Position numbers and translations under genes: made by a program. The notes beneath the pieces were generated by a model. It saw only the letters and a list, made by a program, of their open reading frames with translations, was not told where the DNA came from and did no database searches. Positions 1 to 64,000 of a stretch of DNA of 64,000 nucleotides are shown piece by piece; positions within the stretch are counted from its first letter, which is position 1; every line of letters starts with the position of its first letter. The stretch is from assembly GCA_032622095.1 (NCBI GenBank), contig CP136067.1, positions 78,146,705 through 78,210,704 on the forward strand, given 5' to 3'. The DNA comes from Siphonodentalium dalli (taxonomy: Eukaryota > Mollusca > Scaphopoda > Gadilida > Siphonodentaliidae).

Positions 1-343
1 TAATTGCATTCCGCGTTTCGTTTTGCATCCGTATTTTACGCATGGGTAGCCGTTTAGCAGCTTCGGTTGTAATAAAGAGCGTTGATCATTAACACCTCCG
101 AATATGGTCAATATAAAGATCGTTGATGCCTTAACCCCCGAAGTGGCGTTTGCGGTGATTTTGATGATTGTGAGTGGAGAAAGGGTGCTCAGAGCTTCTC
201 CAAAACGCGACAACTACGGTGTCCGTGGATTTTCACCCTTAGATGGGAAGTTTGAACTCAATCGAGCCAGCCGTTTTCGATTCTATAAAGTACACATATA
301 CACACACATATATATATACGGAAGTCTCAAAATATATAGTAGA
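1..343 (-). mobile_element. HINE-B unit, 5' half (3' end outside window)
   Basis: Right part of a HINE-B unit, carrying the recurring phrase around TAAAGAGCGTTGATC (~74-90), a (CA/TA) microsatellite (295-320) and the right-end signature AAAATATATAGTAGA just before the CTAG at 344. Non-coding. Confidence 0.65.
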
Positions 344-1193
344 CTAGCATGTTAGCCCGCCACTGGCGGCGTTGGTCAGAAACATGATATTTTTTTGGCT
401 TTTCAACGAGTTAATTGTGCCTTTTTAATCAAGAGAAATTATGGTACCCGTCCCTAAAAGATTTAAGGTACATCGGGCGGAAAGAACTGACCCGATGAAA
501 AATTGTTGTGCCCGACGTTGTCCGGGATATTCAAAAACCAAATTTCAAGTCGATAGCTCCATCCGTTTCCGAGATCTGGTGTGCGCATGCGCTGCACGGG
601 CGTCGCACGGGCTCGCCAATACGACAACGACGACCACCTGGTCAAACTACACTCACGTACCAAGTTTCGTCCCGATCGGTCGAGGTGTTGGTATCTGATG
701 CAAAAGACGAAATTGTGAGTGTTGGTTTGTAACCGGGATTTCTGAGAAGCATTATGCCTATATCCACTTTAACTACCCCCTCCTAAGCCCTGACCTAAGT
801 GTCATACATACTATAACAATGATGTTGTAAGAGTACTATGGCATCCAATAAATCTCCCCGCATAGCTAACCACTCAAAAGTATTGTTCCCGTATATCTCT
901 CTGCAGATGCTAATAACGTTGAATGGTAAACAGACGCTCTTTATAGCGATGCGTCAAAAACAAACGCTCATTAAATTATCACTTGATTAACCACCGCAGT
1001 GCCGTTTTTTTGTGATTGACATTGGAGAACGGGTGCTCTGATCTTCTTCAAAACGCGACAACTACGGTGTCCGTGGTATTTTACACTTATATACGAAGTT
1101 TGAGCTCAATCTGTCCACGCGTTTTCGATTCCATGAAGTACAAACACACATATATACATATATATACGGAGTTCACAAAATATATAGTATAGA
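344..1193 (-). mobile_element. HINE-B unit carrying a HINE-A fragment
   Basis: Starts with CTAG (344-347) and the hairpin CCGCC-act-GGCGG (~359-371). It ends with AAAATATATAGTATAGA before the next CTAG. At ~505-690 it contains one HINE-A monomer, including an intact TGCGCATGCGC palindrome, so it is a mosaic. No gene. Confidence 0.7.
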
Positions 1194-2011
1194 CTAGCAG
1201 GTTAGCCCGCCACTGGCGTGGTTGGTCAGAAACATGACATTTTTTTTAATTATTTTGGTTTTATTTATTTATTTATTTTGAATTTTTTAATATTAATTTA
1301 ATGTTTTTTTAAATTTAATTAATTATTTTTAATTTTTTTTAATTTTAAATTGTTTTAATTAATTTTTTTAATGAATTTTTTGTTTCTGGCGGAAAAATTG
1401 ACCCGATGAAATCCCCCCTTCCTAGGAACGACAGACAACGCATTGTTTGTTTTTCAATGAGATAATTCATGGTACCCGTCCTAAACACCCCTGTCCCCGA
1501 ATTGACCCGATGAAATCCCCCCTTCCTAGGAACGACAGACAACGCATTGTTTGTTTTTCAATGAGTTAATTCGGGTAATCCCGTCGTGAAATCTCTCTGC
1601 ATAATATTTCGAGCGATAGCGTTGCGTTGAATTGTAATCAAACGCTGCTTAGATCAATTCTGCCTTTTTAATCGAGATAATTGCATTTAGTCGCGCATCC
1701 GTTTTTCGGACGCATGGGGTCAGTCGTTTAGCCACGTCCATTGCAATAAAGAGCGTTAATCCTTAACACCTCCGAATATGGTCAATATATCGTTGATGCC
1801 TTAACCCCCGAAGTGGCGTTTGCGGTGATTTTGATGATTGGGAAGGGAGAAGAGGTGCTCTGAGCTTCTCCAAAACGCGACCACGGCGGTGTTCGTGGGA
1901 TTTTAAACTTATATACGAAATTTGAGCTCAATCTGTACACGCGTTTTCGATTCTATGAAGTACCCACATACACACACATATATATACGGAAGTCTCAAAT
2001 TATATAGTAGA
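1194..2011 (-). mobile_element. HINE-B unit
   Basis: CTAG at 1194-1197, the HINE-B 3' hairpin, then a T-rich low-complexity stretch (~1236-1385). A direct repeat of ~60 bp (about 1399-1460 and 1503-1565) follows, and the right end is at 2011. No gene. Confidence 0.7.
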
Positions 2012-3081
2012 CTAGCAGGTTAGCCCGCCACTGGCGTGCTTGGTCAGAAACATGACAATGTTTTATGTTTTGTTTGTGTTTTTCAATGATTTAATATTGG
2101 GGTTTTCAATATTTTACCCGATTTGACCTTGAATTGATCATTTTCAAGGTCAAGGTCATGTCGGGGTCACAATATATCATTTGTGGGTACCCGTTTGAAG
2201 GTTAAGACTGACCCGATGAAAAATTCCCCCGTTGCTAGGAACGACAGACATAAGAATATTTCACACAATGCGACGTCGACGATCACCGTGTGTTTTTACA
2301 CTTATATACGAAGTTTGAGCTCACCTAGGGCGGAAAAACTTACAAGATCCGCGTTCTTAGGAACAAAACACGCTCCGCGTTCTTGGGAACACAACACGCT
2401 CATGTCTATACACGCCCAGACCCAGAAGAGGTATGATTTTTTTTAACCTGCCCGTGGCCATTGAGCAGCCCCTGAAAGAGGTTGTCCACCCTTACGAGAT
2501 GGTCAATAGTCCCAGCAAAGTTAATCCCGTCGTGAACCCCATCCTCGCAAAGAGCGGACAGTCAATTAATCCCGTCGTGAACGCCATCACCGACGAGACG
2601 TATGTTTGGTATCATGTGTTGCGTTCTAAAAATAGGAAAGCACTTGTTCCCGTATACGTTTGCGTAAATACGAAATTGTGAGTGTTGGTTTGTAACCGGG
2701 ATTTCTGAGAAGCATTATGCATATAACTACACCCCTAAGCCCTGACCTAAGTATCATACATACTATAACAATGATGTTGTAAGAGTACTATGGTATCCAA
2801 TAAATCTCCCCGCATAGGAAACCACTCAATGTTCCCGTATGGCTCTCTGCAGATGCTAATAACGTTGAATGGTAAACAGACGCTCTTTATAGCGATGCGT
2901 CAAAAACAAACGCTCATTAAATAATCACTTGATTAACCCACGCCGTGCCTTTGCGGTGAATTGGGAGTGGATAAAGGGTGCTCAGAGCTTCTCCAAAACG
3001 CGACAACTACGGTGTTCGTTGTTTTTACCCTTAGATGGGAAGTTTGAACTCAATTGAGCCAGCCGTTTTCGATTCTATAAA

Positions 3082-3117
<36 letters not shown>

Positions 3118-3139
3118 GGAAGTCTCAAAATATATAGTA
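2012..3139 (-). mobile_element. HINE-B unit, intact paralogue of the CR1-interrupted unit
   Basis: 1128 bp from the CTAG at 2012 to 3139. It holds the nuclear-receptor-like CAAGGTCAAGGTCA at ~2145-2158 and a (TA)n tract at 3086-3115. Positions ~2676-2700 are the uninterrupted version of the site that carries the CR1-like insertion at 4376, so this unit is the natural empty site. The right end lacks the terminal TC bases (AGTA rather than AGTAGA). Confidence 0.7.
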
Positions 3140-3689
3140 CTAGCCGATGAGCCCGACGTTGTCCGGGCTATTCAAAAACCAAATTTCAAGTCGATAGCTC
3201 TACCCAGCGCTATTCAAAAACCAAATTTCAAGTCGATAGCTCTACCCGTTTCCGAGATCTGGTCTGCGCATGCGCGAAGCTGGCGTCGCACGGGCTCTGC
3301 GACCAGATAAAACTCGTATCCGGGGCAAGATACATTCACATAGCAAATTTCAAGTCGATAGCTCCACCCGTTTCCGAGATCTCGTCTGCGAATGCGCGAA
3401 GATGGCGTCGCACGGACTCGGCGACCCGATAACATTCGTATCCGGGGCAAGATACATTCACATAGCAAATTTCAAGTCGATAGCTCCACCCGTTTCCGAG
3501 ATCTCGTCTGCGCATGCGCTGCACGGGCGCCGCACGGGCTCGCCAATACGACAACGTCCACCGCCTGGTCAAACTACACACGTACCAAGTTTCGTCCCGA
3601 TCGGTCGAGAATCGTAGATTTGTATCAATGACAGACAAACATACAAACAAACATACAGACAAACAGAGGTCTTCAAAATATATATGAGA
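3140..3689 (-). mobile_element. HINE-A unit
   Basis: CTAG at 3140, then the hairpin AGCCCGAC-GTT-GTCCGGGCT (one bulged C). Tandem ~122-bp monomers starting CAAATTTCAAGTCGATAGCT follow, then a CGTACCAAGTTTCGTCC segment, an (ACAG/ACAA)n microsatellite (~3630-3668) and the right end ATATATATGAGA. No gene. Confidence 0.75.
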
Positions 3690-4364
3690 CTAGCAGGTTA
3701 GCCGCCACTGGCGTGCTTGGTCAGAAACATGAAACATGACAATGTTTTATGTTTTGTTTGTGTTTTTCAATGAGTTAATATTGGGTTTTTCAATATTTTA
3801 CCCGATTTGACCTTGAATTGATCATTTTCAAGGTCAAGGTCATGTCGGGGTCACAATATATAATTTGTGGGTACCCGTTTGAAGGTTAAGACTGACCCGA
3901 TGAAAAATTCCCCCGTTCCTAGGAACGACAGACATAAGAATATTTCACACAATGCGACGTCGACGATCCCCGTGTGTTTTTACACTTATATACGAAGTTT
4001 GAGCTCACCTAGGGCGGAAAAACTTACAAGATCCGCGTTCTTAGGAACACAACACGCTCCGCGTTCTTAGGAACACAACACGCTCATGTCTATACACGCC
4101 CAGACCCAGAAGAGGTATGATTTGTTTTAACCTGCCCGTGGCCATTGAGCAGCCCCTGAAAGAGGTTGTCCACCCTTACGAGATGGCCAATAGTCCCAGC
4201 AAAGTTAATCCCATCGTGAACCCCATCCTCGCAAAGAGCGGACAGTCAATTAATCCCGTCGTGAACGCCATCACAGACGAGACGTATGTTTGGTATCATG
4301 TGTTGCGTTCTAAAAATAGGAAAGCACTTGTTCCCGTATACGTTTGCGTAAATACGAAATTGTG

Positions 4365-4375
4365 AGTGTTGGTTT
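4365..4375. repeat. Target-site duplication, left copy
   Basis: AGTGTTGGTTT, repeated at 10125-10135 and present once in the empty paralogous site near 2681. Confidence 0.85.
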
Positions 4376-4685
4376 AGTTTAAACATATTTATTTGTCTGA
4401 TTTCAATAACACATATAGGAAATGATACATACATTTTTATATAGACAATGGGATTGGAGGACAAGTGCTTACTCACTTATGAGTACCTCCTCTCCCATTT
4501 GCTATTACACTGAAAAATAAATCAAGAATAATGGCATTGCAACATGACTACCAAAGGCAAGTTGAACTTATATACATGTACATATCACCGGTCGTTTCCC
4601 GCCCCCGAGTCAGTCTTTTGTTTATACATGAATTACTTGAAAGTCGTCTTTGATTGAGTCATTTGCTGGCTTGTATATGTATTTG

Positions 4686-6272
4686 CTAGACTTGGTCAAT
4701 AGCATCTAGTTTTGTCTCACGGATGAATGATTGTACAGCTAAGAAAAATTTTTCATTGTCGCAATCGGGTAGAGCAGGGTCTCCAAATAGCAGAATTTTT
4801 AGTGAGTAAATATTATAAGGAAGTAATTTATTCAATAGGCGAATTCTTGGGATCGAATGTAGGCAACAATCAAAGAAATAATGGAAGGCATTTTCTTCTC
4901 CATTTCCACATGAGCAGTCTTTGCAACTTGCAATGTAATTTTGAACCTTATCTGATAGGAGGTTGCTACATTCACATCGTAATCTGCAGTGATATATATT
5001 TTCAGTCCGCTTTCCTACATTGTAATATTTGGGGGGTTTGGGTATTTCTGGTTTAAATGTGTTTAGATAACATTGTAGGTTAAGATCTCGAGTCTTAATT
5101 TTGGTTGCATTCCAATTTTTTACACACGTGGGCATGAATGTTGACTCCATTCTTTTTGTATTAGGTTTAAAATGTATAAAGTTTGATGCAAATCTAGTAT
5201 CGTGGTCGCTTATATCGGAGAATTTTGGGGGAAGTAAGTCAACTAAATATTTGGGCACTTTGTGATTTACAATGTTATGAAAAAGTGAAAGTCTTTTTGT
5301 TTGTCTTCTTTCTGAAAGTGTTTCCCAACCCATTTCGGTTAGTATTCGTTTGCGAGGTACAGATCTCGTACAGCCACTTATAATGCGTGCGGCTTCATAT
5401 TCTACATCATCTAGTTGTTTGAGTAACTTGTCTGGTGCTCCAGCCCAGACACTACTTGCATATTCCATGATTGGGCGTACGTGTGACAAATAGAGGATTT
5501 CAAGAGTTTTGCGGTTTAAAAGATACTTGAGTCTTCGTAGTTGGGATAATTTAGCATAAGCTCTGGCACATACATTTTCTATATAACTGTCCCATGTTAA
5601 GTCGTCATCTATTTCCATGCCTAGATGCCTGTGCTGTTTAGAGTAATCAAGTCTCAATCCATCAAAGGTTATGAGCGGTCTCTCAAGGTTTTGAGAACTT
5701 GTGAAAAATAGTAATTTTGTCTTAGAATTATTAAATTTAACTATCCATGTGTCCGCCCACTTTCTTATTTTCTCCATGTCGTTATTTACACTATGTTCAA
5801 GGCTTTGTATGTCCGTATCGGATTTTATGAGGCATGTGTCATCGGCGTATAGTCTGATTTGTGATTCTATGTTGTCAGCAATATCGTTTATATAGATTAA
5901 AAATAGCAGCGGGCCGACTACGGACCCCTGGGGGACCCCTGCTGTTACTGGCGAATATTTAGAAAAGCTAGAATTTATTTGCACCCTTTGTTGCCGTCCG
6001 TCAAGATAATTTGTGAACCATTTATGCAAGTTGTCTGTTATTCCATAGTGTTTTAATTTGAGTAACAGACCTTGGTGCCATACTTTGTCAAACGCTTTCG
6101 AGATGTCACAGAAAACAGCACACGTGCTTTGTTCATTGTCTACAGCGTGGTGTATTCTATGAAAAATTTCAACAAGTTGGAGTTCGGTACTGTGGCCTGG
6201 TATAAAACCGGATTGGTATTTATATAGTAAGTTGTTTGTATTTAAATGATTAAAGACTTTGTTGAATACCAC
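4686..6272 (-). CDS. Retrotransposon ORF2 C-terminal part: reverse transcriptase
   Basis: 528 residues of RT and a C-terminal domain. Visible motifs are SGFIPGHST (21-29), motif A DISKAFDKVW (56-65, with D56), motif B AGVPQGSVVGP (111-121) and motif C YADDT (142-146, catalytic aspartates 144-145). A thumb segment includes HLGMEIDDDLTWDSYI (216-231) and YLSHVRPIMEYASSVW (261-276). The C-terminus has a Cys/His cluster (C453, C455, H464, C469; HYFFDC) typical of these elements. The first codon is GTG, i.e. an internal valine. The frame is open upstream to a TAA at 6324-6326, so the true beginning is in the other frame and a frameshift lies at about 6301-6345. The enzyme would copy element RNA at the nicked target in the nucleus. 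This copy is disrupted. Confidence 0.92.
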   Translation of the reverse strand: MVFNKVFNHLNTNNLLYKYQSGFIPGHSTELQLVEIFHRIHHAVDNEQSTCAVFCDISKAFDKVWHQGLLLKLKHYGITDNLHKWFTNYLDGRQQRVQINSSFSKYSPVTAGVPQGSVVGPLLFLIYINDIADNIESQIRLYADDTCLIKSDTDIQSLEHSVNNDMEKIRKWADTWIVKFNNSKTKLLFFTSSQNLERPLITFDGLRLDYSKQHRHLGMEIDDDLTWDSYIENVCARAYAKLSQLRRLKYLLNRKTLEILYLSHVRPIMEYASSVWAGAPDKLLKQLDDVEYEAARIISGCTRSVPRKRILTEMGWETLSERRQTKRLSLFHNIVNHKVPKYLVDLLPPKFSDISDHDTRFASNFIHFKPNTKRMESTFMPTCVKNWNATKIKTRDLNLQCYLNTFKPEIPKPPKYYNVGKRTENIYHCRLRCECSNLLSDKVQNYIASCKDCSCGNGEENAFHYFFDCCLHSIPRIRLLNKLLPYNIYSLKILLFGDPALPDCDNEKFFLAVQSFIRETKLDAIDQV

Positions 6273-6588
6273 TTTTTCTAATATTTTACCAATACAGCTT
6301 ATCCGAAATTCTGATGTGACGGTTTAAAGACTACATTATTGATATATAGTTATTTGGATCACTGCGGTCACCATTTTTAAATATTGGTATTATGTTTGCT
6401 CTTTTCCATGCCACAGGGAAACAACAGCTCTTAAATGATTTATTAAAAATATAATATAAGGGTTTACTGATGGAGCTGCATGTTTCCCTGAGCAATTTAT
6501 TGTTTATCCCATCAGGACCGTTTGCCTTCTTAACAGGAAGGCATTTTAGAATGTCAAATATTTCTTTCTCATTTGTTTTAATTTCTTT
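6273..6588 (-). pseudogene. RT N-terminal segment between nonsense mutation and frameshift
   Basis: Continues in the frame of the endonuclease after TAA 6589-6591. It encodes conserved early RT blocks (KKANGPDGI, then WKRANIIPIFKNGD, then SDPNNY) before frame loss near 6301-6345, where the downstream RT frame takes over at FRISCIGKILEK. It shows that the two open frames were once one protein. Confidence 0.8.
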
Positions 6589-8052
6589 TTAAAACTTATT
6601 GGTTCTATCTGCAAAGGTCGGGGGCTCCATTTTATTGGTTTCTAGTGTGCCATGTTTAGTGAATATCTCATTGAGGAGTTCTGCCTTTTGAATCTCATCT
6701 TCAATATCCGTATTACCTGATTTCAGTATAGGTATTGTATTGTCGGTCGAAAAATTGTTGAGAAGTTGTTTTACAGTGTGCCAGAATTGTTTTGGTTTAG
6801 TATTCACACTTAAGTTTTCGTCTAGATCGCTCATGTATCTTTCCTTTGCTGCTTTTTTTAAATTGTTAACTTTGTTTCGAACACACTTGTATTTGTTCCA
6901 ATCAGACTCCATATTTCTACGAACTGCCAGTTTTTTCAGTCGGTCGCGTTTTCGGATATGTTTTCTGATGATACCGTCAAACCAGGGTTTATCACGATTT
7001 CGGATTGTTATCTCATGGTATGGGATATGTTTTTTGGAGACCTCTAAGAAGGTTTCAGTGAATTTGTCAACCATTTTATCTATATACGTCGAGTCGGCTT
7101 CGGTATGTAACATTTGTTTCCAGTCGATATTGAAGAGTTCCATGTTTATTCTCTCATAGTTGCCCTTTGAATAATTCCAAACAGAACGTTTGTAGGATTT
7201 TGGTTTATATATTGGGACACACACTTCAACCGACGTTGCAAGGTGGTCTGATACTCCGAGATCATAAGTAGAGGGGTTCATTGATTTAATGGTGTCACTT
7301 ATTATGATCGGGTCTAATAAAGTTTCCGAGTTTCCTGCTATTCTAGTTGGTCCGCTTATGACATTTTTTAGAGTAAATTTTTTCATGATTGACTGAAGAG
7401 GACCTGATCTTTTCAGCAAATCGCAATTTAAATCGCCTACTATCACCAGCGAAGAATTTATGGACAAGGCACGTTCGATCGCTTCATCTAGTTTTTTCCA
7501 ATATGTCTCAATACATTCGTTATCTGAACGGTAAGTTACGCAAAGAATAAATTTGTGCTTGGTTCCCACCTCAAACCATAAAATCTCATCTTCAAAACAT
7601 AAAAAGTCTAGCAATTTAAAGGTGATATGAGTCGAGAAATATACGGCGAGTCCGCCACCACGTTCATTCCTATCAAGTCGAATTGGAGGTTGACAGTTAG
7701 ATAAGGTAATGTTTTCACTGGGAAAGTTTGCATTTAGATGTGTTTCGCTAAAGCAGATGATATCAAAATCATCTATCTCCTCTGCAATGTGTGATATTTT
7801 GTTTCTGATACTTCGTATATTGTAGTGAAAAACTGAAAGAGTTTCTTGTTCAAAAGGTCCAGGGTTCTTTTCTGTGTCATTTGATAATATGATGAGGAGG
7901 GAGAGAAGGAGGAATACAGCAAGGTGTCTACAGCGACGAGGGTCGAATGCCAGATTAGTTGGTTTTGAAAAGTTGAGTTTGATGTTACCAGAACGCCAGC
8001 GTATTTTGAATAGACCGATCGCCTGCCTATACTGCATTAGTGGTACATTCAT
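6589..8052 (-). CDS. Retrotransposon ORF2 N-terminal part: 2A-like peptide plus EEP endonuclease
   Basis: 487 residues. A hydrophobic run (44-57) leads into DTEKNPGP (59-66, nt 7855-7878), matching the D-x-E-x-NPGP core of 2A ribosome-skipping peptides. An exonuclease-endonuclease-phosphatase fold follows: HYNIRS (76-81, with N78), SETHLN (102-107, with E103), RGGGLAVY (131-138), GDLNC (206-210, with D207 and N209) and GVSDH (266-270, with S268, D269 and H270). These are the metal and catalytic positions of APE-type nucleases that nick the target DNA. A basic linker (~350-410, including KPWFDG) leads toward the RT. The frame ends at TAA (6589-6591). Beyond it the same frame continues with RT N-terminal motifs (ANGPDGI, then IIPIFKNGD) to ~6340, so the stop is a nonsense mutation, not the natural end. 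The start codon is the first ATG of the frame and is not otherwise supported. Confidence 0.9.
   Translation of the reverse strand: MNVPLMQYRQAIGLFKIRWRSGNIKLNFSKPTNLAFDPRRCRHLAVFLLLSLLIILSNDTEKNPGPFEQETLSVFHYNIRSIRNKISHIAEEIDDFDIICFSETHLNANFPSENITLSNCQPPIRLDRNERGGGLAVYFSTHITFKLLDFLCFEDEILWFEVGTKHKFILCVTYRSDNECIETYWKKLDEAIERALSINSSLVIVGDLNCDLLKRSGPLQSIMKKFTLKNVISGPTRIAGNSETLLDPIIISDTIKSMNPSTYDLGVSDHLATSVEVCVPIYKPKSYKRSVWNYSKGNYERINMELFNIDWKQMLHTEADSTYIDKMVDKFTETFLEVSKKHIPYHEITIRNRDKPWFDGIIRKHIRKRDRLKKLAVRRNMESDWNKYKCVRNKVNNLKKAAKERYMSDLDENLSVNTKPKQFWHTVKQLLNNFSTDNTIPILKSGNTDIEDEIQKAELLNEIFTKHGTLETNKMEPPTFADRTNKF
7855..7878 (-). other. 2A-like ribosome-skipping motif
   Basis: Encodes DTEKNPGP immediately after a leucine/isoleucine-rich segment. 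In 2A peptides the glycyl-prolyl bond before the last proline is skipped during translation. Such motifs are known at the N-terminus of ORF2 in some CR1-like elements of sea urchins, molluscs and lancelets, and in trypanosome L1Tc. Activity here is inferred from the motif alone. Confidence 0.7.
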
Positions 8053-10124
8053 CGATAATATAGTAATTTAGACATGTAGTATAGGCTTGCGATCGTGACT
8101 GGTCGTGAACGGACTTTCATGAAATGATAGAACATGACATCGATGGGTTTGAAACGACTGGTGAATGGTGGTGTAACAAAGAAAATTGTATAACAAAAAT
8201 AAACATAATATATATAAACTTGTACGTTGGAGCTTTGGTAGATCATTTGATCGGAAATACGGCTGACTACCCAGCCGATGATACTGGATGATAGGGAATT
8301 TTGTATAATGTTTTCAGCGCGAAGACTTAGTTGGAAAACGTTCACTATCTAGTGTGGTGTTTTTGATTACTGCAAATTAGTGCTGTAAAAATTTAGTCTT
8401 TTAAAGACCAGACAAACATTTAAATGACATAACCAGGTTGGTCAAAGTTAAATCTTATTTGTGGGGGTGCACTTTTTTAAGAATTACAGTTTTGGAAATG
8501 TTTAAACTATATAAGTTCTGTGAAATTTGTTATCAAAAATGAGTATAATTTTTATAATAGAGTTATCTCCAGTTCGGTAGATTTTAATTTCACTAAGATT
8601 TACATTAAAAGTCTTGTTTTGTTTTATCAACTATCCGGACCTATATAGGACAGATAAGTACACATATGGAGAGGCTATGTTTAAAATGTGTATACGTTTC
8701 TACGAGATAAAGGCGCCATGTCAGACACCATTGGTCCGCTTCCATCTTCTGTTAGTTAAGATGCTGTGCAAAGTGACGTGAAAGGTCAAGGAGATGCAGC
8801 CAGCGGCCAGCCACGCGATGGAGGAGAAATATGTTTGGTTTTTGGTTCAGGAATATTTAACATATATAGTTGTATTTTCGTTTGTGAACGATGGTTAGAA
8901 TTTAGTTCGACCATCTAGCCTCTAAGAGCAATGTTCTGATTCTTAATTTTATCTGGAAAGAACGTTATCTCAGTCCATTGGCATTGGCTATATTCAGTGC
9001 ATCATATCGGGGTCAAATCAGTACAGTACAGTATTGATCAAAACAAAATTATTATGAATGTTTAAGTTATGTATTATGATTCATGGGTCTTTGCTAAAAG
9101 TTTTTTAAATGTTTTTTTGTTTGTTTGATTTTTGTTTTGTTTTTTTTGGAGTGCTATACGGTAATATAGTTTCAAAGTCAGTTTAAAGCATGATCTTACG
9201 ATATGGCGATTGCTTAATAACTTCAATTCTTTACAAATTTAGGATTTCTCAGCACAAGTTTGGCGAGTATCCTGAAATTTATAGCAATAGCAATATATGG
9301 AAACCAAAACCTTTGTAATATTGAGTTGAATTCCTGGTTGTTGGAAGTTGGTTTTGGTGAGCTAGTATCATAGTCCAGTTGTATACTTGTTTAGAATAAT
9401 GTTTCGTGTTAAAGCGACAATTCTTCATATCTGTTATGATATGTTTATTTATTATTTATTTTATTTTATTAATTTAAGTTTTTTTTGTTTTTTTGTTGTT
9501 ATGGTATCCCGTCAAAATATCAGTCCATGTATTACTCGAGATGGCACTCATATATCACTTGGTTATATGAATATGTACCATTAAGGGGGAGATCAAGCAA
9601 CCAACTCCGATAGGGGACCTCCATGAAAAACTCCTCAGCATTAGTTAGATATGAAGCAACTGTGGAACTAATGCAACCACAGTTTAGCAGAAACAACATT
9701 TGACTGATGGCCTGTCTTCATTAATCAGGAAATTGTTGCTATAAATTTTATTTGATATGAAATATCAGTATCAATATGATATAAATGATTCAATATCAAT
9801 ATTAATATTATTTTTTTTAGTTAAAACCATGCTAGATGAATAATTGTAATCTTTCATTGTGGATATAGATTAGATATCTCCATAATTTAAGAGAAGATAA
9901 AAGTACAGATGTACTGTAAGTCATGAAACATTGGGCCAGCATTATCTAACAGATGTCGGGTCTGAATCTTGGATGTGCATACAAAGGTTAGGTTTCCATA
10001 TACTTATCATAATACAGGTACAAATAACTCTCATCAGAACAATTTGGCACATAACAAAGTAGATGCCACATGATTTAACAGCATACAATAAATAGAAAAT
10101 TATAACAAATTTCATAAACATGAA
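8053..10124 (-). other. 5' region of the CR1-like element, no gene recognised
   Basis: 2.07 kb of AT-rich DNA upstream of the endonuclease frame within the insertion. One 98-codon minus frame (8049-8345) shows no family motif. Poly-T-rich stretches lie at ~9100-9150 and ~9430-9500. It may be an untranslated leader or a decayed ORF1. Confidence 0.5.
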
Positions 10125-10135
10125 AGTGTTGGTTT
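10125..10135. repeat. Target-site duplication, right copy
   Basis: AGTGTTGGTTT, identical to 4365-4375. After it the HINE-B sequence resumes exactly where it was broken. Confidence 0.85.
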
Positions 10136-10526
10136 GTAACCTGGATTTATGAGAAGCATTATGCCTATAACTACACCCCTAAGCCCTGACCTAAGTATCA
10201 TACATACTATAACAATGATGTTGTAAGAGTACTATGGCATCCAATAAATCTCCCCGCATAGGAAACCACTCAATGTTCCCGTATAGCTCTCTGCAGATGC
10301 TAATAACGTTGAATGGTAAACAGACGCTCTTTATAGCGATGCGTCAAAAACAAACGCTCATTAAATAATCACTTGATTAACCCACGCCGTGCCTTTGCGG
10401 TGAATTGGGAGTGGATAAAGGGTGCTCAGAGCTTCTCCAAAACGCGACAACTACGGTGTTCGTGGGTTTGTACCCTTAGATGGGAAGTTTGAACTCAATT
10501 AAGCCAGCCGTTTTCGATTCTATAAA

Positions 10527-10566
<40 letters not shown>

Positions 10567-10588
10567 GGAAGTCTCAAAATATATAGTA

Positions 10589-11098
10589 CTAGCCGATGAG
10601 CCCGACGTTGTCCGGGCTATTCAAAAACCAAATTTCAAGTCGATAGCTCTACCCGTTTCCGAGATCTGGTCTGCGCATGCGCGAAGCTGGCGTCGCACGG
10701 GCTCGGCGACCCGATAAAATTCGTATCCGGGGCAAGATACATTCACATAGCAAATTTCAAGTCGATAGCTCCACCCGTTTCCGAGATCTCGTCTGCTCAT
10801 GCGCGAAGCTGGCATCGCACGGGCTCGGCGACTCGATAAAATTCGTATCCGGGGCAAGATACATTCACATAGCAAATTTCAAGTCGATAGCTCCACCCGT
10901 TTCCGAGATTTCGTCTGCGCATGCGCTGCACGGGCGCAGCACGGGCTCGCCAATACGACAACGTCCACCGCCTGGTCAAACTACACACACGTACCAAGTT
11001 TCGTCCCGATCGTTTGTGAATCGTAGATTTGTATCAATGACAGACAAACATACAAAGAAACATACAGACAAACAGAGGTCTTCAAAATATATATGAGA
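10589..11098 (-). mobile_element. HINE-A unit
   Basis: CTAG at 10589 and the HINE-A hairpin. The core repeats at CAAATTTCAAGTCGATAGCT near 10630, 10752 and 10875 (122-bp spacing). An (ACAA/ACAG)n microsatellite and the right end ATATATATGAGA at 11098 follow. Its 3' terminus abuts a CR1-split HINE-B and its 5' terminus abuts another HINE-A. Confidence 0.75.
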
Positions 11099-12233
11099 CT
11101 AGCCGATGAGCCCGATGTTGTCCGGGCTGTTCAAAAACGAATTTTCAAGTCGATAGCTCTACCCAGCCCGACGTTGTCCGGGTTATTCAAAAACCAAATT
11201 TCAAGTCGATAGCTGTACCCGTTTCCTAGATCTGGTCTGCGCGAAGCTGGCGTCGCACGGGCTCGGTGACCCGATAAAATTCGTACCCGGGGCAAGATAC
11301 ATTCACTGCCGTAACAGGTGATAACATGTTCACATTCGGCGGATCGGGCACTGCGGTCAGTCAAAAAACATAACGCTCACGCTATAACTCCGGTATCACT
11401 AACGTACGCGGCATTGGGAGGGTCAGTTTAACTTCCGCCTGGATCCACGTGGCGTGACGTAATTCACAACCACGTGTATTTACCTCGAAAGAGTTCAAAT
11501 TGCGCGACCGCGACGCACACAATGGCCCGATAATGGGCACGCATTCCCTGGCATTTCCCAGAAGATATTCATGGGGAGGTCGAGTGACCAATTTTGAAAT
11601 TTTCTGGTCGCATTCGTCTGTAGGTCTGAGCAATTCTCGGCTAGATATTGTTACCAACGTGACATATTTAAATTAATCCCGCCGCGCACCCCATCACCAA
11701 CGCGACATGTGCTGCTTTCGTAGAGATGACGAAATATGAGTGAGACAGAGAATATTGTTTGATCGAAAGCATTTGAATTAATAAGTCGCAATACTCGCCT
11801 TGATGGTGGCTAATATATAGATATTTGTCCCTGTTAGGTGTTGTGAATGTCGTTACTCGCATTGATGGTGGCTAATAGATATTTGTCCCTGTTAGGTGTT
11901 GGGAATGTCGTCACACAACACGCTCATGTCTGGATACAGTCTTACACGATCACGCCGAGACCCAGACGTAAGAGTCACATTAAACACATACGATCTTTAT
12001 CAACACACTGCGGACACGAACGCTCTTTAACTATCAACGCTATTAACCACCGCAGTGCCGTTTTTTTGGGACTGAGAGTGGAGAATGGGTGCTCTGAGCT
12101 TCTCCAAAATGCCGCGACGACGATTCCCGTGGCTTTTTACCCTTAGATGGGAAGTTTGAACTCAATCGAGCCAGCCGTTTTCGATTCTATGAAGTACACA
12201 TATATATACGGAAGTCTCAAAATATATAGTAGA
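11099..12233 (-). mobile_element. Chimeric HINE unit with HINE-A 3' end, foreign insert and HINE-B 5' end
   Basis: HINE-A 3' end and a partial core (11099-~11305), then ~345 bp of unrelated, more GC-rich sequence (11306-~11650), then HINE-B type sequence to the right end at 12233. A short duplication (TTGATGGTGGCTAATA, ~11800 and ~11860) lies inside. No gene recognised. Confidence 0.6.
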
Positions 12234-13355
12234 CTAGCAGGTTAGCCCGCCACCGGCGGCAATAGTCAGAAACATGACAATTTTTAAGTTTTAAATAGCA
12301 GGTTAGCCCGCACGGGCTCAGCGACCCGATAAAATTCGTATCCGGGGCAAGATACATTCACATACCAATTTCAAGTCGATAGCTCCACCCGTTTCCGATA
12401 TCTCGTCTGCGCATGCGCTGCACGGGCGTCGCACGGGCTCGCCAATACGACAGCGACGACCACCTGGTCAAACTACACTCACGTACCAGGTTTCGTCCCG
12501 ATCGGTCGAGGTGTTGGTATCTGATGCAAAAGACGAAATTGTGAGTGTTGGTCAATAGTCCCCGCCGTGAACCTCATCGTCGCAAAGAGCGGACAGTCAA
12601 TTAACCCCGTTGTGAACCTCAATCACCAACGCGACGTAAACATTTGTTGCGTTCTAAAAATAGGAAAGCACTTTCTCTCTGCATAATTCTGCAGATGCTA
12701 ATAACGTTGCTCCCCGTAGGTAGCAATATCGTTGTTGTTGATATTTACGGCTTGGGGGCTATTTTCTTATTTAGCAAGTTTGAGCTCAATCGGTTAGAGT
12801 CTATAAAGGACACACTCATATATATGACACTTCCGTAGGTAGCAAGTTTGAGCTCAATCGGCATTCCCTGGAATTTCCCGTAGATTGGCAGATTCCAGTA
12901 GCTTTATAACGGTATATCTGGGGAGAAATCTGATGCTATATTCGTGATTATCTGGGATGATTTCGGTATATACCGGTATATACCGGTATATACTGTAAAA
13001 ACAAAGCGCGCCATCCGTGCTCGCAGGGAATAAATTTCGAGCGATAACGTTTGCGTTCCCGTATAACTCTGCAGATGCGAATAACGTTGAATGGGAAACA
13101 GACGCTCTTTATAGAGATGCGTCAAAAACAAACGCTCATTAAATAATCACTTGGTTAACCCACGCCGTGCCTTTGCGGTGATTTGAGATTGGAGAACGGG
13201 TGCTCTGAGCTTCTCTAAACCGCGACCACGGTCGTGTCGGTGGGATTTGACACTTACATAGGAAGTTTGAGCTCAATATGTACACGCGTTTTGGATTCTA
13301 TGAAGTACACACACACACACACATATATACGAAGTCTCAAAATATATAGTATAGA
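12234..13355 (-). mobile_element. HINE-B unit with embedded HINE-A monomer
   Basis: CTAG at 12234 with a variant hairpin (CCGCCACCGGCGG). A HINE-A monomer with the TGCGCATGCGC palindrome sits at ~12300-12540. A segment at ~12720-12920 is shared with 15413-15610. The right end is at 13355. Confidence 0.7.
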
Positions 13356-14176
13356 CTAGCAGGTTAGCCCGCCACTGGCGGCATTCGTCCCATGGCTTTG
13401 TTCGAAAAAGCAATTGCAACAGGTTCCGAGACACTTCTGCTGCATTTGTACCAAATTTCGTCAGAAACATGACATTTTTTTAATTATTTTTGTTTTTGTT
13501 TTTGTTTTTTTTATATTTTTTAATGTTTTTTAAATTTAATATATATTTTTTCTGAATTTTTTGTTTTTGTTTTAATTTTTTTAATTTTAAATTGTTTTAA
13601 TTAAATTTTAGAAATCCCCCCTTCCTAGGAACGACAGACAACGCTCGAGCGATAACATTGCATTGAATTGAAAACAAACGCTTCCCGTCGTGAAATGTCT
13701 CTGCATAATATTTCGAGCGACAGGCTACAGACTCCCGTCATACAGATAAGTAGATAGCGAAACGAAATTTACATGTAGAAATCCCCCCTTCCTAGGAACG
13801 ACAGACAACGCTCGAGCGATAACATTGCATTGAATTGAAAACAAACGCTTCCCGTCGTGAAATGTCTCTGCATAATATTTCGAGCGACAGGCTACAGACT
13901 CCCGTCATACAGATAAGTAGATAGTAGACACTGCGGAAAACGAACACTCTTTATATATCAACGCTATTAACCCCGAAGTGCCGATTGCGGTGATTTTGAT
14001 GATTGGGAAGGGAGAAACGGTGCTCTGGGCTTCTCCAAAACGCGACCACGGCCGTGTCGGTGGGATTTTACACTTATATACGAAATTTGAGCTCAATCTG
14101 AACACGCGTTTTGGATTCCATGAAGTACACATATACACACATATACATATACGTAGTTCTCAAATTATATTGTAGA
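13356..14176 (-). mobile_element. HINE-B unit with ~177-bp internal duplication
   Basis: CTAG at 13356. A T-rich interior is followed by a nearly perfect direct repeat starting at 13611 and 13788 (GAAATCCCCCCTTCCTAGGA). The right end is at 14176. Confidence 0.7.
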
Positions 14177-14984
14177 CTAGCCGATGAGCCCGACGTTGTC
14201 CGGGCTATTCAAAAACCAAATTTCAAGTCGATAGCTCCACCCGTTTCCTAGATCTGGTCTGCGAACGCGCGAAGCTTGCGTCGCACGGGCTCGACGACCC
14301 GATAAAATTCGTATCCGGGGCAAGATACATTCACATAGCAAATTTCAAGTCGATAGCTCCACCCGTTTCCGAGATATCGTCTGCGCACGCACGAAGCGGG
14401 CGCCGCACGGGCTCGCCAATACGACAACGTCGACCGCCTGGTCAAACTACACACACGTACCAAGTTTCGTCTCGATCGGTCCTATGAAATACAGCACAAC
14501 ACGCATTTTTGGTTTTTCATGAATTAATTCATGGTACCCGTCCCTCAAAGACTGACCCGATGAAAAATTCCGCTGTTCCTAGGACATATATGACACAACA
14601 ACCCATTCTGCCTTTTTAATCGAGATAATTGCATTCCGCGTTTCGTTTTGGATCCGTATTTTAAGCATGTGTAGACGTTTAGCCATGTCGATTACAATAA
14701 ATAGCGTTCGTCGTTAACAACTCCGTATATGGTCAATATAACGATCGTTGATGCCTTAACCCCCGAAGTGGCGTTTGCGGTGATTTTGATGATTGGGAGT
14801 GGAGAATCGGTGCTCAGAGCTTGTCAAAAATGCGACGTGGACGATCCTCGTGGGTTTTTACACTTATATACGAAATTTGAGCTCAATCCGTCCAGGCGTT
14901 TTCGATTCCATGACGTACCCACATACATATATATATATACGCACATATATATATATATACGTAGTTCTCAAAATATATAGTAGA
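14177..14984 (-). mobile_element. Chimeric HINE-A/HINE-B unit
   Basis: HINE-A 3' end and core (14177-~14480) switch to HINE-B sequence with HINE-B's 5' end at 14984. The hybrid carries one family's 3' terminus and another's 5' terminus. Confidence 0.65.
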
Positions 14985-16033
14985 CTAGCAGGTTAGCCCG
15001 CCACTGGCGGCATTCGTCCCATGGCTTTGTTTCAGAAACATGACATTTTTGTAATTATTCTGTTTTTATTTATTTTTGTTTTTTATTTTTGAATATGAAT
15101 TTAATGTTTTTTAAATTTAATATATTTTGTTTCTGAATGGTTTTTTTATTGTTAATTTTTTTTAATTTTAAATTGTTTTAATTAAATTGTAAATTGTTTT
15201 AATTAATTTTTTTGTTTCTGGCGGAAAAATTTACCGGTAGAAATCCCCCCTTCCTAGGAACGACAGACAACGCATTCTTTGTTTCGTGAAATCTCTCTAC
15301 GATAACATTGAATTTAAAACAAACGCTTCCCGTCGGGAAATCTGTCTTCGGGTCGTTGTTGTTGGCATCACGGCTCCCCGAAAACTCTCACATTGCCGAA
15401 AACGTGTATTTAGTAATATCGTTGTTGTTGATATTTACGGCTTGGGGGCTATTTTCTTATTTAGCAAGTTTGAGCTCAATCGGTTAGAGTCTATAAAGGA
15501 CACACTCATATATATGACACTTCCCGTAGGTAGCAAGTTTGAGCTCAATCGGCATTCCCTGGAATTTCCCGTAGATTCGCAGATTCCAGTAGCTTTATAA
15601 CGGTATATCTGGGGAGAAATCTGATGCTATATTCGTGATTATGTGGGATGATTTCGGTATATACCGAAGGTATATACTGTAAAAACAAAGCGCGCCATCC
15701 GTGCTCGCAGGGAATAAATTTCGAGCGATAACGTTTGCGTTCCCGTATAACTCTGCAGATGCGAATAACGTTGAATGGGAAACAGACGCTCTTTATAGAG
15801 ATGCGTCAAAAACAAACGCTCATTAAATAATCACTTGATTAACCCCCGCCGTGCCTTTGCGGTGATTTGAGATTGGAGAACGGGTGCTCTGAGCTTCTCT
15901 AAACCGCGACCACGGTCGTGTCGGTGGGATTTGACACTTACATAGGAAGTTTGAGCTCAATCTTTACACGCGTTTTGGATTCTATGAAGTACACACACAC
16001 ACATATACGAAGTCTCAAAATATATAGTATAGA
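14985..16033 (-). mobile_element. HINE-B unit
   Basis: CTAG at 14985, HINE-B hairpin, T-rich interior (~15040-15230), the segment shared with 12720-12920, and the right end at 16033. No gene. Confidence 0.7.
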
Positions 16034-17985
16034 CTAGCAGGTTAGCCCGCCACTGGCGTGGTTGGTCAGAAACATGACATTTTTAAAATTATTTTGTATT
16101 TTTTAACATAGCATTTTTTGTTTTTCATGAATTAATTCATGGTACCCGTCCCTCAAAGACTGACCGATGAAAAAAATCCCCTGTTCCTTGGACACAATAT
16201 ATGACACAACAACCCATTCTGCATTTTTAATCGAGATAATTGCATTCCGCGTTTCGTTTTGCATCCGTGTTTACGCATGGGTAGCCGTTTAGCAGCTTCG
16301 ATTGTTATCAGGCGGAAAAACTGACCCGATGAAATCCCCCCCCTTCCCTTCCTATGAACGACAGCACAACACGCATGTTTTGTTTTTCATGAATTAATTC
16401 ATGGTACCCGTCCCTCAAAGACTGACCCGATGAAAAATTCCCCTGTTCCTAGGACATACATGACACAACAACCCATTCAGACTTTTTAATCGAGATAATT
16501 GCTTTCCGCGTTTCGTTTGGCATCCGTATTTTACGCATGGGTAGCCGTTTAGCAGCTTCGATTGTAATCGGGCGGAAAAACTGACCCGATGAAATCACCC
16601 TTCCCTTCCTATGAAAGACAGCACAACACGCATTTTTTGTTTTTCATGAATTAATTCATGGTACCCGTCCCTCAAAGACTGACCCGATGAAAAATTCCCC
16701 CGTTCCTAGGACATATATGACACAACAACCCATTCTGCCTTTTTAATCGAGATAATTGCATACCGCGTTTCGTTTTGCATCCGTATTTTAAGCATGGGTA
16801 GCCGTTTAGCAGCTTCGATTGTAATAAAGAGCGTTGATCCTTAACACCTCCGAATATGGTCAATATAAAGATCGTTGATGCCTTAACCCCAGGAGTGGCG
16901 TTTTCGGTGATTTTGATGATTGGGAGTGGAGAAATGGTGCTCATAGCTTCTCCAAAACGCGACAACTACGGTGTCCGTGGGTTTTTACCCTTAGATGGGA
17001 AGTTTGAACTCGATCCGACCAGCCGTTTTCGATTCTATAAAGTACCCACATATATATATACACACATATATATATACGGAAGTCTCAAAATATATATATA
17101 GAATGGCAGATTCGAGTAGCTTTATAACGGTATATCTGGGGAGAAATCTGATGCTATCTTCGTGATTATCTGGGATGATTTCGGTATATACCAAAGGTAT
17201 ATACTGTAAAAACAAAAGCGCTCCATCCGTGCTCGCAGGTTTGGTCAGAAACATGACAATTTTAATTTTTTAATTAAATTTTTTTTTTTTAATTAATTTT
17301 TGGTTTTTCAATATTTTACCCGATTTGACCTTGAATTGATCATTCTCAAGGTCAAGTTGGGGTCACAATTTAACCCGTTCATGACACTTCCCGCAGGTAG
17401 CAAGTGTGAGCGCAATCGGTTCGAGTCTATAAAGGACATATGCACACATATATATAATTTGTGGGTACCCTTTTCGAGGTGAAAATCATCTAGGGCGGAA
17501 AAACTGACCCGATCACGATAAATGACGAGATATGAGTGCGACAGAGAATATTGCAACTCGAACGAATGGCAGTGTTGCTATTCACAAAGAATTGTAAATG
17601 AACTGCGTCTGATCCAATTGTAAAAGTATTATGACTTCCAATAAACCGCATAGGAAAGCACTTGTTCCCGTATATCTCTCTGCCTAATAAATTTCGAGCG
17701 ATAACGTTGTAAACAAACGCTCTTTTTATAGCGACGCGTCATATACAACGCTCATTAAATTATCACTTGATTAACCACCGCAGTGCCGTTCGCGGTGATT
17801 TTGCTGATTGGGAGTGGAGAAAGGGTGCTCAGAGCTTCTCCAAAAAGCGACAACTACGGTGTCCGTAGGATTTTACCCTTATTTACGAAATTTGAGCTCG
17901 ATCCGACCAGCCTTTTTCGATTCTATGAAGTACACATATACACACACACACATATATATACGGAAGTCTCAAAATATATAGTAGA
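16034..17985 (-). mobile_element. Long HINE-B unit with ~250-bp internal triplication
   Basis: 1952 bp. Three successive copies of a ~250-bp block, each with CATGAATTAATTCATGG and GGTAGCCGTTTAGCAGCTTC, lie at ~16110-16310, ~16380-16565 and ~16640-16830. A CAAGGTCAAG segment is at ~17348. The right end is at 17985. Confidence 0.65.
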
Positions 17986-18334
17986 CTAGCCAAATTTCAA
18001 GTCGATAGCTCCACCCGTTTCCGAGATCTCGTCTGCGCATGCGCGAAGCGGGCGCCGCACGGGCTCGGTGACCCGAAAAAATTCGCATCCGGGGCAAGAT
18101 ACATTCACATAGCAAATTTCAAGTCGATAGCTCCACCCGTTTCCGAGATCTCGTCTGCGCATGCGCGAAGCGGGTGCCGCACGGGCTCGCCAATACGACA
18201 ACGACGACCGCCTGGTCAAACTACACTCACGTACCAAGATTCGTCCCGATCGGTCGAGAATCGTAGATTTGTATTAATGACAGACAGACAAACAAACATA
18301 CATACAGACAGAGGTCTTCAAAATATATATGAGA
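17986..18334 (-). mobile_element. HINE-A unit lacking the 3' hairpin
   Basis: After CTAG (17986-17989) the sequence goes straight into the core repeat (CAAATTTCAAG), so the hairpin present in other HINE-A copies is missing. Two core monomers, an (ACAG/ACAA)n tract and a normal right end follow. Confidence 0.7.
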
Positions 18335-18774
18335 CTAGCCGATGAGCCCGACGTTGTCCGGGATATTCAAAAACCAAATTTCAAGTCGATAGCTCTACCC
18401 AGCGCTATTCAAAAACCAAATTTCAAGTCGATAGCTCCACCCGTTTCCGAGATCTCGTCTGCGCATGCGCGAATCTGGCGTCGCACGGGCTCGGCGACCC
18501 GATAAAATTCGTATACGGGGCAAGACACATTCACATACCAAATTTCAAGTCGATAGCTCCACCCGTTTCCGAGATCTCGTCTGCGCATGCGCGAAACGGG
18601 CGCCGCACGGGCTCGCCAATACGACAACGTTCACCGCCTGGTCAAACTACACACACGTACCAAGTTTCGTCCCGATCGGTCGAGAATCGTAGATTTGTAT
18701 AAATGACAGACAGACAAACAAACAAACATACATACAGACAGAGGTCTTCAAAATATATATGAGACTAGCAGGTT
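18335..18774 (-). mobile_element. HINE-A unit
   Basis: Complete termini: CTAG plus hairpin at 18335 and right end ATATATATGAGA at 18774. Core of ~2 monomers with two TGCGCATGCGC palindromes. Confidence 0.75.
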
Positions 18775-19961
18775 AGCCCGCCACTGGCGGCGTTGGTCCG
18801 AAACATGACATTTTTTTCGCGCTTTTCAATGAGTTAATCGTGCCTTTTTAAGAGAAATTATTGTACCCTCCCTAAAAGAGGTATGATTTAAGGTACATTG
18901 GGCGGAAAAAAAACAGACCCGATGATGTCGTTGTTGTTGGCATTCAGGGCTTCGGGTCGTTGGCATCACGGCTCGGGGCTACCCGAAAAATCTCACATTG
19001 CCGTATAGGGAAAATAGGATTGCGTGTATTTAGTAATTTTAACTAATTATTTTCTCGCCAACAATGTCGTTGTTGTTGATATTTACGGCTTGGGGGCTAT
19101 TTTCTCGCCAACAATGTCGTTGGCGTTCACGGTTTTGGGCAGTGGAAGTCCCGTCAGATTTGGGACGTATCGCAGTGCCTCGCGGATTCACTTAAAAAAC
19201 TGATCCGATGATGTCGTTGTTGGCATTCGGGGCTTCGGGTCGTTGTTGTTGGCATCACGGCTCCCCGAAAAATCTCACATTGCCGAAAAGGGAAAATAGG
19301 ATGCGTGTATTTATTAATTTTAACTAATTATTTTCTCGCCAACAATGTCGTTGTTGTTGATATTTACGGCTTGGAGGCTATTTTCTCGCCAACAATGTCG
19401 TTGGCGTTCACGGTTTGGGGCAGTGGAAGTCCCGTCAGATTCGGGACGTATCGCAGTACCTCGGATACACTTAAATTTCAGCAGCCATATAGCTGCGTCA
19501 GTTAGCAGGAATTGTGGTGTGTAAGTTTATACTTTAAAATCTAAATGTTTCGGAAATAGATTAATATTTTCAGCCGTAACAAAAAATTTATACATCAGAA
19601 AATGTAAATTCTATATTTTGCGAGGTATTAGCAAGTTTTGGCTCAACGGGTTTAGCAGTTTGAAGTGAATATGGATATAAAAATATATATATACAGATAT
19701 CAAAAAATGTAGAGTTACTCCTCTTGGATCGCGAGCGAATATCAACCCGATTAACCCCCGCCGTGATTTTATTGATTGGGAGTGGAGAACGGGTGATCAG
19801 AGCATGTCCAAAATGCGACGTCGGCGATCCCCGTGGGTTTTGACACTTATATACGAAATTGAGCTCAATTCGTCCAGGCGTTTTCGATTCCATGACGTAC
19901 CCATATACACACACACACACACACATATATATATACGGAAGTCTCAAAATATATATATAGA
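18775..19961 (-). mobile_element. HINE-B unit with ~285-bp tandem dimer
   Basis: CTAG and hairpin at 18775. Two successive ~285-bp copies (about 18922 and 19206 onwards) contain CTCGCCAACAATGTCGTTG. The right end AAAATATATATATAGA is at 19961, abutting an imperfect GTAG. Confidence 0.65.
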
Positions 19962-20411
19962 GTAGCCGATGAGCCCGACGTTGTCCGGGCTATTCAAAAA
20001 CCAAATTTCAAGTCGATAGCTCCACCCGTTTCCGAGATCTGGTCTGCGCATGCGCGAAGCTGGCGTCGCACGGGCTCGGCGACCCGATAAAATTCGTATC
20101 CGGGGCAAGATACATTCACATACCAAATTTCCAGTCGATAGCTCCACCCGTTTCCGATATCTCGTCTGCGCATGCGCGAAGCTGGCGTCGCACGGGCTCG
20201 GCGACCCGATAAAATTCGTATTCGGGGCAAGATACATTCACATACCAAATTTCAAGTCGATAGCTCCACCCGTTTCCGAGATCTCGTCTGCGCATGCACT
20301 GCACGGGCGTCGCACGGGCTCGCCAATACGACAACGACCACCGCCTGGTCAAACTACACACACGTACCAAGTTTCGTCCCGATCGGTCGAGAATCGTAGA
20401 TTTGTATTAAT

Positions 20412-20445
<34 letters not shown>

Positions 20446-20465
20446 GGTCTTCAAAATATATGAGA
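19962..20465 (-). mobile_element. HINE-A unit
   Basis: The terminal tetranucleotide is GTAG instead of CTAG; the hairpin is intact. Three core monomers begin at 20002, 20124 and 20246, exactly 122 bp apart. An (ACAG)n tract and the right end at 20465 follow. Confidence 0.75.
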
Positions 20466-20784
20466 CTAGCCGATGATCCCGACGTTGTCCGGGCTATTCA
20501 AAAACCAAATTTCAAGTCGATAGCTCCACCCGTTTCCGAGATCTGGTCTGCGCGAATCTGGCGTCGCACGGGCTCGGCGACCCGATAAAATTCGTATCCG
20601 GGGCAAGATACATTCACATACCAAACTTCGAGTCGATAGCTCCACCCGTTTCCGAGATCTCGTCTGCGCATGCGCGAAGCGGGCGCCGCACGGGCTCGCC
20701 AATGCGACAAAGTCGACCGCCTGGTCAAACTACACACGTACAAGACAGACAGACAGACAGAGGTCTTCAAATATATATATGAGA
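20466..20784 (-). mobile_element. Short HINE-A unit
   Basis: CTAG, hairpin (GATCCCGACGTTGTCCGGGC variant), two shortened monomers, (ACAG)n and the right end at 20784. Confidence 0.7.
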
Positions 20785-21361
20785 CTAGCCGATGGGCCCG
20801 ACGTTGTCCGGGCTATTCAAAAACCAAATTTCAAGTCGATAGCTCTACCCAGCCCGACGTTGTCCGGGCTATTCAAAAACCGAGATCTGGTCTGCGCATG
20901 CGCGAAGCTGGCGTCGCACGGGCTCGGCGACCCGATAAAATTCGTATCCGGGGCAAGATACTTCACATACCAAATTTCAAGTCGATAGCTCCACCCGTTT
21001 CCGAGATCTCGTCTGCGCATGCGCGAAGCTGGCGTCGCACGGGCTCGGCGACCCGATGAAATTCGTAACCGGGACAAGATACATTCACATACCAAATTTC
21101 AAGTCGATAGCTCCACCCGTTTCCGAGATCTCGTCTGCGCATGCGCGAAGCTGCCGTCGCACGGGCTCGGCGACCCGATTTCCGAGATCTCGTCTGCGCA
21201 TGCGCTGCACGGGCTCGCCAATACGACAACGTCCACCGCCTGGTCAAACTACACACACGTACCAAGTTTTGTCCCGATCGGTCGAGAATCGTAGATTTGT
21301 ATAAATGACAGACAGACAGACATACATACAGACAAACAAACAGAGGTCTTCAAAATATATA
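20785..21361 (-). mobile_element. HINE-A unit with partly duplicated 3' hairpin
   Basis: CTAG and hairpin at 20785, with a second hairpin copy at ~20849-20880. Core monomers with five NRF-1-like palindromes or variants follow, then (ACAG)n, and an eroded right end. Confidence 0.7.
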
Positions 21362-21410
21362 TAGCTGATGTGCCCGACGTTGTCCGGGCTATTTCTCAAA
21401 ATATAAGAGA
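21362..21410 (-). mobile_element. Terminal HINE remnant: fused 3' hairpin and 5' end
   Basis: Only ~49 bp remain. A HINE-A 3' hairpin is joined to TCTCAAAATATAAGAGA, whose reverse complement is a Helitron-like 5' end. It is followed by T (21411), the expected flanking base. This is the right boundary of the array. Confidence 0.6.
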
Positions 21411-21659
21411 TCAAATATGATCTAAGTCATTTTCGACACCATTATACAGGGTTCTCATCGTTGCCACCAAACGTAAAACTATAGATCAGATATGATCTAG
21501 GTCATTTTCGACACCATTATACAGGGTTCTCATCGTTGCCACCAAACGTAAATCCTATGTCATATTTGACGGGTGATTTGCAATCGTCCGTAATAATAGC
21601 TTAAGTGTGATCCCCTCTGCTTCGATTCGGGCCTCTGTGTTAGTTGGTAGAGAGTTTAG
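21411..21659. repeat. Family-E-like flank with ~80-bp tandem duplication
   Basis: Two copies of a block containing GTCATTTTCGACACCATTAT (about 21411-21475 and 21487-21556). GACGGGTGATTTGCA follows at 21569, and the same phrase recurs in the family-E array (27317, 28047, 29116). The Helitron therefore appears to sit inside family-E sequence. Confidence 0.55.
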
Positions 21660-21705
21660 CTAGTTAAAATCACAACAAAGGCCTGAATGTTGTTCGGGCT
21701 TGGGA
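21660..21705 (-). other. Candidate Helitron 3' terminus with hairpin
   Basis: On the plus strand CTAG, 15 bases, then AGGCCTGAA-TGTTG-TTCGGGCTT forms a 9-bp stem with two G-U pairs. It aligns with the HINE-A hairpin (AGCCCGAC-GTT-GTCCGGGCT), suggesting relatedness between this element and the HINE-A units. Confidence 0.5.
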
Positions 21706-21723
21706 CCGACAGTGGCAGCATTA

Positions 21724-22262
21724 GATCAATAAATTAAATAAATAGTATATACAAAATGTACATCAATATACATGTTCTCCGGCCCGGCGACCGATCACCG
21801 AAGAACATTTCCTGAGATCAATACATTAAATAAACTATATACACAAGATCATGGAGTAACATCAAATGTCACGAAGAATAGGTTAGTTGGCATGCCCAGC
21901 ACTCTGATCAGATCAATAAATAAAATAAATATTATGTACAAAATGTTCATCGGTCTGGCGACCAATCACCGAAGAACTTCACATGGGATAAATGAATTGA
22001 ATGAATAAATAATATGCACGCAATGGCAATATTATACATGTTCATCGGCCTGGCGACCAATCACCGAAGAACTTCACATGAGACCAATAAATTAATGAAT
22101 AAGTAGTATGTACACAATGGACATGTACATGTTCTCCGGCCCGGCGACCGATCACCGAAGAACATTTCCTGAGATCAATAAATTAAATGAACTATATACA
22201 CAATATCATGGAGTAACATCAAATGTCACGAAGAGAGGTTAGTTGGCATGCCCAGCACTCTT
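21724..22262. repeat. Minisatellite in the Helitron 3' region, six ~75-95-bp units
   Basis: Each unit begins GATCAATAAATT (or a variant) and most contain GACCGATCACCGAAGAAC. Units 1-2 and 5-6 form a near-identical pair ending in GGCATGCCCAGCACTCT, so the array has a higher-order duplication. Non-coding, downstream of the helicase stop. Confidence 0.7.
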
Positions 22263-22263
22263 A

Positions 22264-23967
22264 TCACATACCAATCTCTGATAACCCGAGGGCCTCCCTG
22301 TACACGACATTGATTGTTGCATTGTCAGGTGCATTGATGTGTAAGTTACCTGGCCAACCAACTCGTGACATGGCAACATAAAGTTGACCATGAGAGAAAC
22401 ATGGTTCCTCCAGTTGCAACCCGGCTACTTTAAGTGTTTGGCCTTGTGACTTATTAATTGTCATAGCAAAACTTAGCTTAGCCGGGAACTGCAGCCTTCG
22501 GAACTCAATTGGGCTGTCTGTAGGTATCAAGGGAATTCTAGGGATGAACCCATATTCACCCTTGCCGCACCCGGTCAAAATCTCGGCCTCAATAAGATGA
22601 GGCATTATTTTCCTGATAAGGAGCCTGGTGCCATTGCAGAGTTTCGGGTGTTCCATATTCCTCAACAACATGATCGGAACACCCTCTTTCAGGAAAAGCT
22701 CGTGCGGTGGCATACCAGGGGGACTCAAAGAATTGAGAAATTCGGTAGGATAGTTGACCACGTCACTTGGATCTGGGATTGAATTTATAGAGTTGGATGC
22801 ACGGATCTCTCCAGGTACCATTGCCAGCATATTACGATTGATTGCGTCAACGGTGTCATTCTTAGGAGCGAGAATTGCTCTCTCACATAGCCAGGTGGAA
22901 TCACTCATGTTGCTGACCAGATCACCGAAAACTGCCCCAATCAATGCATCACAACTTCCGACACAACAGTAGGTGCATTTAGATAAATTTATGCAACCAT
23001 GAAGTTCGCCATTTCCAATGTGAAGCAAATCACTTGCAAATGAGGTGGCCATCTCGTCGTTATATGAATGGGCTCTCATGTTGGTTGTCAGGTGCAGAGA
23101 GCGAACACCCCGCCAAAGATAAGACGACCTGAGAGATGCGCGGACCATGTCAGCCCTCGTTCCCCGAGGTATAACAGGGAGCGTTTGTCTGAAGTCTCCG
23201 GACAGGAGCAAGGTTACACCGCCCATGATCGCATTACACTCACGAATGTCCTGCAATGTCCTGTCCAGAGCTTCGAAAGCATGTTTGTGAGACATGGTGC
23301 ACTCATCCCAAATAATCATTACACGACTGCGGAGTAGACGCGCAAGCCCTGTACCTTTTGCTATATTGCACGTTGCCAGATCATTCACTGTTAAGTTCAG
23401 CGGGAGTTTGAATGCCGAGTGAGCAGTCCTACCACCCGGGAGCAATGTCGCAGCGATCCCAGATGACGCAACTGCAATGACAATTTTCCCCTGAATCCGA
23501 ATCCTGGCAGGAATTAAGTTTATCAGAAACGTTTTACCAGTACCACCTGGCGCATCTAAGAAAAATATACCACCGGCACCGTTTACAGAACCCATAATTG
23601 TGTCAAAATCATGCCGCTGTTCTGGCAATAGTTTCGCTTCACTTGAAGCGATGACATCAGCAAGGATATCTCTATCATATGTCGTCTCTCTAAGTATTTC
23701 TCTTGGTTGTTGAACAGTTTCAATCCTGGTAGTTCGGGGAAGTCCGAAAGTGTGTAATTCAAGGCCTCCGTGGCCTAGAATCTTGTGTTCAATAGCCACG
23801 AGAGCTTGATTGTAGATATCTTCATTGAAGGCGACCTCAACATCTGGGTTGAGCCTCTGCTGTCTCCAGCGGAAGTCTTCAGACATATCCTCTCTGAATT
23901 GCATCCAGAGACCATTGGGATCTGAGACTCCACACATCTGCAACAGAACAGCAAAGAGGCTACGCAT
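22264..23967 (-). CDS. Helitron helicase domain (Pif1-like)
   Basis: 567 residues from the first ATG. The open frame actually begins at 24039, directly after a stop pair, and upstream residues (GLIEDDRQWEATLSEAS) match the usual Rep-helicase linker. It is a superfamily 1 DNA helicase that unwinds donor DNA during rolling-circle transposition. Walker A is APGGTGKT (139-146, K145); Walker B is IIWDE (218-222); motif III is LLSGDFRQTLPV (254-265); TTNMR is at 294-298; the SF1 C-terminal motifs are AMTINKSQGQTL (501-512) and GQLYVAMSR (527-535). A Cys-rich patch (C325-C339) lies in the middle. Length and motif order match Helitron helicases. It is in the same frame as the upstream Rep and was part of one protein. 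The stop at 22264-22266 appears natural. Confidence 0.95.
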   Translation of the reverse strand: MRSLFAVLLQMCGVSDPNGLWMQFREDMSEDFRWRQQRLNPDVEVAFNEDIYNQALVAIEHKILGHGGLELHTFGLPRTTRIETVQQPREILRETTYDRDILADVIASSEAKLLPEQRHDFDTIMGSVNGAGGIFFLDAPGGTGKTFLINLIPARIRIQGKIVIAVASSGIAATLLPGGRTAHSAFKLPLNLTVNDLATCNIAKGTGLARLLRSRVMIIWDECTMSHKHAFEALDRTLQDIRECNAIMGGVTLLLSGDFRQTLPVIPRGTRADMVRASLRSSYLWRGVRSLHLTTNMRAHSYNDEMATSFASDLLHIGNGELHGCINLSKCTYCCVGSCDALIGAVFGDLVSNMSDSTWLCERAILAPKNDTVDAINRNMLAMVPGEIRASNSINSIPDPSDVVNYPTEFLNSLSPPGMPPHELFLKEGVPIMLLRNMEHPKLCNGTRLLIRKIMPHLIEAEILTGCGKGEYGFIPRIPLIPTDSPIEFRRLQFPAKLSFAMTINKSQGQTLKVAGLQLEEPCFSHGQLYVAMSRVGWPGNLHINAPDNATINVVYREALGLSEIGM

Positions 23968-24039
23968 ACACCTCGGCGTTCTTGAAACAGAAGCCTCGGA
24001 CAGAGTTGCTTCCCATTGTCTGTCGTCTTCAATAAGGCC

Positions 24040-24045
24040 TCATTA
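24040..24045 (-). other. Tandem in-frame stop codons splitting RepHel
   Basis: TAA TGA on the minus strand. The residues on either side belong to one continuous Rep-linker-helicase frame (24043 and 22264 differ by a multiple of three). Two C-to-T changes from CAA CGA would explain both stops, but that ancestral state is inferred. Confidence 0.8.
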
Positions 24046-26514
24046 GAGAGCAGACTGGCGGAAAGTCGTGCATACCTCACCATCAATGGTTCTCAGACTT
24101 TCAAAAGATTCAGGACCCCGAACTTCCAAGAGGAGCACCCTCAAATAAAAACATGCATGCTGAGATGGGTGTACCGTGTACAGTCTGCCCAGGGCCGTGT
24201 CCTTGAAGACACCAACCTGTCCATCAACTGGTGAACCCCGCTTCTGCCTGGACCATCTGTTGTTCGCCCATGTGTAGTATGCGGGCATTTCAAGGCAGAG
24301 AAGACTCCGAGCAAACTCATCATTTTGACATGTCGTGAAAAAAGATGTTAAACTCGTTTCCTTTGGTGGAGCAGCAGCTACTTGCTGGGCATTATTCTCG
24401 GTGAAATACACCCTCTGACCATTTTCGAGATGGACAGCGAGGCGAACTACTGTAGGATGACGGTCATGAATAGGAAAATCAAATATTCTCCAGAACGCCT
24501 CGCTTGTGCTAAGATATCTGCCCATTTGAAACTGGCTGACCTCATCATTCGAGTCTCGTAATGCGAACATGGCAGCATCTGAACCCTTATTTATATACTT
24601 GCACACATATTTAATGGACTTGACAGAGCTGCAAAATTCAACATTAATATGTGCATCGAATAACTTCGTCAGAAGAGGACAATAAGGGACAATCCACCTG
24701 TTGTCGATTTCGAAGTCTCCACCAGTTCTCATTCTTATTTTAGCAGTGAAACCGCCACCTTCTGGTGAACGCCTCCTGTAGAGAGGGTAACCTTCATTAG
24801 ATGTCTGGGTCTCTGCTAAAAACTGTCTCGGATATCGCTTCGAGCACTTGCCATCTTTCATGCAAGGCAAGTTGGGATTGATCCGCCCGCATGGTCCGTG
24901 GACCATATGCATCTTTACAAAATCATACAGTGTTTGGTCTTGCTCGGGATCAGGCAATTCAGCCGAGATGATGTTATCTATCTGGTCTGCATGAATCTTA
25001 TCCTGTAACCATATGAGGATGTGTGAGTGGGGGAGGCCCCTCATCTGCCACTCAATGGTGTGCATGTCACATAATGATTGCCCGAAGATATGACATTTCT
25101 TCACCAGAAACATGAGTTTCTGAAGTTTCAGGCGGAAAACACGGGCAACCACATCATGTCTGTCCCTTGGTGCCTGGCCCTCGAACAACTCTCTCTTGCC
25201 CTCCTCCCATTTGGGATTACATGTAAACGTGACAAAGAGATCTGGGCGACCAAAATTCTTCACATACGTCAAGGCGTCCTGGGTCTTCTCTTGCATATAT
25301 CGTGGACTTCCTGTGAATGATGACGGAGGTATACAAAGTTGACCATGGCCTTCTGTCTGATCGTTATTGATGCGGTTTCGGAGATGAATGTAGGAATCTG
25401 CCCGTAATTCACGCTGGTGTGAACGAATGTAAAACAGTCTCTCAGATTCAACCTTAGCATACATGTCGACAGCAAACTGATTGAACAGATTCCTACTCCG
25501 ATGTAAGTGGTTGAAAGAATTGCTCCTTACCATGAAATAGTAAGCATAGAAATCATTGCACGAGACATTCTTTCGACCGACAGCATGTTGGATCCCCAAG
25601 CGATAGCCATCTTCACCACGCACACACAGTAGAGGGTATTGTAGAGTGTCATATGACCTGTGTGTCTCGCAAATCCTCCTGATTGTGTTATCACGGGACT
25701 TAATTACTATGTCTCGCGCTCCATGTTCTTGCCCGGTCATGACCACTGCAAGTTCATTGCAAGCTGGGGCATTGAACCTGCCACGATGTGCATCTGAAGG
25801 CTTTTTATCAGCATTGATGACAACATCGAGATTCGGACCGGGATTAGACTCAATGGCATACTTGAAGCTAGTAATATAAGAGTTGTGCTCGTGCAACATG
25901 TCTTGGATTGCGATGATCAGATGAGGTTTAAGGTTATCGGATGCTCGAAGGTTTGCCTGGTCATGGTGGTCATCGATGAAGTAGACTTGCAAAAATCGGG
26001 GTTGTTGTTCGGCTGTAGGTAGGAGCGAGCCAATTCTGTGATAGATCTGGCCCTGAACCTTGAATGTTGGCATAAAACCACCTTCGGTTATTACATTAGC
26101 TCCAAACGATGTCATTTGGAAAGCCGACTTATATCGGCGGATGTTGTGGAGGAAATGTTCCGAGTCTGGTGAATCGCCACTAAGTAGGCCTCTCAGGGGC
26201 TGTGGTTGGTCTGGACGAATCGGAAGGGAGACCTTCCCACGAGAACAGCAGAAACCTAAGGGTTCGGTGCGCCACCTCAAAGCAGAGCAGTGCTCACAAA
26301 CAACCATCATTTGGCCAACTCGGAGAGAGTCGTGAGACGTATAATCGATGGATGGATTGTAATTCATGGCTGCTTTTCCCCCAACTAATAACGTTGAGAC
26401 GTTGCTGTTCTTCTGTGGCATTTGCAGTAGCGACTCAGTCGTTTCGTCGACGCAATTCCGTTTGTGCAACCGTTTCTGACGCCCTGGAAAGGGCCGTCGA
26501 CTGGCGATCGGCAT
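24043..26514 (-). CDS. Helitron Rep domain (HUH nuclease)
   Basis: 823 residues. After a short frame-dependent start, MNYNPSIDY (50-58) begins the conserved part. A zinc-finger-like CEHC...CC (C73, C76, C89, C90) precedes GKVSLP. The Helitron-like N-terminal domain includes NADKKPS, then RFNAPACNELAVVM (247-259). The Rep core has FVTFTCNPKW (427-436), the metal-binding HUH motif GLPHSHILIW (493-502, H496 and H498) and the two-tyrosine motif YVCKY (Y636 and Y640, 636-640), which would cleave and join single-stranded ends. KYINKGSD follows. The frame ends with TAA-TGA (24040-24045), after which the helicase continues in the same frame. The first ~15 residues are in a shifted frame relative to the true N-terminus, so the ATG at 26514 is probably not a real start. 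Confidence 0.95.
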   Translation of the reverse strand: MPIASRRPFPGRQKRLHKRNCVDETTESLLQMPQKNSNVSTLLVGGKAAMNYNPSIDYTSHDSLRVGQMMVVCEHCSALRWRTEPLGFCCSRGKVSLPIRPDQPQPLRGLLSGDSPDSEHFLHNIRRYKSAFQMTSFGANVITEGGFMPTFKVQGQIYHRIGSLLPTAEQQPRFLQVYFIDDHHDQANLRASDNLKPHLIIAIQDMLHEHNSYITSFKYAIESNPGPNLDVVINADKKPSDAHRGRFNAPACNELAVVMTGQEHGARDIVIKSRDNTIRRICETHRSYDTLQYPLLCVRGEDGYRLGIQHAVGRKNVSCNDFYAYYFMVRSNSFNHLHRSRNLFNQFAVDMYAKVESERLFYIRSHQRELRADSYIHLRNRINNDQTEGHGQLCIPPSSFTGSPRYMQEKTQDALTYVKNFGRPDLFVTFTCNPKWEEGKRELFEGQAPRDRHDVVARVFRLKLQKLMFLVKKCHIFGQSLCDMHTIEWQMRGLPHSHILIWLQDKIHADQIDNIISAELPDPEQDQTLYDFVKMHMVHGPCGRINPNLPCMKDGKCSKRYPRQFLAETQTSNEGYPLYRRRSPEGGGFTAKIRMRTGGDFEIDNRWIVPYCPLLTKLFDAHINVEFCSSVKSIKYVCKYINKGSDAAMFALRDSNDEVSQFQMGRYLSTSEAFWRIFDFPIHDRHPTVVRLAVHLENGQRVYFTENNAQQVAAAPPKETSLTSFFTTCQNDEFARSLLCLEMPAYYTWANNRWSRQKRGSPVDGQVGVFKDTALGRLYTVHPSQHACFYLRVLLLEVRGPESFESLRTIDGEVCTTFRQSAL

Positions 26515-26827
26515 CCAGCCGCAACTGGCGCTGTTCGTCAGTTTCTGACGCCCTGGAAAGGGCCGTCGACTGGCGAACGGCTACCAGTCGCAACTGGCTC
26601 TGTTCGTCAGTTTCTGACGCACTGTAAAGGGCCGTCGACTGGCGATCGGCATCCAGCCGCAACTGGCGCTGTTGGTCAGTTTATGACGCCCTGGAAAGGG
26701 CCGTCGACTGGCGATCGGCATCCAGCCGCAACTGGCGCTGTTCGTCAGTTTCGTTATCACGACAAATCTGTTTCGCACTTGTATTGTTACTCTTGCGGCC
26801 TATGAGCTTCCGCTTTTTCGGGGACAT
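26435..26827 (-). pseudogene. RepHel N-terminus: NLS and 23-residue repeats
   Basis: ATG at 26825-26827 begins MSPKKRKLIGRK, a classical monopartite nuclear localisation signal (PKKRKL), fitting a protein that must reach nuclear DNA. From ~26750 a 69-bp tandem repeat encodes ~4 copies of a 23-residue unit around ETDEQRQLRLDADRQSTAL, charged and helical in character, as seen at the N-termini of other Helitron proteins. The frame is broken by TAA at 26681-26683 (GAA in sister repeats) and TGA at 26435-26437. A frameshift at ~26370-26410 leads into the Rep frame. I take 26827 as the ancestral start because nothing conserved lies upstream. Confidence 0.75.
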
Positions 26828-26952
26828 TTTCTATGTATTATCGAGTCCCTTGCGCTAATAGTGGCCCTCAGAAGGGCCGTTCAAATTATATGAACTTCGA
26901 GGGAACCGAGATAATACTAAAAACTTCTGAAAAGTTCGAAAATTTCTGAAGA

Positions 26953-29900
26953 TAAATTTGCGTGGGACATTGCCCGACATCACTTACAATGATGGGCATT
27001 TAAAGTGAAGTTTCGATTCTCTCATGGTGTAATCTCGTCAGGGGCGACCAATCTCGTCAGGGGCGACCAGCAGTTCACACCCGAATAGGGGAAGATATGC
27101 TTCTGATTAATACATTTTGCCATTTTGGTACCAGAATAGGGGAAGATATGCTTCTGATTAATACATTTTGCCATTTTGGCAGCGAAAAAAGCCTACATAC
27201 GTGGAAATGAACATCCGCAGTGGACGAAAGAAAGCTTAAATAGCAAATTATAAGAAAATACAGGTTAAGGCAGTAACTGCAATGATACAGTTATAGGGGA
27301 AGATATGCTTCTATGACGGGTGATTTGCAGGCGAGCAGCAGTCCACACCCGAATAGGGGAAGATATGCTTGTGATTAATACATTTCAAGTCGATAGCTCA
27401 ACCCTTTTCCGAGATCTGGAACTGCAATGGTAATCAAGAAATCAGAAAAAGATATTCCACGAAGCTCTGATTCAAGGAGAGTACATCCCAACAATGTCAA
27501 CAAATGCACAAAACGTTAGTTCGTGGCGTTTGGTAGACATTAAATTCCTGGCTAACATATAAAGAGCATTATCTGTGAACGGATTCCTGATATGGAAATA
27601 ATAAAGAGCGTCTATATTTTCACAGTTCACGCCAGAATAGGGGAAGACATGCTTGTGATTAATTAATGGATGAATGTTAATGAAATGTGCTGTGGTGGTG
27701 GGCAGAATTGTCCTTGTTCTGATAACATAAAGTCTTGTGTCTTTTCTTGCATGTATCGAGGGCTGCTGGTGAAGGATGACGGCACAATTTCGTTATTATT
27801 GACCAGATTTTAGCACAGTAATTACAATGAGAGATAAAATGTTTTTGACAGGCGAGCAGCAGTCCACAATTTCGTTATTATTGACCAGATTTTAGCACAG
27901 TAATTACAATGAGAGATAAAATGTTCTTGACATACGTGGAAATGAACATCCGCAGTGGACGAAAGAAAGCTTAGCAAATTATAAGAAAAGACAGGTTGAG
28001 GCAGTAACTGCAATGAAACAGTTAATAGGGGAAGATGTGCTTCTATGACGGGTGATTTGCAGGCGAGCAGCAGTCCACACCCGAATAGGGGGAGATATGC
28101 TTGTGATTAATACATTTCAAGTCGATAGCTTCACCCTTTTCCGAGATCTGGAACTCCAATGGTAATCAAGAAATCAGAAAAGATATTCCACGAAGCTCTG
28201 ATTCAAGGAGAGTACATCCCAACAATGTCAACAAATGCACAAAACGTTAGTTCGTGGCGTTTGGTAGACATTGAATTCCTGGCTAACATAAAGAGCGTTA
28301 TCTGTGAACGGATTCCTGATATGGAAATAATAAAGAGCGTCTATATCATGTTTGATATTCTAATATAAATGAAATGCATTTTCACAGTTCACAGTTCACG
28401 CCAGAATAGGGGAAGATATGCTTGTGATTAATTAATGGATGAATGTTGATGAAATGTGCTGTGGTGGTGGGCAGAATTGTCCTTGTTCTGATAACATAAA
28501 GTCTTGTGTCTTTTCTTGCATGTATCGAGGGCTGTCGGTGAAGGATGGCGGCACAATTTCGTTATTATTGACCAGATTTTAGCACAGTAATTACAATGAG
28601 AGATAAAATGTTCTTGACATACGTGGAAATGAACATTCGCAGTGGACGAAAGAAAGCTTAAATAGCAAATTATAAGAAAAGACAGGTTGAGGCAGTAACT
28701 GCAATGAAACAGTTAGTTCGTGGCGTTTCGTAGACATTGAATTCCTGGCTAACATAAAGAGCGTTATCTGTGAACGGATTCCTGATATGGAAATAATAAA
28801 GAGCGTCTATATCATGTTTGATATTCTAATAGAAATGCATTTTCACAGTTCACAGTTCACGCCAGAATAGGGGAAGATATGCTTGTGATTAATTAATGGA
28901 TGACTGTTGATGAAATGTGCTGTGGTGGGCAGAATTGTCCTTGTTCTGATAACATAAAGTCTTGTGTCTTTTCTTGCATGTATCGAGGGCTGCCGGTGAA
29001 GGATGGCGGCACAATTTCGTTATTATTGACCAGATTTTAGCACAGTAATTACAATGAGAGATAAAATGTTCTTGACATACGTGGAAATGAACATTAGGGG
29101 AAGATATGCTTCTACGACGGGTGATTTGCAGGCGAGCAGCAGTCCACACCCGAATAGGGGAAGATATGCTTGTGATTAATACATTTCAAGTCGATAGCTT
29201 CACCCTTTTCCGAGATCAATGGTAATCAAGAAATCAGAAATGATATTCCACGAAGCTCTGATTCAAGGAGAGTACATCCCAACAATGTCAACAAAAAACG
29301 TTATTAGTTCGTGGCGTTTGGTAGACATTGAATTCCTGGTTAACATAAAGAGCGTTATCTGTGAACGGATTCCTAATATGGAAATAATAAAGAGCGTCTA
29401 TTGTGGGAAGAATTGTCCTTGTTCTGATTACATAAAGTCTTGTGTCTTTTCTTGCATGTATCGTGAATGATGACGGCACAATTTCGTTATTATTTTGATA
29501 ACTCGTGAATGGTGACGGCACAATTTCGTTATTAATGACCAGTTGATAACATAAAGTCTTGTGTCTTTTCGTGCATGTATCGAGGGCTGCGCGAAGCTGG
29601 CGTCGCACGGATAAAAAAATTCCGAGATCTGGTCCTGGCTAACATAAAGAGCATTATCTGTGAACGGATTCCTGATATGGAAATAATAAAGAGCGTCTAT
29701 TGTGGGAAGAATTGTCCTTGTTCTGATTACATAAAGTCTTGTGTCTTTTCTTGCATGTATCGTGAATGATGACGGCACAATTTCGTTATTATTTTGATAA
29801 CTCGTGAATGTTGACGGCACAATTTCGTTATTATTGACCAGTTGATGTCTTTTCTTGCATGTATCGTGAATGATGACGGCACAATTTCGTTATTATTTTG

Positions 29901-29985
29901 ATAACTCGTGAATGATGACGGCACAATTTCGTTATTATTGACCAGTTGATAACATAAAGTATTGTGTATTTTCGTGCATGTATCG
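26953..29985. repeat. Family-E tandem array, left part
   Basis: Imperfect copies of a ~730-bp complex repeat; the phrase AATGGTAATCAAGAAATCAGA starts at 27427, 28159 and 29219. Modules include GGGGAAGATATGCTT, CCTGATATGGAAATAATAAA and ACAATTTCGTTATTATTGAC. From ~29460 to ~29970 it collapses into ~50-100-bp sub-repeats around GATGACGGCACAATTTCG. At 27044-27079 a 19-bp direct duplication (AATCTCGTCAGGGGCGACC) marks the left edge. Several 60-130-codon frames in it shift between copies, and none is a credible gene. Confidence 0.7.
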
Positions 29986-30690
29986 AGGGCTGCGCGAAGC
30001 TGGCGTCGCACGGATAAAAAATTTCCGAGATCTGGTCTGCGCATGCGCGAAGCTGGCGTCGCACGGGCTCGGCGACCCGATAAAATTCGTATCCGGGGCA
30101 ACATACATTCACATACCAAATTTCAAGTCGATAGCTCCACCCGTTTCCGAGAACTCGTCTGCGCATGCGCGAAGCTGGCGTCGCACGGGCTCGGCGACCC
30201 GATAAAATTCGTATCCGGGGCAAGATACATTCACATAGCAAATTTCAAGTCGATAGCTCCACCCGTTTCCGAGATCTCGTCTGCGCATGCGCTGCACGGG
30301 CGTCGCACGGGCTCGCCAATACGACAAAGACGACCGCCTGGTCAAACTACACACACGTACCAAGTTTCGTCCCGATCGGTCGAGAATCGTAGATTTGTAT
30401 TAATGACAGACAAACAAACAGACAGACAGACAGAGGTCTTCAAAATATATATGAGACTAGCCGATGAGCCCGACGTTGTCCGGGCTATTCAAAAACCAAA
30501 TTTCAAGTCGATAGCTCCACCCGGTTCCGAGATCTGGTCTGCGCATGCGCGAAGCTGGCGTCGTACGGGCTCGGCGACCCGATAAAATTCGTATCCGGGG
30601 CAAGATACATTCACATACCAAAGTTCAAGTCGATAGCTCCACCCGTTTCCGAGATCTCGTCTGCGCATGCGCGAAGCTTATTGACCAGAT
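29986..30690 (-). mobile_element. HINE-A pieces embedded in family E
   Basis: Core monomers at 122-bp spacing (CAAATTTCAAG at ~30117 and 30239), (ACAG)n and a right end. Then a CTAG-hairpin junction at 30467 opens a second unit, cut off at ~30680, where family-E sequence (TTGACCAGATTTTAG) resumes. The left edge is blurred: short HINE-A and family-E phrases alternate at 29585-29635 and 29985-30030. Confidence 0.65.
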
Positions 30691-31915
30691 TTTAGTGGAT
30701 GAATATAAGTGGGAAGAATTGTCCTTATTCTGATAACATAAAGTCTTAGGGGAAGATATGCTTGTGATTAATACATTTCAAGTCGATAGCTGCACCCTTT
30801 TCCGAGATGTGGAACTGCAATGGTAATAAAGAAATCAGAAAAGATATTCCACGAAGCTCTGATTCAAGGAGAGCGCATCCCAACATATAAAGAGCGTTAT
30901 CTGTGAACGGATTCCTGATATGGAAATAATAAAGAGCGTCTATATCATGTTTGATATTCTAATAGAAATGCATTTTCACAGTTCACGCCAGAATAGTGGA
31001 AGATATGCTTCTGATTAATTAATGGATGAATGTTGATGATTACATAAAGTCTTGTGTCTTTTCGTGCATGTATCGTGAATGATGACGGCACAATTTCGCT
31101 ATTTTTTTTTAATTCCTCCTTAACATTCTTACAGCCATTACACTTGACTGGCATGCAATTTAATAAATTAATTATGTCGCTTGTATTTCTTTTTTGCAAT
31201 AGCTCTGATATTCTAATAGAAATGATGACGGCACAATTTCGTTATTATTGACCAGATTTTAGTGGATGAATGTTAGTGGGAAGAATTGTCCTTGTTCTGA
31301 TAACATAAAGTTTTAGGGGAAGATATGCTTGTGATTAATACATTTCAAGTCGATAGCTCCACCCTTTTGCGAGACGTGTTACTGCAATGGTAATCAAGAA
31401 ATCAGAAAAGATATTCCACGAAACTCTGATTCAAGGAGAGCGGACCCCAACATATAAAGAGCGTTATCTGTGAACGGATTCCTGATATGGAAATAATAAA
31501 GAGCGTCTTTATCATGTTTGATATTCTAATAGAAATGCATTTTCACAGTTCACAGTTCACGCCAGAATAGGGGAAGATATGCTTCTGATTAATTAATGGA
31601 TGAATGTTGATGATTACATAAAGTCTTGTGTCTTTTCGTGCATGTATCGTGAATGATGACGGCACAATTTCGCTATTTTTTTTTAATTCCTCCTTAACAT
31701 TCTTACAGCCATTACACTTTACTGGCATGCAATTTAATAAATTAATTATGTCGCTTGTATTTCTTTTTTGCAATAGCTCTGATATTCTAATAGAAATGCA
31801 TTTTCACAGTTGACAGTTCACGCCAGAATAGGGGAAGATGTGCTTGTGATTAATTAATGGATCAACAAATGCACAAAACGTAAAGTATAAAGTCTTGTTT
31901 TTTCTTGCATGTATC
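30691..31915. repeat. Family-E tandem array, right part
   Basis: Two ~560-bp copies (AATGGTAAT at 30829 and 31388) that include a segment absent from the left part: a T-rich run plus AATTCCTCCTTAACATTCTTA at ~31110 and ~31685. No gene. Confidence 0.65.
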
Positions 31916-32334
31916 GAGGGCTGCACGGACTCAGCGACCCGATAAAATTCGTATCCGGGGCAAGATACATTCACATACCAAATTTAAAGTCGATAGCTCC
32001 ACACGTTTCCGAGATCTCGCCTGCGCATGCGCGAAGCTGGTGTCGCACGGGCTCGGCGACCCGATAAAATTCGTATCCGGGGCAAGATACATTCACATAC
32101 CAAATTTCAAGTCGATAGCTCCACCCGTTTCCGAGATCTCGTCTGCGCATGCGCGAAGCTGGCGTCGCACGGGCTCGCCAATACGACAACGTCCACCGCC
32201 TGGTCAAACTACACACACGTACCAAGTTTGGTCCCGATCGATCGAGAATCGTAGATTTGTATAAATGACAAACATACAAACATACAGACAAACATACAAA
32301 CAAACAGACAGAGGTCTTCAAAATATATATGAGA
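31916..32334 (-). mobile_element. HINE-A unit ending the repeat-rich half
   Basis: Three partial or complete 122-bp monomers, then (ACAA/ACAG)n and the right end ATATATATGAGA at 32334 followed by T. On the minus strand this is A|TCTCAT, the canonical Helitron 5' junction. Non-repetitive DNA begins at 32335. The 3' end is truncated into family E. Confidence 0.75.
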
Positions 32335-33207
32335 TATACAATGAAAACAACTTTACATGACTTCTTTACATGACTTAGCGCAGGTATACAGAGTCCCGGA
32401 GCCACAATTAACCTCAGACTTTCGCCAGACCCCATCCCTATTCAGAGCGTTGAATAAAATTTCCCCAAAGCGGATTAGCGGATTTTGGATATGTTACACA
32501 CGAAGGTCTCCTCTGTCCAACGATACCAAAGTTAGCTTGTTATGAATTGTTTTCCGGGTATAGGCCTCATATTTCAGCCCCGACAGCCAGACTAAGGTTG
32601 TTTCAGGGCTGAGAGGAAATTTGTGTTTAATGAATGCCACTACATTATCGGAATGTTAGGTACTATTGGCGAGTGCTCATTATATAATCTATTATTAGTA
32701 TTTGTATGTCTGAGGTAAAATATAATGAATCAGAATATGTTTGAATAGGAGGTTGATCCATGTGTGAGGTAACTGCCATATAACAAAATGAAATTCCGGC
32801 ATCAATTTTAAAAGGATTCGAAAGTAAAATAAATATAGTCATTGCCATGTGATGTAAAATAGTTTCATATTTTTCGGGACGAGATATGTGGTATTCCAAA
32901 CAGGAGTTCTGCAATATTACTTATTTTCAGATTTTCACGGGTTTGTTTCTCAGATAATTATGAGCGCTCTTTTTGGCACATGCAACGTGCTCATGAAGAA
33001 ATAGCGATATGCGTCTTCAGATCGGTTTGCACAGGAACGTGCGGGGATATCAGCGATATGATCTCAGTTTACTACACAAATTACGTCTGCGACAACGGAA
33101 ATTGTGTATTTTCTGCGTCAAGCGTAGAAATGTGGAGGGGCTGGGTGTGGGATCTTTTTTATCCTTTTTGGTACAAGCTTAAGTGGGCTTTAAATGTAGA
33201 ACATTGA
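32335..33207. other. AT-rich intergenic DNA, nothing recognised
   Basis: No repeat family of the window and no credible exon seen. A 75-codon plus frame (32980-33207) has no recognisable motif. Confidence 0.5.
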
Positions 33208-33830
33208 TCAGCGTTGGTGATTAATTTGGGAAGCCTATTCCATTCAATGACCATCGCTGGGAAAAATGACCGTTTTAAGTGTTCATTATTGCAGTAGTAT
33301 ATGAATAGAATTTACTGAGGCGTCTCCAATTATAATCTGCAACTTCATGTGATCTGGGTGAAGTGTAGTGGATATTTATGAGGGTACTAAATTATTGACT
33401 ATATATAGTTTATAGAGTGTCTGTAATTTATGTAGTTGACGTCTTTTACTAAGTGAAATCCATTGAGCTTCCTGTAATATCGTGTTGTAAGAATGGTTGA
33501 TAATGCTGACTATCCGTCCAGCGTCGATAGGAAACCGGTCAAGCTTTTATAAGCCGGTCAAACATATATTTCAAAGCATTGTCCCAGCCGGCATCTGAAT
33601 AATCAAATAGGGGTGAAATATGTTTTGTAAATAATTTCAATGGTTATCCTGTCAAGTTGATATTTAATCCGTATAGGAGTTGAGATAGGCGCGAAGCAAT
33701 TCTTTTTGTCAGAACATTCGATATGGGCGTTCCATTTTAGATTTAGTTGGTGTTCCAGACGTAATTCACCTAAATGTTTATATATATGCTTGTCCACGAT
33801 GTCGTTGAATTTCCCACGGAATTGAGGTTC
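33208..33830 (-). pseudogene. Decayed non-LTR reverse transcriptase, thumb region
   Basis: The minus strand encodes, with several stops, a recognisable RT thumb and connection series: LGELRLEHQLNLKWNAHIE, then IKYQLDRITIEIIYKTYFTPI, then (other frames) short blocks and finally SFFPAMVIEWNRLPKLIT near 33208-33275. This matches the region after motif C in CR1/L2-like elements. At least six interruptions are visible, so it is an old fossil. It may pair with the RT palm fossil at 38480-38880, which lies upstream in the same orientation. Confidence 0.7.
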
Positions 33831-35660
33831 GGTTTCTCTGTTGAGGGCGCAACTAATAGGAAGGACTTGCCAACTATGTTAGTGTTTTTGTCTAATTCGT
33901 GTTCATTTCAGCCAAACCTTGGCTGTTTATTTCACACCACTTTCTGGGATAACCTGTGTGTCGACTGAGAACTTGTGTGCCAATTGAGGAGAACACGCGA
34001 AGGATTTGTGTAAATGTTAGCCCAAACGACATTTCGAAGTAACGACTGCTTTGTTGTTTATTTCGAGGAATAATACCGCATCATATGAATTCAGCCCAAA
34101 TATATTGACAGGTGTCAAGGGTCTAACTCTATACTGAGCAATAAAAAACTAATATTAATAAATACCGAGTATATTTAATTTAACGCCAATGGGTCGTTTA
34201 TGTGCGTTTAAGAGTGTATTTATGCCTAAAGCAAAGTGAAATAACGATCTTAAAATGAATTGGCCGGTATATTTTATTAGTTATCAGGGTTACCAGGGTC
34301 GTAGTTGCATAAATTACAATATATTTTATGTTTATGCTAAGATAACTTGATCGGTATTGAGGTTAACACAAATCCCATATATGGAAATTCCAAATATGGA
34401 AAGTGACGTGCGCAAAACAGATAAAACGACGAAATGTTGTCAAATTCCACGTCTGAATACGCGTCTTATTCTCACTTATACCGTGTTTATATCAGTGTTA
34501 TTCTATGTGTTGTTGTGTATTGTATTACTTTGATCAAGGTTGCGCTTTTGTTATTCTCACAAAAGGTAAATTTGATGCGTGTTTGATGCGTGTTTACATT
34601 TCAAAATTGCGTCTGCCATCTACAGTAACACTAACAGTGCGACGGAATTCCACATGTCCGAGCGCCATTGACTGATTGATTCCTTAATTACGAGACTAAT
34701 TTATCGAATAAGGTCAAATTTTCGCATATAACAAGACTCGTACGAGTGCCGACTTTCATTTCGCATTATTTTCGTTTTTATCTAAAAATAATCGTTCTCT
34801 ATGCCTATGGAGTCATGGACTGGAGATTCCCATGTAAATTTTTTCAACCAAAAAAAAATTCATTGTTTTGCCAATTTCAAGCTAGTTTATAGCATGGTCA
34901 TGGCATAATTTGGCCTAGCGAGTGTCGGTAGACGTTTCTTGAGTGTGCACAACAAATTTTGGTCCCAACGAAGCAGGCTAAAATCCTGAAATTTGTCAAT
35001 TTTACTTTGCGTGTGAAGAAAATATTCATTTAAACTTCCAAAATTGGTTGAAATATGCTCAACAACATTCAGTTGAATGGTGACATTATTTATAGTCACC
35101 GACTAACTTCCACGATGAATCAAATTTGTTTTTATTGGTGACAATTATGTCGCGAGAGATAAAAATGTAATTTTTTTAAAGAAAATGTTAAATTTTAGCT
35201 CATTTTAAGACTTTAATTGCTTGTAGATCGGTGTTAATTATCTTCGTCAATGATGTCATGTCACGCTTGTTAATAATTCATTTGTTCGGAAATACTTATT
35301 GGGGGTCGAAATGTATAAAATTTAACTACCACCACTTCCAAAAACAACACCGATAAACAATAACGCTCTTTGTTCCATGCAATGGAAATGGCTATTTATT
35401 GTCCTGATATCAGTGATATAAATGAATGCCTAAAATTAGTATTATCCTGAAATAAATTTATGCCACTTTGGCGAACATGGGAACCACGGTACAATTTATG
35501 CCATTTAGGCACACTTCAGAGTGAAATCAGGGCTTATATTTCGGCGAGAATCCAAATCTAGATTCTCGTAAATATTCTTGCAAATTACCCTGGATTCTCG
35601 TGAAAAAGTATATATGGATTCTCGCAAAATCAGATGAAATATATGCCCTGGAAATATAGC
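33831..35660. other. AT-rich DNA without recognised genes
   Basis: Low-complexity A/T-rich sequence. Around 35550-35635 the phrase GATTCTCG recurs four times at ~30-50-bp spacing. Nothing else supported. Confidence 0.5.
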
Positions 35661-36630
35661 AAATCGTTTAATGCTTTAGAATTTTTGTTTTCGGAGATTT
35701 ATATATATGCTTAAAGACATATTATGGACTTGTTATGGACTTTTTCGGGTGCGAGAAATTGATAAGTTAGTGCTCAGGCACTTTGCCAACCTGGGGAATG
35801 TTATCATTCTACTAACATCACTGAAAATTTCCAAAAAAATCTACCACACCACTTCATAGAGAACATCGTCTGAACTACTCCAAATTGTAAATATTTACAT
35901 CTCGATTCGGGGCGCAACTATTGGCTATAATTAAACAAAAATGATTTCGCCATCGAGAGTCATTGCATTTAACTAATATATAAGAATGACGTTGTGTATC
36001 ATCCATTTGAATTAATATTCGTAACGAATAACTACTTTGAGAAAGATTATTCTTAATTTCTATTTGATCACTCTGCCCGGTGTCTGCCGGAGTGTTTCAC
36101 ATCACTTTAATCAAGGAAGCCTGTTCAGAAAAACTTCATTTCAAGAAATCGTTTAATGCTTTAGAATTTTGGTTTTCGGAGATTTATATATATGCTTAAA
36201 GACATATTATGGACTTGTTATGGACTTTTTCGGGTGCGAGAAATTGATAAGTTAGTGCTCAGGCACTTTGCCAACCTGGGGAATGTTATCATTCTACTAA
36301 CATCACTGAAAATTTCCAAAAAAATCTACCACACCACTTCATAGAGAACATCGTCTGAACTACTCCAAATTGTAAATATTTACATCTCGATTCGGGGCGC
36401 AACTATCGGCTATAATTAAACAAAAATTATTTCGCCATCGAGAGTCATTGCATTTAACTAATATATAAGAATGACGTTGTGTATCATCCATTTAGATTAA
36501 TATTCGTAACAAATAACTACTTTGAGAAAGATTATTCTTAATTTCTATTTGATCACTCTGTCCGTTGTCTGCCGGAGTGTTTCACATCACTTTAATCAAG
36601 GAAGACTGTTCAGAAAAACTGCATTTCAAG
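35661..36630. repeat. 485-bp tandem duplication
   Basis: AAATCGTTTAATGCTTTAG starts at 35661 and 36146. The two copies are nearly identical, including TTCGGGTGCGAGAAATTGAT and CTCGATTCGGGGCGCAACTA, so the duplication is recent. Non-coding. Confidence 0.85.
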
Positions 36631-36703
36631 ATCACCAAACAACTTTCCTTTTTAGGGCCACCACATCTTTCCAAAGATGTACTTCTTCCATTTTGCTATC
36701 AAA

Positions 36704-37000
36704 GACCGAAAAATGTCGTTAAACTAGAGATCCAAATACCCACTAAGGGCCCCTATATCTTGAAATATTAAAGACCGAGAATGTCGTTAAACTATAAAGA
36801 CCGAAAAATGTCGTTAAACTAGAGATCCAAATACCCCCTATATCTTGAGATATTATAAAGACCGAAAAATGTCATTAAACTATTAAAGACCGAAAAATGT
36901 CGTTAAACTACAAAGACCGAAAAATGTCGTTAAACTAGAGATCCAAACATCCCCATCCCCTATTTTTTTAGACAATTAAGAACGAAATATGTCGTTACAC
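36704..37000. repeat. Short tandem array of AAAGACCGAAAAATGTCG units
   Basis: About seven copies of a 25-28-bp unit AAAGACCGAAAAATGTCGTT. Some carry a linked AAACTAGAGATCCAAATACC extension, giving a mixed 28/60-bp period. Confidence 0.8.
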
Positions 37001-37264
37001 CATTAATACATAATTTGTGTTTATGAAAGTCTGGCACCCATTAGCAGTTTGTTTTCAGTACATTTTAATATTCATTGGAACGTAAACAATTATTCGCTGA
37101 CAGAAATCATGTTAATATTGCCTTTCGTTACTGGTTTCCTCGACTCAAATATTTCTCACTGCTCAATACTTATAATTAAACAAAATGTTCTGTGTTTTAT
37201 GTCACTTCTTAATAGCATTATGTATTCTGCTATTGACAAGAAAAAAAGTTGCAGTATACGTTAA

Positions 37265-37754
37265 AGGTACGGAAGGCCTTGGTGGGTATCCTGTGAACAT
37301 ATTTCCACCTGCCAAAAACCGCTACAAACGAAAATAATATTCAAATATAGACATACTTTGTTAATATACAAATGAGAAATATCTCATAAACAGTATGTTA
37401 TTGTCGTAACTTTGACGATTGTTATGTAAACAAAGCATAAAAAGTTACTTTATTGGTGTTTCTTTATATTATGATGGTACACATAAAGAGCGTTCTTTGT
37501 TGCTCAATTCCTTATTTGGAAATAATAAAGAGCGTTTATACCATTTGTGTGTGATTAGCCAGTAGCATTGTGCTGCCTTCTATAACACAATCAGACTCTT
37601 GTTTAGGTAAAATTTAGTAGGTCTTTATGTGAGCATGATGTTTACGCGATAGTGATCGTATATTTGAACCAAAATGTATGCGTTTTAATATTTTTCTGTT
37701 TACGGTGTTTGGAACAAATATGAATATTTTCGACAACTAAGCCCCCTCGTCCCT
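37265..37754. mobile_element. TTAA-flanked MITE, family F, diverged copy
   Basis: 490 bp flanked by TTAA (37261-37264 and 37755-37758). The ends are inverted (AGGTACGG and CGTCCCT). The interior carries TAAAGAGCGTT and GGAAATAATAAAGAGCGTTT, shared with the copies at 50539 and 51972. TTAA targets occur in piggyBac and Kolobok superfamilies; the family is not resolved. Confidence 0.7.
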
Positions 37755-38479
37755 TTAATATAATTAATATAACATCCCTCATCCAATAATCTCCAAATTG
37801 CATATCTAATTTCAATCCTAGTTACACGTCACGCCGCCCCTCATCATTTGCCAATTGTACACCCTTTTTTGCTGCTGCTGCAACTGTTCAATTTCTTTAA
37901 AAATTATTGAAAACATGGCCCTCCCGCCCGCCGACATTTACCTCTGATTTTTTTTTATCATCGGTCCTCACAAAATTGAGCACACGTCCCTATATAATAT
38001 ACCTATTTAAACCGAGTATACACGGTGGTGTACTATATCAACCGTTCATTTAACCGTTTAGGTAGCATATTTCCACGTATACGTTATCACGACAAATCCC
38101 TGCTGATCTGTTATTAATGAACCAAACACTTAACATGTCAACACGCTCTGGCCCGCCAATGCTACAGTGTATAAACGTAACGGGGCAAATATGCACATTA
38201 TATTGGCAGCTAACGAGAGCATTCATCATCAGCAATCTGCTCACCCCTTTTAGCCGATACGATAGAAACTAAACGATTTGTTACTTCTAATTACCCGTAC
38301 TTAATTACACTACTTGCGTGTTAATAAAGTACGACCCCATTACCACTAAAGGTGAAACATGGGATTTAGAACATTAATATTCACTCTTACATAGTTCCAC
38401 ATTCAAGGTTCGTCTTGTGTAATCGTATGTCAGTTGTAACGTTGTGAAACCGCAACCGAACTGAATTATTCTATTGCTA

Positions 38480-38880
38480 AATAGTTCATGGCTGACCTGA
38501 TGCATGCATCTTAGTTTTCTTGTAGTGTATTCAAGTAGACTGAGATAAAAGTGACTGTGCGGCAGGTGTCATCTGCGTATATTATCGTTACCGATTCAAT
38601 ACCGGATATAGACGAGGAACACAAATGGTCCCAGGATATACCCCATGCGACATTCCTGCTGGGATTACCTCATATTTTGAAAATGTATCATTGAATATGG
38701 CCCTTTGCATCCGGTTATCTAGATATATGGTTTTCTATCCAATGTAAAATATTTCCTTCTAATCCATAAGAATTCAATTTATTTATCTGTCCCCTGTGTT
38801 AAACCAATTCGAAAGCTTTGGATATATCACATAATATATAACATATAAATAGTTATTTATCAAGGGATTGGCATAAAGGT
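38480..38880 (-). pseudogene. Decayed non-LTR reverse transcriptase, palm region
   Basis: The minus strand retains motif A (CDISKAF), LINKLNSYGLEGNILHWIE-like sequence, a motif B remnant (IPAGM, then GTICVPRL-like shifted frames) and motif C (IIYADDT near 38562-38582). Multiple stops and frameshifts. It is another CR1/L2-type fossil. Confidence 0.7.
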
Positions 38881-39233
38881 TTACTAGATGGTATGTTGTA
38901 CTTTGACCTGTGAGAAAACTGGGTTGATTGAATCTCGACCATGAGGACGCAATCGAAGGACTACACTTAAAACGTATTGTAACCCATACAACCCTAAGAA
39001 ATCTACTAGAGGGTCGTGTGACGCTATACTACATGGAGCTAGTAATTCCAACGGTTTTGAAAATAATAGCAACACTCATGTTGGCAGCAATGAGAACCGA
39101 CCTTTGACTGCTAAGAATGAACAAAATATCGATAAATTGTCGCAATTAACATCCTGGAGTCGTAATATTGTTTTGAGTCGTAACAGTCTTACTTAAGTTT
39201 GGGAGTATGCAGGAAAACGTCCTACAGTAGGTC

Positions 39234-39634
39234 ATGCCATCTGCCGATAATATATACCATGTTTTGTTTGAATGTTGTATTATACGTTATCATGTTCGAC
39301 ATCTATATAGATACAAAGACAGAAGGTCTCTTGTCATTTGGATCAAAACAAAGTACCAAGTACTGATGATAGACCTCAGCACCAGTGGAACTTGGCGGTG
39401 GTCAATCTTGAGATATTTGTTTGTTTTGAGTTGCCATATGAAAAGCAAGTAATGGACACTAGTCCAGCAGCCGCTTTGGACTACCCTTCGAATTATGGTC
39501 GGGTCAAAGACTGGCACATAGCTGAAGCGGTCACCAGTTTAGTCACAGCATATAGCAGCCTCACAATACCTCGCCACAGTGAGAGAGGCGAGAACAGTCC
39601 AATCATGAAACATTTAACGTTCGTGAAGACATGA
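39234..39634 (+). other. Unrecognised short frames
   Basis: Two overlapping plus frames (72 and 98 codons). The first contains NIYHVLFEC, reminiscent of the Cys/His tail (H-x4-C) of non-LTR ORF2 proteins, but too little is left to decide. The second has no family match I recognise. Confidence 0.25.
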
Positions 39635-40419
39635 CTCGACAGAAATATATGCTGATGTGTGATCTGTCACTCTTTTCGTGATTTGTTGATCCAGTTCAAT
39701 TTGGAAAATTAAAAAGCAAAGATCATGATGTCAGTCAACTCATCACTGACAGCTTCTATAGTTGTCGATCCGATGAAATGACCACAACCAGCATGGTTAA
39801 CGACAATCAATCATATAGTCCAGACTGTTTGGTAAAATGTTATCCAACAAATGGCAATTTGATATACACTTACCACATATTGGTATGGAATTATTTCGCG
39901 CAAATCCGAATTTATGCAAGTGTATACGGGGATTGTTGTAAGCTACACGGAGAGTGCATGAACGATCAAAATTCTTTCATTATTAAATTATTTCAACATA
40001 TTCTCGTGCATATAGGTTCATGTTGAACTTAATAAAAGGCCGTCCGGCCACAGTGTCCCCCGAAAAAGTGGCTTCATTGGGGGCATCAGCTTTTGTGAAA
40101 AAAATAATAAGGACCCTAAATCCGATACTATATTTCAGATCAATCCAACCAGTGTCCCCTGAAATGGTACACGGCAAACTCTAGATAGTTATTTGTTAAT
40201 GTTACCTTCATTCATGCTGGTTGTGTTATTTGTTACCAGGTGATCTGTTCAGTGAATAAACAAGAAATCATCGGAGAAAAGTTCATATTATATTTTCATA
40301 TAAGAAATCAATATTCCATATTTGAGAGCAACCAGACAAAAATGGGTGGATCGTACCCATATTCGAACTTGATCTGTATTTAAAGCTGATAAACTATCAT
40401 ACTAAATTTGATTCAGATA

Positions 40420-40670
40420 TGATCACAAAAACTGAAGTTATCATCCGGAAACCAGAAATTGACAGGTTTCTAAGTCAAAAAAGGGCCACAACTCTCGCAC
40501 TTGACCTGTATTTTGGTCTGATAAACTCACCTATAAAATTTTCTTTTGATATAATAACCCAAACTAAAGTTATCATCCGGAAACCATTTACGGACGCACA
40601 CACGGACGGACGGACGGACATCGGCTATTTTAATAGTCCCCCGAAAAAAATTTCCGGGGGGACAAATATG
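40420..40670. mobile_element. (ACGG)n-ended repeat fragment, Helitron-like in style
   Basis: A ~130-bp dimer (AGTTATCATCCGGAAACCA at ~40437 and ~40569) is followed by ACGGACGGACGGAC (40605-40618) and a CCCCCGAAA/TTTCCGGGGG hairpin (~40639-40660). Repeats of this style are widespread in bivalve genomes. Ends not resolved. Confidence 0.5.
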
Positions 40671-41216
40671 CCCATAGATTCTTATTGGACTTATTTGATT
40701 CTGAAATAAGCCCATATTGAAATTATACCCGTTATTCCGTCCAATGGCGCCGGTATACCGTACAGGCGTATATACACACAGTTTCCGATGAAAACGCAAT
40801 ACCACGGTACAACGGCTTGTATAGAACTTATTGCTCAAAGTGTGCCATATTGGACTTAATTCGTTTTGAAATACATGCACATTGAACCTATTTAAACCAC
40901 CAAATAGGTTCAAATTGAGCTCACGATACGGGAGAACAGGTTGATAATTTTGGTACATTTTCTTAGATTCATAATTTTCAAGTACGATATCATAACCCAA
41001 TCTGCGGAACAGGTGGTCAGGTTGGGTGTCACGGTCTAACGTCCAGACAACGGAAGTTATTCTATTGTCGGTTTTGTGATGGTCCCTGAATGATTTTGTT
41101 GTATTATGTGGTGTACTGGAACCGTAACATCAAGACAACATCACGCAAAATTATAGATCAATTGAATGCATTAAACTTTACCTTATACATATTTATTGTG
41201 TCCCATTATATCTATA

Positions 41217-44200
41217 TCTATATTTGCGAATGTCTGTCTGTCTGTCTGTGTTCTATAGAAATTCACAGGGGACCATCTAGATGATGCCAAAGGGGTCTAC
41301 TAGGAGTAGCTTTTTACGAGAAAGATAATGGTCGGGGTTTAGATTTTCTAAAGTGACGCCGTTGTTGTCAGGGGCAGAAAAGGGGGAGGGGCAGAAAAAA
41401 AAATTGTCGCCGATTGCCACCAAACTTATACATAATAATCCCCTTGATATAAGGAATCTAATGGTTTAAATATGGCAAAAGTCGCGCCGTTCGCGTCAGG
41501 GGAGCCCGGAAGGGAGAGGGGCAGATTTTGTTTCTGTCGCCGATTTCCACCAAACTTATATATAATCATCCCCATGATATGAAAAAACCAACGGTGTGGT
41601 TTAAAAGTGGCGTCGTTCGAGTCAGGGATGCACGGAAGGGGAGAGGGGCACCAAAATTGAAAAACTAATTTTAGCGCCGATCTTCACCAAATTGACATAT
41701 ATTCTTCTTCATTATACAAGGAATCAAATTGTGCGCTTTAACAACGCCAAATTGTTGTCTTTTGGTTGAGAGATTGGGAGGGGGTGGGCACTAAATTTGA
41801 TAATAATTTGTTTAGTCGCCGATTGCCACAACACTTATACAAAATCATCCCCATGGTATGAGGAGTCTAATGGTGTTGCTTATATCTGTCAAATGTGGCC
41901 TCATTCGAGTCAGGGTTGCATTGAAAGGGACAGGGGCGCCAAAATTGATGCACAATATTTTTGCGCCAATTTCCACCAAATTGATACACGTTCTTATCCA
42001 AGATACGAGGAATCTAATCGTGTGATTTAAAGACGCCATAGTGGTGCTGTTTGTTTGAGAGACGGGGTGTGGATTGGCACCAAATTTGATAAAAAAAAAT
42101 TATTTAGTCGCCGATTATCACCAAACTTATAAACAATCATCTCCATGATATCAGGAGTATAATCGTGTGGTTTAAGGATGTCATACGTTGGGCCATTCGA
42201 GTCAGTGGTGAATAGAGGTGAGAGGGACACAACAAATTATATCTATAATTCTATATGTTTAGTGCCGATTTCCACCAGATTGATACATATTCTTCTCTGT
42301 GATACGAGGAATCTTATCGTGTCATTTAGATACACCAAATGTGTGCCCTATGGGTGAGAGATATGGGGACCTTAAATTTGATACGAATTTGTATACTCGC
42401 CAATTTTCACCAATTTCATATATATACATCTCTAATCTCTAATGAGTCTTAGTGTGTGCAGCTTGAGACTGAAATAGGGACGGGAGGGTCACCAAGACTG
42501 ATACAAAATATGTTTAGTACTAATTACCATCAAATTCAGACACGTTCTTCTCAAATGATACAAGAAATCAAATCGTGCTGTCTGTCTGTCTGTCTTTCTG
42601 TCTGTCTGTCTGTGCGCGTTCTATATATAACTTCACGCGGTACAATCGAGATGGCACCAAGGAGTTCTAAGAGGGGTAGCTGTTTACAAGGAAGATAACG
42701 GTGCGGGTAAAATTTGTCGCTGTTGGTGTCAGGGGAAGAAAAGGGGGAGGTCGGCAAAATTAAAAATATATCGTGAAATAGTTTTGTCGCCGATTTCCAC
42801 CAAACGAATACATAATCACCTTCGCAATATGGCGTTGTTCGAGTCAACGTTGCATCAACAATTGATTTAATAAACTATTTTTAGCCCAGATTTCCACCAA
42901 ATTGATATATTATTCTTCTCTATGATACGAGGAATATCATCGTGTGATTTAGAGACGTCAAATTGCTGTCGGTTGGGTGAGAGATATTGGTCATAACTAT
43001 TCTCAGAATTTGTTCAGTTGCTGATTACCACCAAACATATATATATATAATCATCGCCAGTATATCATGCACCCATGAGTCTAATGGGAGTGGTTTAAAT
43101 ATGTCCAAAGAGGCAAACGCTGGTACAAATTTATTTGGCACCAATTTCCACCGAATTCATACACGTAATATACCATGAATTAAATCACATTTGGTGTCGT
43201 TTGCGTCGCGGATGGCGAGCGGATATGCACTATCATTGATAAGATTGCTATTCGCCTTTATCCACATATAAGTTATATACAGTCACCCAGGCCATCTCCA
43301 TATCATTTTAAGTAGTTTTGGACGTTCACATTTCACAATCCCGACATATGGTGACCCACTTAAGTCACTTGAACAATTATATCTTCTCAACTGTCATATT
43401 TATATGGGAATAGCAATCAGGGCATTCACAAAATGAGCTAGAAAAAAGAGATACATAGAAGAAGCATTAAACGTATATTTATCATTCTATTGAAGAGATA
43501 CATATATTCGTGCAAACTGATAGACCCCGAACCGTCAGAGGATTGCATATATATTATAACAAAATTGAGTATGTTCCATTCAATACAGTTTCCACAAAAA
43601 GTTACAATTTGTCAAGAGATATGGAAGGCCTGTTCAAAAATAGTGGTCACAGTGTGCAGTCAAATATAGTTTCTTCTGATAGACAAGAAAATGCAGTTAG
43701 TAGCATAAGACTTTTCAGGATCCTCCCAATACTGCACATCTGACAAGGGTTTTATAACAGACTCCTCGACTGACATAAGCAACTCAAAATCTCGCTCTGT
43801 GTCTGGCACATGTAGCGAATAGTTATGCGAATCAACATTTCGTTTAAACTGAGAATATTTAGCCAATAAATAGCACCATGAACAGAGGAGCACCTGGAAA
43901 TTTATTTGAAACATCTGTATCTTCATGGAGATAGCCAGGTGTCATCGAGAACTTAGTCCAACCCACTAAATTGATTGATACATCTCAATATTTAAAACCC
44001 AATTATCATCTTTTATCAAACTAATGTGTTTATGATGTTCATGTATCATATTATAACGTCTAATGTATACGCAGTTGTAAATAAATACATACTTCATTAT
44101 TGTTGGAACGGATTAATCGCGACAAACATAATGACAATTTACAAGGTGAGCCACTAGTTATATCCCATGACTGTAATAATCATGTTTTATGATGCTATTT

Positions 44201-44329
44201 GAATATACAATTGATGAGAAAACGTATCACACTTTTAAGCAAGAGCATTCTCTATCCCCAACAAATATCCACAGCATACAGAGGGTTTCTCATCGCATTA
44301 ACCTGGGCAACGCCGGGTAACCCTGCTAG
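41217..44329 (+). mobile_element. HINE-D copy 1 (non-autonomous Helitron-like)
   Basis: 3113 bp on the plus strand. The 5' terminus TCTATATTTGCGAATG (41217) is preceded by A. A (TCTG)n tract (41231-41248) leads into a long array of diverged ~110-155-bp monomers (CGCCGATTTCCACCAAA, then CATGATACGAGGAATCTAAT), interrupted by a second (TCTG)n at 42579-42614. A unique segment (~43500-44280) precedes the 3' end: CCTGGGC-AAC-GCCGGG hairpin, eight bases, and CTAG (44326-44329) followed by T. A minus 88-codon frame (43660-43926) has a homologous but broken counterpart in copy 2. No product recognised. Confidence 0.7.
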
Positions 44330-44907
44330 TACAAAATATAAACATACAACATATAAAGCTGATGTCCGTTCACAGGGGGTCGGAACACAAGTTACCAAAC
44401 TTACTAATCGCCCCCCTTCCCAATTAAACTTTCCTGAATGTACGTAGTTTGCAGAAGTGCCGTGTTACAGAAAGCCGAAATTTAGTTCTCGACATATAGC
44501 GAGAATGGCGAGTTAACATGTAACTGTCAACATGTCACAGTAATGACTGAAAATCACTGCATATATTCTGATAATCACTTAGTCATATTATTGCGAGTTT
44601 CTCAACTGTTATATGACAATATATTGAAGTATTGGGCATATCTTATATCTTGACTACAAGCTAAAGTGGCACCCACTTTCGAAATAGCGGACATCTTAAT
44701 TGAATCCGGTGACAAATCATTTAGTCATGCCAAGGTTCATGCTTGTATCAAAACATGTGAACGGTTTGTTTCCGGTTAGACCATTTATGAAGCATTTTAA
44801 GCATAAACATCAGAAAATGCTTCTACAGTCATGAATTAATCTTCGATGACAGAATAAAATATTTTGAACGGCGAAAGAAAATTCAATTTGGAATTCTTAG
44901 AAATTAA

Positions 44908-45553
44908 AGGCACGGGTGGCGTTCGTTGCTGAAATATCCATATTTGTTCAAATCGCCATCAACAGAGGGAATACTAAAATATATATAGTTTTGTTCATAT
45001 GCTAAACATAATCAGCGCGAAAATAGTATATATAATTGTCGTTAAGACGTACGATGGTGTACGCAAACAAGAGCCTGCTCGTGTTACAGAAGTTTTGCTT
45101 CTGTTTACATAACACAGCTCAATTATATTGGTCAATCACACACACACACATGATATAAACGCTCGTTATTATTTCCATATCAGGAAAACAGTAAAAATTA
45201 ACGCTCTTTGTGTTTACCATATTCGGATCTAAACACAAGCCAGGTTATGTAACGTTTTTTGCTTTTGTTTACATAACAAAGGAAAAACATTTGACAATAA
45301 CATACTGTTTATGCCATATTTCTGATTGGCATAAGAACAAAGTCTGTCTATATTTTACTATTATTTCTGTTTATGGCGGTTTTTATCAGCATACCCACCA
45401 CCAACGCCGCCCGTCTTGACGACAATATACTATTTACGCACTGATTATGTTTGGCATATGAACAAATCTATATATATTTTAATATTCCTTCTGTTGATGG
45501 CGATTTGAACAAATATGAATATTTCTGCAACGAACGCCCCCCCCCCCGTGCCT
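44908..45553. mobile_element. Family-F MITE, palindromic copy with inverted interior
   Basis: 646 bp flanked by TTAA (44904-44907 and 45554-45557). The ends are AGGCACGGG and CCCGTGCCT with ~170-bp inverted arms (ATTTGTTCAAATCGCCATCA near the left end, its complement near the right). The interior is reversed relative to copies 2 and 3 of the tandem unit, and a second right arm follows it. Confidence 0.75.
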
Positions 45554-46049
45554 TTAATGTGAGCTGCAGTTATTCCGGGAAAACGTGCATTATGGAGAGC
45601 CCTCTCCAATGGATATAAGAGTATAACTGGGCCGAGAGCCTTGTCTTTTACACACAATTACACGACATAATGTTCTATAAGAGAGGGGGGCCACCCCCTT
45701 TTCGTACGCCGGATTCCGGGGTTAATATAGAGTATTCCGGATGCCGAGTGCCAGTACGCCGGATGCCGAAACTTGTATATTTCGTATTCCGGATGCCGAA
45801 ATTACAATGACAAATATTATTTAGTGTTGTTTTTTGCATTCATAATTAACTATCGTTGTCACATATTTAATTTTCCTACCCGTCAAACGACGGCATTTCA
45901 CAATAGTCACGCGTCAATTATAGGCCTAAACAATGACAACAATAGTGTGGACGGTGAACGCAAAATGTATAGTATTAGAGATAACTTGATCGCTTTCGCC
46001 GGAGACTTCGACATGCGACCTTGAAAATTTAACTTAGTAAACATGGCGC

Positions 46050-47095
46050 TCAAATTTGAGGCATCTAGTCCAGGAGATATTGGTCGACCTCTGCACACCA
46101 GGACTCAACTTCACACCACTAATTTTCTTTCTTTATAAATGTCTCCTCTAATATTTGTCGGTTGTTAACCAGAAAAAAAAGTGGCCGCAGAGACTCCAGA
46201 CAAGATGGCGTCCATCATGGCGGCCATTGTTTTATATGCACCAGGTATCTTTGATCGCCGTTATAGTAAAGATGATATCATATGCGGTCTTGTTTTCCGT
46301 TCGATTCGTTATGCTAATATACAACCCTTACAAATTAGCCAAAAATCCGACACCAGAATCCAATATGGCGGCAAAGATGGCCGCCTAAATGTGAAAATAT
46401 ACTATTTTTCTGACATTTCACCACCTTTCGTTTGTCTCTGTGGGAAAATATTGGCATCTTGGCGTGAATTTATACATTAATAGTATAGAAGAGTCATTAG
46501 CAAACACAAGGCGACCATAATATACCTTCATTGTGGGATATTTTTGTCCGATATCACGTTTTCCCAAATGCCGGTATAATAGGTCAAAGCCGAATCAACG
46601 CTAAGAACGCGATGTAATGTTTTGAATCAATGAATGTTATTGCTATTATAACAACACCCATGTATATATATGTGCAGTAGATACCCGAGCTAGGATTCCT
46701 CTTATACCTGAGTTGAGGAATATTCACCAAAATCCAGGATGGCTGCCAAAATGGCCACCAGAAATAGAAAAATCGCCGATTTTAACATCAGTGAGCGTAA
46801 TTGTCACGACAAATCCACACCTGTTTACTATTGTGAGTTGGGAACACTTAGGCGTAGAATTGTCCTTATATCATGTCCAAATAAAAGTCACCCAAAATCT
46901 AAAATGGCGCCCAAAATGGCCGAAATATTTTGAAAATCACCGAAATTCCCTCATTTCCACATCATTGGGCATTATTTTCGAGACAACTGGACACATGCTG
47001 ACAGTTGAGTTTGAAATACTGAGGTGAAGTAATTACCTTGCATCTCATGCAAGAAATTGTTTTCCAAATTGAAGATGGCGGCCAAAATGGCGACC
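46050..47095 (+). repeat. Left inverted arm
   Basis: Complementary to ~48010-49010. It includes GTGGCCGCAGAGACTCCAGA (46181) and AAGATGGCGGCCAAAATGGC (47073). Confidence 0.75.
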
Positions 47096-48009
47096 GAAAT
47101 TTGAAAATAAGCTCACATTTCTTTACTTTCTTACGACGGGCCTTATTGTTACGCGATTTATGCCCACAATTACATGTTCATATGGAAAATTTATATGAAG
47201 TACTCAATTGAGTAGTTTGACAAATTCTCAGTCAAGATGGCGATCAAACTGGCGGCCAGAAATTGAAAAGAAGTCGATATTATCACATACTAATTTAAAC
47301 TTTTTGTCATTATTTCGATGGACAAAACGGTACATAATATAAGCCATCTATTAGTTCAACATAAGTCGTAGCCTTCTGGAAAGATGAAAACCCACAATTA
47401 ATAATCGCGATGTGGCATTTCGATATCCATTCTCCACTAAGCGCCATAATGGCCGTAACCGTATATAGGTGCGCCGAATAGTCATATTTTGACTTCCAAT
47501 AATCAAAACAACAGTACCTGAGTTTATTCTGATTTGCCAGATTCAGCATTATCTGGACCAGTTTCTGTCTCTTCGTCAGATTAATCTATCTCGCTCACAC
47601 CAACACAGTTTTCTAAACTTCAGGAATGTTTCATATACCGGTGCCGGTCTCTATCTGCGTATTTTCAGCTTTGGTGACCTAATGGGGATAACGACATGTA
47701 CACCTGGTGATCTTCCCAAACAGCCACTTCTCAATATATGGTTCATCAATTCACACACTCATCTAATGCACTGACGTACCCGGAAAACTTCTGTATATGG
47801 CTTCGAATGTTGAAAGCCTGACATTTGACGGATGACTTTCTGCTAAGGCGTAGAAGAATGCATAATATACCCACACTTCTTGACCGCCTACTTGATTGTG
47901 AGTATCAATTGCCAAACTCAAATGAATACATACTTCATATCAATATTCCATATCAACATGTAATGGTGGGTACAAATCGTGAAACAATAACGCCCATCGT
48001 AAGAAAGTA

Positions 48010-49010
48010 AATGAATGTAGGCGTGTTTTCAAATTTTGGTCGCCATTTTGGCCGCCATCTTCGATTTGGAAAACAATTTCTTGTATGAGATGTAAGGTAA
48101 TTACTTCACCTCAGTATTTCCAACTCAACTGTAAGAATCGGTGGAGTTGTCTCGACAATAATGCTCAATGGTGTGAATATGAGGGAATTTCGGTGATTTT
48201 TCAAAATCTGTCCGCCATTTTGAGCGTCATTTTGGATTTGGGAGACTTTTATTTGGATAATTATGGTACAAGGACAGTTCTTGGCCTAAGTGTTCCCAAC
48301 TCACAATTGTAAGCAGGTATTGAGTTGTCGTGACAATAAAGCTCACTGATGTTAAAATCAGCGATTTTTATATTTCTGTGGCTATTTTGGCCGCATTCTT
48401 GGATTTGGGCGAATATTCCTCAACTCAGGTATTCGAGTATCTCCTGCACTTATATATGCATAGGTGTTGTTAGCATATAACATTCATTGATTCGAAACTT
48501 TAGCGTCGATTCGGCTTTGACCTATTATACCGGTATTTGGGGAAACGTGATATCGGACAAAAATATCCCATAGTGAATGTATATTATGGTCGCCTTGTGT
48601 TCGCCAATGACTCTTCTATACGATAAATGTATAAATTTATGCCAAGATGCCAATATTTTCCCACAGAGACAAACGAAAGGTGGTGAAATGTCAGAAAAAT
48701 AGCATATTTTCATATTTCGGTGGCCATGTTGACCGCCATATTGGATTTTTATGGTGTCGGATTTTTGGCTAATTTGTAATGGTTGTATATTAGCATAACG
48801 AATCGAGCGGAAACAAGACCCCATGTTATATCAACTTTACTATAATGGTGATCAAAGATACCTGGTGCATATAAAAAAAAATGGCAGCCATGATGGACGC
48901 CATTTTGTCTGGAGTCTCTGCGGCCACTTTTTTTTTGGTTAACAACAGTGGGTTGAAGTTGAGTCCTGTGGGGGGGGGTGCAGAGGTCTACCAATATCTC
49001 CTGGACTAAT
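48010..49010 (-). repeat. Right inverted arm
   Basis: Inverted copy of the left arm. TCTGGAGTCTCTGCGGCCAC (48909-48928) is the complement of the left-arm block, and CCATTTTGGCCGCCATCTT lies at ~48044. Confidence 0.75.
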
Positions 49011-50087
49011 CGTTCCGGATGGAATTCAGTTCATCGCGCCGTCCGGAACAGCGGAGTTTTTGTTTGACTCTGTCAAATGGAACCAATATTTCATTATCGG
49101 AGCTAAAAACCCTCCTCATCAAAGAGTACGGTGTTACTCAGTGGGCCGCATCGTTGGGTGTGGCGAATTTCAAAACAAAAATATCATTGAAGAGGCTAAA
49201 ACCCGACCCAGAATTCCCCCATGGAAGGTTTTTATGCTGTGACATGGAGACGGAATGGAGCAACGTAAAGGGATATTTGCATAGCACTCACACGTCTCAT
49301 TCTTTCTTTGAGTACATATGGTCATATATAGAATAAATTGTACATTTGATGCTACCAATGCGTTGTTTTAGCTATAAACGTTTGGCAACAATGGGTTAAA
49401 TTGGTATAAATAGTATTCCGGATGCCACCCTCTGTTATAGAGTATTCCAGATGCCACCCCCCCCCATTTTAGGCCGGATGCCAGATGCCAGAGGGGGTGG
49501 GGTGGTCCCCCTCATAAGAGCCATTGGCATAACGGCTAATTACATGTGAATTTCATGGTTTGGTGTGAAAATTACATTATTTTAGTGGTAACCCTTGTTA
49601 TATAGAGGTGGAGTCGGTGGATGACGTTGATTATGTTGCCAACAAAGTTACCAAAATTAGTCTTTCAGCTTTAAAGAAAAGTAACGACATGAACATACAT
49701 AAAACTGGATACCATCACATGTTTGCCTTGCAGCTTGTGGGAACATTTACACTTTTGGAAACTACAACTCATAACATGTAACAGCGCGAAGGCACCGAGA
49801 CTTCGTACGCTCTCGTTGTATAGTTGAATCAAGAGGCATAACTCTACTCTAAGTATACAACACGCTAACCGGGTAACATAACAGAATTGTAACAAAGAAA
49901 TTTGTTTAAAAACCATCGTCGTAGACTATAGTACAAATACAATGGTGTTGAGGCATGTGTGTTGTATCCACCATTACTTCGAAATTTACCACACGATACT
50001 ATACGATCGAACAGCGACCCGATTCTTTGACGATGCAGCAGATACTCTTGTGGGAAGGTACGAGTTATATAGGTCGCCGTTCCAATA

Positions 50088-50243
50088 TATGGTGTGTGTG
50101 TGTGTGTGCGTGTGTGTGTGTGTGTGTGTGTGAGGGAGGGTGTGTGTGTGTGAGGGGGTGTGTGTGTGTGTGTGAGGGAGGGTGTGTGTGAGGGGGTGTG
50201 TGCGTGTGTGTGTGTGAGGGAGGGTGTGTGTGTGTGTGTGTGT
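50088..50243. repeat. GT-rich microsatellite with GAGGGAGG interruptions
   Basis: (GT)n runs broken by GAGGGAGGGT and GAGGGGGT every ~25-40 bp, itself a higher-order repeat. Units 2 and 3 have none or only ~28 bp here. Open frames in it (VCVCVC, THTHTH) are composition artefacts. Confidence 0.9.
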
Positions 50244-50538
50244 TTATAAATATTGAATGGTTGAAAGTTCGTAGAGTTTTATATATAGGTACCTGCGAGA
50301 TGTGAATAAACATAAACAAATTTCACTCCGGCCAAGTTTGAAAGTGGTGAGAATTGTGAACAAGGTTCATGCTTGTGTCAAAACATGTGAACGATTTGTT
50401 TCCGGTTAGACCATTTATGAAGAATTTTAAGCACAAACATCAGAATATGCTTCTACAGTCATGAATTAATCTTCGATGACAGAATAAAATATTTTGAACG
50501 GCGAAAGAAAATTCAATTTGGTAATTCTTAGAAATTAA

Positions 50539-51073
50539 AAATACTGGCGGCGTTGGCGGTGGGTATATGCTGTTAAAATATTCACACCCGTCAAAAACCG
50601 TCATAAACAGAAATAATAGTAAAATATAGACATACATTGTTCTTATACCAATCAGAAATATTGCATAAACAGTATGTTATTTCAATGTTTTTCCGTTGTT
50701 ATGTATAAACAAAAGCAAAAAACGTTACAGAACCTGGCTTTTGTTTAGATCCGGATATGGTAAACATAAAGAGCGTTATTTATTACTGTTTTCCTGATAT
50801 GGAAATAATAATGAGCGTTAATTTGTATCATGTGTGTGTGATTAACCAATATAATTGCGCTGTGTTATGTAAACAGAAGCAAAACTTCTGTAACACGAGC
50901 AGGCTCTTGTTTATACACCATCGTATACGTCTTGACGACAATATACTATTTACGCACTGATTATGTTTGGCATATGAACAAAACTATATATATTTTAATA
51001 TCCCTTCCGTTGATGGCGATTTGAACAACTATGAATATTTCTGCAACGAACGCCCCCCCCCCCCCCCGTGCCT
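50539..51073. mobile_element. Family-F MITE in tandem unit 2
   Basis: Flanked by TTAA (50535-50538 and 51074-51077). The left end is eroded (AAATACTGGCGG) and the right end is C-rich (a C run of ~15) before CGTGCCT. The interior holds the AAAGAGCGTTATTTATTACT and CCTGATATGGAAATAATAAT module. Confidence 0.75.
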
Positions 51074-51971
51074 TTAATGTGAGCTGCAGTTATTCCGGGA
51101 AAATGTGCATTATGGAGAGCCCTCTCCGATGGGTGAGAGGGAGTAATATAAGAGTATAACTGGGCCGAGAGCCTTGTCTTTTACACACAATTACACGACA
51201 TAATTTTCTATAAGAGCGATTGGCATAACGGCTAATTACATGTGAATTTCATGGTTTGGTGTAAAAAATTATATTATTATTTTAGTGGTAACCCTTGTTA
51301 GAGGTGGAGACGATGGATGACGTTGCAATTGATTATGTTGCCAACAAAGTTACCAAAAATTAGCCTTTCAGCTTTAAAGAAAGTAACGACCTGAACATAC
51401 ATAAAACTGAATACCATCACATGTTTGCCTTGCAGCTTGTGGGAATATTTACACTTTTGGAAACTACAACTCATAACATGTAATAGCGCGAAGGCACCGA
51501 GACTTCGTACGCTCTCGTTGTATAGTTGAATCAAGAGGCATAACTCTACTCTAAGTATACAACACGCTAACCGGGTAACATAACAGAATTGTAACAAAGA
51601 AACTTGTTTAAAAACCATCGTCGTAGACTATAGTACAAATACAATGGTGTTGAGGCATGTATGTTGTATTCACCATTACTTCGAAATTTACCACACGATA
51701 CTATACGATCGAACAGCGACCCGATTCTTTGACGATGCAGCAGTTAGTAGTTGGATACTCTTGTGGGAAGGTACGAGTTATATAGGTCGCCGTTCCAATA
51801 TATGCTTGTGTCAAAACATGTGAACGATTTGTTTCCGGTTAGACCATTTATGAAGAATTTTAAGCACAAACATCAGAATATGCTTCTACAGTCATGAATT
51901 AATCTTCGATGACAGAATAAAATATTTTGAACGGCGAAAGAAAATTCAATTTGGTAATTCTTAGAAATTAA

Positions 51972-52497
51972 AAATACTGGCGGCGTTGGCGGTGGGTATA
52001 TGCTGTTCAAATATTCACACCCGTCAAAAACCGCCATAAACAGAAATAATAGTAAAATATAGACATACGTTGTTCTTATACCAATCAGAAATATTGCATA
52101 AACAGTATGTTATTTCAATGTTTTTCCGTTGTTATGTATAAACAAAAGCAAAAAACGTTACAGAACTTGGCTTTTGTTTAGATCCGGATATGGTAAATAT
52201 AAAGAGCGTTATTTTTTACTGTTTTCCTGATATGGAAATAATAATGAGCGTTAATTTGTATCATTTGTGTGTGATTAACCAATAGAATTGCGCTGTGTTA
52301 TGTAAACAGAAGCAAAACTTCTGTAACACGAGCAGGCTCTTGTTTATACACCATCGTATACGTCTTGACGACAATATACTATTTACGCACTGATTATGTT
52401 TGGCATATGAACAAAACTATATATATTTTAATATTCCTTCCGTTGATGGCGATTTGAACAACTATGAATATTTCTGCAACGAACGCCGCCCGTGCCT
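51972..52497. mobile_element. Family-F MITE in tandem unit 3
   Basis: TTAA at 51968-51971 and 52498-52501. Nearly identical to the unit 2 copy except for a short GCC run instead of poly-C near the right end, so it was copied with the tandem unit. Confidence 0.75.
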
Positions 52498-53370
52498 TTA
52501 AAGTGAGCTGCAGTTATTCCGGGAAAAGGTGCATTATGGAGAGCCCTCTCCAATGGATGAGAGGGAGTAACATAAGAGAATAACTGGGCCGAGAGCCTTG
52601 TCTTTTACACACAATTACACGACAGAATTTTCTATAAGAGCCATTGGCATAACGGCTAATTACATGTGAATTTCATGGTTTGGTGTGAACAATTATATTA
52701 TTATTTTAGTGGTAACCCTTGTTAGAGATGGAGACGATGGATGACGTTGATTATGTTGCCAATAAAGTTACCAAAATTAGTCTTTCAGCTTTAAAGAAAA
52801 GTAACGACCTGAACGTACATAAAACTGAATACCATCACATGTTTGCCCTGAAGCGTGTGGGAACATTTACTCTTTGGAAACTACAACTCATAACATGTAA
52901 TAGCGCGAAGGCACCGAGACTTCGTACGCTCTCGTTGTATAGTTGAATCAAGAGGAATAACTCTACTCTTAATCAGTATACAACACGCTAACCGGGTAAA
53001 ATAACATAATTGTAACAAAAAAACTTGTTTAAAAACCATCGCCGTAGACTAGTACAAATACAATGGTGTTGAGGCATGTGTGTTGTATTCACCATTACTT
53101 CGAAATTTACCACACGATACTATACGATCGAACAGCGACCCGATTCTTTGACGATGCAGCAGATACTCTTGTGGGAAGGTACGAGTTATATAGGTCGCCG
53201 TTCCAATATATGGTGTGTGTGTGAGGGTGTGTGTGTGTTTATAATATTGAATGGTTGAATGTTCGTAGAGTTTTATATATAGGTACCTGTGAGATGTGAA
53301 TAAACATATTTCACTCCGACCAAGTTTGACAGTGCACCATGGTGAGAATTGTGAACAACAGATCACCAAA

Positions 53371-53695
53371 TGTGGCGACTCCAGATGCGGGACATGTCGC
53401 TACCTGTACACCGGAACACACTGTACCATCAAGAATGGGCATGTTGTCCGCCCTAATGAGGACATGGACATGTAAAACCCGAAATATAGTTATAGTATAG
53501 TATGCTTGGGATGTGAGGAATTCTATGTTGGTCCGACGGGAAATTCGCTTGTTAAAAGAACATGGATGAGAGAGGAAATTATATAAGAGAATACCAAATC
53601 AGACTTACGGAATTACGGATGATTATACATTAAGTGAACATCTGGATGAATGTGGGGATGGATCCTTCAGGATTTTCCTTACCCTATTCGTATTT
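53371..53695 (+). pseudogene. GIY-YIG endonuclease remnant of a Penelope-like element
   Basis: The plus strand encodes CGDSRCGTCRYLYTG (53371-53415), then VRPNEDMDM and a stop (53476). YSYSIVCLGCEEFYVGPTG (~53486-53542) and NSLVKRT follow, and after a frameshift TLSEHLDECGDGSFRIF (~53627-53677). The C-x-x-C-x-x-C cluster, the IVC..C.EFYVG..G block and the SEHLDEC block correspond to the zinc-binding and GIY-YIG endonuclease region at the C-terminus of Penelope-like retroelements. At least two stops and one frameshift make it dead. No RT is visible upstream. Confidence 0.7.
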
Positions 53696-53850
53696 AAATT
53701 CGCGCCGTAATATTCGCGTACCCATCATCGTGGCGCGAATTTTAAACTGAGCGAAAAATAGTACGACTCCCAAGTTTAATCTAAACCACAGTCCATATAG
53801 TCTGGTCGATAAAAGGTTTGACCTAGAATAAATTTGGAATAAGTTGGTTT

Positions 53851-54165
53851 TTATTCCATTTTGAAGAGGAATATATCCTCTACAACATATCCAAAATCCG
53901 CTTTGAGCAAATGTTTTTTACAGAGATTTTTAAAAATGCCCATTTTCGACCTTGTGAAGTACGTTTTTCTACAATATCCCTCATCGGCGACATCAGAACG
54001 TACTAATTCTCCATCCGATATATACCAGGTTGTGTGAAATTGGAGTATATAGGGGCGAATAGAGTGACAAGGACAGAAAATAATGCAATCGCGGCGATGA
54101 AATGCCTGCAAAATGGCCGCAACTCCAATCCATGCCACGACGAAAGCAACATATTGGATAACCAC
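53851..54165 (-). CDS. Hypothetical 104-codon frame with hydrophobic N-terminus
   Basis: Encodes a hydrophobic start (VIQYVAFVVAWIGVAAIL, residues 2-19) followed by a charged, Cys-containing tail ending FLFKME. The start sits just downstream of TTTTCGCTTATAG, an acceptable splice acceptor, so it might be an exon of a membrane or secreted protein. An overlapping 60-codon frame is also hydrophobic, which weakens the case. No family recognised. It lies in the least repetitive part of the window. Confidence 0.22.
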   Translation of the reverse strand: MVIQYVAFVVAWIGVAAILQAFHRRDCIIFCPCHSIRPYILQFHTTWYISDGELVRSDVADEGYCRKTYFTRSKMGIFKNLCKKHLLKADFGYVVEDIFLFKME

Positions 54166-54189
54166 CTATAAGCGAAAATACACATTGGT

Positions 54190-55884
54190 AATTTACAAGC
54201 TATATATATCCATTATTAATTCGCAGTCAACATAACTCATTTAGATATTAATGATAAACCAGTTATCACCCATGTGAATATCCAATGGGGAAATGACAAA
54301 TATAAGCTTACAAAGCTTACAGTCAGATCCTTTTCTCATCTCTTATATGCTGGGACACACGTGTTAACATTTTGTAATAAATATATGTGTTGTAATTAAA
54401 ATTGTATATGTATGTACACACTTGCTATTGAGAATAAAATATTGTTTACACTAAGTATGTTGTTATATATCTTTAAAGGTATACATATAATTAAAACAGA
54501 TCTAACTGAATGATTTATCGATCACTGCAACGCACGTTAACCCAATTATTTACGTTCGGATTTTCTGCTTAGAATGCATCCAACAGTCGGGCCAAAACAG
54601 TTATTTCGGGCATGCAACACACGAAGTAATATTTCGTCACACAGTGCGTGGTAGTTTTATTTGGAATGCTGATTAATTATTGAATGTAATGCAGAAACTG
54701 ACGTGCACACCCTTGCTACATGTGTAAATACTAGTTATATATATTTCCGGAATTTTTAACACTCTCCGTGATAACAAACCTTACACGTATGTCGTAATGC
54801 TGATTATACTGTAAAGAAACACTGATCTCTTCAACAGAATAGTACCCTATCTCACTATAGATCGAAGAGATCGTACATTTTATTTAATACTAATTTTCAT
54901 ACTGCTTCCAAACCGGTTTCTTAGTAGACAATTGTGTTCAAATTACTTCAATCGGCACTTTACAACGTGAATATGTACCACGCAATGCACACTATTAGTT
55001 TTCAGTATCTTGTTGTTTAAAATTATATTACCATTGCCACCCACATACTTGCGCTAAATATCAGGTCATCGGCGTTTAAAGTTATTAGTTCTGCGTTTAC
55101 CATTCGCTCAGTGTTGCTATTTATGGTTTTGTATGCAGCAGATATGTGTAACATTAGGGAGAATGGGTAAACGCAGCGATGCGGTTGCAGAAAAGGTAGT
55201 ACGTTTCACGTATATGTGGCCTTAGTGCATTTAAGCACATATAATTTCCAGGAAAGACAGTCTCTGCCACAGAGTATATATGTTCGCAAATTTGGTTATG
55301 TTGAGAATTTATTGAAGATAGTCTATTGTACTCCTTTGTATTTTGATAAATTGGGTTCATGGTATATCACCATGTATTTGTGTGATAAAAGCGAAATATT
55401 CGTGTTTAATCACTTGACCGGAGGCAACTATGACTATACTATTTTAAGACACGGACAATAGGATCTACACATTTTACCTAGTACCATATTAATAGCTCCC
55501 ATAAGTCACGGTGACTATCGGTCACATTCGCGAGACTGTATTCATTACATACGTTTCTGCTTCTAGAAAAGGTCACATAGTCAATACATCCCCATTAGAT
55601 CACATTTAACTGATTAATTACACATATATTACACGATTCAAGATAAACAGTACAAATAAAACTGCGTTATTCTTCTGTTTCTTGGCGCCCAAAAAGTCCA
55701 TATTTAATCGTTGTATGAGACCTGGCTTTCGTGTGCTCTCTCGCGAGATTCATTAGAGAGAATTCTTACATCTATTACTAAAAGTTCCCCTTATAATCTG
55801 AAATCATTCTTCCTCGTATACTTCGAGGGCTTTTTCGTTCTTGTGTGAGTAGCTATTAAATTTTCCTAAAATATATATCTTATA
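54190..55884. other. AT-rich low-copy DNA, nothing recognised
   Basis: No repeat family of the window and no credible gene. The 81-codon plus frame at 55216-55461 shows no motif. Confidence 0.5.
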
Positions 55885-56095
55885 TCTATATTTGCTAATG
55901 TCTGTCTGTCTGTGTTCTATAGAAATTCACAGGGGACCATCTAGACGACACCAAAGGAGTCTACTTGGTGTAACTTTTTACGAGAAAGATAATGGTGAGG
56001 GTTAGGATTTTCTAAAATGAGGCCGTTGTTGTCAGGGGCAGAAAAGGGGAGGGCCAGAAAAAAACATTGTCGATAGCCACGAAACTTATATATAA

Positions 56096-56748
56096 CTAGC
56101 AGGTGACCCGACTTCGTCCCGGCTTTGACCTTGAATTGACCATTTTGAAGGTCAAGGTCGGGTCGGAGTCACGATTTGACCCATCCAAAACACTCCCCGG
56201 ACAAAAGTATCCCGTTGAAATCCGGCAGTTTTACCCGATTTGACCTTGAATTGACCATTTTGAAGGTCAAGGTCAGGTCGGGGTCACAATTTGACTGGTC
56301 CATGAGACTTCCCGGACAAAAGTGACCTAGGTAGCAAGTTTGCACTCAATTGGTAGGGCCGTTTCACCTCGGGCGTAAAAACTGACCCGATGAAAATCTA
56401 GCTCCCCCATTCCTAGGAACCCCTAAGTACGAACACAGATATAAGGATCAAACAACACGATCATGTCTGGACACAGACACAACACGCTCATGTCTGGACA
56501 CAGACACGCTCTTTATCAACGACACTGCGGATACGAACGCTCTTTAACTATCACGCGATTAACCCCACAATTCCAAGACGGCGGCAGTGGGAATGGAGAA
56601 TGAGTGCTCGGAGCTTCTCAAAAGCAATGCGACGACACTTCATTTTTACCCTTAGATAGGAAGTTTGGTCGAATTCCGTCCGGCAGTTTTCCCGGCCATA
56701 GCTAACAGACAAACAGAAGTCCCAAAATATATATTAGACTAGCCGATG
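56096..56748 (-). mobile_element. HINE-C unit 1 of concatemer
   Basis: CTAG, then the hairpin CCCGAC-TTC-GTCCCGG. It contains two blocks of GACCTTGAATTGACC with AAGGTCAAGGTC, and right-end AAAATATATATTAGA. The minus-strand 5' end is TCTAATATATATTTTGGG. Confidence 0.75.
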
Positions 56749-57514
56749 AGCCCGACGTTGTCCGGGCTATTCAAAAACCAAATTTCAAGTCGATAGCTCC
56801 ACCCGTTTCCGAGATCTGGTCTGCGCATGATGGAAGCTTGCGTCGCACGGGCTCGGCGACCCGATAAAAATCGTATCCGGGGCAAGATACATTCACATAG
56901 CAAATTTCAAGTCGATAGCTCCACCAGTTTCCGAGATCTCGTCTGCGCATGCGCTGCACGGGCGTCGCACGGGCTCGCCAATACGACAAGGACGACCGCC
57001 CGGTCAAACTACATACACGTACCAAGTTTCGTCCCGATCGGTCGAAACGACAGCACAACACGCATTTGTTGTTTTTCATGAATTAATTCATGGTACCCGT
57101 CCCTCAAAGACTGACCCGATGAAAAATTCCCCTGTTCCTAGGACATATATGACACAACAACCCATTCTGCCTTTTTAATCGAGATAATTGCATTCCGCGT
57201 TTCGTTTTGCATCCGCATTTTACGCATGGGTAGCCGTTTAGCAGCTTCGATTGTAATAAAGAGCGTTGATCCTTAACACCTCCGAATATGGTCAATATAA
57301 AGATCGTTCATACATTAACCCCCGAAGTGGCGTTTGCGGTGATTTTGATGATTGGGAGTGGAGAATCGGTGCTCAGAGCTTGTCCAAAATGCGACGTCGA
57401 CGATCCCCGTGGTTTTTTACACTTATATACGAAATTTGGTCTCGATCTGTGCAGCCGTTTTCGATTCTATGAAGGACATACAGACAGACAGAGGTCTTCA
57501 AAATATATATGAGA
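56749..57514 (-). mobile_element. Chimeric HINE-A/B unit 2 of concatemer
   Basis: HINE-A 3' hairpin and core (two monomers, one intact NRF-1-like palindrome at ~56943) switch at ~57045 to HINE-B sequence. The unit finishes with ACAGACAGACAGAGG and ATATATATGAGA. Confidence 0.7.
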
Positions 57515-57813
57515 CTAGCAGGTGACCCGACTTCGTCCGGGCTTTGACCTTGAATTGACCATTTTGAAGGTCAGGTCAGAGTCACGATTTGACTCGTCCA
57601 AAACACTCCCCGGACAAAAGAGTCCCTAGGTATACAATTTCGTCGAAATCCGTCAGTTTTACCAGATTTGACCTTGAATTGACCATTTTGAAGGTCAATG
57701 TCAGGTCGGGGGTCTCAATTTGACTAGTCCATGAGACTGCCCGGACAAAGGTTTCCCTAGGTAGCAAGTTTGCACTCAATCGGTAGGGCCGTTTTCGAGT
57801 CTATAACGGACAA

Positions 57814-57853
<40 letters not shown>

Positions 57854-58258
57854 TTTGTGGGTACCCGTTTCAATGTGAAGGACACCTCGGGCGGAAAAAC
57901 TGACCCGATGAAAATCTCCCCCATTCCTAGGAAGCCCTAAGTACGAACAGAGACATAAGGATCACACAACACGCTCATGTCTGGACACAGACACAACACG
58001 CTCATGTCTGGACACAGGCACGCTCTTTATCAACGACACTGCGGATACGAACGCTCTTTAACTATCACGCGATTAACCCCATAATTTCAAGACGGCGGCA
58101 GTAGAAATGGAGAATGAGTGCTCGGAGCTTCTTAAAAGCAATGCGACGACACTTCATCTTGGTTTTTACCCTTAGATAGGAAGTTTGGTCGAAATCCGTC
58201 CGGCAGTTTTCCCTTTCATAGCTAACACACAGACAGAAGTCCCAAAATATATATTAGA
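57515..58258 (-). mobile_element. HINE-C unit 3 of concatemer
   Basis: CTAG and HINE-C hairpin at 57515, receptor-like GGTCA repeats, (TA)n at ~57824-57850 and right-end AAAATATATATTAGA at 58258. Then the interrupted HINE-D monomer resumes with TCATCACCATGATATAAGG. Confidence 0.75.
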
Positions 58259-60997
58259 TCATCACCATGATATAAGGAATCTGATGATGTGGTTTAAATA
58301 TATCAAGAGTCAGGGATGCACGGAAGGGGAGAGGGGTACCAAAATTTAAAAACTAAGTTTAGCACCGAGGGACCATCTAGATGGCACCAAACGGTCTACT
58401 AGGGGTAACTTTTTACTAGAAAGATAATGGTGTGGGTTATAATTTTCTAAAGTGACGCCGTTGTCAGGGGCAGAACAGGGGAAGGGGGTGGAAAAAATGT
58501 TTGCCGCCGATTGCCATAAAACTTTTATATAATCATGCCCATGATATGAGGAATCTAATGGTGTTGTTTAACTACGTCAAACGTGGCGTAATTCGCGCCA
58601 GGGGTGCACGGAAGGGGAGAGGAGTGCCAAAATTGATAAAACGAATTTTAGCGCCGATTTCCACCAAATTGATAAATATTCTTCTCCATGATACAAGGAA
58701 TCTAATTCTGCGATTTAAAGACTCGAAATTGCTGTCGTTTTGATGAAAGATTGTGGGAGGGCACCCAATCAATTAGATAAGAATGGGTTTAGTCGCCGAT
58801 TGCCACCACACTTATACACTATCATCCCCATGGTATGAGGAGTCTAATGGTGTGGCTTAAATATGTCAAAAGTGGTGTCATTCGAGTCAGGGTTGAACTG
58901 TAAGGCAGATGGGCACCAAAATTTCCAAAAATTTCCACCAAAGTGATACGCATTCTCATCCAAAATACGAGGAGTCTGATCGTGTAATTTAAAGACGCCA
59001 TGTTGGTGCTGTTTTTTTGGGTGAGAGATGTGGGTTAGTGGGCACTAACTTTGATCAAAATTGGTTTATCAGGAGTCTAATTGTGTGGTTAAAGGATGTC
59101 ACAAGCTGTCACAAGTGGGGCCATTCGAGTCATGATGCATAGGGGTGAGAGGAACGCAAAAAAGACGAACAATATGTTTAGCGCTGATTTCCACCAGATT
59201 GATACATATTCTCCGTGATACGAGAAACTAATCGTGTGGTTTAGATACGCCAAATTGGTGCTGTTTGGATGAGAGATATGGGGGGGGGGGCCATAAATTT
59301 TATACGAATTTGTACACTCGCCAATTTTATACAAAAACTTATACAATATCATCCACACGGTATATCAGGAGTCTAATGGGGTGGCTTGAAGCTGTCAAAA
59401 GTTGCGTCATTCGAGTCGAGGGTGCACTGAAAGGGAGAGGGGCACCAACATTGATAAAAATAATGTTAGCGCCAATTTGCACCAAATTAGCACCAAACTT
59501 ATAAATATTTATCTCCACGATATCAGGAGTCTAATTGTGTGCTTTAAAGATGTCAAAACTGGTGTAATTCGAGACAGGGGTCCAAAGAGGGCGAGAGAGA
59601 CACACGAATAGATAAACAATATATTTGGCGCCGATTTCCACCAGATTGGTACATATTCTCTGTGATACGAGGAATCTAATCATGTGGTTTAACTACGCCA
59701 AATTAGTACAGTTTGGGTGGGAGATGTGGGGCCTTAAATCTGATACGAATTTGTATACTCGCCAATTTTAAACAATTTTATATATATTCATCTCCATAAT
59801 GAGTCTTAGTTTGTGGTTTAATGATGTCAAATGTTGCGCGCTTGAGTCCGAAATAGGGACGGGTGGGTCACCACAACTGATATAAATATGTTTAGTGCCA
59901 ATTAACATCAAATTCATACACGTTCTTCTCAAATAATACGAGGAATAAAATCGTACGTAAAATGTCACATTTGGTGCCTAGATATATTTGCAAATATATG
60001 TCTGTCTGTATGTGTTCTATATATTACTTCACGGGGTACAATCGAGGTGACACCAAGGAGTTCAAACTGTGGTCACATTTTGCAAGGAAGATAATGGTGC
60101 ATGTTAAAATATTAGAATAGCTCATGTTAATATTATAACACAATTGAGTCTGCCCCATTCAATATAGTTTCCACACAAAAGTTACAAGAGATATGGAAAT
60201 GCATATAAGGCCTGTTCAACAATTGTGGTCACAGTGTGCCGTCGAGTATAATGTTTGAAATAAAAGAAAACGGAGTCAGTGGCACATGACTTTTCAGGAT
60301 CCTCCAATCCTGACATCTGACAATGTTATATCTGCCCAAAATACAGAGGATATCATTCATGTTTAGAACAGACTCATCGCCTAACATACAAAAACTCAAA
60401 ATCTCATTCTGCGTCGGGCACATGCAGCTGATATAGAAGCATAACAAAATTTCTTTTAAACTGAGAATAATTAGCCAGTATATAGCAAAATGGACAGAGG
60501 AGCACTGGGACATTTCATTAAAGTATCTGTATCTTCGTGGAGATTTGATAACCAGGTGTCCTTAGTCAAACCCACTAGATTGATTGATACGTCTCTTTAT
60601 TACATGATCCTACGCTTATTCCATTCAATAAACCCATTCTATAAATTCTGATATTAAACGTCGTTTGATAACAAGAAATAGTGCCAGGTAACCTTTGACA
60701 TCCTGTTTGTCGTCTATTTACTTTACATAAGCTATGTCTCAAAATACTATGGCTTCCAATATTTTTCCAGCAAGCAATAATGAATGAAGAGTTGGAAAAG
60801 TTCTGTCATTAATTATACGCCTTAAAATACGCCAAAGAGTCTTTATTTAGCTGGGACTATTTCTTTACGTGGACAAACAACGCATACTTACGTGAAACGT
60901 CATCGCATGCCTTATATAAGCAGATGTTAGTTTATCGTCCCATTTGTTGATTTATTATGTATGTTTTGTGTAGCTTTTGGATCATGTAATAAATACA

Positions 60998-61149
60998 ATC
61001 TACAACTCGTCCCCAGTTTATAGCGGAATTTACAAAATTCGTCCGGTAAATTAAGTCTTGACCTCGCCAAAGGCTCGGTCCAGACCTAATTTACTGGACT
61101 CGTTTTGCAAATCATGAATTTCGCTATAAACTGGGGACTCGCTGTAGAT
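60998..61149. mobile_element. ~150-bp hairpin MITE
   Basis: Imperfect palindrome: CTCGTCCCCAGTTTATAGCG (61007-61026) pairs with CGCTATAAACTGGGGACTCG near its right end, and GGTAAATTAAGTC pairs with GACCTAATTTACT in the centre. Absent from the corresponding part of HINE-D copy 1. Confidence 0.8.
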
Positions 61150-61504
61150 CCTCTATATGTAAAACTCAATTGTCGTCTTTTATTTTTGCGAACTAATGTG
61201 CTCAGATTCATGTTATAACGTATGAAGTTTACGCAGTTGTAAATAAATAAATAGTTATTTATTGGTGCGACGGATTAATCGCGATAAACAAAATGACAAT
61301 CGCTCCGACCCGACAAGGTGAGCTACTACTTATATTCCGTGTGTATACATAAGAATCATGTTTTGTGATGCTATTTGGGTATATAATTTATGAGAACATG
61401 TGTAATGCTTTGAACAAGAGTATCCTCTATTCCCATCATATATCCATAATATGCAGAGGGGTTCACATTACTTTAACATGGGGAACGCCGGGTAACCCTG
61501 CTAG

Positions 61505-63260
61505 TATTATATATATACAACCAGTGGATGAGAGTAAAACACCGGGCTATGTATAAATAAGAGCACCCAAGAGGAAATGTTTTCACTTGGAGTTAGGAAT
61601 ATATATCAAGAACTCATAACAGGTAATATAATAGCGTGAAGACAAAGAAACCATGCACACACCTACACTCTAATGGGTGTAGTTGAAGCACAGGAGCTTG
61701 GAATTTGGTCAAAACCACTCTTTTATTGGCGGAACCACCACCCGGGACCAAAGGTCACGGAAGGAACGAAACAGAAAATTGTTGCCACCTATTTTGAACT
61801 CAACTGTATTCCTACAAAACATATATTTTCACTAAAAACTTTTGGTACCTCTTACACCTTAGATGCCAATCTACAACATTCCATAGGTATATTTTTCCAG
61901 TTCTTCGAAAACCTCACTTTATTTCGGTAATGTATTGTAAATTCACCAACGAACACAAATCTGCTACACCTACATCACCCGTTCTAGAATCTGAATGACA
62001 AATGGCACAAAACCATTTTTCCGGAATAACAAAGTCGGAACGAAATAAAATCGAAACCTAAATTTAAAGCCCGCGAAATTCAAAAATATTTGAAAGTGCG
62101 TGCGGTTTTCGAACTTAGGCGCCAGAAAACTTAAATCTGTTTATGTTTGCGTCATACTATGCGCGTTTTTGAAGATCTAATCCTGATGTTTTGTGCATTT
62201 TCCTGAAAATGTCTGTATTTTTCTGTGTCTGCTGTTCTTCATTAGACTGAATGGTAATTTGTACATATATTTCATATTTAATTTATTTCTATTTATGGCA
62301 CGACCACCTGGTATTGTTTTTTTCTTCTTGTTTTATGTTCGTTATGTACAGGTAGGCCTATATGTACTACTTGACTTTGTAATGCTACTGGTTGCAATGA
62401 TTGGTCATACAGGGACCAAAACTCTCTAGCTCCCTCTCTCTCTCTCATAGGAGCTTGTGTCGCGCTCCGTTGTATAGGCCTAAAATATCCATCATATTAT
62501 AGTAATAGTAATCAACCAACTGATTACTGGTCGAATATCCCGAAGTAGAAGAAAAAGATATATAGACTCACGGGGAGGCCTGGTATATATGCCTATGCAT
62601 GAAGCGATTCCTTTGTGCGTTTTGGTGCAGATTCGTTGCCAGAATATCTTAATTATTTCCACATCAAATGCTGTTTTTTACTAGTTCTGACGAACAAATA
62701 TATGTCTTAGTTGATGAGAGAAGACATTTTTCTTGAGTTAGGTAACGATATTGGCCATGCATATATAGAACGAGTGTTTAGTTTCGCGAAATTCAAATTT
62801 GTCAATGTAGGGTACAAAAACTCGCCATTAATATGCCAAATACAGTAACAAAATGTAATAAGATTCTTTAATGTAAGAGCACAAAATTAACCTGCGTATT
62901 CTTCACAGTATACGTTTTATTTGTGCGTTTGCAAGTTGTATATAATACAAACTGGTTTACCGAATAACTAGTTTATAAATTTGAGTTAGTTATAAACTCG
63001 CTAACATAAATTTTATTTAATAAGCAACTATAAGTATTGTCAACTGTACCGGTACCAGGATCTATAAATAGTATTCGTGACTCGTGTGTCGTAACGAATC
63101 AGCACCAAAACTCTCAAAGAATGGCTTTATGCATATGATTATATAGCCTGTGCTCATAGATTGGAAATTCAATTTTTAAATTCAAGACAGCTAGCCACCA
63201 TCGGCATTGTTTTTCTCAAAATCAAAAATACCAAAAAAATATTTAAAACATTACTTAATG
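61505..63260. other. AT-rich DNA, no gene recognised
   Basis: One 85-codon plus frame (61673-61930) and smaller ones show no recognisable motif. A short CT repeat lies at 62432-62446. Confidence 0.5.
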
Positions 63261-63267
63261 TAACTTT

Positions 63268-63740
63268 CGCTGATGGGGTCACTGTCACAAGGCTCCGCGA
63301 TCCGATCACATTCGTAGCCAGGTTTATTAATCGATCACAAATGTAGCCAGCTTTTCTATGGCGATCACATTTGTAGCCAGCTTTTCATATTCAGGCGAGC
63401 CTCAATGAATACGATCAGGTTAATCTAATTTTTCTGAGTTGATGGATGAAAACAACTTGAATTTAGTTTTGATATAAGTTCATTTATAACCTGATGTTTC
63501 GGATCAATGTCGTTGGAATGCTCGAATTATATTCCAATATAAGTTGATAAACGAAGTCAGTTTTTGGAGCATGACGACGACATTTTAGTCACGAACGTGA
63601 TGACGTCATATTTCGGGCAATATAAACCACGAATTAGAAAAGCTGACTACGAATGTGATCGCCGGTGAAATAAGCTGGCTACACTGGCTACGAATGTGAC
63701 CGTCACTGACCGGAGTCTTGTGACAATGACCCCATCGGCG
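63268..63740. mobile_element. 473-bp TIR MITE with 7-bp TSD
   Basis: Flanked by TAACTTT (63261-63267 and 63741-63747). The left end CGCTGATGGGGTCACTGTCA mirrors TGACCCCATCGGCG at the right. Arms of ~110 bp share GATCACATTCGTAGCCAG sub-repeats. No coding capacity. Confidence 0.8.
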
Positions 63741-63766
63741 TAACTTTCATGGTCGATGAAACGAGT

Positions 63767-63994
63767 GGCTGAAATCCGACGGCGGCCATGTTTCTATGAC
63801 TAATTACACGACGATCGCACCAATGTTACAGTCTCTAGCAATGATTCGTTCTCATTTTAATACCAATGTCATGACCCATGAACAATTTAACGATGATCGG
63901 TTCATCGACATAGGCCTAGGCTCTAGACAGTGTTATTGATTTAATTATATATGCGGTGTTGTCGCTGAAATCCGACGGCGGCCATGTTTCTTTG
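63767..63994. repeat. Short direct repeat pair
   Basis: GAAATCCGACGGCGGCCATG occurs at ~63772 and ~63967, ~195 bp apart. Significance unknown. Confidence 0.6.
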
Positions 63995-64000
63995 AGAATT

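Follow-up and report, generated by a model that had tools for sequence, protein, structure and literature searches.

Tandem Helitron arrays in the scaphopod Siphonodentalium dalli probably grow by insertion at the 5' ends of resident copies

We analyzed a 64,000-nucleotide stretch of the Siphonodentalium dalli genome (the window; contig CP136067.1, positions 78,146,705 to 78,210,704) and found 22 Helitron units joined head to tail at 21 joints, all on the minus strand. The array is probably a stack of separate canonical Helitrons that integrated serially at a resident copy's 5' terminus, in the same orientation. Helitrons often abut in this way across the genome, same-facing and gapless, and a new copy has most likely joined exactly at the old copy's start, with arrays growing copy by copy.

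Tandem Helitrons are already known, and the parts of the literature consulted mostly ascribe them to failed termination; what is new here is the scale, the exactness of the joints, and the independence of the units. With its thousands of joints, this genome allows targeted insertion to be distinguished from termination bypass and from the joining of circles, and so far it is targeted insertion, at the start of the element itself, that the evidence favours. If this is true, a Helitron creates its own landing site – which would bear on high Helitron copy number, on the clustering of internal satellite-like repeats, and on steering a Rep enzyme to a fixed site.

A head-to-tail array of 22 Helitron units

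The original prediction described twenty units with about 19 junctions, at which CTAG-hairpin 3' ends abut TC 5' ends in one orientation. The array and its orientation are borne out: units have TC 5' ends and CTAG 3' ends with a hairpin just upstream of the CTAG, and 16 of the 21 joints read exactly CTAG/TC (a slash marks the joint throughout). The array is larger than proposed, however, and does not end at 21410. It continues through a second unit (U2, ~21366-30456) to a first (U1), whose 5' end at 32334 is preceded by A and forms the array's 5' edge; on the other side it leaves the window at position 1. A proposed unit of 0.05 kb probably corresponds to the 45-base stretch 21366-21410, which is 3 edits from A3 and is better taken for the 3' terminus of U2, though a mini-unit is possible. 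With up to 5 edits allowed, no plus-strand end lies inside the array; matches on that strand appear there at 6 or 7 edits, as chance matches do elsewhere. The units, all on the minus strand, are as follows.

30457..32334: U1, 5'-most unit, A5-A3, 1878 bp, preceded by ...TATA/TC
21366..30456 (3' end approximate): U2, autonomous A-type Helitron, ~9.1 kb, A5 end at 30456
20785..21365: U3, A5-A3, A5 without its first bases
20466..20784: U4, A5-A3
19962..20465: U5, A5-A3, ending CTAC
18765..19961: U6, B5-B3
18335..18764: U7, A5-A3
17986..18334: U8, A5, CTAG kept, 3' hairpin missing
17103..17985: U9, B5, without 3' end
16034..17102: U10, B5-B3
14985..16033: U11, B5-B3
14177..14984: U12, B5-A3 chimera
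13356..14176: U13, B5-B3
12234..13355: U14, B5-B3
11099..12233: U15, B5-A3 chimera
10589..11098: U16, A5-A3, duplicate of U18
3690..10588: U17, B-B3, 5' TC missing, duplicate of U19, split by a retrotransposon
3140..3689: U18, A5-A3
2012..3139: U19, B-B3, 5' TC missing
1194..2011: U20, B5-B3
344..1193: U21, B5-B3
1..343: U22, B5, leaves the window

Interior pieces are common to U1 and the 5' region of U2, and U11 and U14 are 96.7% identical over their first ~630 bp and divergent beyond. U16-U17 and U18-U19 represent one A-B pair present twice in the window. The great length of U17 has a single cause, the non-LTR retrotransposon inside it, which is flanked by an 11-bp target duplication (4365-4375 and 10125-10135).

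4376..10124, minus strand: non-LTR retrotransposon
6589-8052: its endonuclease ORF
4686-6272: its reverse transcriptase ORF

The A3 hairpin has a folding energy of about -12.7 kcal/mol (RNA parameters); those of B3 and C3 have shorter stems and less uniform folding. Two families had been proposed, and A and B are indeed mixed in the main array, but a third family, C, comes in with a separate, complete three-unit array (C-A-C) at 56096-58258.

57515..58258, minus strand: V1, C5-C3, preceded by GATGATGA
56739..57514, minus strand: V2, A5-A3, relative of U12
56096..56738, minus strand: V3, C5-C3, followed by TTATATATAAG

U12 and V2 are the same element except at the 5' end, and have different neighbours in the two arrays.

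An autonomous Helitron within the array

One member of the main array, U2, is a Helraiser-like autonomous Helitron. Its 3' end, at ~21366, has an A3-like hairpin and a damaged CTAG. Rep and PIF1-type helicase are encoded by two ORFs with a frame disruption between them, and matches to PF14214 and PF05970 were identified.

24043..26514, minus strand: Rep ORF, 823 aa, Helitron_like_N; residues 32-822 align to Helraiser (7lcc) 85-908 (1.3e-149)
22264..23967, minus strand: PIF1-type helicase ORF, 567 aa; residues 2-541 align to Helraiser (7lcc) 937-1463 (4.5e-96)

A search of viral and prokaryote collections found no relatives.

CTAG directly precedes half of exact family-A 5' ends

The parent genome (2.23 Gb) contains 16,426 exact family-A 5' ends (A5). 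Of these, 8,207 stand behind CTAG, 7,593 behind an A that is no part of CTAG, and 626 behind neither – an 'A or CTAG' rule obeyed by 96.2%. The 8,207 were counted as a 26-mer spanning the CTAG/A5 joint, for which the reversed control gave 0. These joints include ones multiplied by segmental duplication. Within the window, the 18-mer AGACTAGCAGGTTAGCCC has 16 matches at up to 3 mismatches, against 0.01 expected.

Totals for CTAG/A5, A5, A/A5, and A3/D5 are whole-genome counts, and the individual places considered are the first 100 of each, all on C1. Two sets of loci were taken from these places. The first (L009-L028) consists of the first 20 clusters of CTAG/A5 places, so joints of any 3' end with A5 are enriched there. 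The second (L032-L041) consists of 10 of the first 14 A/A5 places – one of the other four was already in L009 and three lay near others or each other – so a 3' end before A5 is nearly excluded there. Two of these ten, L035 and L036, have a host repeat in common. Four of the ten are A-D dimers, and in the other six the 1.3 kb fetched contains no additional 5' end; in one of the six, L037, A5 stands behind a damaged CTAG, and a few of the 7,593 A/A5 places are likewise joints that have lost the G of CTAG. On the 3' side, a T follows the terminal CTAG in 30 of 30 cases, about 11 of which appear by eye to be damaged resident 5' ends.

Single orientation extends beyond the window. Among the first 100 A5 ends on C1, neighbours less than 20 kb apart face the same way in 45 cases and opposite ways in 0, compared with 34 and 20 for neighbours further apart. 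Head-to-head joints occur at one site genome-wide, in a pattern that covered A, C, and short B ends in any combination and had D and longer B ends outside it. Head-to-head joints that form perfect palindromes might be unstable, or might have dropped out of the assembly.

Family order argues against joined circles

The original prediction left a choice between template switching on circles and repeated insertion at terminal junctions. Repeated insertion is supported. In the other reading, two active elements become linked, the 3' CTAG of the first to the 5' TC of the second, and the resulting circle of several different units inserts as a block. This would account together for exact joints, single orientation, and mixed families; we nevertheless regard it as unlikely, since it predicts a symmetric family order, and the families seen joined differ in divergence. 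Across the 20 CTAG/A5 loci, A3 is followed by C/D5 12 times and C3 by A5 once. This excess of A3-C/D5 runs against the bias from locus choice, and genome-wide there are 2,657 A3/D5 joints. Pairwise divergence is 0.069 for A, 0.216 for B, and 0.22-0.24 for C/D, once rows more than 30% from consensus (A 5/61, B 4/32, C/D 8/16) are dropped. In the same 20 loci B3/A5 outnumbers A3/B5 by 7 to 2 although B is more diverged than A, an excess that partly reflects the choice of loci by CTAG/A5.

Units of an array are no closer to each other than to units elsewhere

A rolling-circle concatemer would arise if Rep passed the 3' terminator of one element and the several copies rolled off were inserted as a tandem array. 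Excerpts of published work make this plausible in principle: intact Helraiser captures flanking DNA in ~11.7% of events (PMC4778049, in part), and bypass is invoked for tandem arrays in bat and silkworm (PMC4067079, in part). Runs of A units and the U16-U17/U18-U19 duplicate could also partly fit. However, A units of the same array are no closer to each other (distance 0.0756, 63 pairs) than are units of different arrays (0.0714, 1,422 pairs; permutation P(within<=observed) = 0.83), in a comparison of 55 of 99 A units from 23 arrays that set aside 7 units on quality and the 37 in BIG (C1:31733401-31763400) and L022 for segmental duplication. On these distances we set the concatemer aside as the main source, and consider it improbable overall. 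Families are moreover mixed within arrays, unit lengths vary inside the 11 multi-unit arrays listed, and a 3' end is present on most individual units; the plant arrays described in part of PMC12628747 differ in combining many 5' ends with single 3' ends.

The original prediction had itself named units recurring genome-wide with other flanks as grounds for abandoning the concatemer. Derivation from a single template fails on this ground: of the 16,426 A5 ends across the genome, 7,593 stand behind a non-CTAG A. It also fails because A units sharing an array are not closely related to one another, and because the U12/V2 element occurs in two arrays with different neighbours. Against 2.3 expected, 6.5 of 55 A units do have their nearest relative within their own array, which indicates some local copying.

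Within the window, similarity of adjacent units gives P = 0.078 for all 22 units and 0.018 without U18 and U19; this signal arises because A units cluster at the 5' end of the main array. B units alone show no adjacent similarity (P = 0.30) and no correlation of similarity with neighbourhood (Mantel r = -0.08, P = 0.72).

Joints fall exactly at the family-A terminus

A generic preference for A/T followed by TATATA, which Helitron 5' ends would resemble by chance, would also bring insertions to these ends. Consistent with this, sequence after the terminal CTAG is AT-rich (0.84, n=30, versus 0.66, n=29, for the 5' side and a background of 0.59), though likeness to resident 5' ends is partly built in, since about 11 of the 30 are such ends. 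The A5 end has further A/T steps, yet a joint five bases inside it (offset 5, the one other offset counted genome-wide) was found 0 times in the genome – a zero that rests on the genome-wide search and the fetched loci, absence in a search not being proof of rarity. In the fetched sequence, letter-for-letter matching gave 62 CTAG-A5 joints; all 62 lie at offset 0, and no offset joint matched for A5. Generic AT-rich targeting was thus set aside for A5, and there is little to recommend it as the general explanation.

Joints that depart from CTAG/TC in the window are of several kinds. The U2/U3 joint reads CTA/TATATATTTTG, missing the expected joint by six bases, and is either an offset-5 joint that has lost the G of CTAG or a small deletion. 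The U5/U6 joint reads CTAC/TC, and the 3' end is missing at U9/U10. U16/U17 and U18/U19, both involving B-type ends, read CTAG/TACT, and TCTA stubs occur at B-type ends in L013 and L020. Insertion at internal A/T sites as the origin of the CTAG/TACT joints is weakened by the zero offset-5 joints, which were counted for A5; B-type ends may differ.

It is very hard to credit that existing Helitrons were simply duplicated in tandem or by unequal crossing-over, or that the arrays are an artefact of assembly: segments are duplicated at up to 98.9% identity over 5.5 kb in BIG and 97.6% over 1.8 kb in L022, and one A-B pair is doubled in the window, but many joints link dissimilar units and short arrays lie at separate sites along C1, beyond the reach of one duplication or local misassembly.

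A proposed mechanism for array growth

According to the excerpts available of PMC4778049 and PMC5876387, the top-strand cut of Helraiser falls where the flank meets TC, its circles carry a precise CTAG/TC joint and are active donors, and this joint is cleaved on the plus strand only. We propose for serial insertion at resident 5' ends that a Helraiser-like HUH nuclease (Rep) would, as its normal activity, make a top-strand nick precisely where the flanking A meets the element's 5' TC. A circular Helitron arriving at a resident copy, opened at its own CTAG/TC joint, would target that nick; its TC would be linked to the host A, and its CTAG to the TC of the resident. The product would be A/TC-new-CTAG/TC-resident, spacer-free and in one orientation, with a fresh A/TC left in front for the next round.

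Because each round would leave a fresh A/TC in front, growth mainly at the 5' end is expected, with younger families ahead. The data fit in part: family order (A before C/D) agrees, and A-unit divergence is without gradient. In 20 arrays, the first A unit shows lower divergence than the last 9 times and higher divergence 10 times, with 1 tie; successive A-unit pairs split 18:18; and head units (0.035, n=16) differ little from internal ones (0.044, n=46; P 0.11). Distance to consensus does not track position among B units in the window. Growth may not be confined to one end, and insertion at an internal G/TC joint may occur and would also erase an age gradient. Segmental duplication enlarges long arrays further, as perhaps does transposition of two units past an internal terminator, to judge from the U16-U17/U18-U19 pair.

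Comparison with known systems

The units share the features of canonical Helitrons (Helitron1): a 5' TC terminus; a 3' CTRR, CTAG at most unit ends, with a hairpin ~10 nt upstream; Rep and PIF1 helicase in the autonomous member, here as two ORFs; and, as the A/A5 ends and the T after terminal CTAGs suggest, insertion between host A and T without target duplication. Helentrons and HINEs insert in TT or T-rich sites (PMC4067079 and PMC7492417, in part), whereas starts here are A/TC. Helraiser of Myotis lucifugus likewise has TC/CTAG-hairpin ends, A-T insertion, and a Rep-PIF1 protein, and its circles, in the portion of PMC4778049 seen, carry the same CTAG/TC joint as the arrays here. Unlike in Helraiser or canonical Helitrons, half of exact A5 ends abut CTAG and mixed-family stacks are common.

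Helitrons are adjacent or tandem in bat, silkworm, Drosophila, rice, maize, and fungi too, with distantly related ones adjoining each other in bat and maize (PMC4067079, in part). Such tandems are usually explained by bypass in the sources seen; here there are thousands of joints, and unit independence and exactness were measured. Plant centromeric arrays (Xiong et al. 2016, as excerpted in PMC12628747) are tandem as well, many with several 5' ends, only one 3' end, and copies that are truncated, whereas most units here keep the 3' end. TE dimers formed by insertion-site preference (McGurk and Barbash, again through part of PMC12628747) similarly come from repeated insertion at one site; unlike them, the arrays here are base-exact for family A, of mixed families, in one orientation, and up to 22 units long in the window.

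A broader reading, for which we see an even chance, is that the Helitron 5' end acts as an attachment site at which Rep recombines circles of any of the cross-reacting families, exactly at a resident A/TC or G/TC and in the same orientation. The loci would then be ordered cassette arrays recording which families were active, a eukaryotic counterpart, in logic, of integrons. In bacterial integrons, single-strand recombination inserts circular cassettes at a defined position, all facing the same way. The resemblance would be one of analogy and not membership: here an HUH Rep stands in place of a tyrosine integrase, there is no attC, and every cassette is itself a transposon.

As in terminus-directed arrays, joints lie exactly at the terminus for A5, with B-type ends irregular, and units share one orientation. 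One pair of A5 ends in opposite orientation, ~390 bp apart, lies at C1:25153345 and 25153753.

Two Helitron arrays in the window

Arrays were delineated within the window (G000:C7:78146705-78210704, with no N; assembly of 2,226,750,531 bases in nine contigs) by reading all minus-strand CTAG and looking for 5' and 3' unit ends on both strands. We observed a main array of 22 head-to-tail units (U1-U22, U1 5'-most), in which 16 of the 21 joints, where the CTAG 3' end of one unit meets the TC 5' end of the next, are exact CTAG|TC. A second array (V1-V3) is complete, with end types in the order C-A-C, both joints exact, and flanks present on one side (GATGATGA) and the other (TTATATATAAG).

Features of the window
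32334 to 1, minus strand: main array, starting behind A and passing out of the window at position 1
30456 to about 21366, minus strand: U2, autonomous unit with Rep and helicase ORFs
26472-26752: tandem repeat of 69 bp in 4.1 copies, which overlaps the Rep ORF start of U2
14177-14984, minus strand: U12
3690-11098, minus strand: U16-U17
4376-10124: non-LTR retrotransposon inside U17 (5.7 kb, 11-bp target duplication)
2012-3689, minus strand: U18-U19
35661-36631: tandem pair of 485-bp copies (97% alike), lying outside both Helitron arrays
56096-58258: second array
56739-57514: V2, in the second array

End types (A-C in the window, D in other loci)
A: 5' TCTCATATATATTTTGAAGACC; 3' AGCCCGGACAACGTCGGGCTCATCGGCTAG
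B: 5' TCTACTATATATTTTGAG or TCTATACTATATATTTTGAG; 3' CGCCAGTGGCGGGCTAACCTGCTAG
C: 5' TCTAATATATATTTTGGG; 3' GCCCGGACGAAGTCGGGTCACCTGCTAG
D (a fourth 5' end): 5' TCTATTATATATTTTGG; 3' C-like

The Rep ORF of U2 (823 aa; PF14214, E 2.3e-52) and its helicase ORF (567 aa; PF05970, E 1.7e-65) match consecutive parts of Helraiser, a Myotis lucifugus Helitron (structure 7lcc; 1.3e-149 and 4.5e-96, respectively), with a frame disruption between them. U1 holds pieces of the U2 5' region and so looks like an internally deleted relative of U2. The 0.05-kb unit of the original prediction is probably the 45 bases at 21366-21410; there we prefer the 3' end of U2, with a damaged CTAG, a 45-base mini-unit being a possible alternative.

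Array units are probably not copies of one template

Roll-off from a single template would place the closest relatives of a unit inside its own array. We compared A units, reducing 99 to 92 by a quality filter and to 55 in 23 arrays by omitting two visibly segmentally duplicated loci, L022 and BIG. BIG (C1:31733401-31763400) is a long array of A units; segments are duplicated within it, the largest over 5.5 kb at 98.9% identity. Over 153 columns, mean distance was 0.0756 for the 63 within-array pairs and 0.0714 for the 1,422 between-array pairs, and 83% of label-shuffling trials gave a within-array value as low or lower. With within-array A units no closer than between-array ones, we rejected the one-template concatemer as the main source of the arrays. 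For 6.5 of the 55 units (2.3 expected) the nearest relative came from their own array, so some local copying occurs, but it is minor. Unit length also varies within the arrays listed.

Window B units differ from one another by up to 26.5% (5' 220 bases), with only U11/U14 and U17/U19 near-identical, and their similarity showed no correlation with position. U12 and V2, in two arrays with different neighbours, represent one B/A chimera (91.6% over 740 bp). Their greatest difference lies in the 5' terminal part (B5 in U12, A5 in V2), and by this pair families appear to exchange 5' ends.

The U16-U17/U18-U19 pair is a true duplication: the likeness begins with the first A-unit base and ends with the last B-unit base, so that its borders coincide with unit borders. 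The 5' TC of the B unit is missing from both copies (U17, U19), which suggests that this unit moved together with its A neighbour. The pattern fits two units transposed past an internal terminator; duplication via microhomology is possible. The retrotransposon entered U17 in a later event.

A5 joints lie exactly at the terminus

The exact A5 22-mer (5' end of A) has 16,426 copies in the genome. CTAG precedes 8,207 of these, not all of them separate events because some joints fall within segmental duplications; A precedes 7,593, a tally that includes joints lacking the G of CTAG; and 626 have another context. Reversed-pattern controls gave no matches in the genome. One A-preceded locus, L037, has CATCGGCTA before A5, apparently such a joint without the G. 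Two others (L035, L036) carry the same host repeat (TATATATAAGGCTGCTTTCAGCC...) at the same point 3' of their A elements, with no neighbour in the fetched stretch.

In 20 loci on C1 chosen by CTAG|A5, all 64 exact-pattern 5' ends stand behind CTAG (45) or A (19). A fuzzy finder applied to 22 sequences (these loci, BIG and the window) placed 117 of 152 ends at joints, 27 behind A and 8 behind neither. With BIG left out, T follows the terminal CTAG in 30 of 30 cases; by eye, about 11 of these are damaged resident 5' ends and the rest host.

The A5 end contains additional A|T steps in equally AT-rich surroundings. Insertion at the step five bases inside A5, the one offset counted, left no joint genome-wide, and all 62 letter-for-letter A5 joints in fetched sequence are terminal; on these grounds we rejected generic AT targeting for A5. 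As a counter-case, the U2|U3 joint (CTA|TATATATTTTG) would be a five-base offset joint provided that a G was lost. Irregular joints at B-type ends comprise two CTAG|TACT in the window and TCTA stubs in L013 and L020.

Neighbouring units share one orientation

Among the first 100 A5 places listed, neighbouring ends were in the same orientation in 45 cases and opposite in none at up to 20 kb; beyond 20 kb, 34 were the same and 20 opposite. None of the 22 sequences carries fuzzy-finder 5' ends on both strands. A genome-wide search for head-to-head joints, covering every pairing among A, C and short B ends but not D and longer B ends, gave one site, in an assembly that may lose palindromes. A short-range exception is the pair of oppositely oriented A5 ends at C1:25153345 and 25153753, each behind A and about 390 bp apart.

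On the strand opposite its A array, L024 carries two 3' ends of B3 type, which may belong to a decayed stack in the other orientation within 10 kb. C-type 5' ends at L011:5740 and in L027 (minus strand) lie behind CCACAAAT[TG]A, apparently within C-like bodies, and are apparently second internal 5' ends or nested insertions of the same orientation.

A possible route to array formation

Helraiser cuts the top strand precisely between flank and TC. Its circles, in which CTAG and TC are joined precisely, are active as donors, and at that joint the plus strand alone is cleaved; insertion is mostly into AT, and the preference for AT-rich sequence is greatest 3' of the target (PMC4778049, PMC5876387). 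We propose that Rep would use A|TC at a resident left end as its target nick. Joining there would keep the orientation of the resident, leave no spacer, admit any family and provide a fresh A|TC in front, and such a nick, if used, would yield the array features observed.

Tandem Helitrons as such are already known, from bat, Drosophila, rice and maize (PMC5148889). For bat and silkworm arrays the explanation given has been bypass of termination, and in bat and maize distantly related Helitrons adjoin (PMC4067079). Insertion into the 5' end of another Helitron was considered for one Metarhizium case (PMC5148889), and a review describes plant arrays in which many 5' ends go with single 3' ends, as well as TE dimers arising through site preference (PMC12628747). 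In searches of open-access literature, at the level of abstract openings, we found no report of arrays of such scale with measured unit independence and terminus exactness; the primary bat, silkworm, plant and TE-dimer papers and one Drosophila paper fall outside this scope, and we claim no priority.

Family order and direction of growth

In the 20 loci, A3 (3' end of A) stands in front of a C or D 5' end in 12 cases and C3 in front of A5 in one, even though choosing loci by CTAG|A5 favours the latter order. A3|D5 joints, counted in this order only, number 2,657 genome-wide. Pairwise divergence is lowest for A (0.069), followed by B (0.216) and C/D (0.22-0.24; 8 units each, after removal of those >30% from consensus), values that give no clean age because subfamily structure inflates those of B and C/D. 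More diverged families thus tend to lie 3' and the least diverged 5', the order expected from growth at the 5' end. A-type units in the window likewise gather on the 5' side (Mann-Whitney P 0.009, or P 0.002 with the duplicate removed).

We looked for a divergence gradient along arrays among A units and found none, which goes against such growth. A/B order in the 20 loci runs opposite to the growth expectation (5' type BA 8, AB 3; B3|A5 7, A3|B5 2), an excess of B before A that the CTAG|A5 choice of loci enriches.
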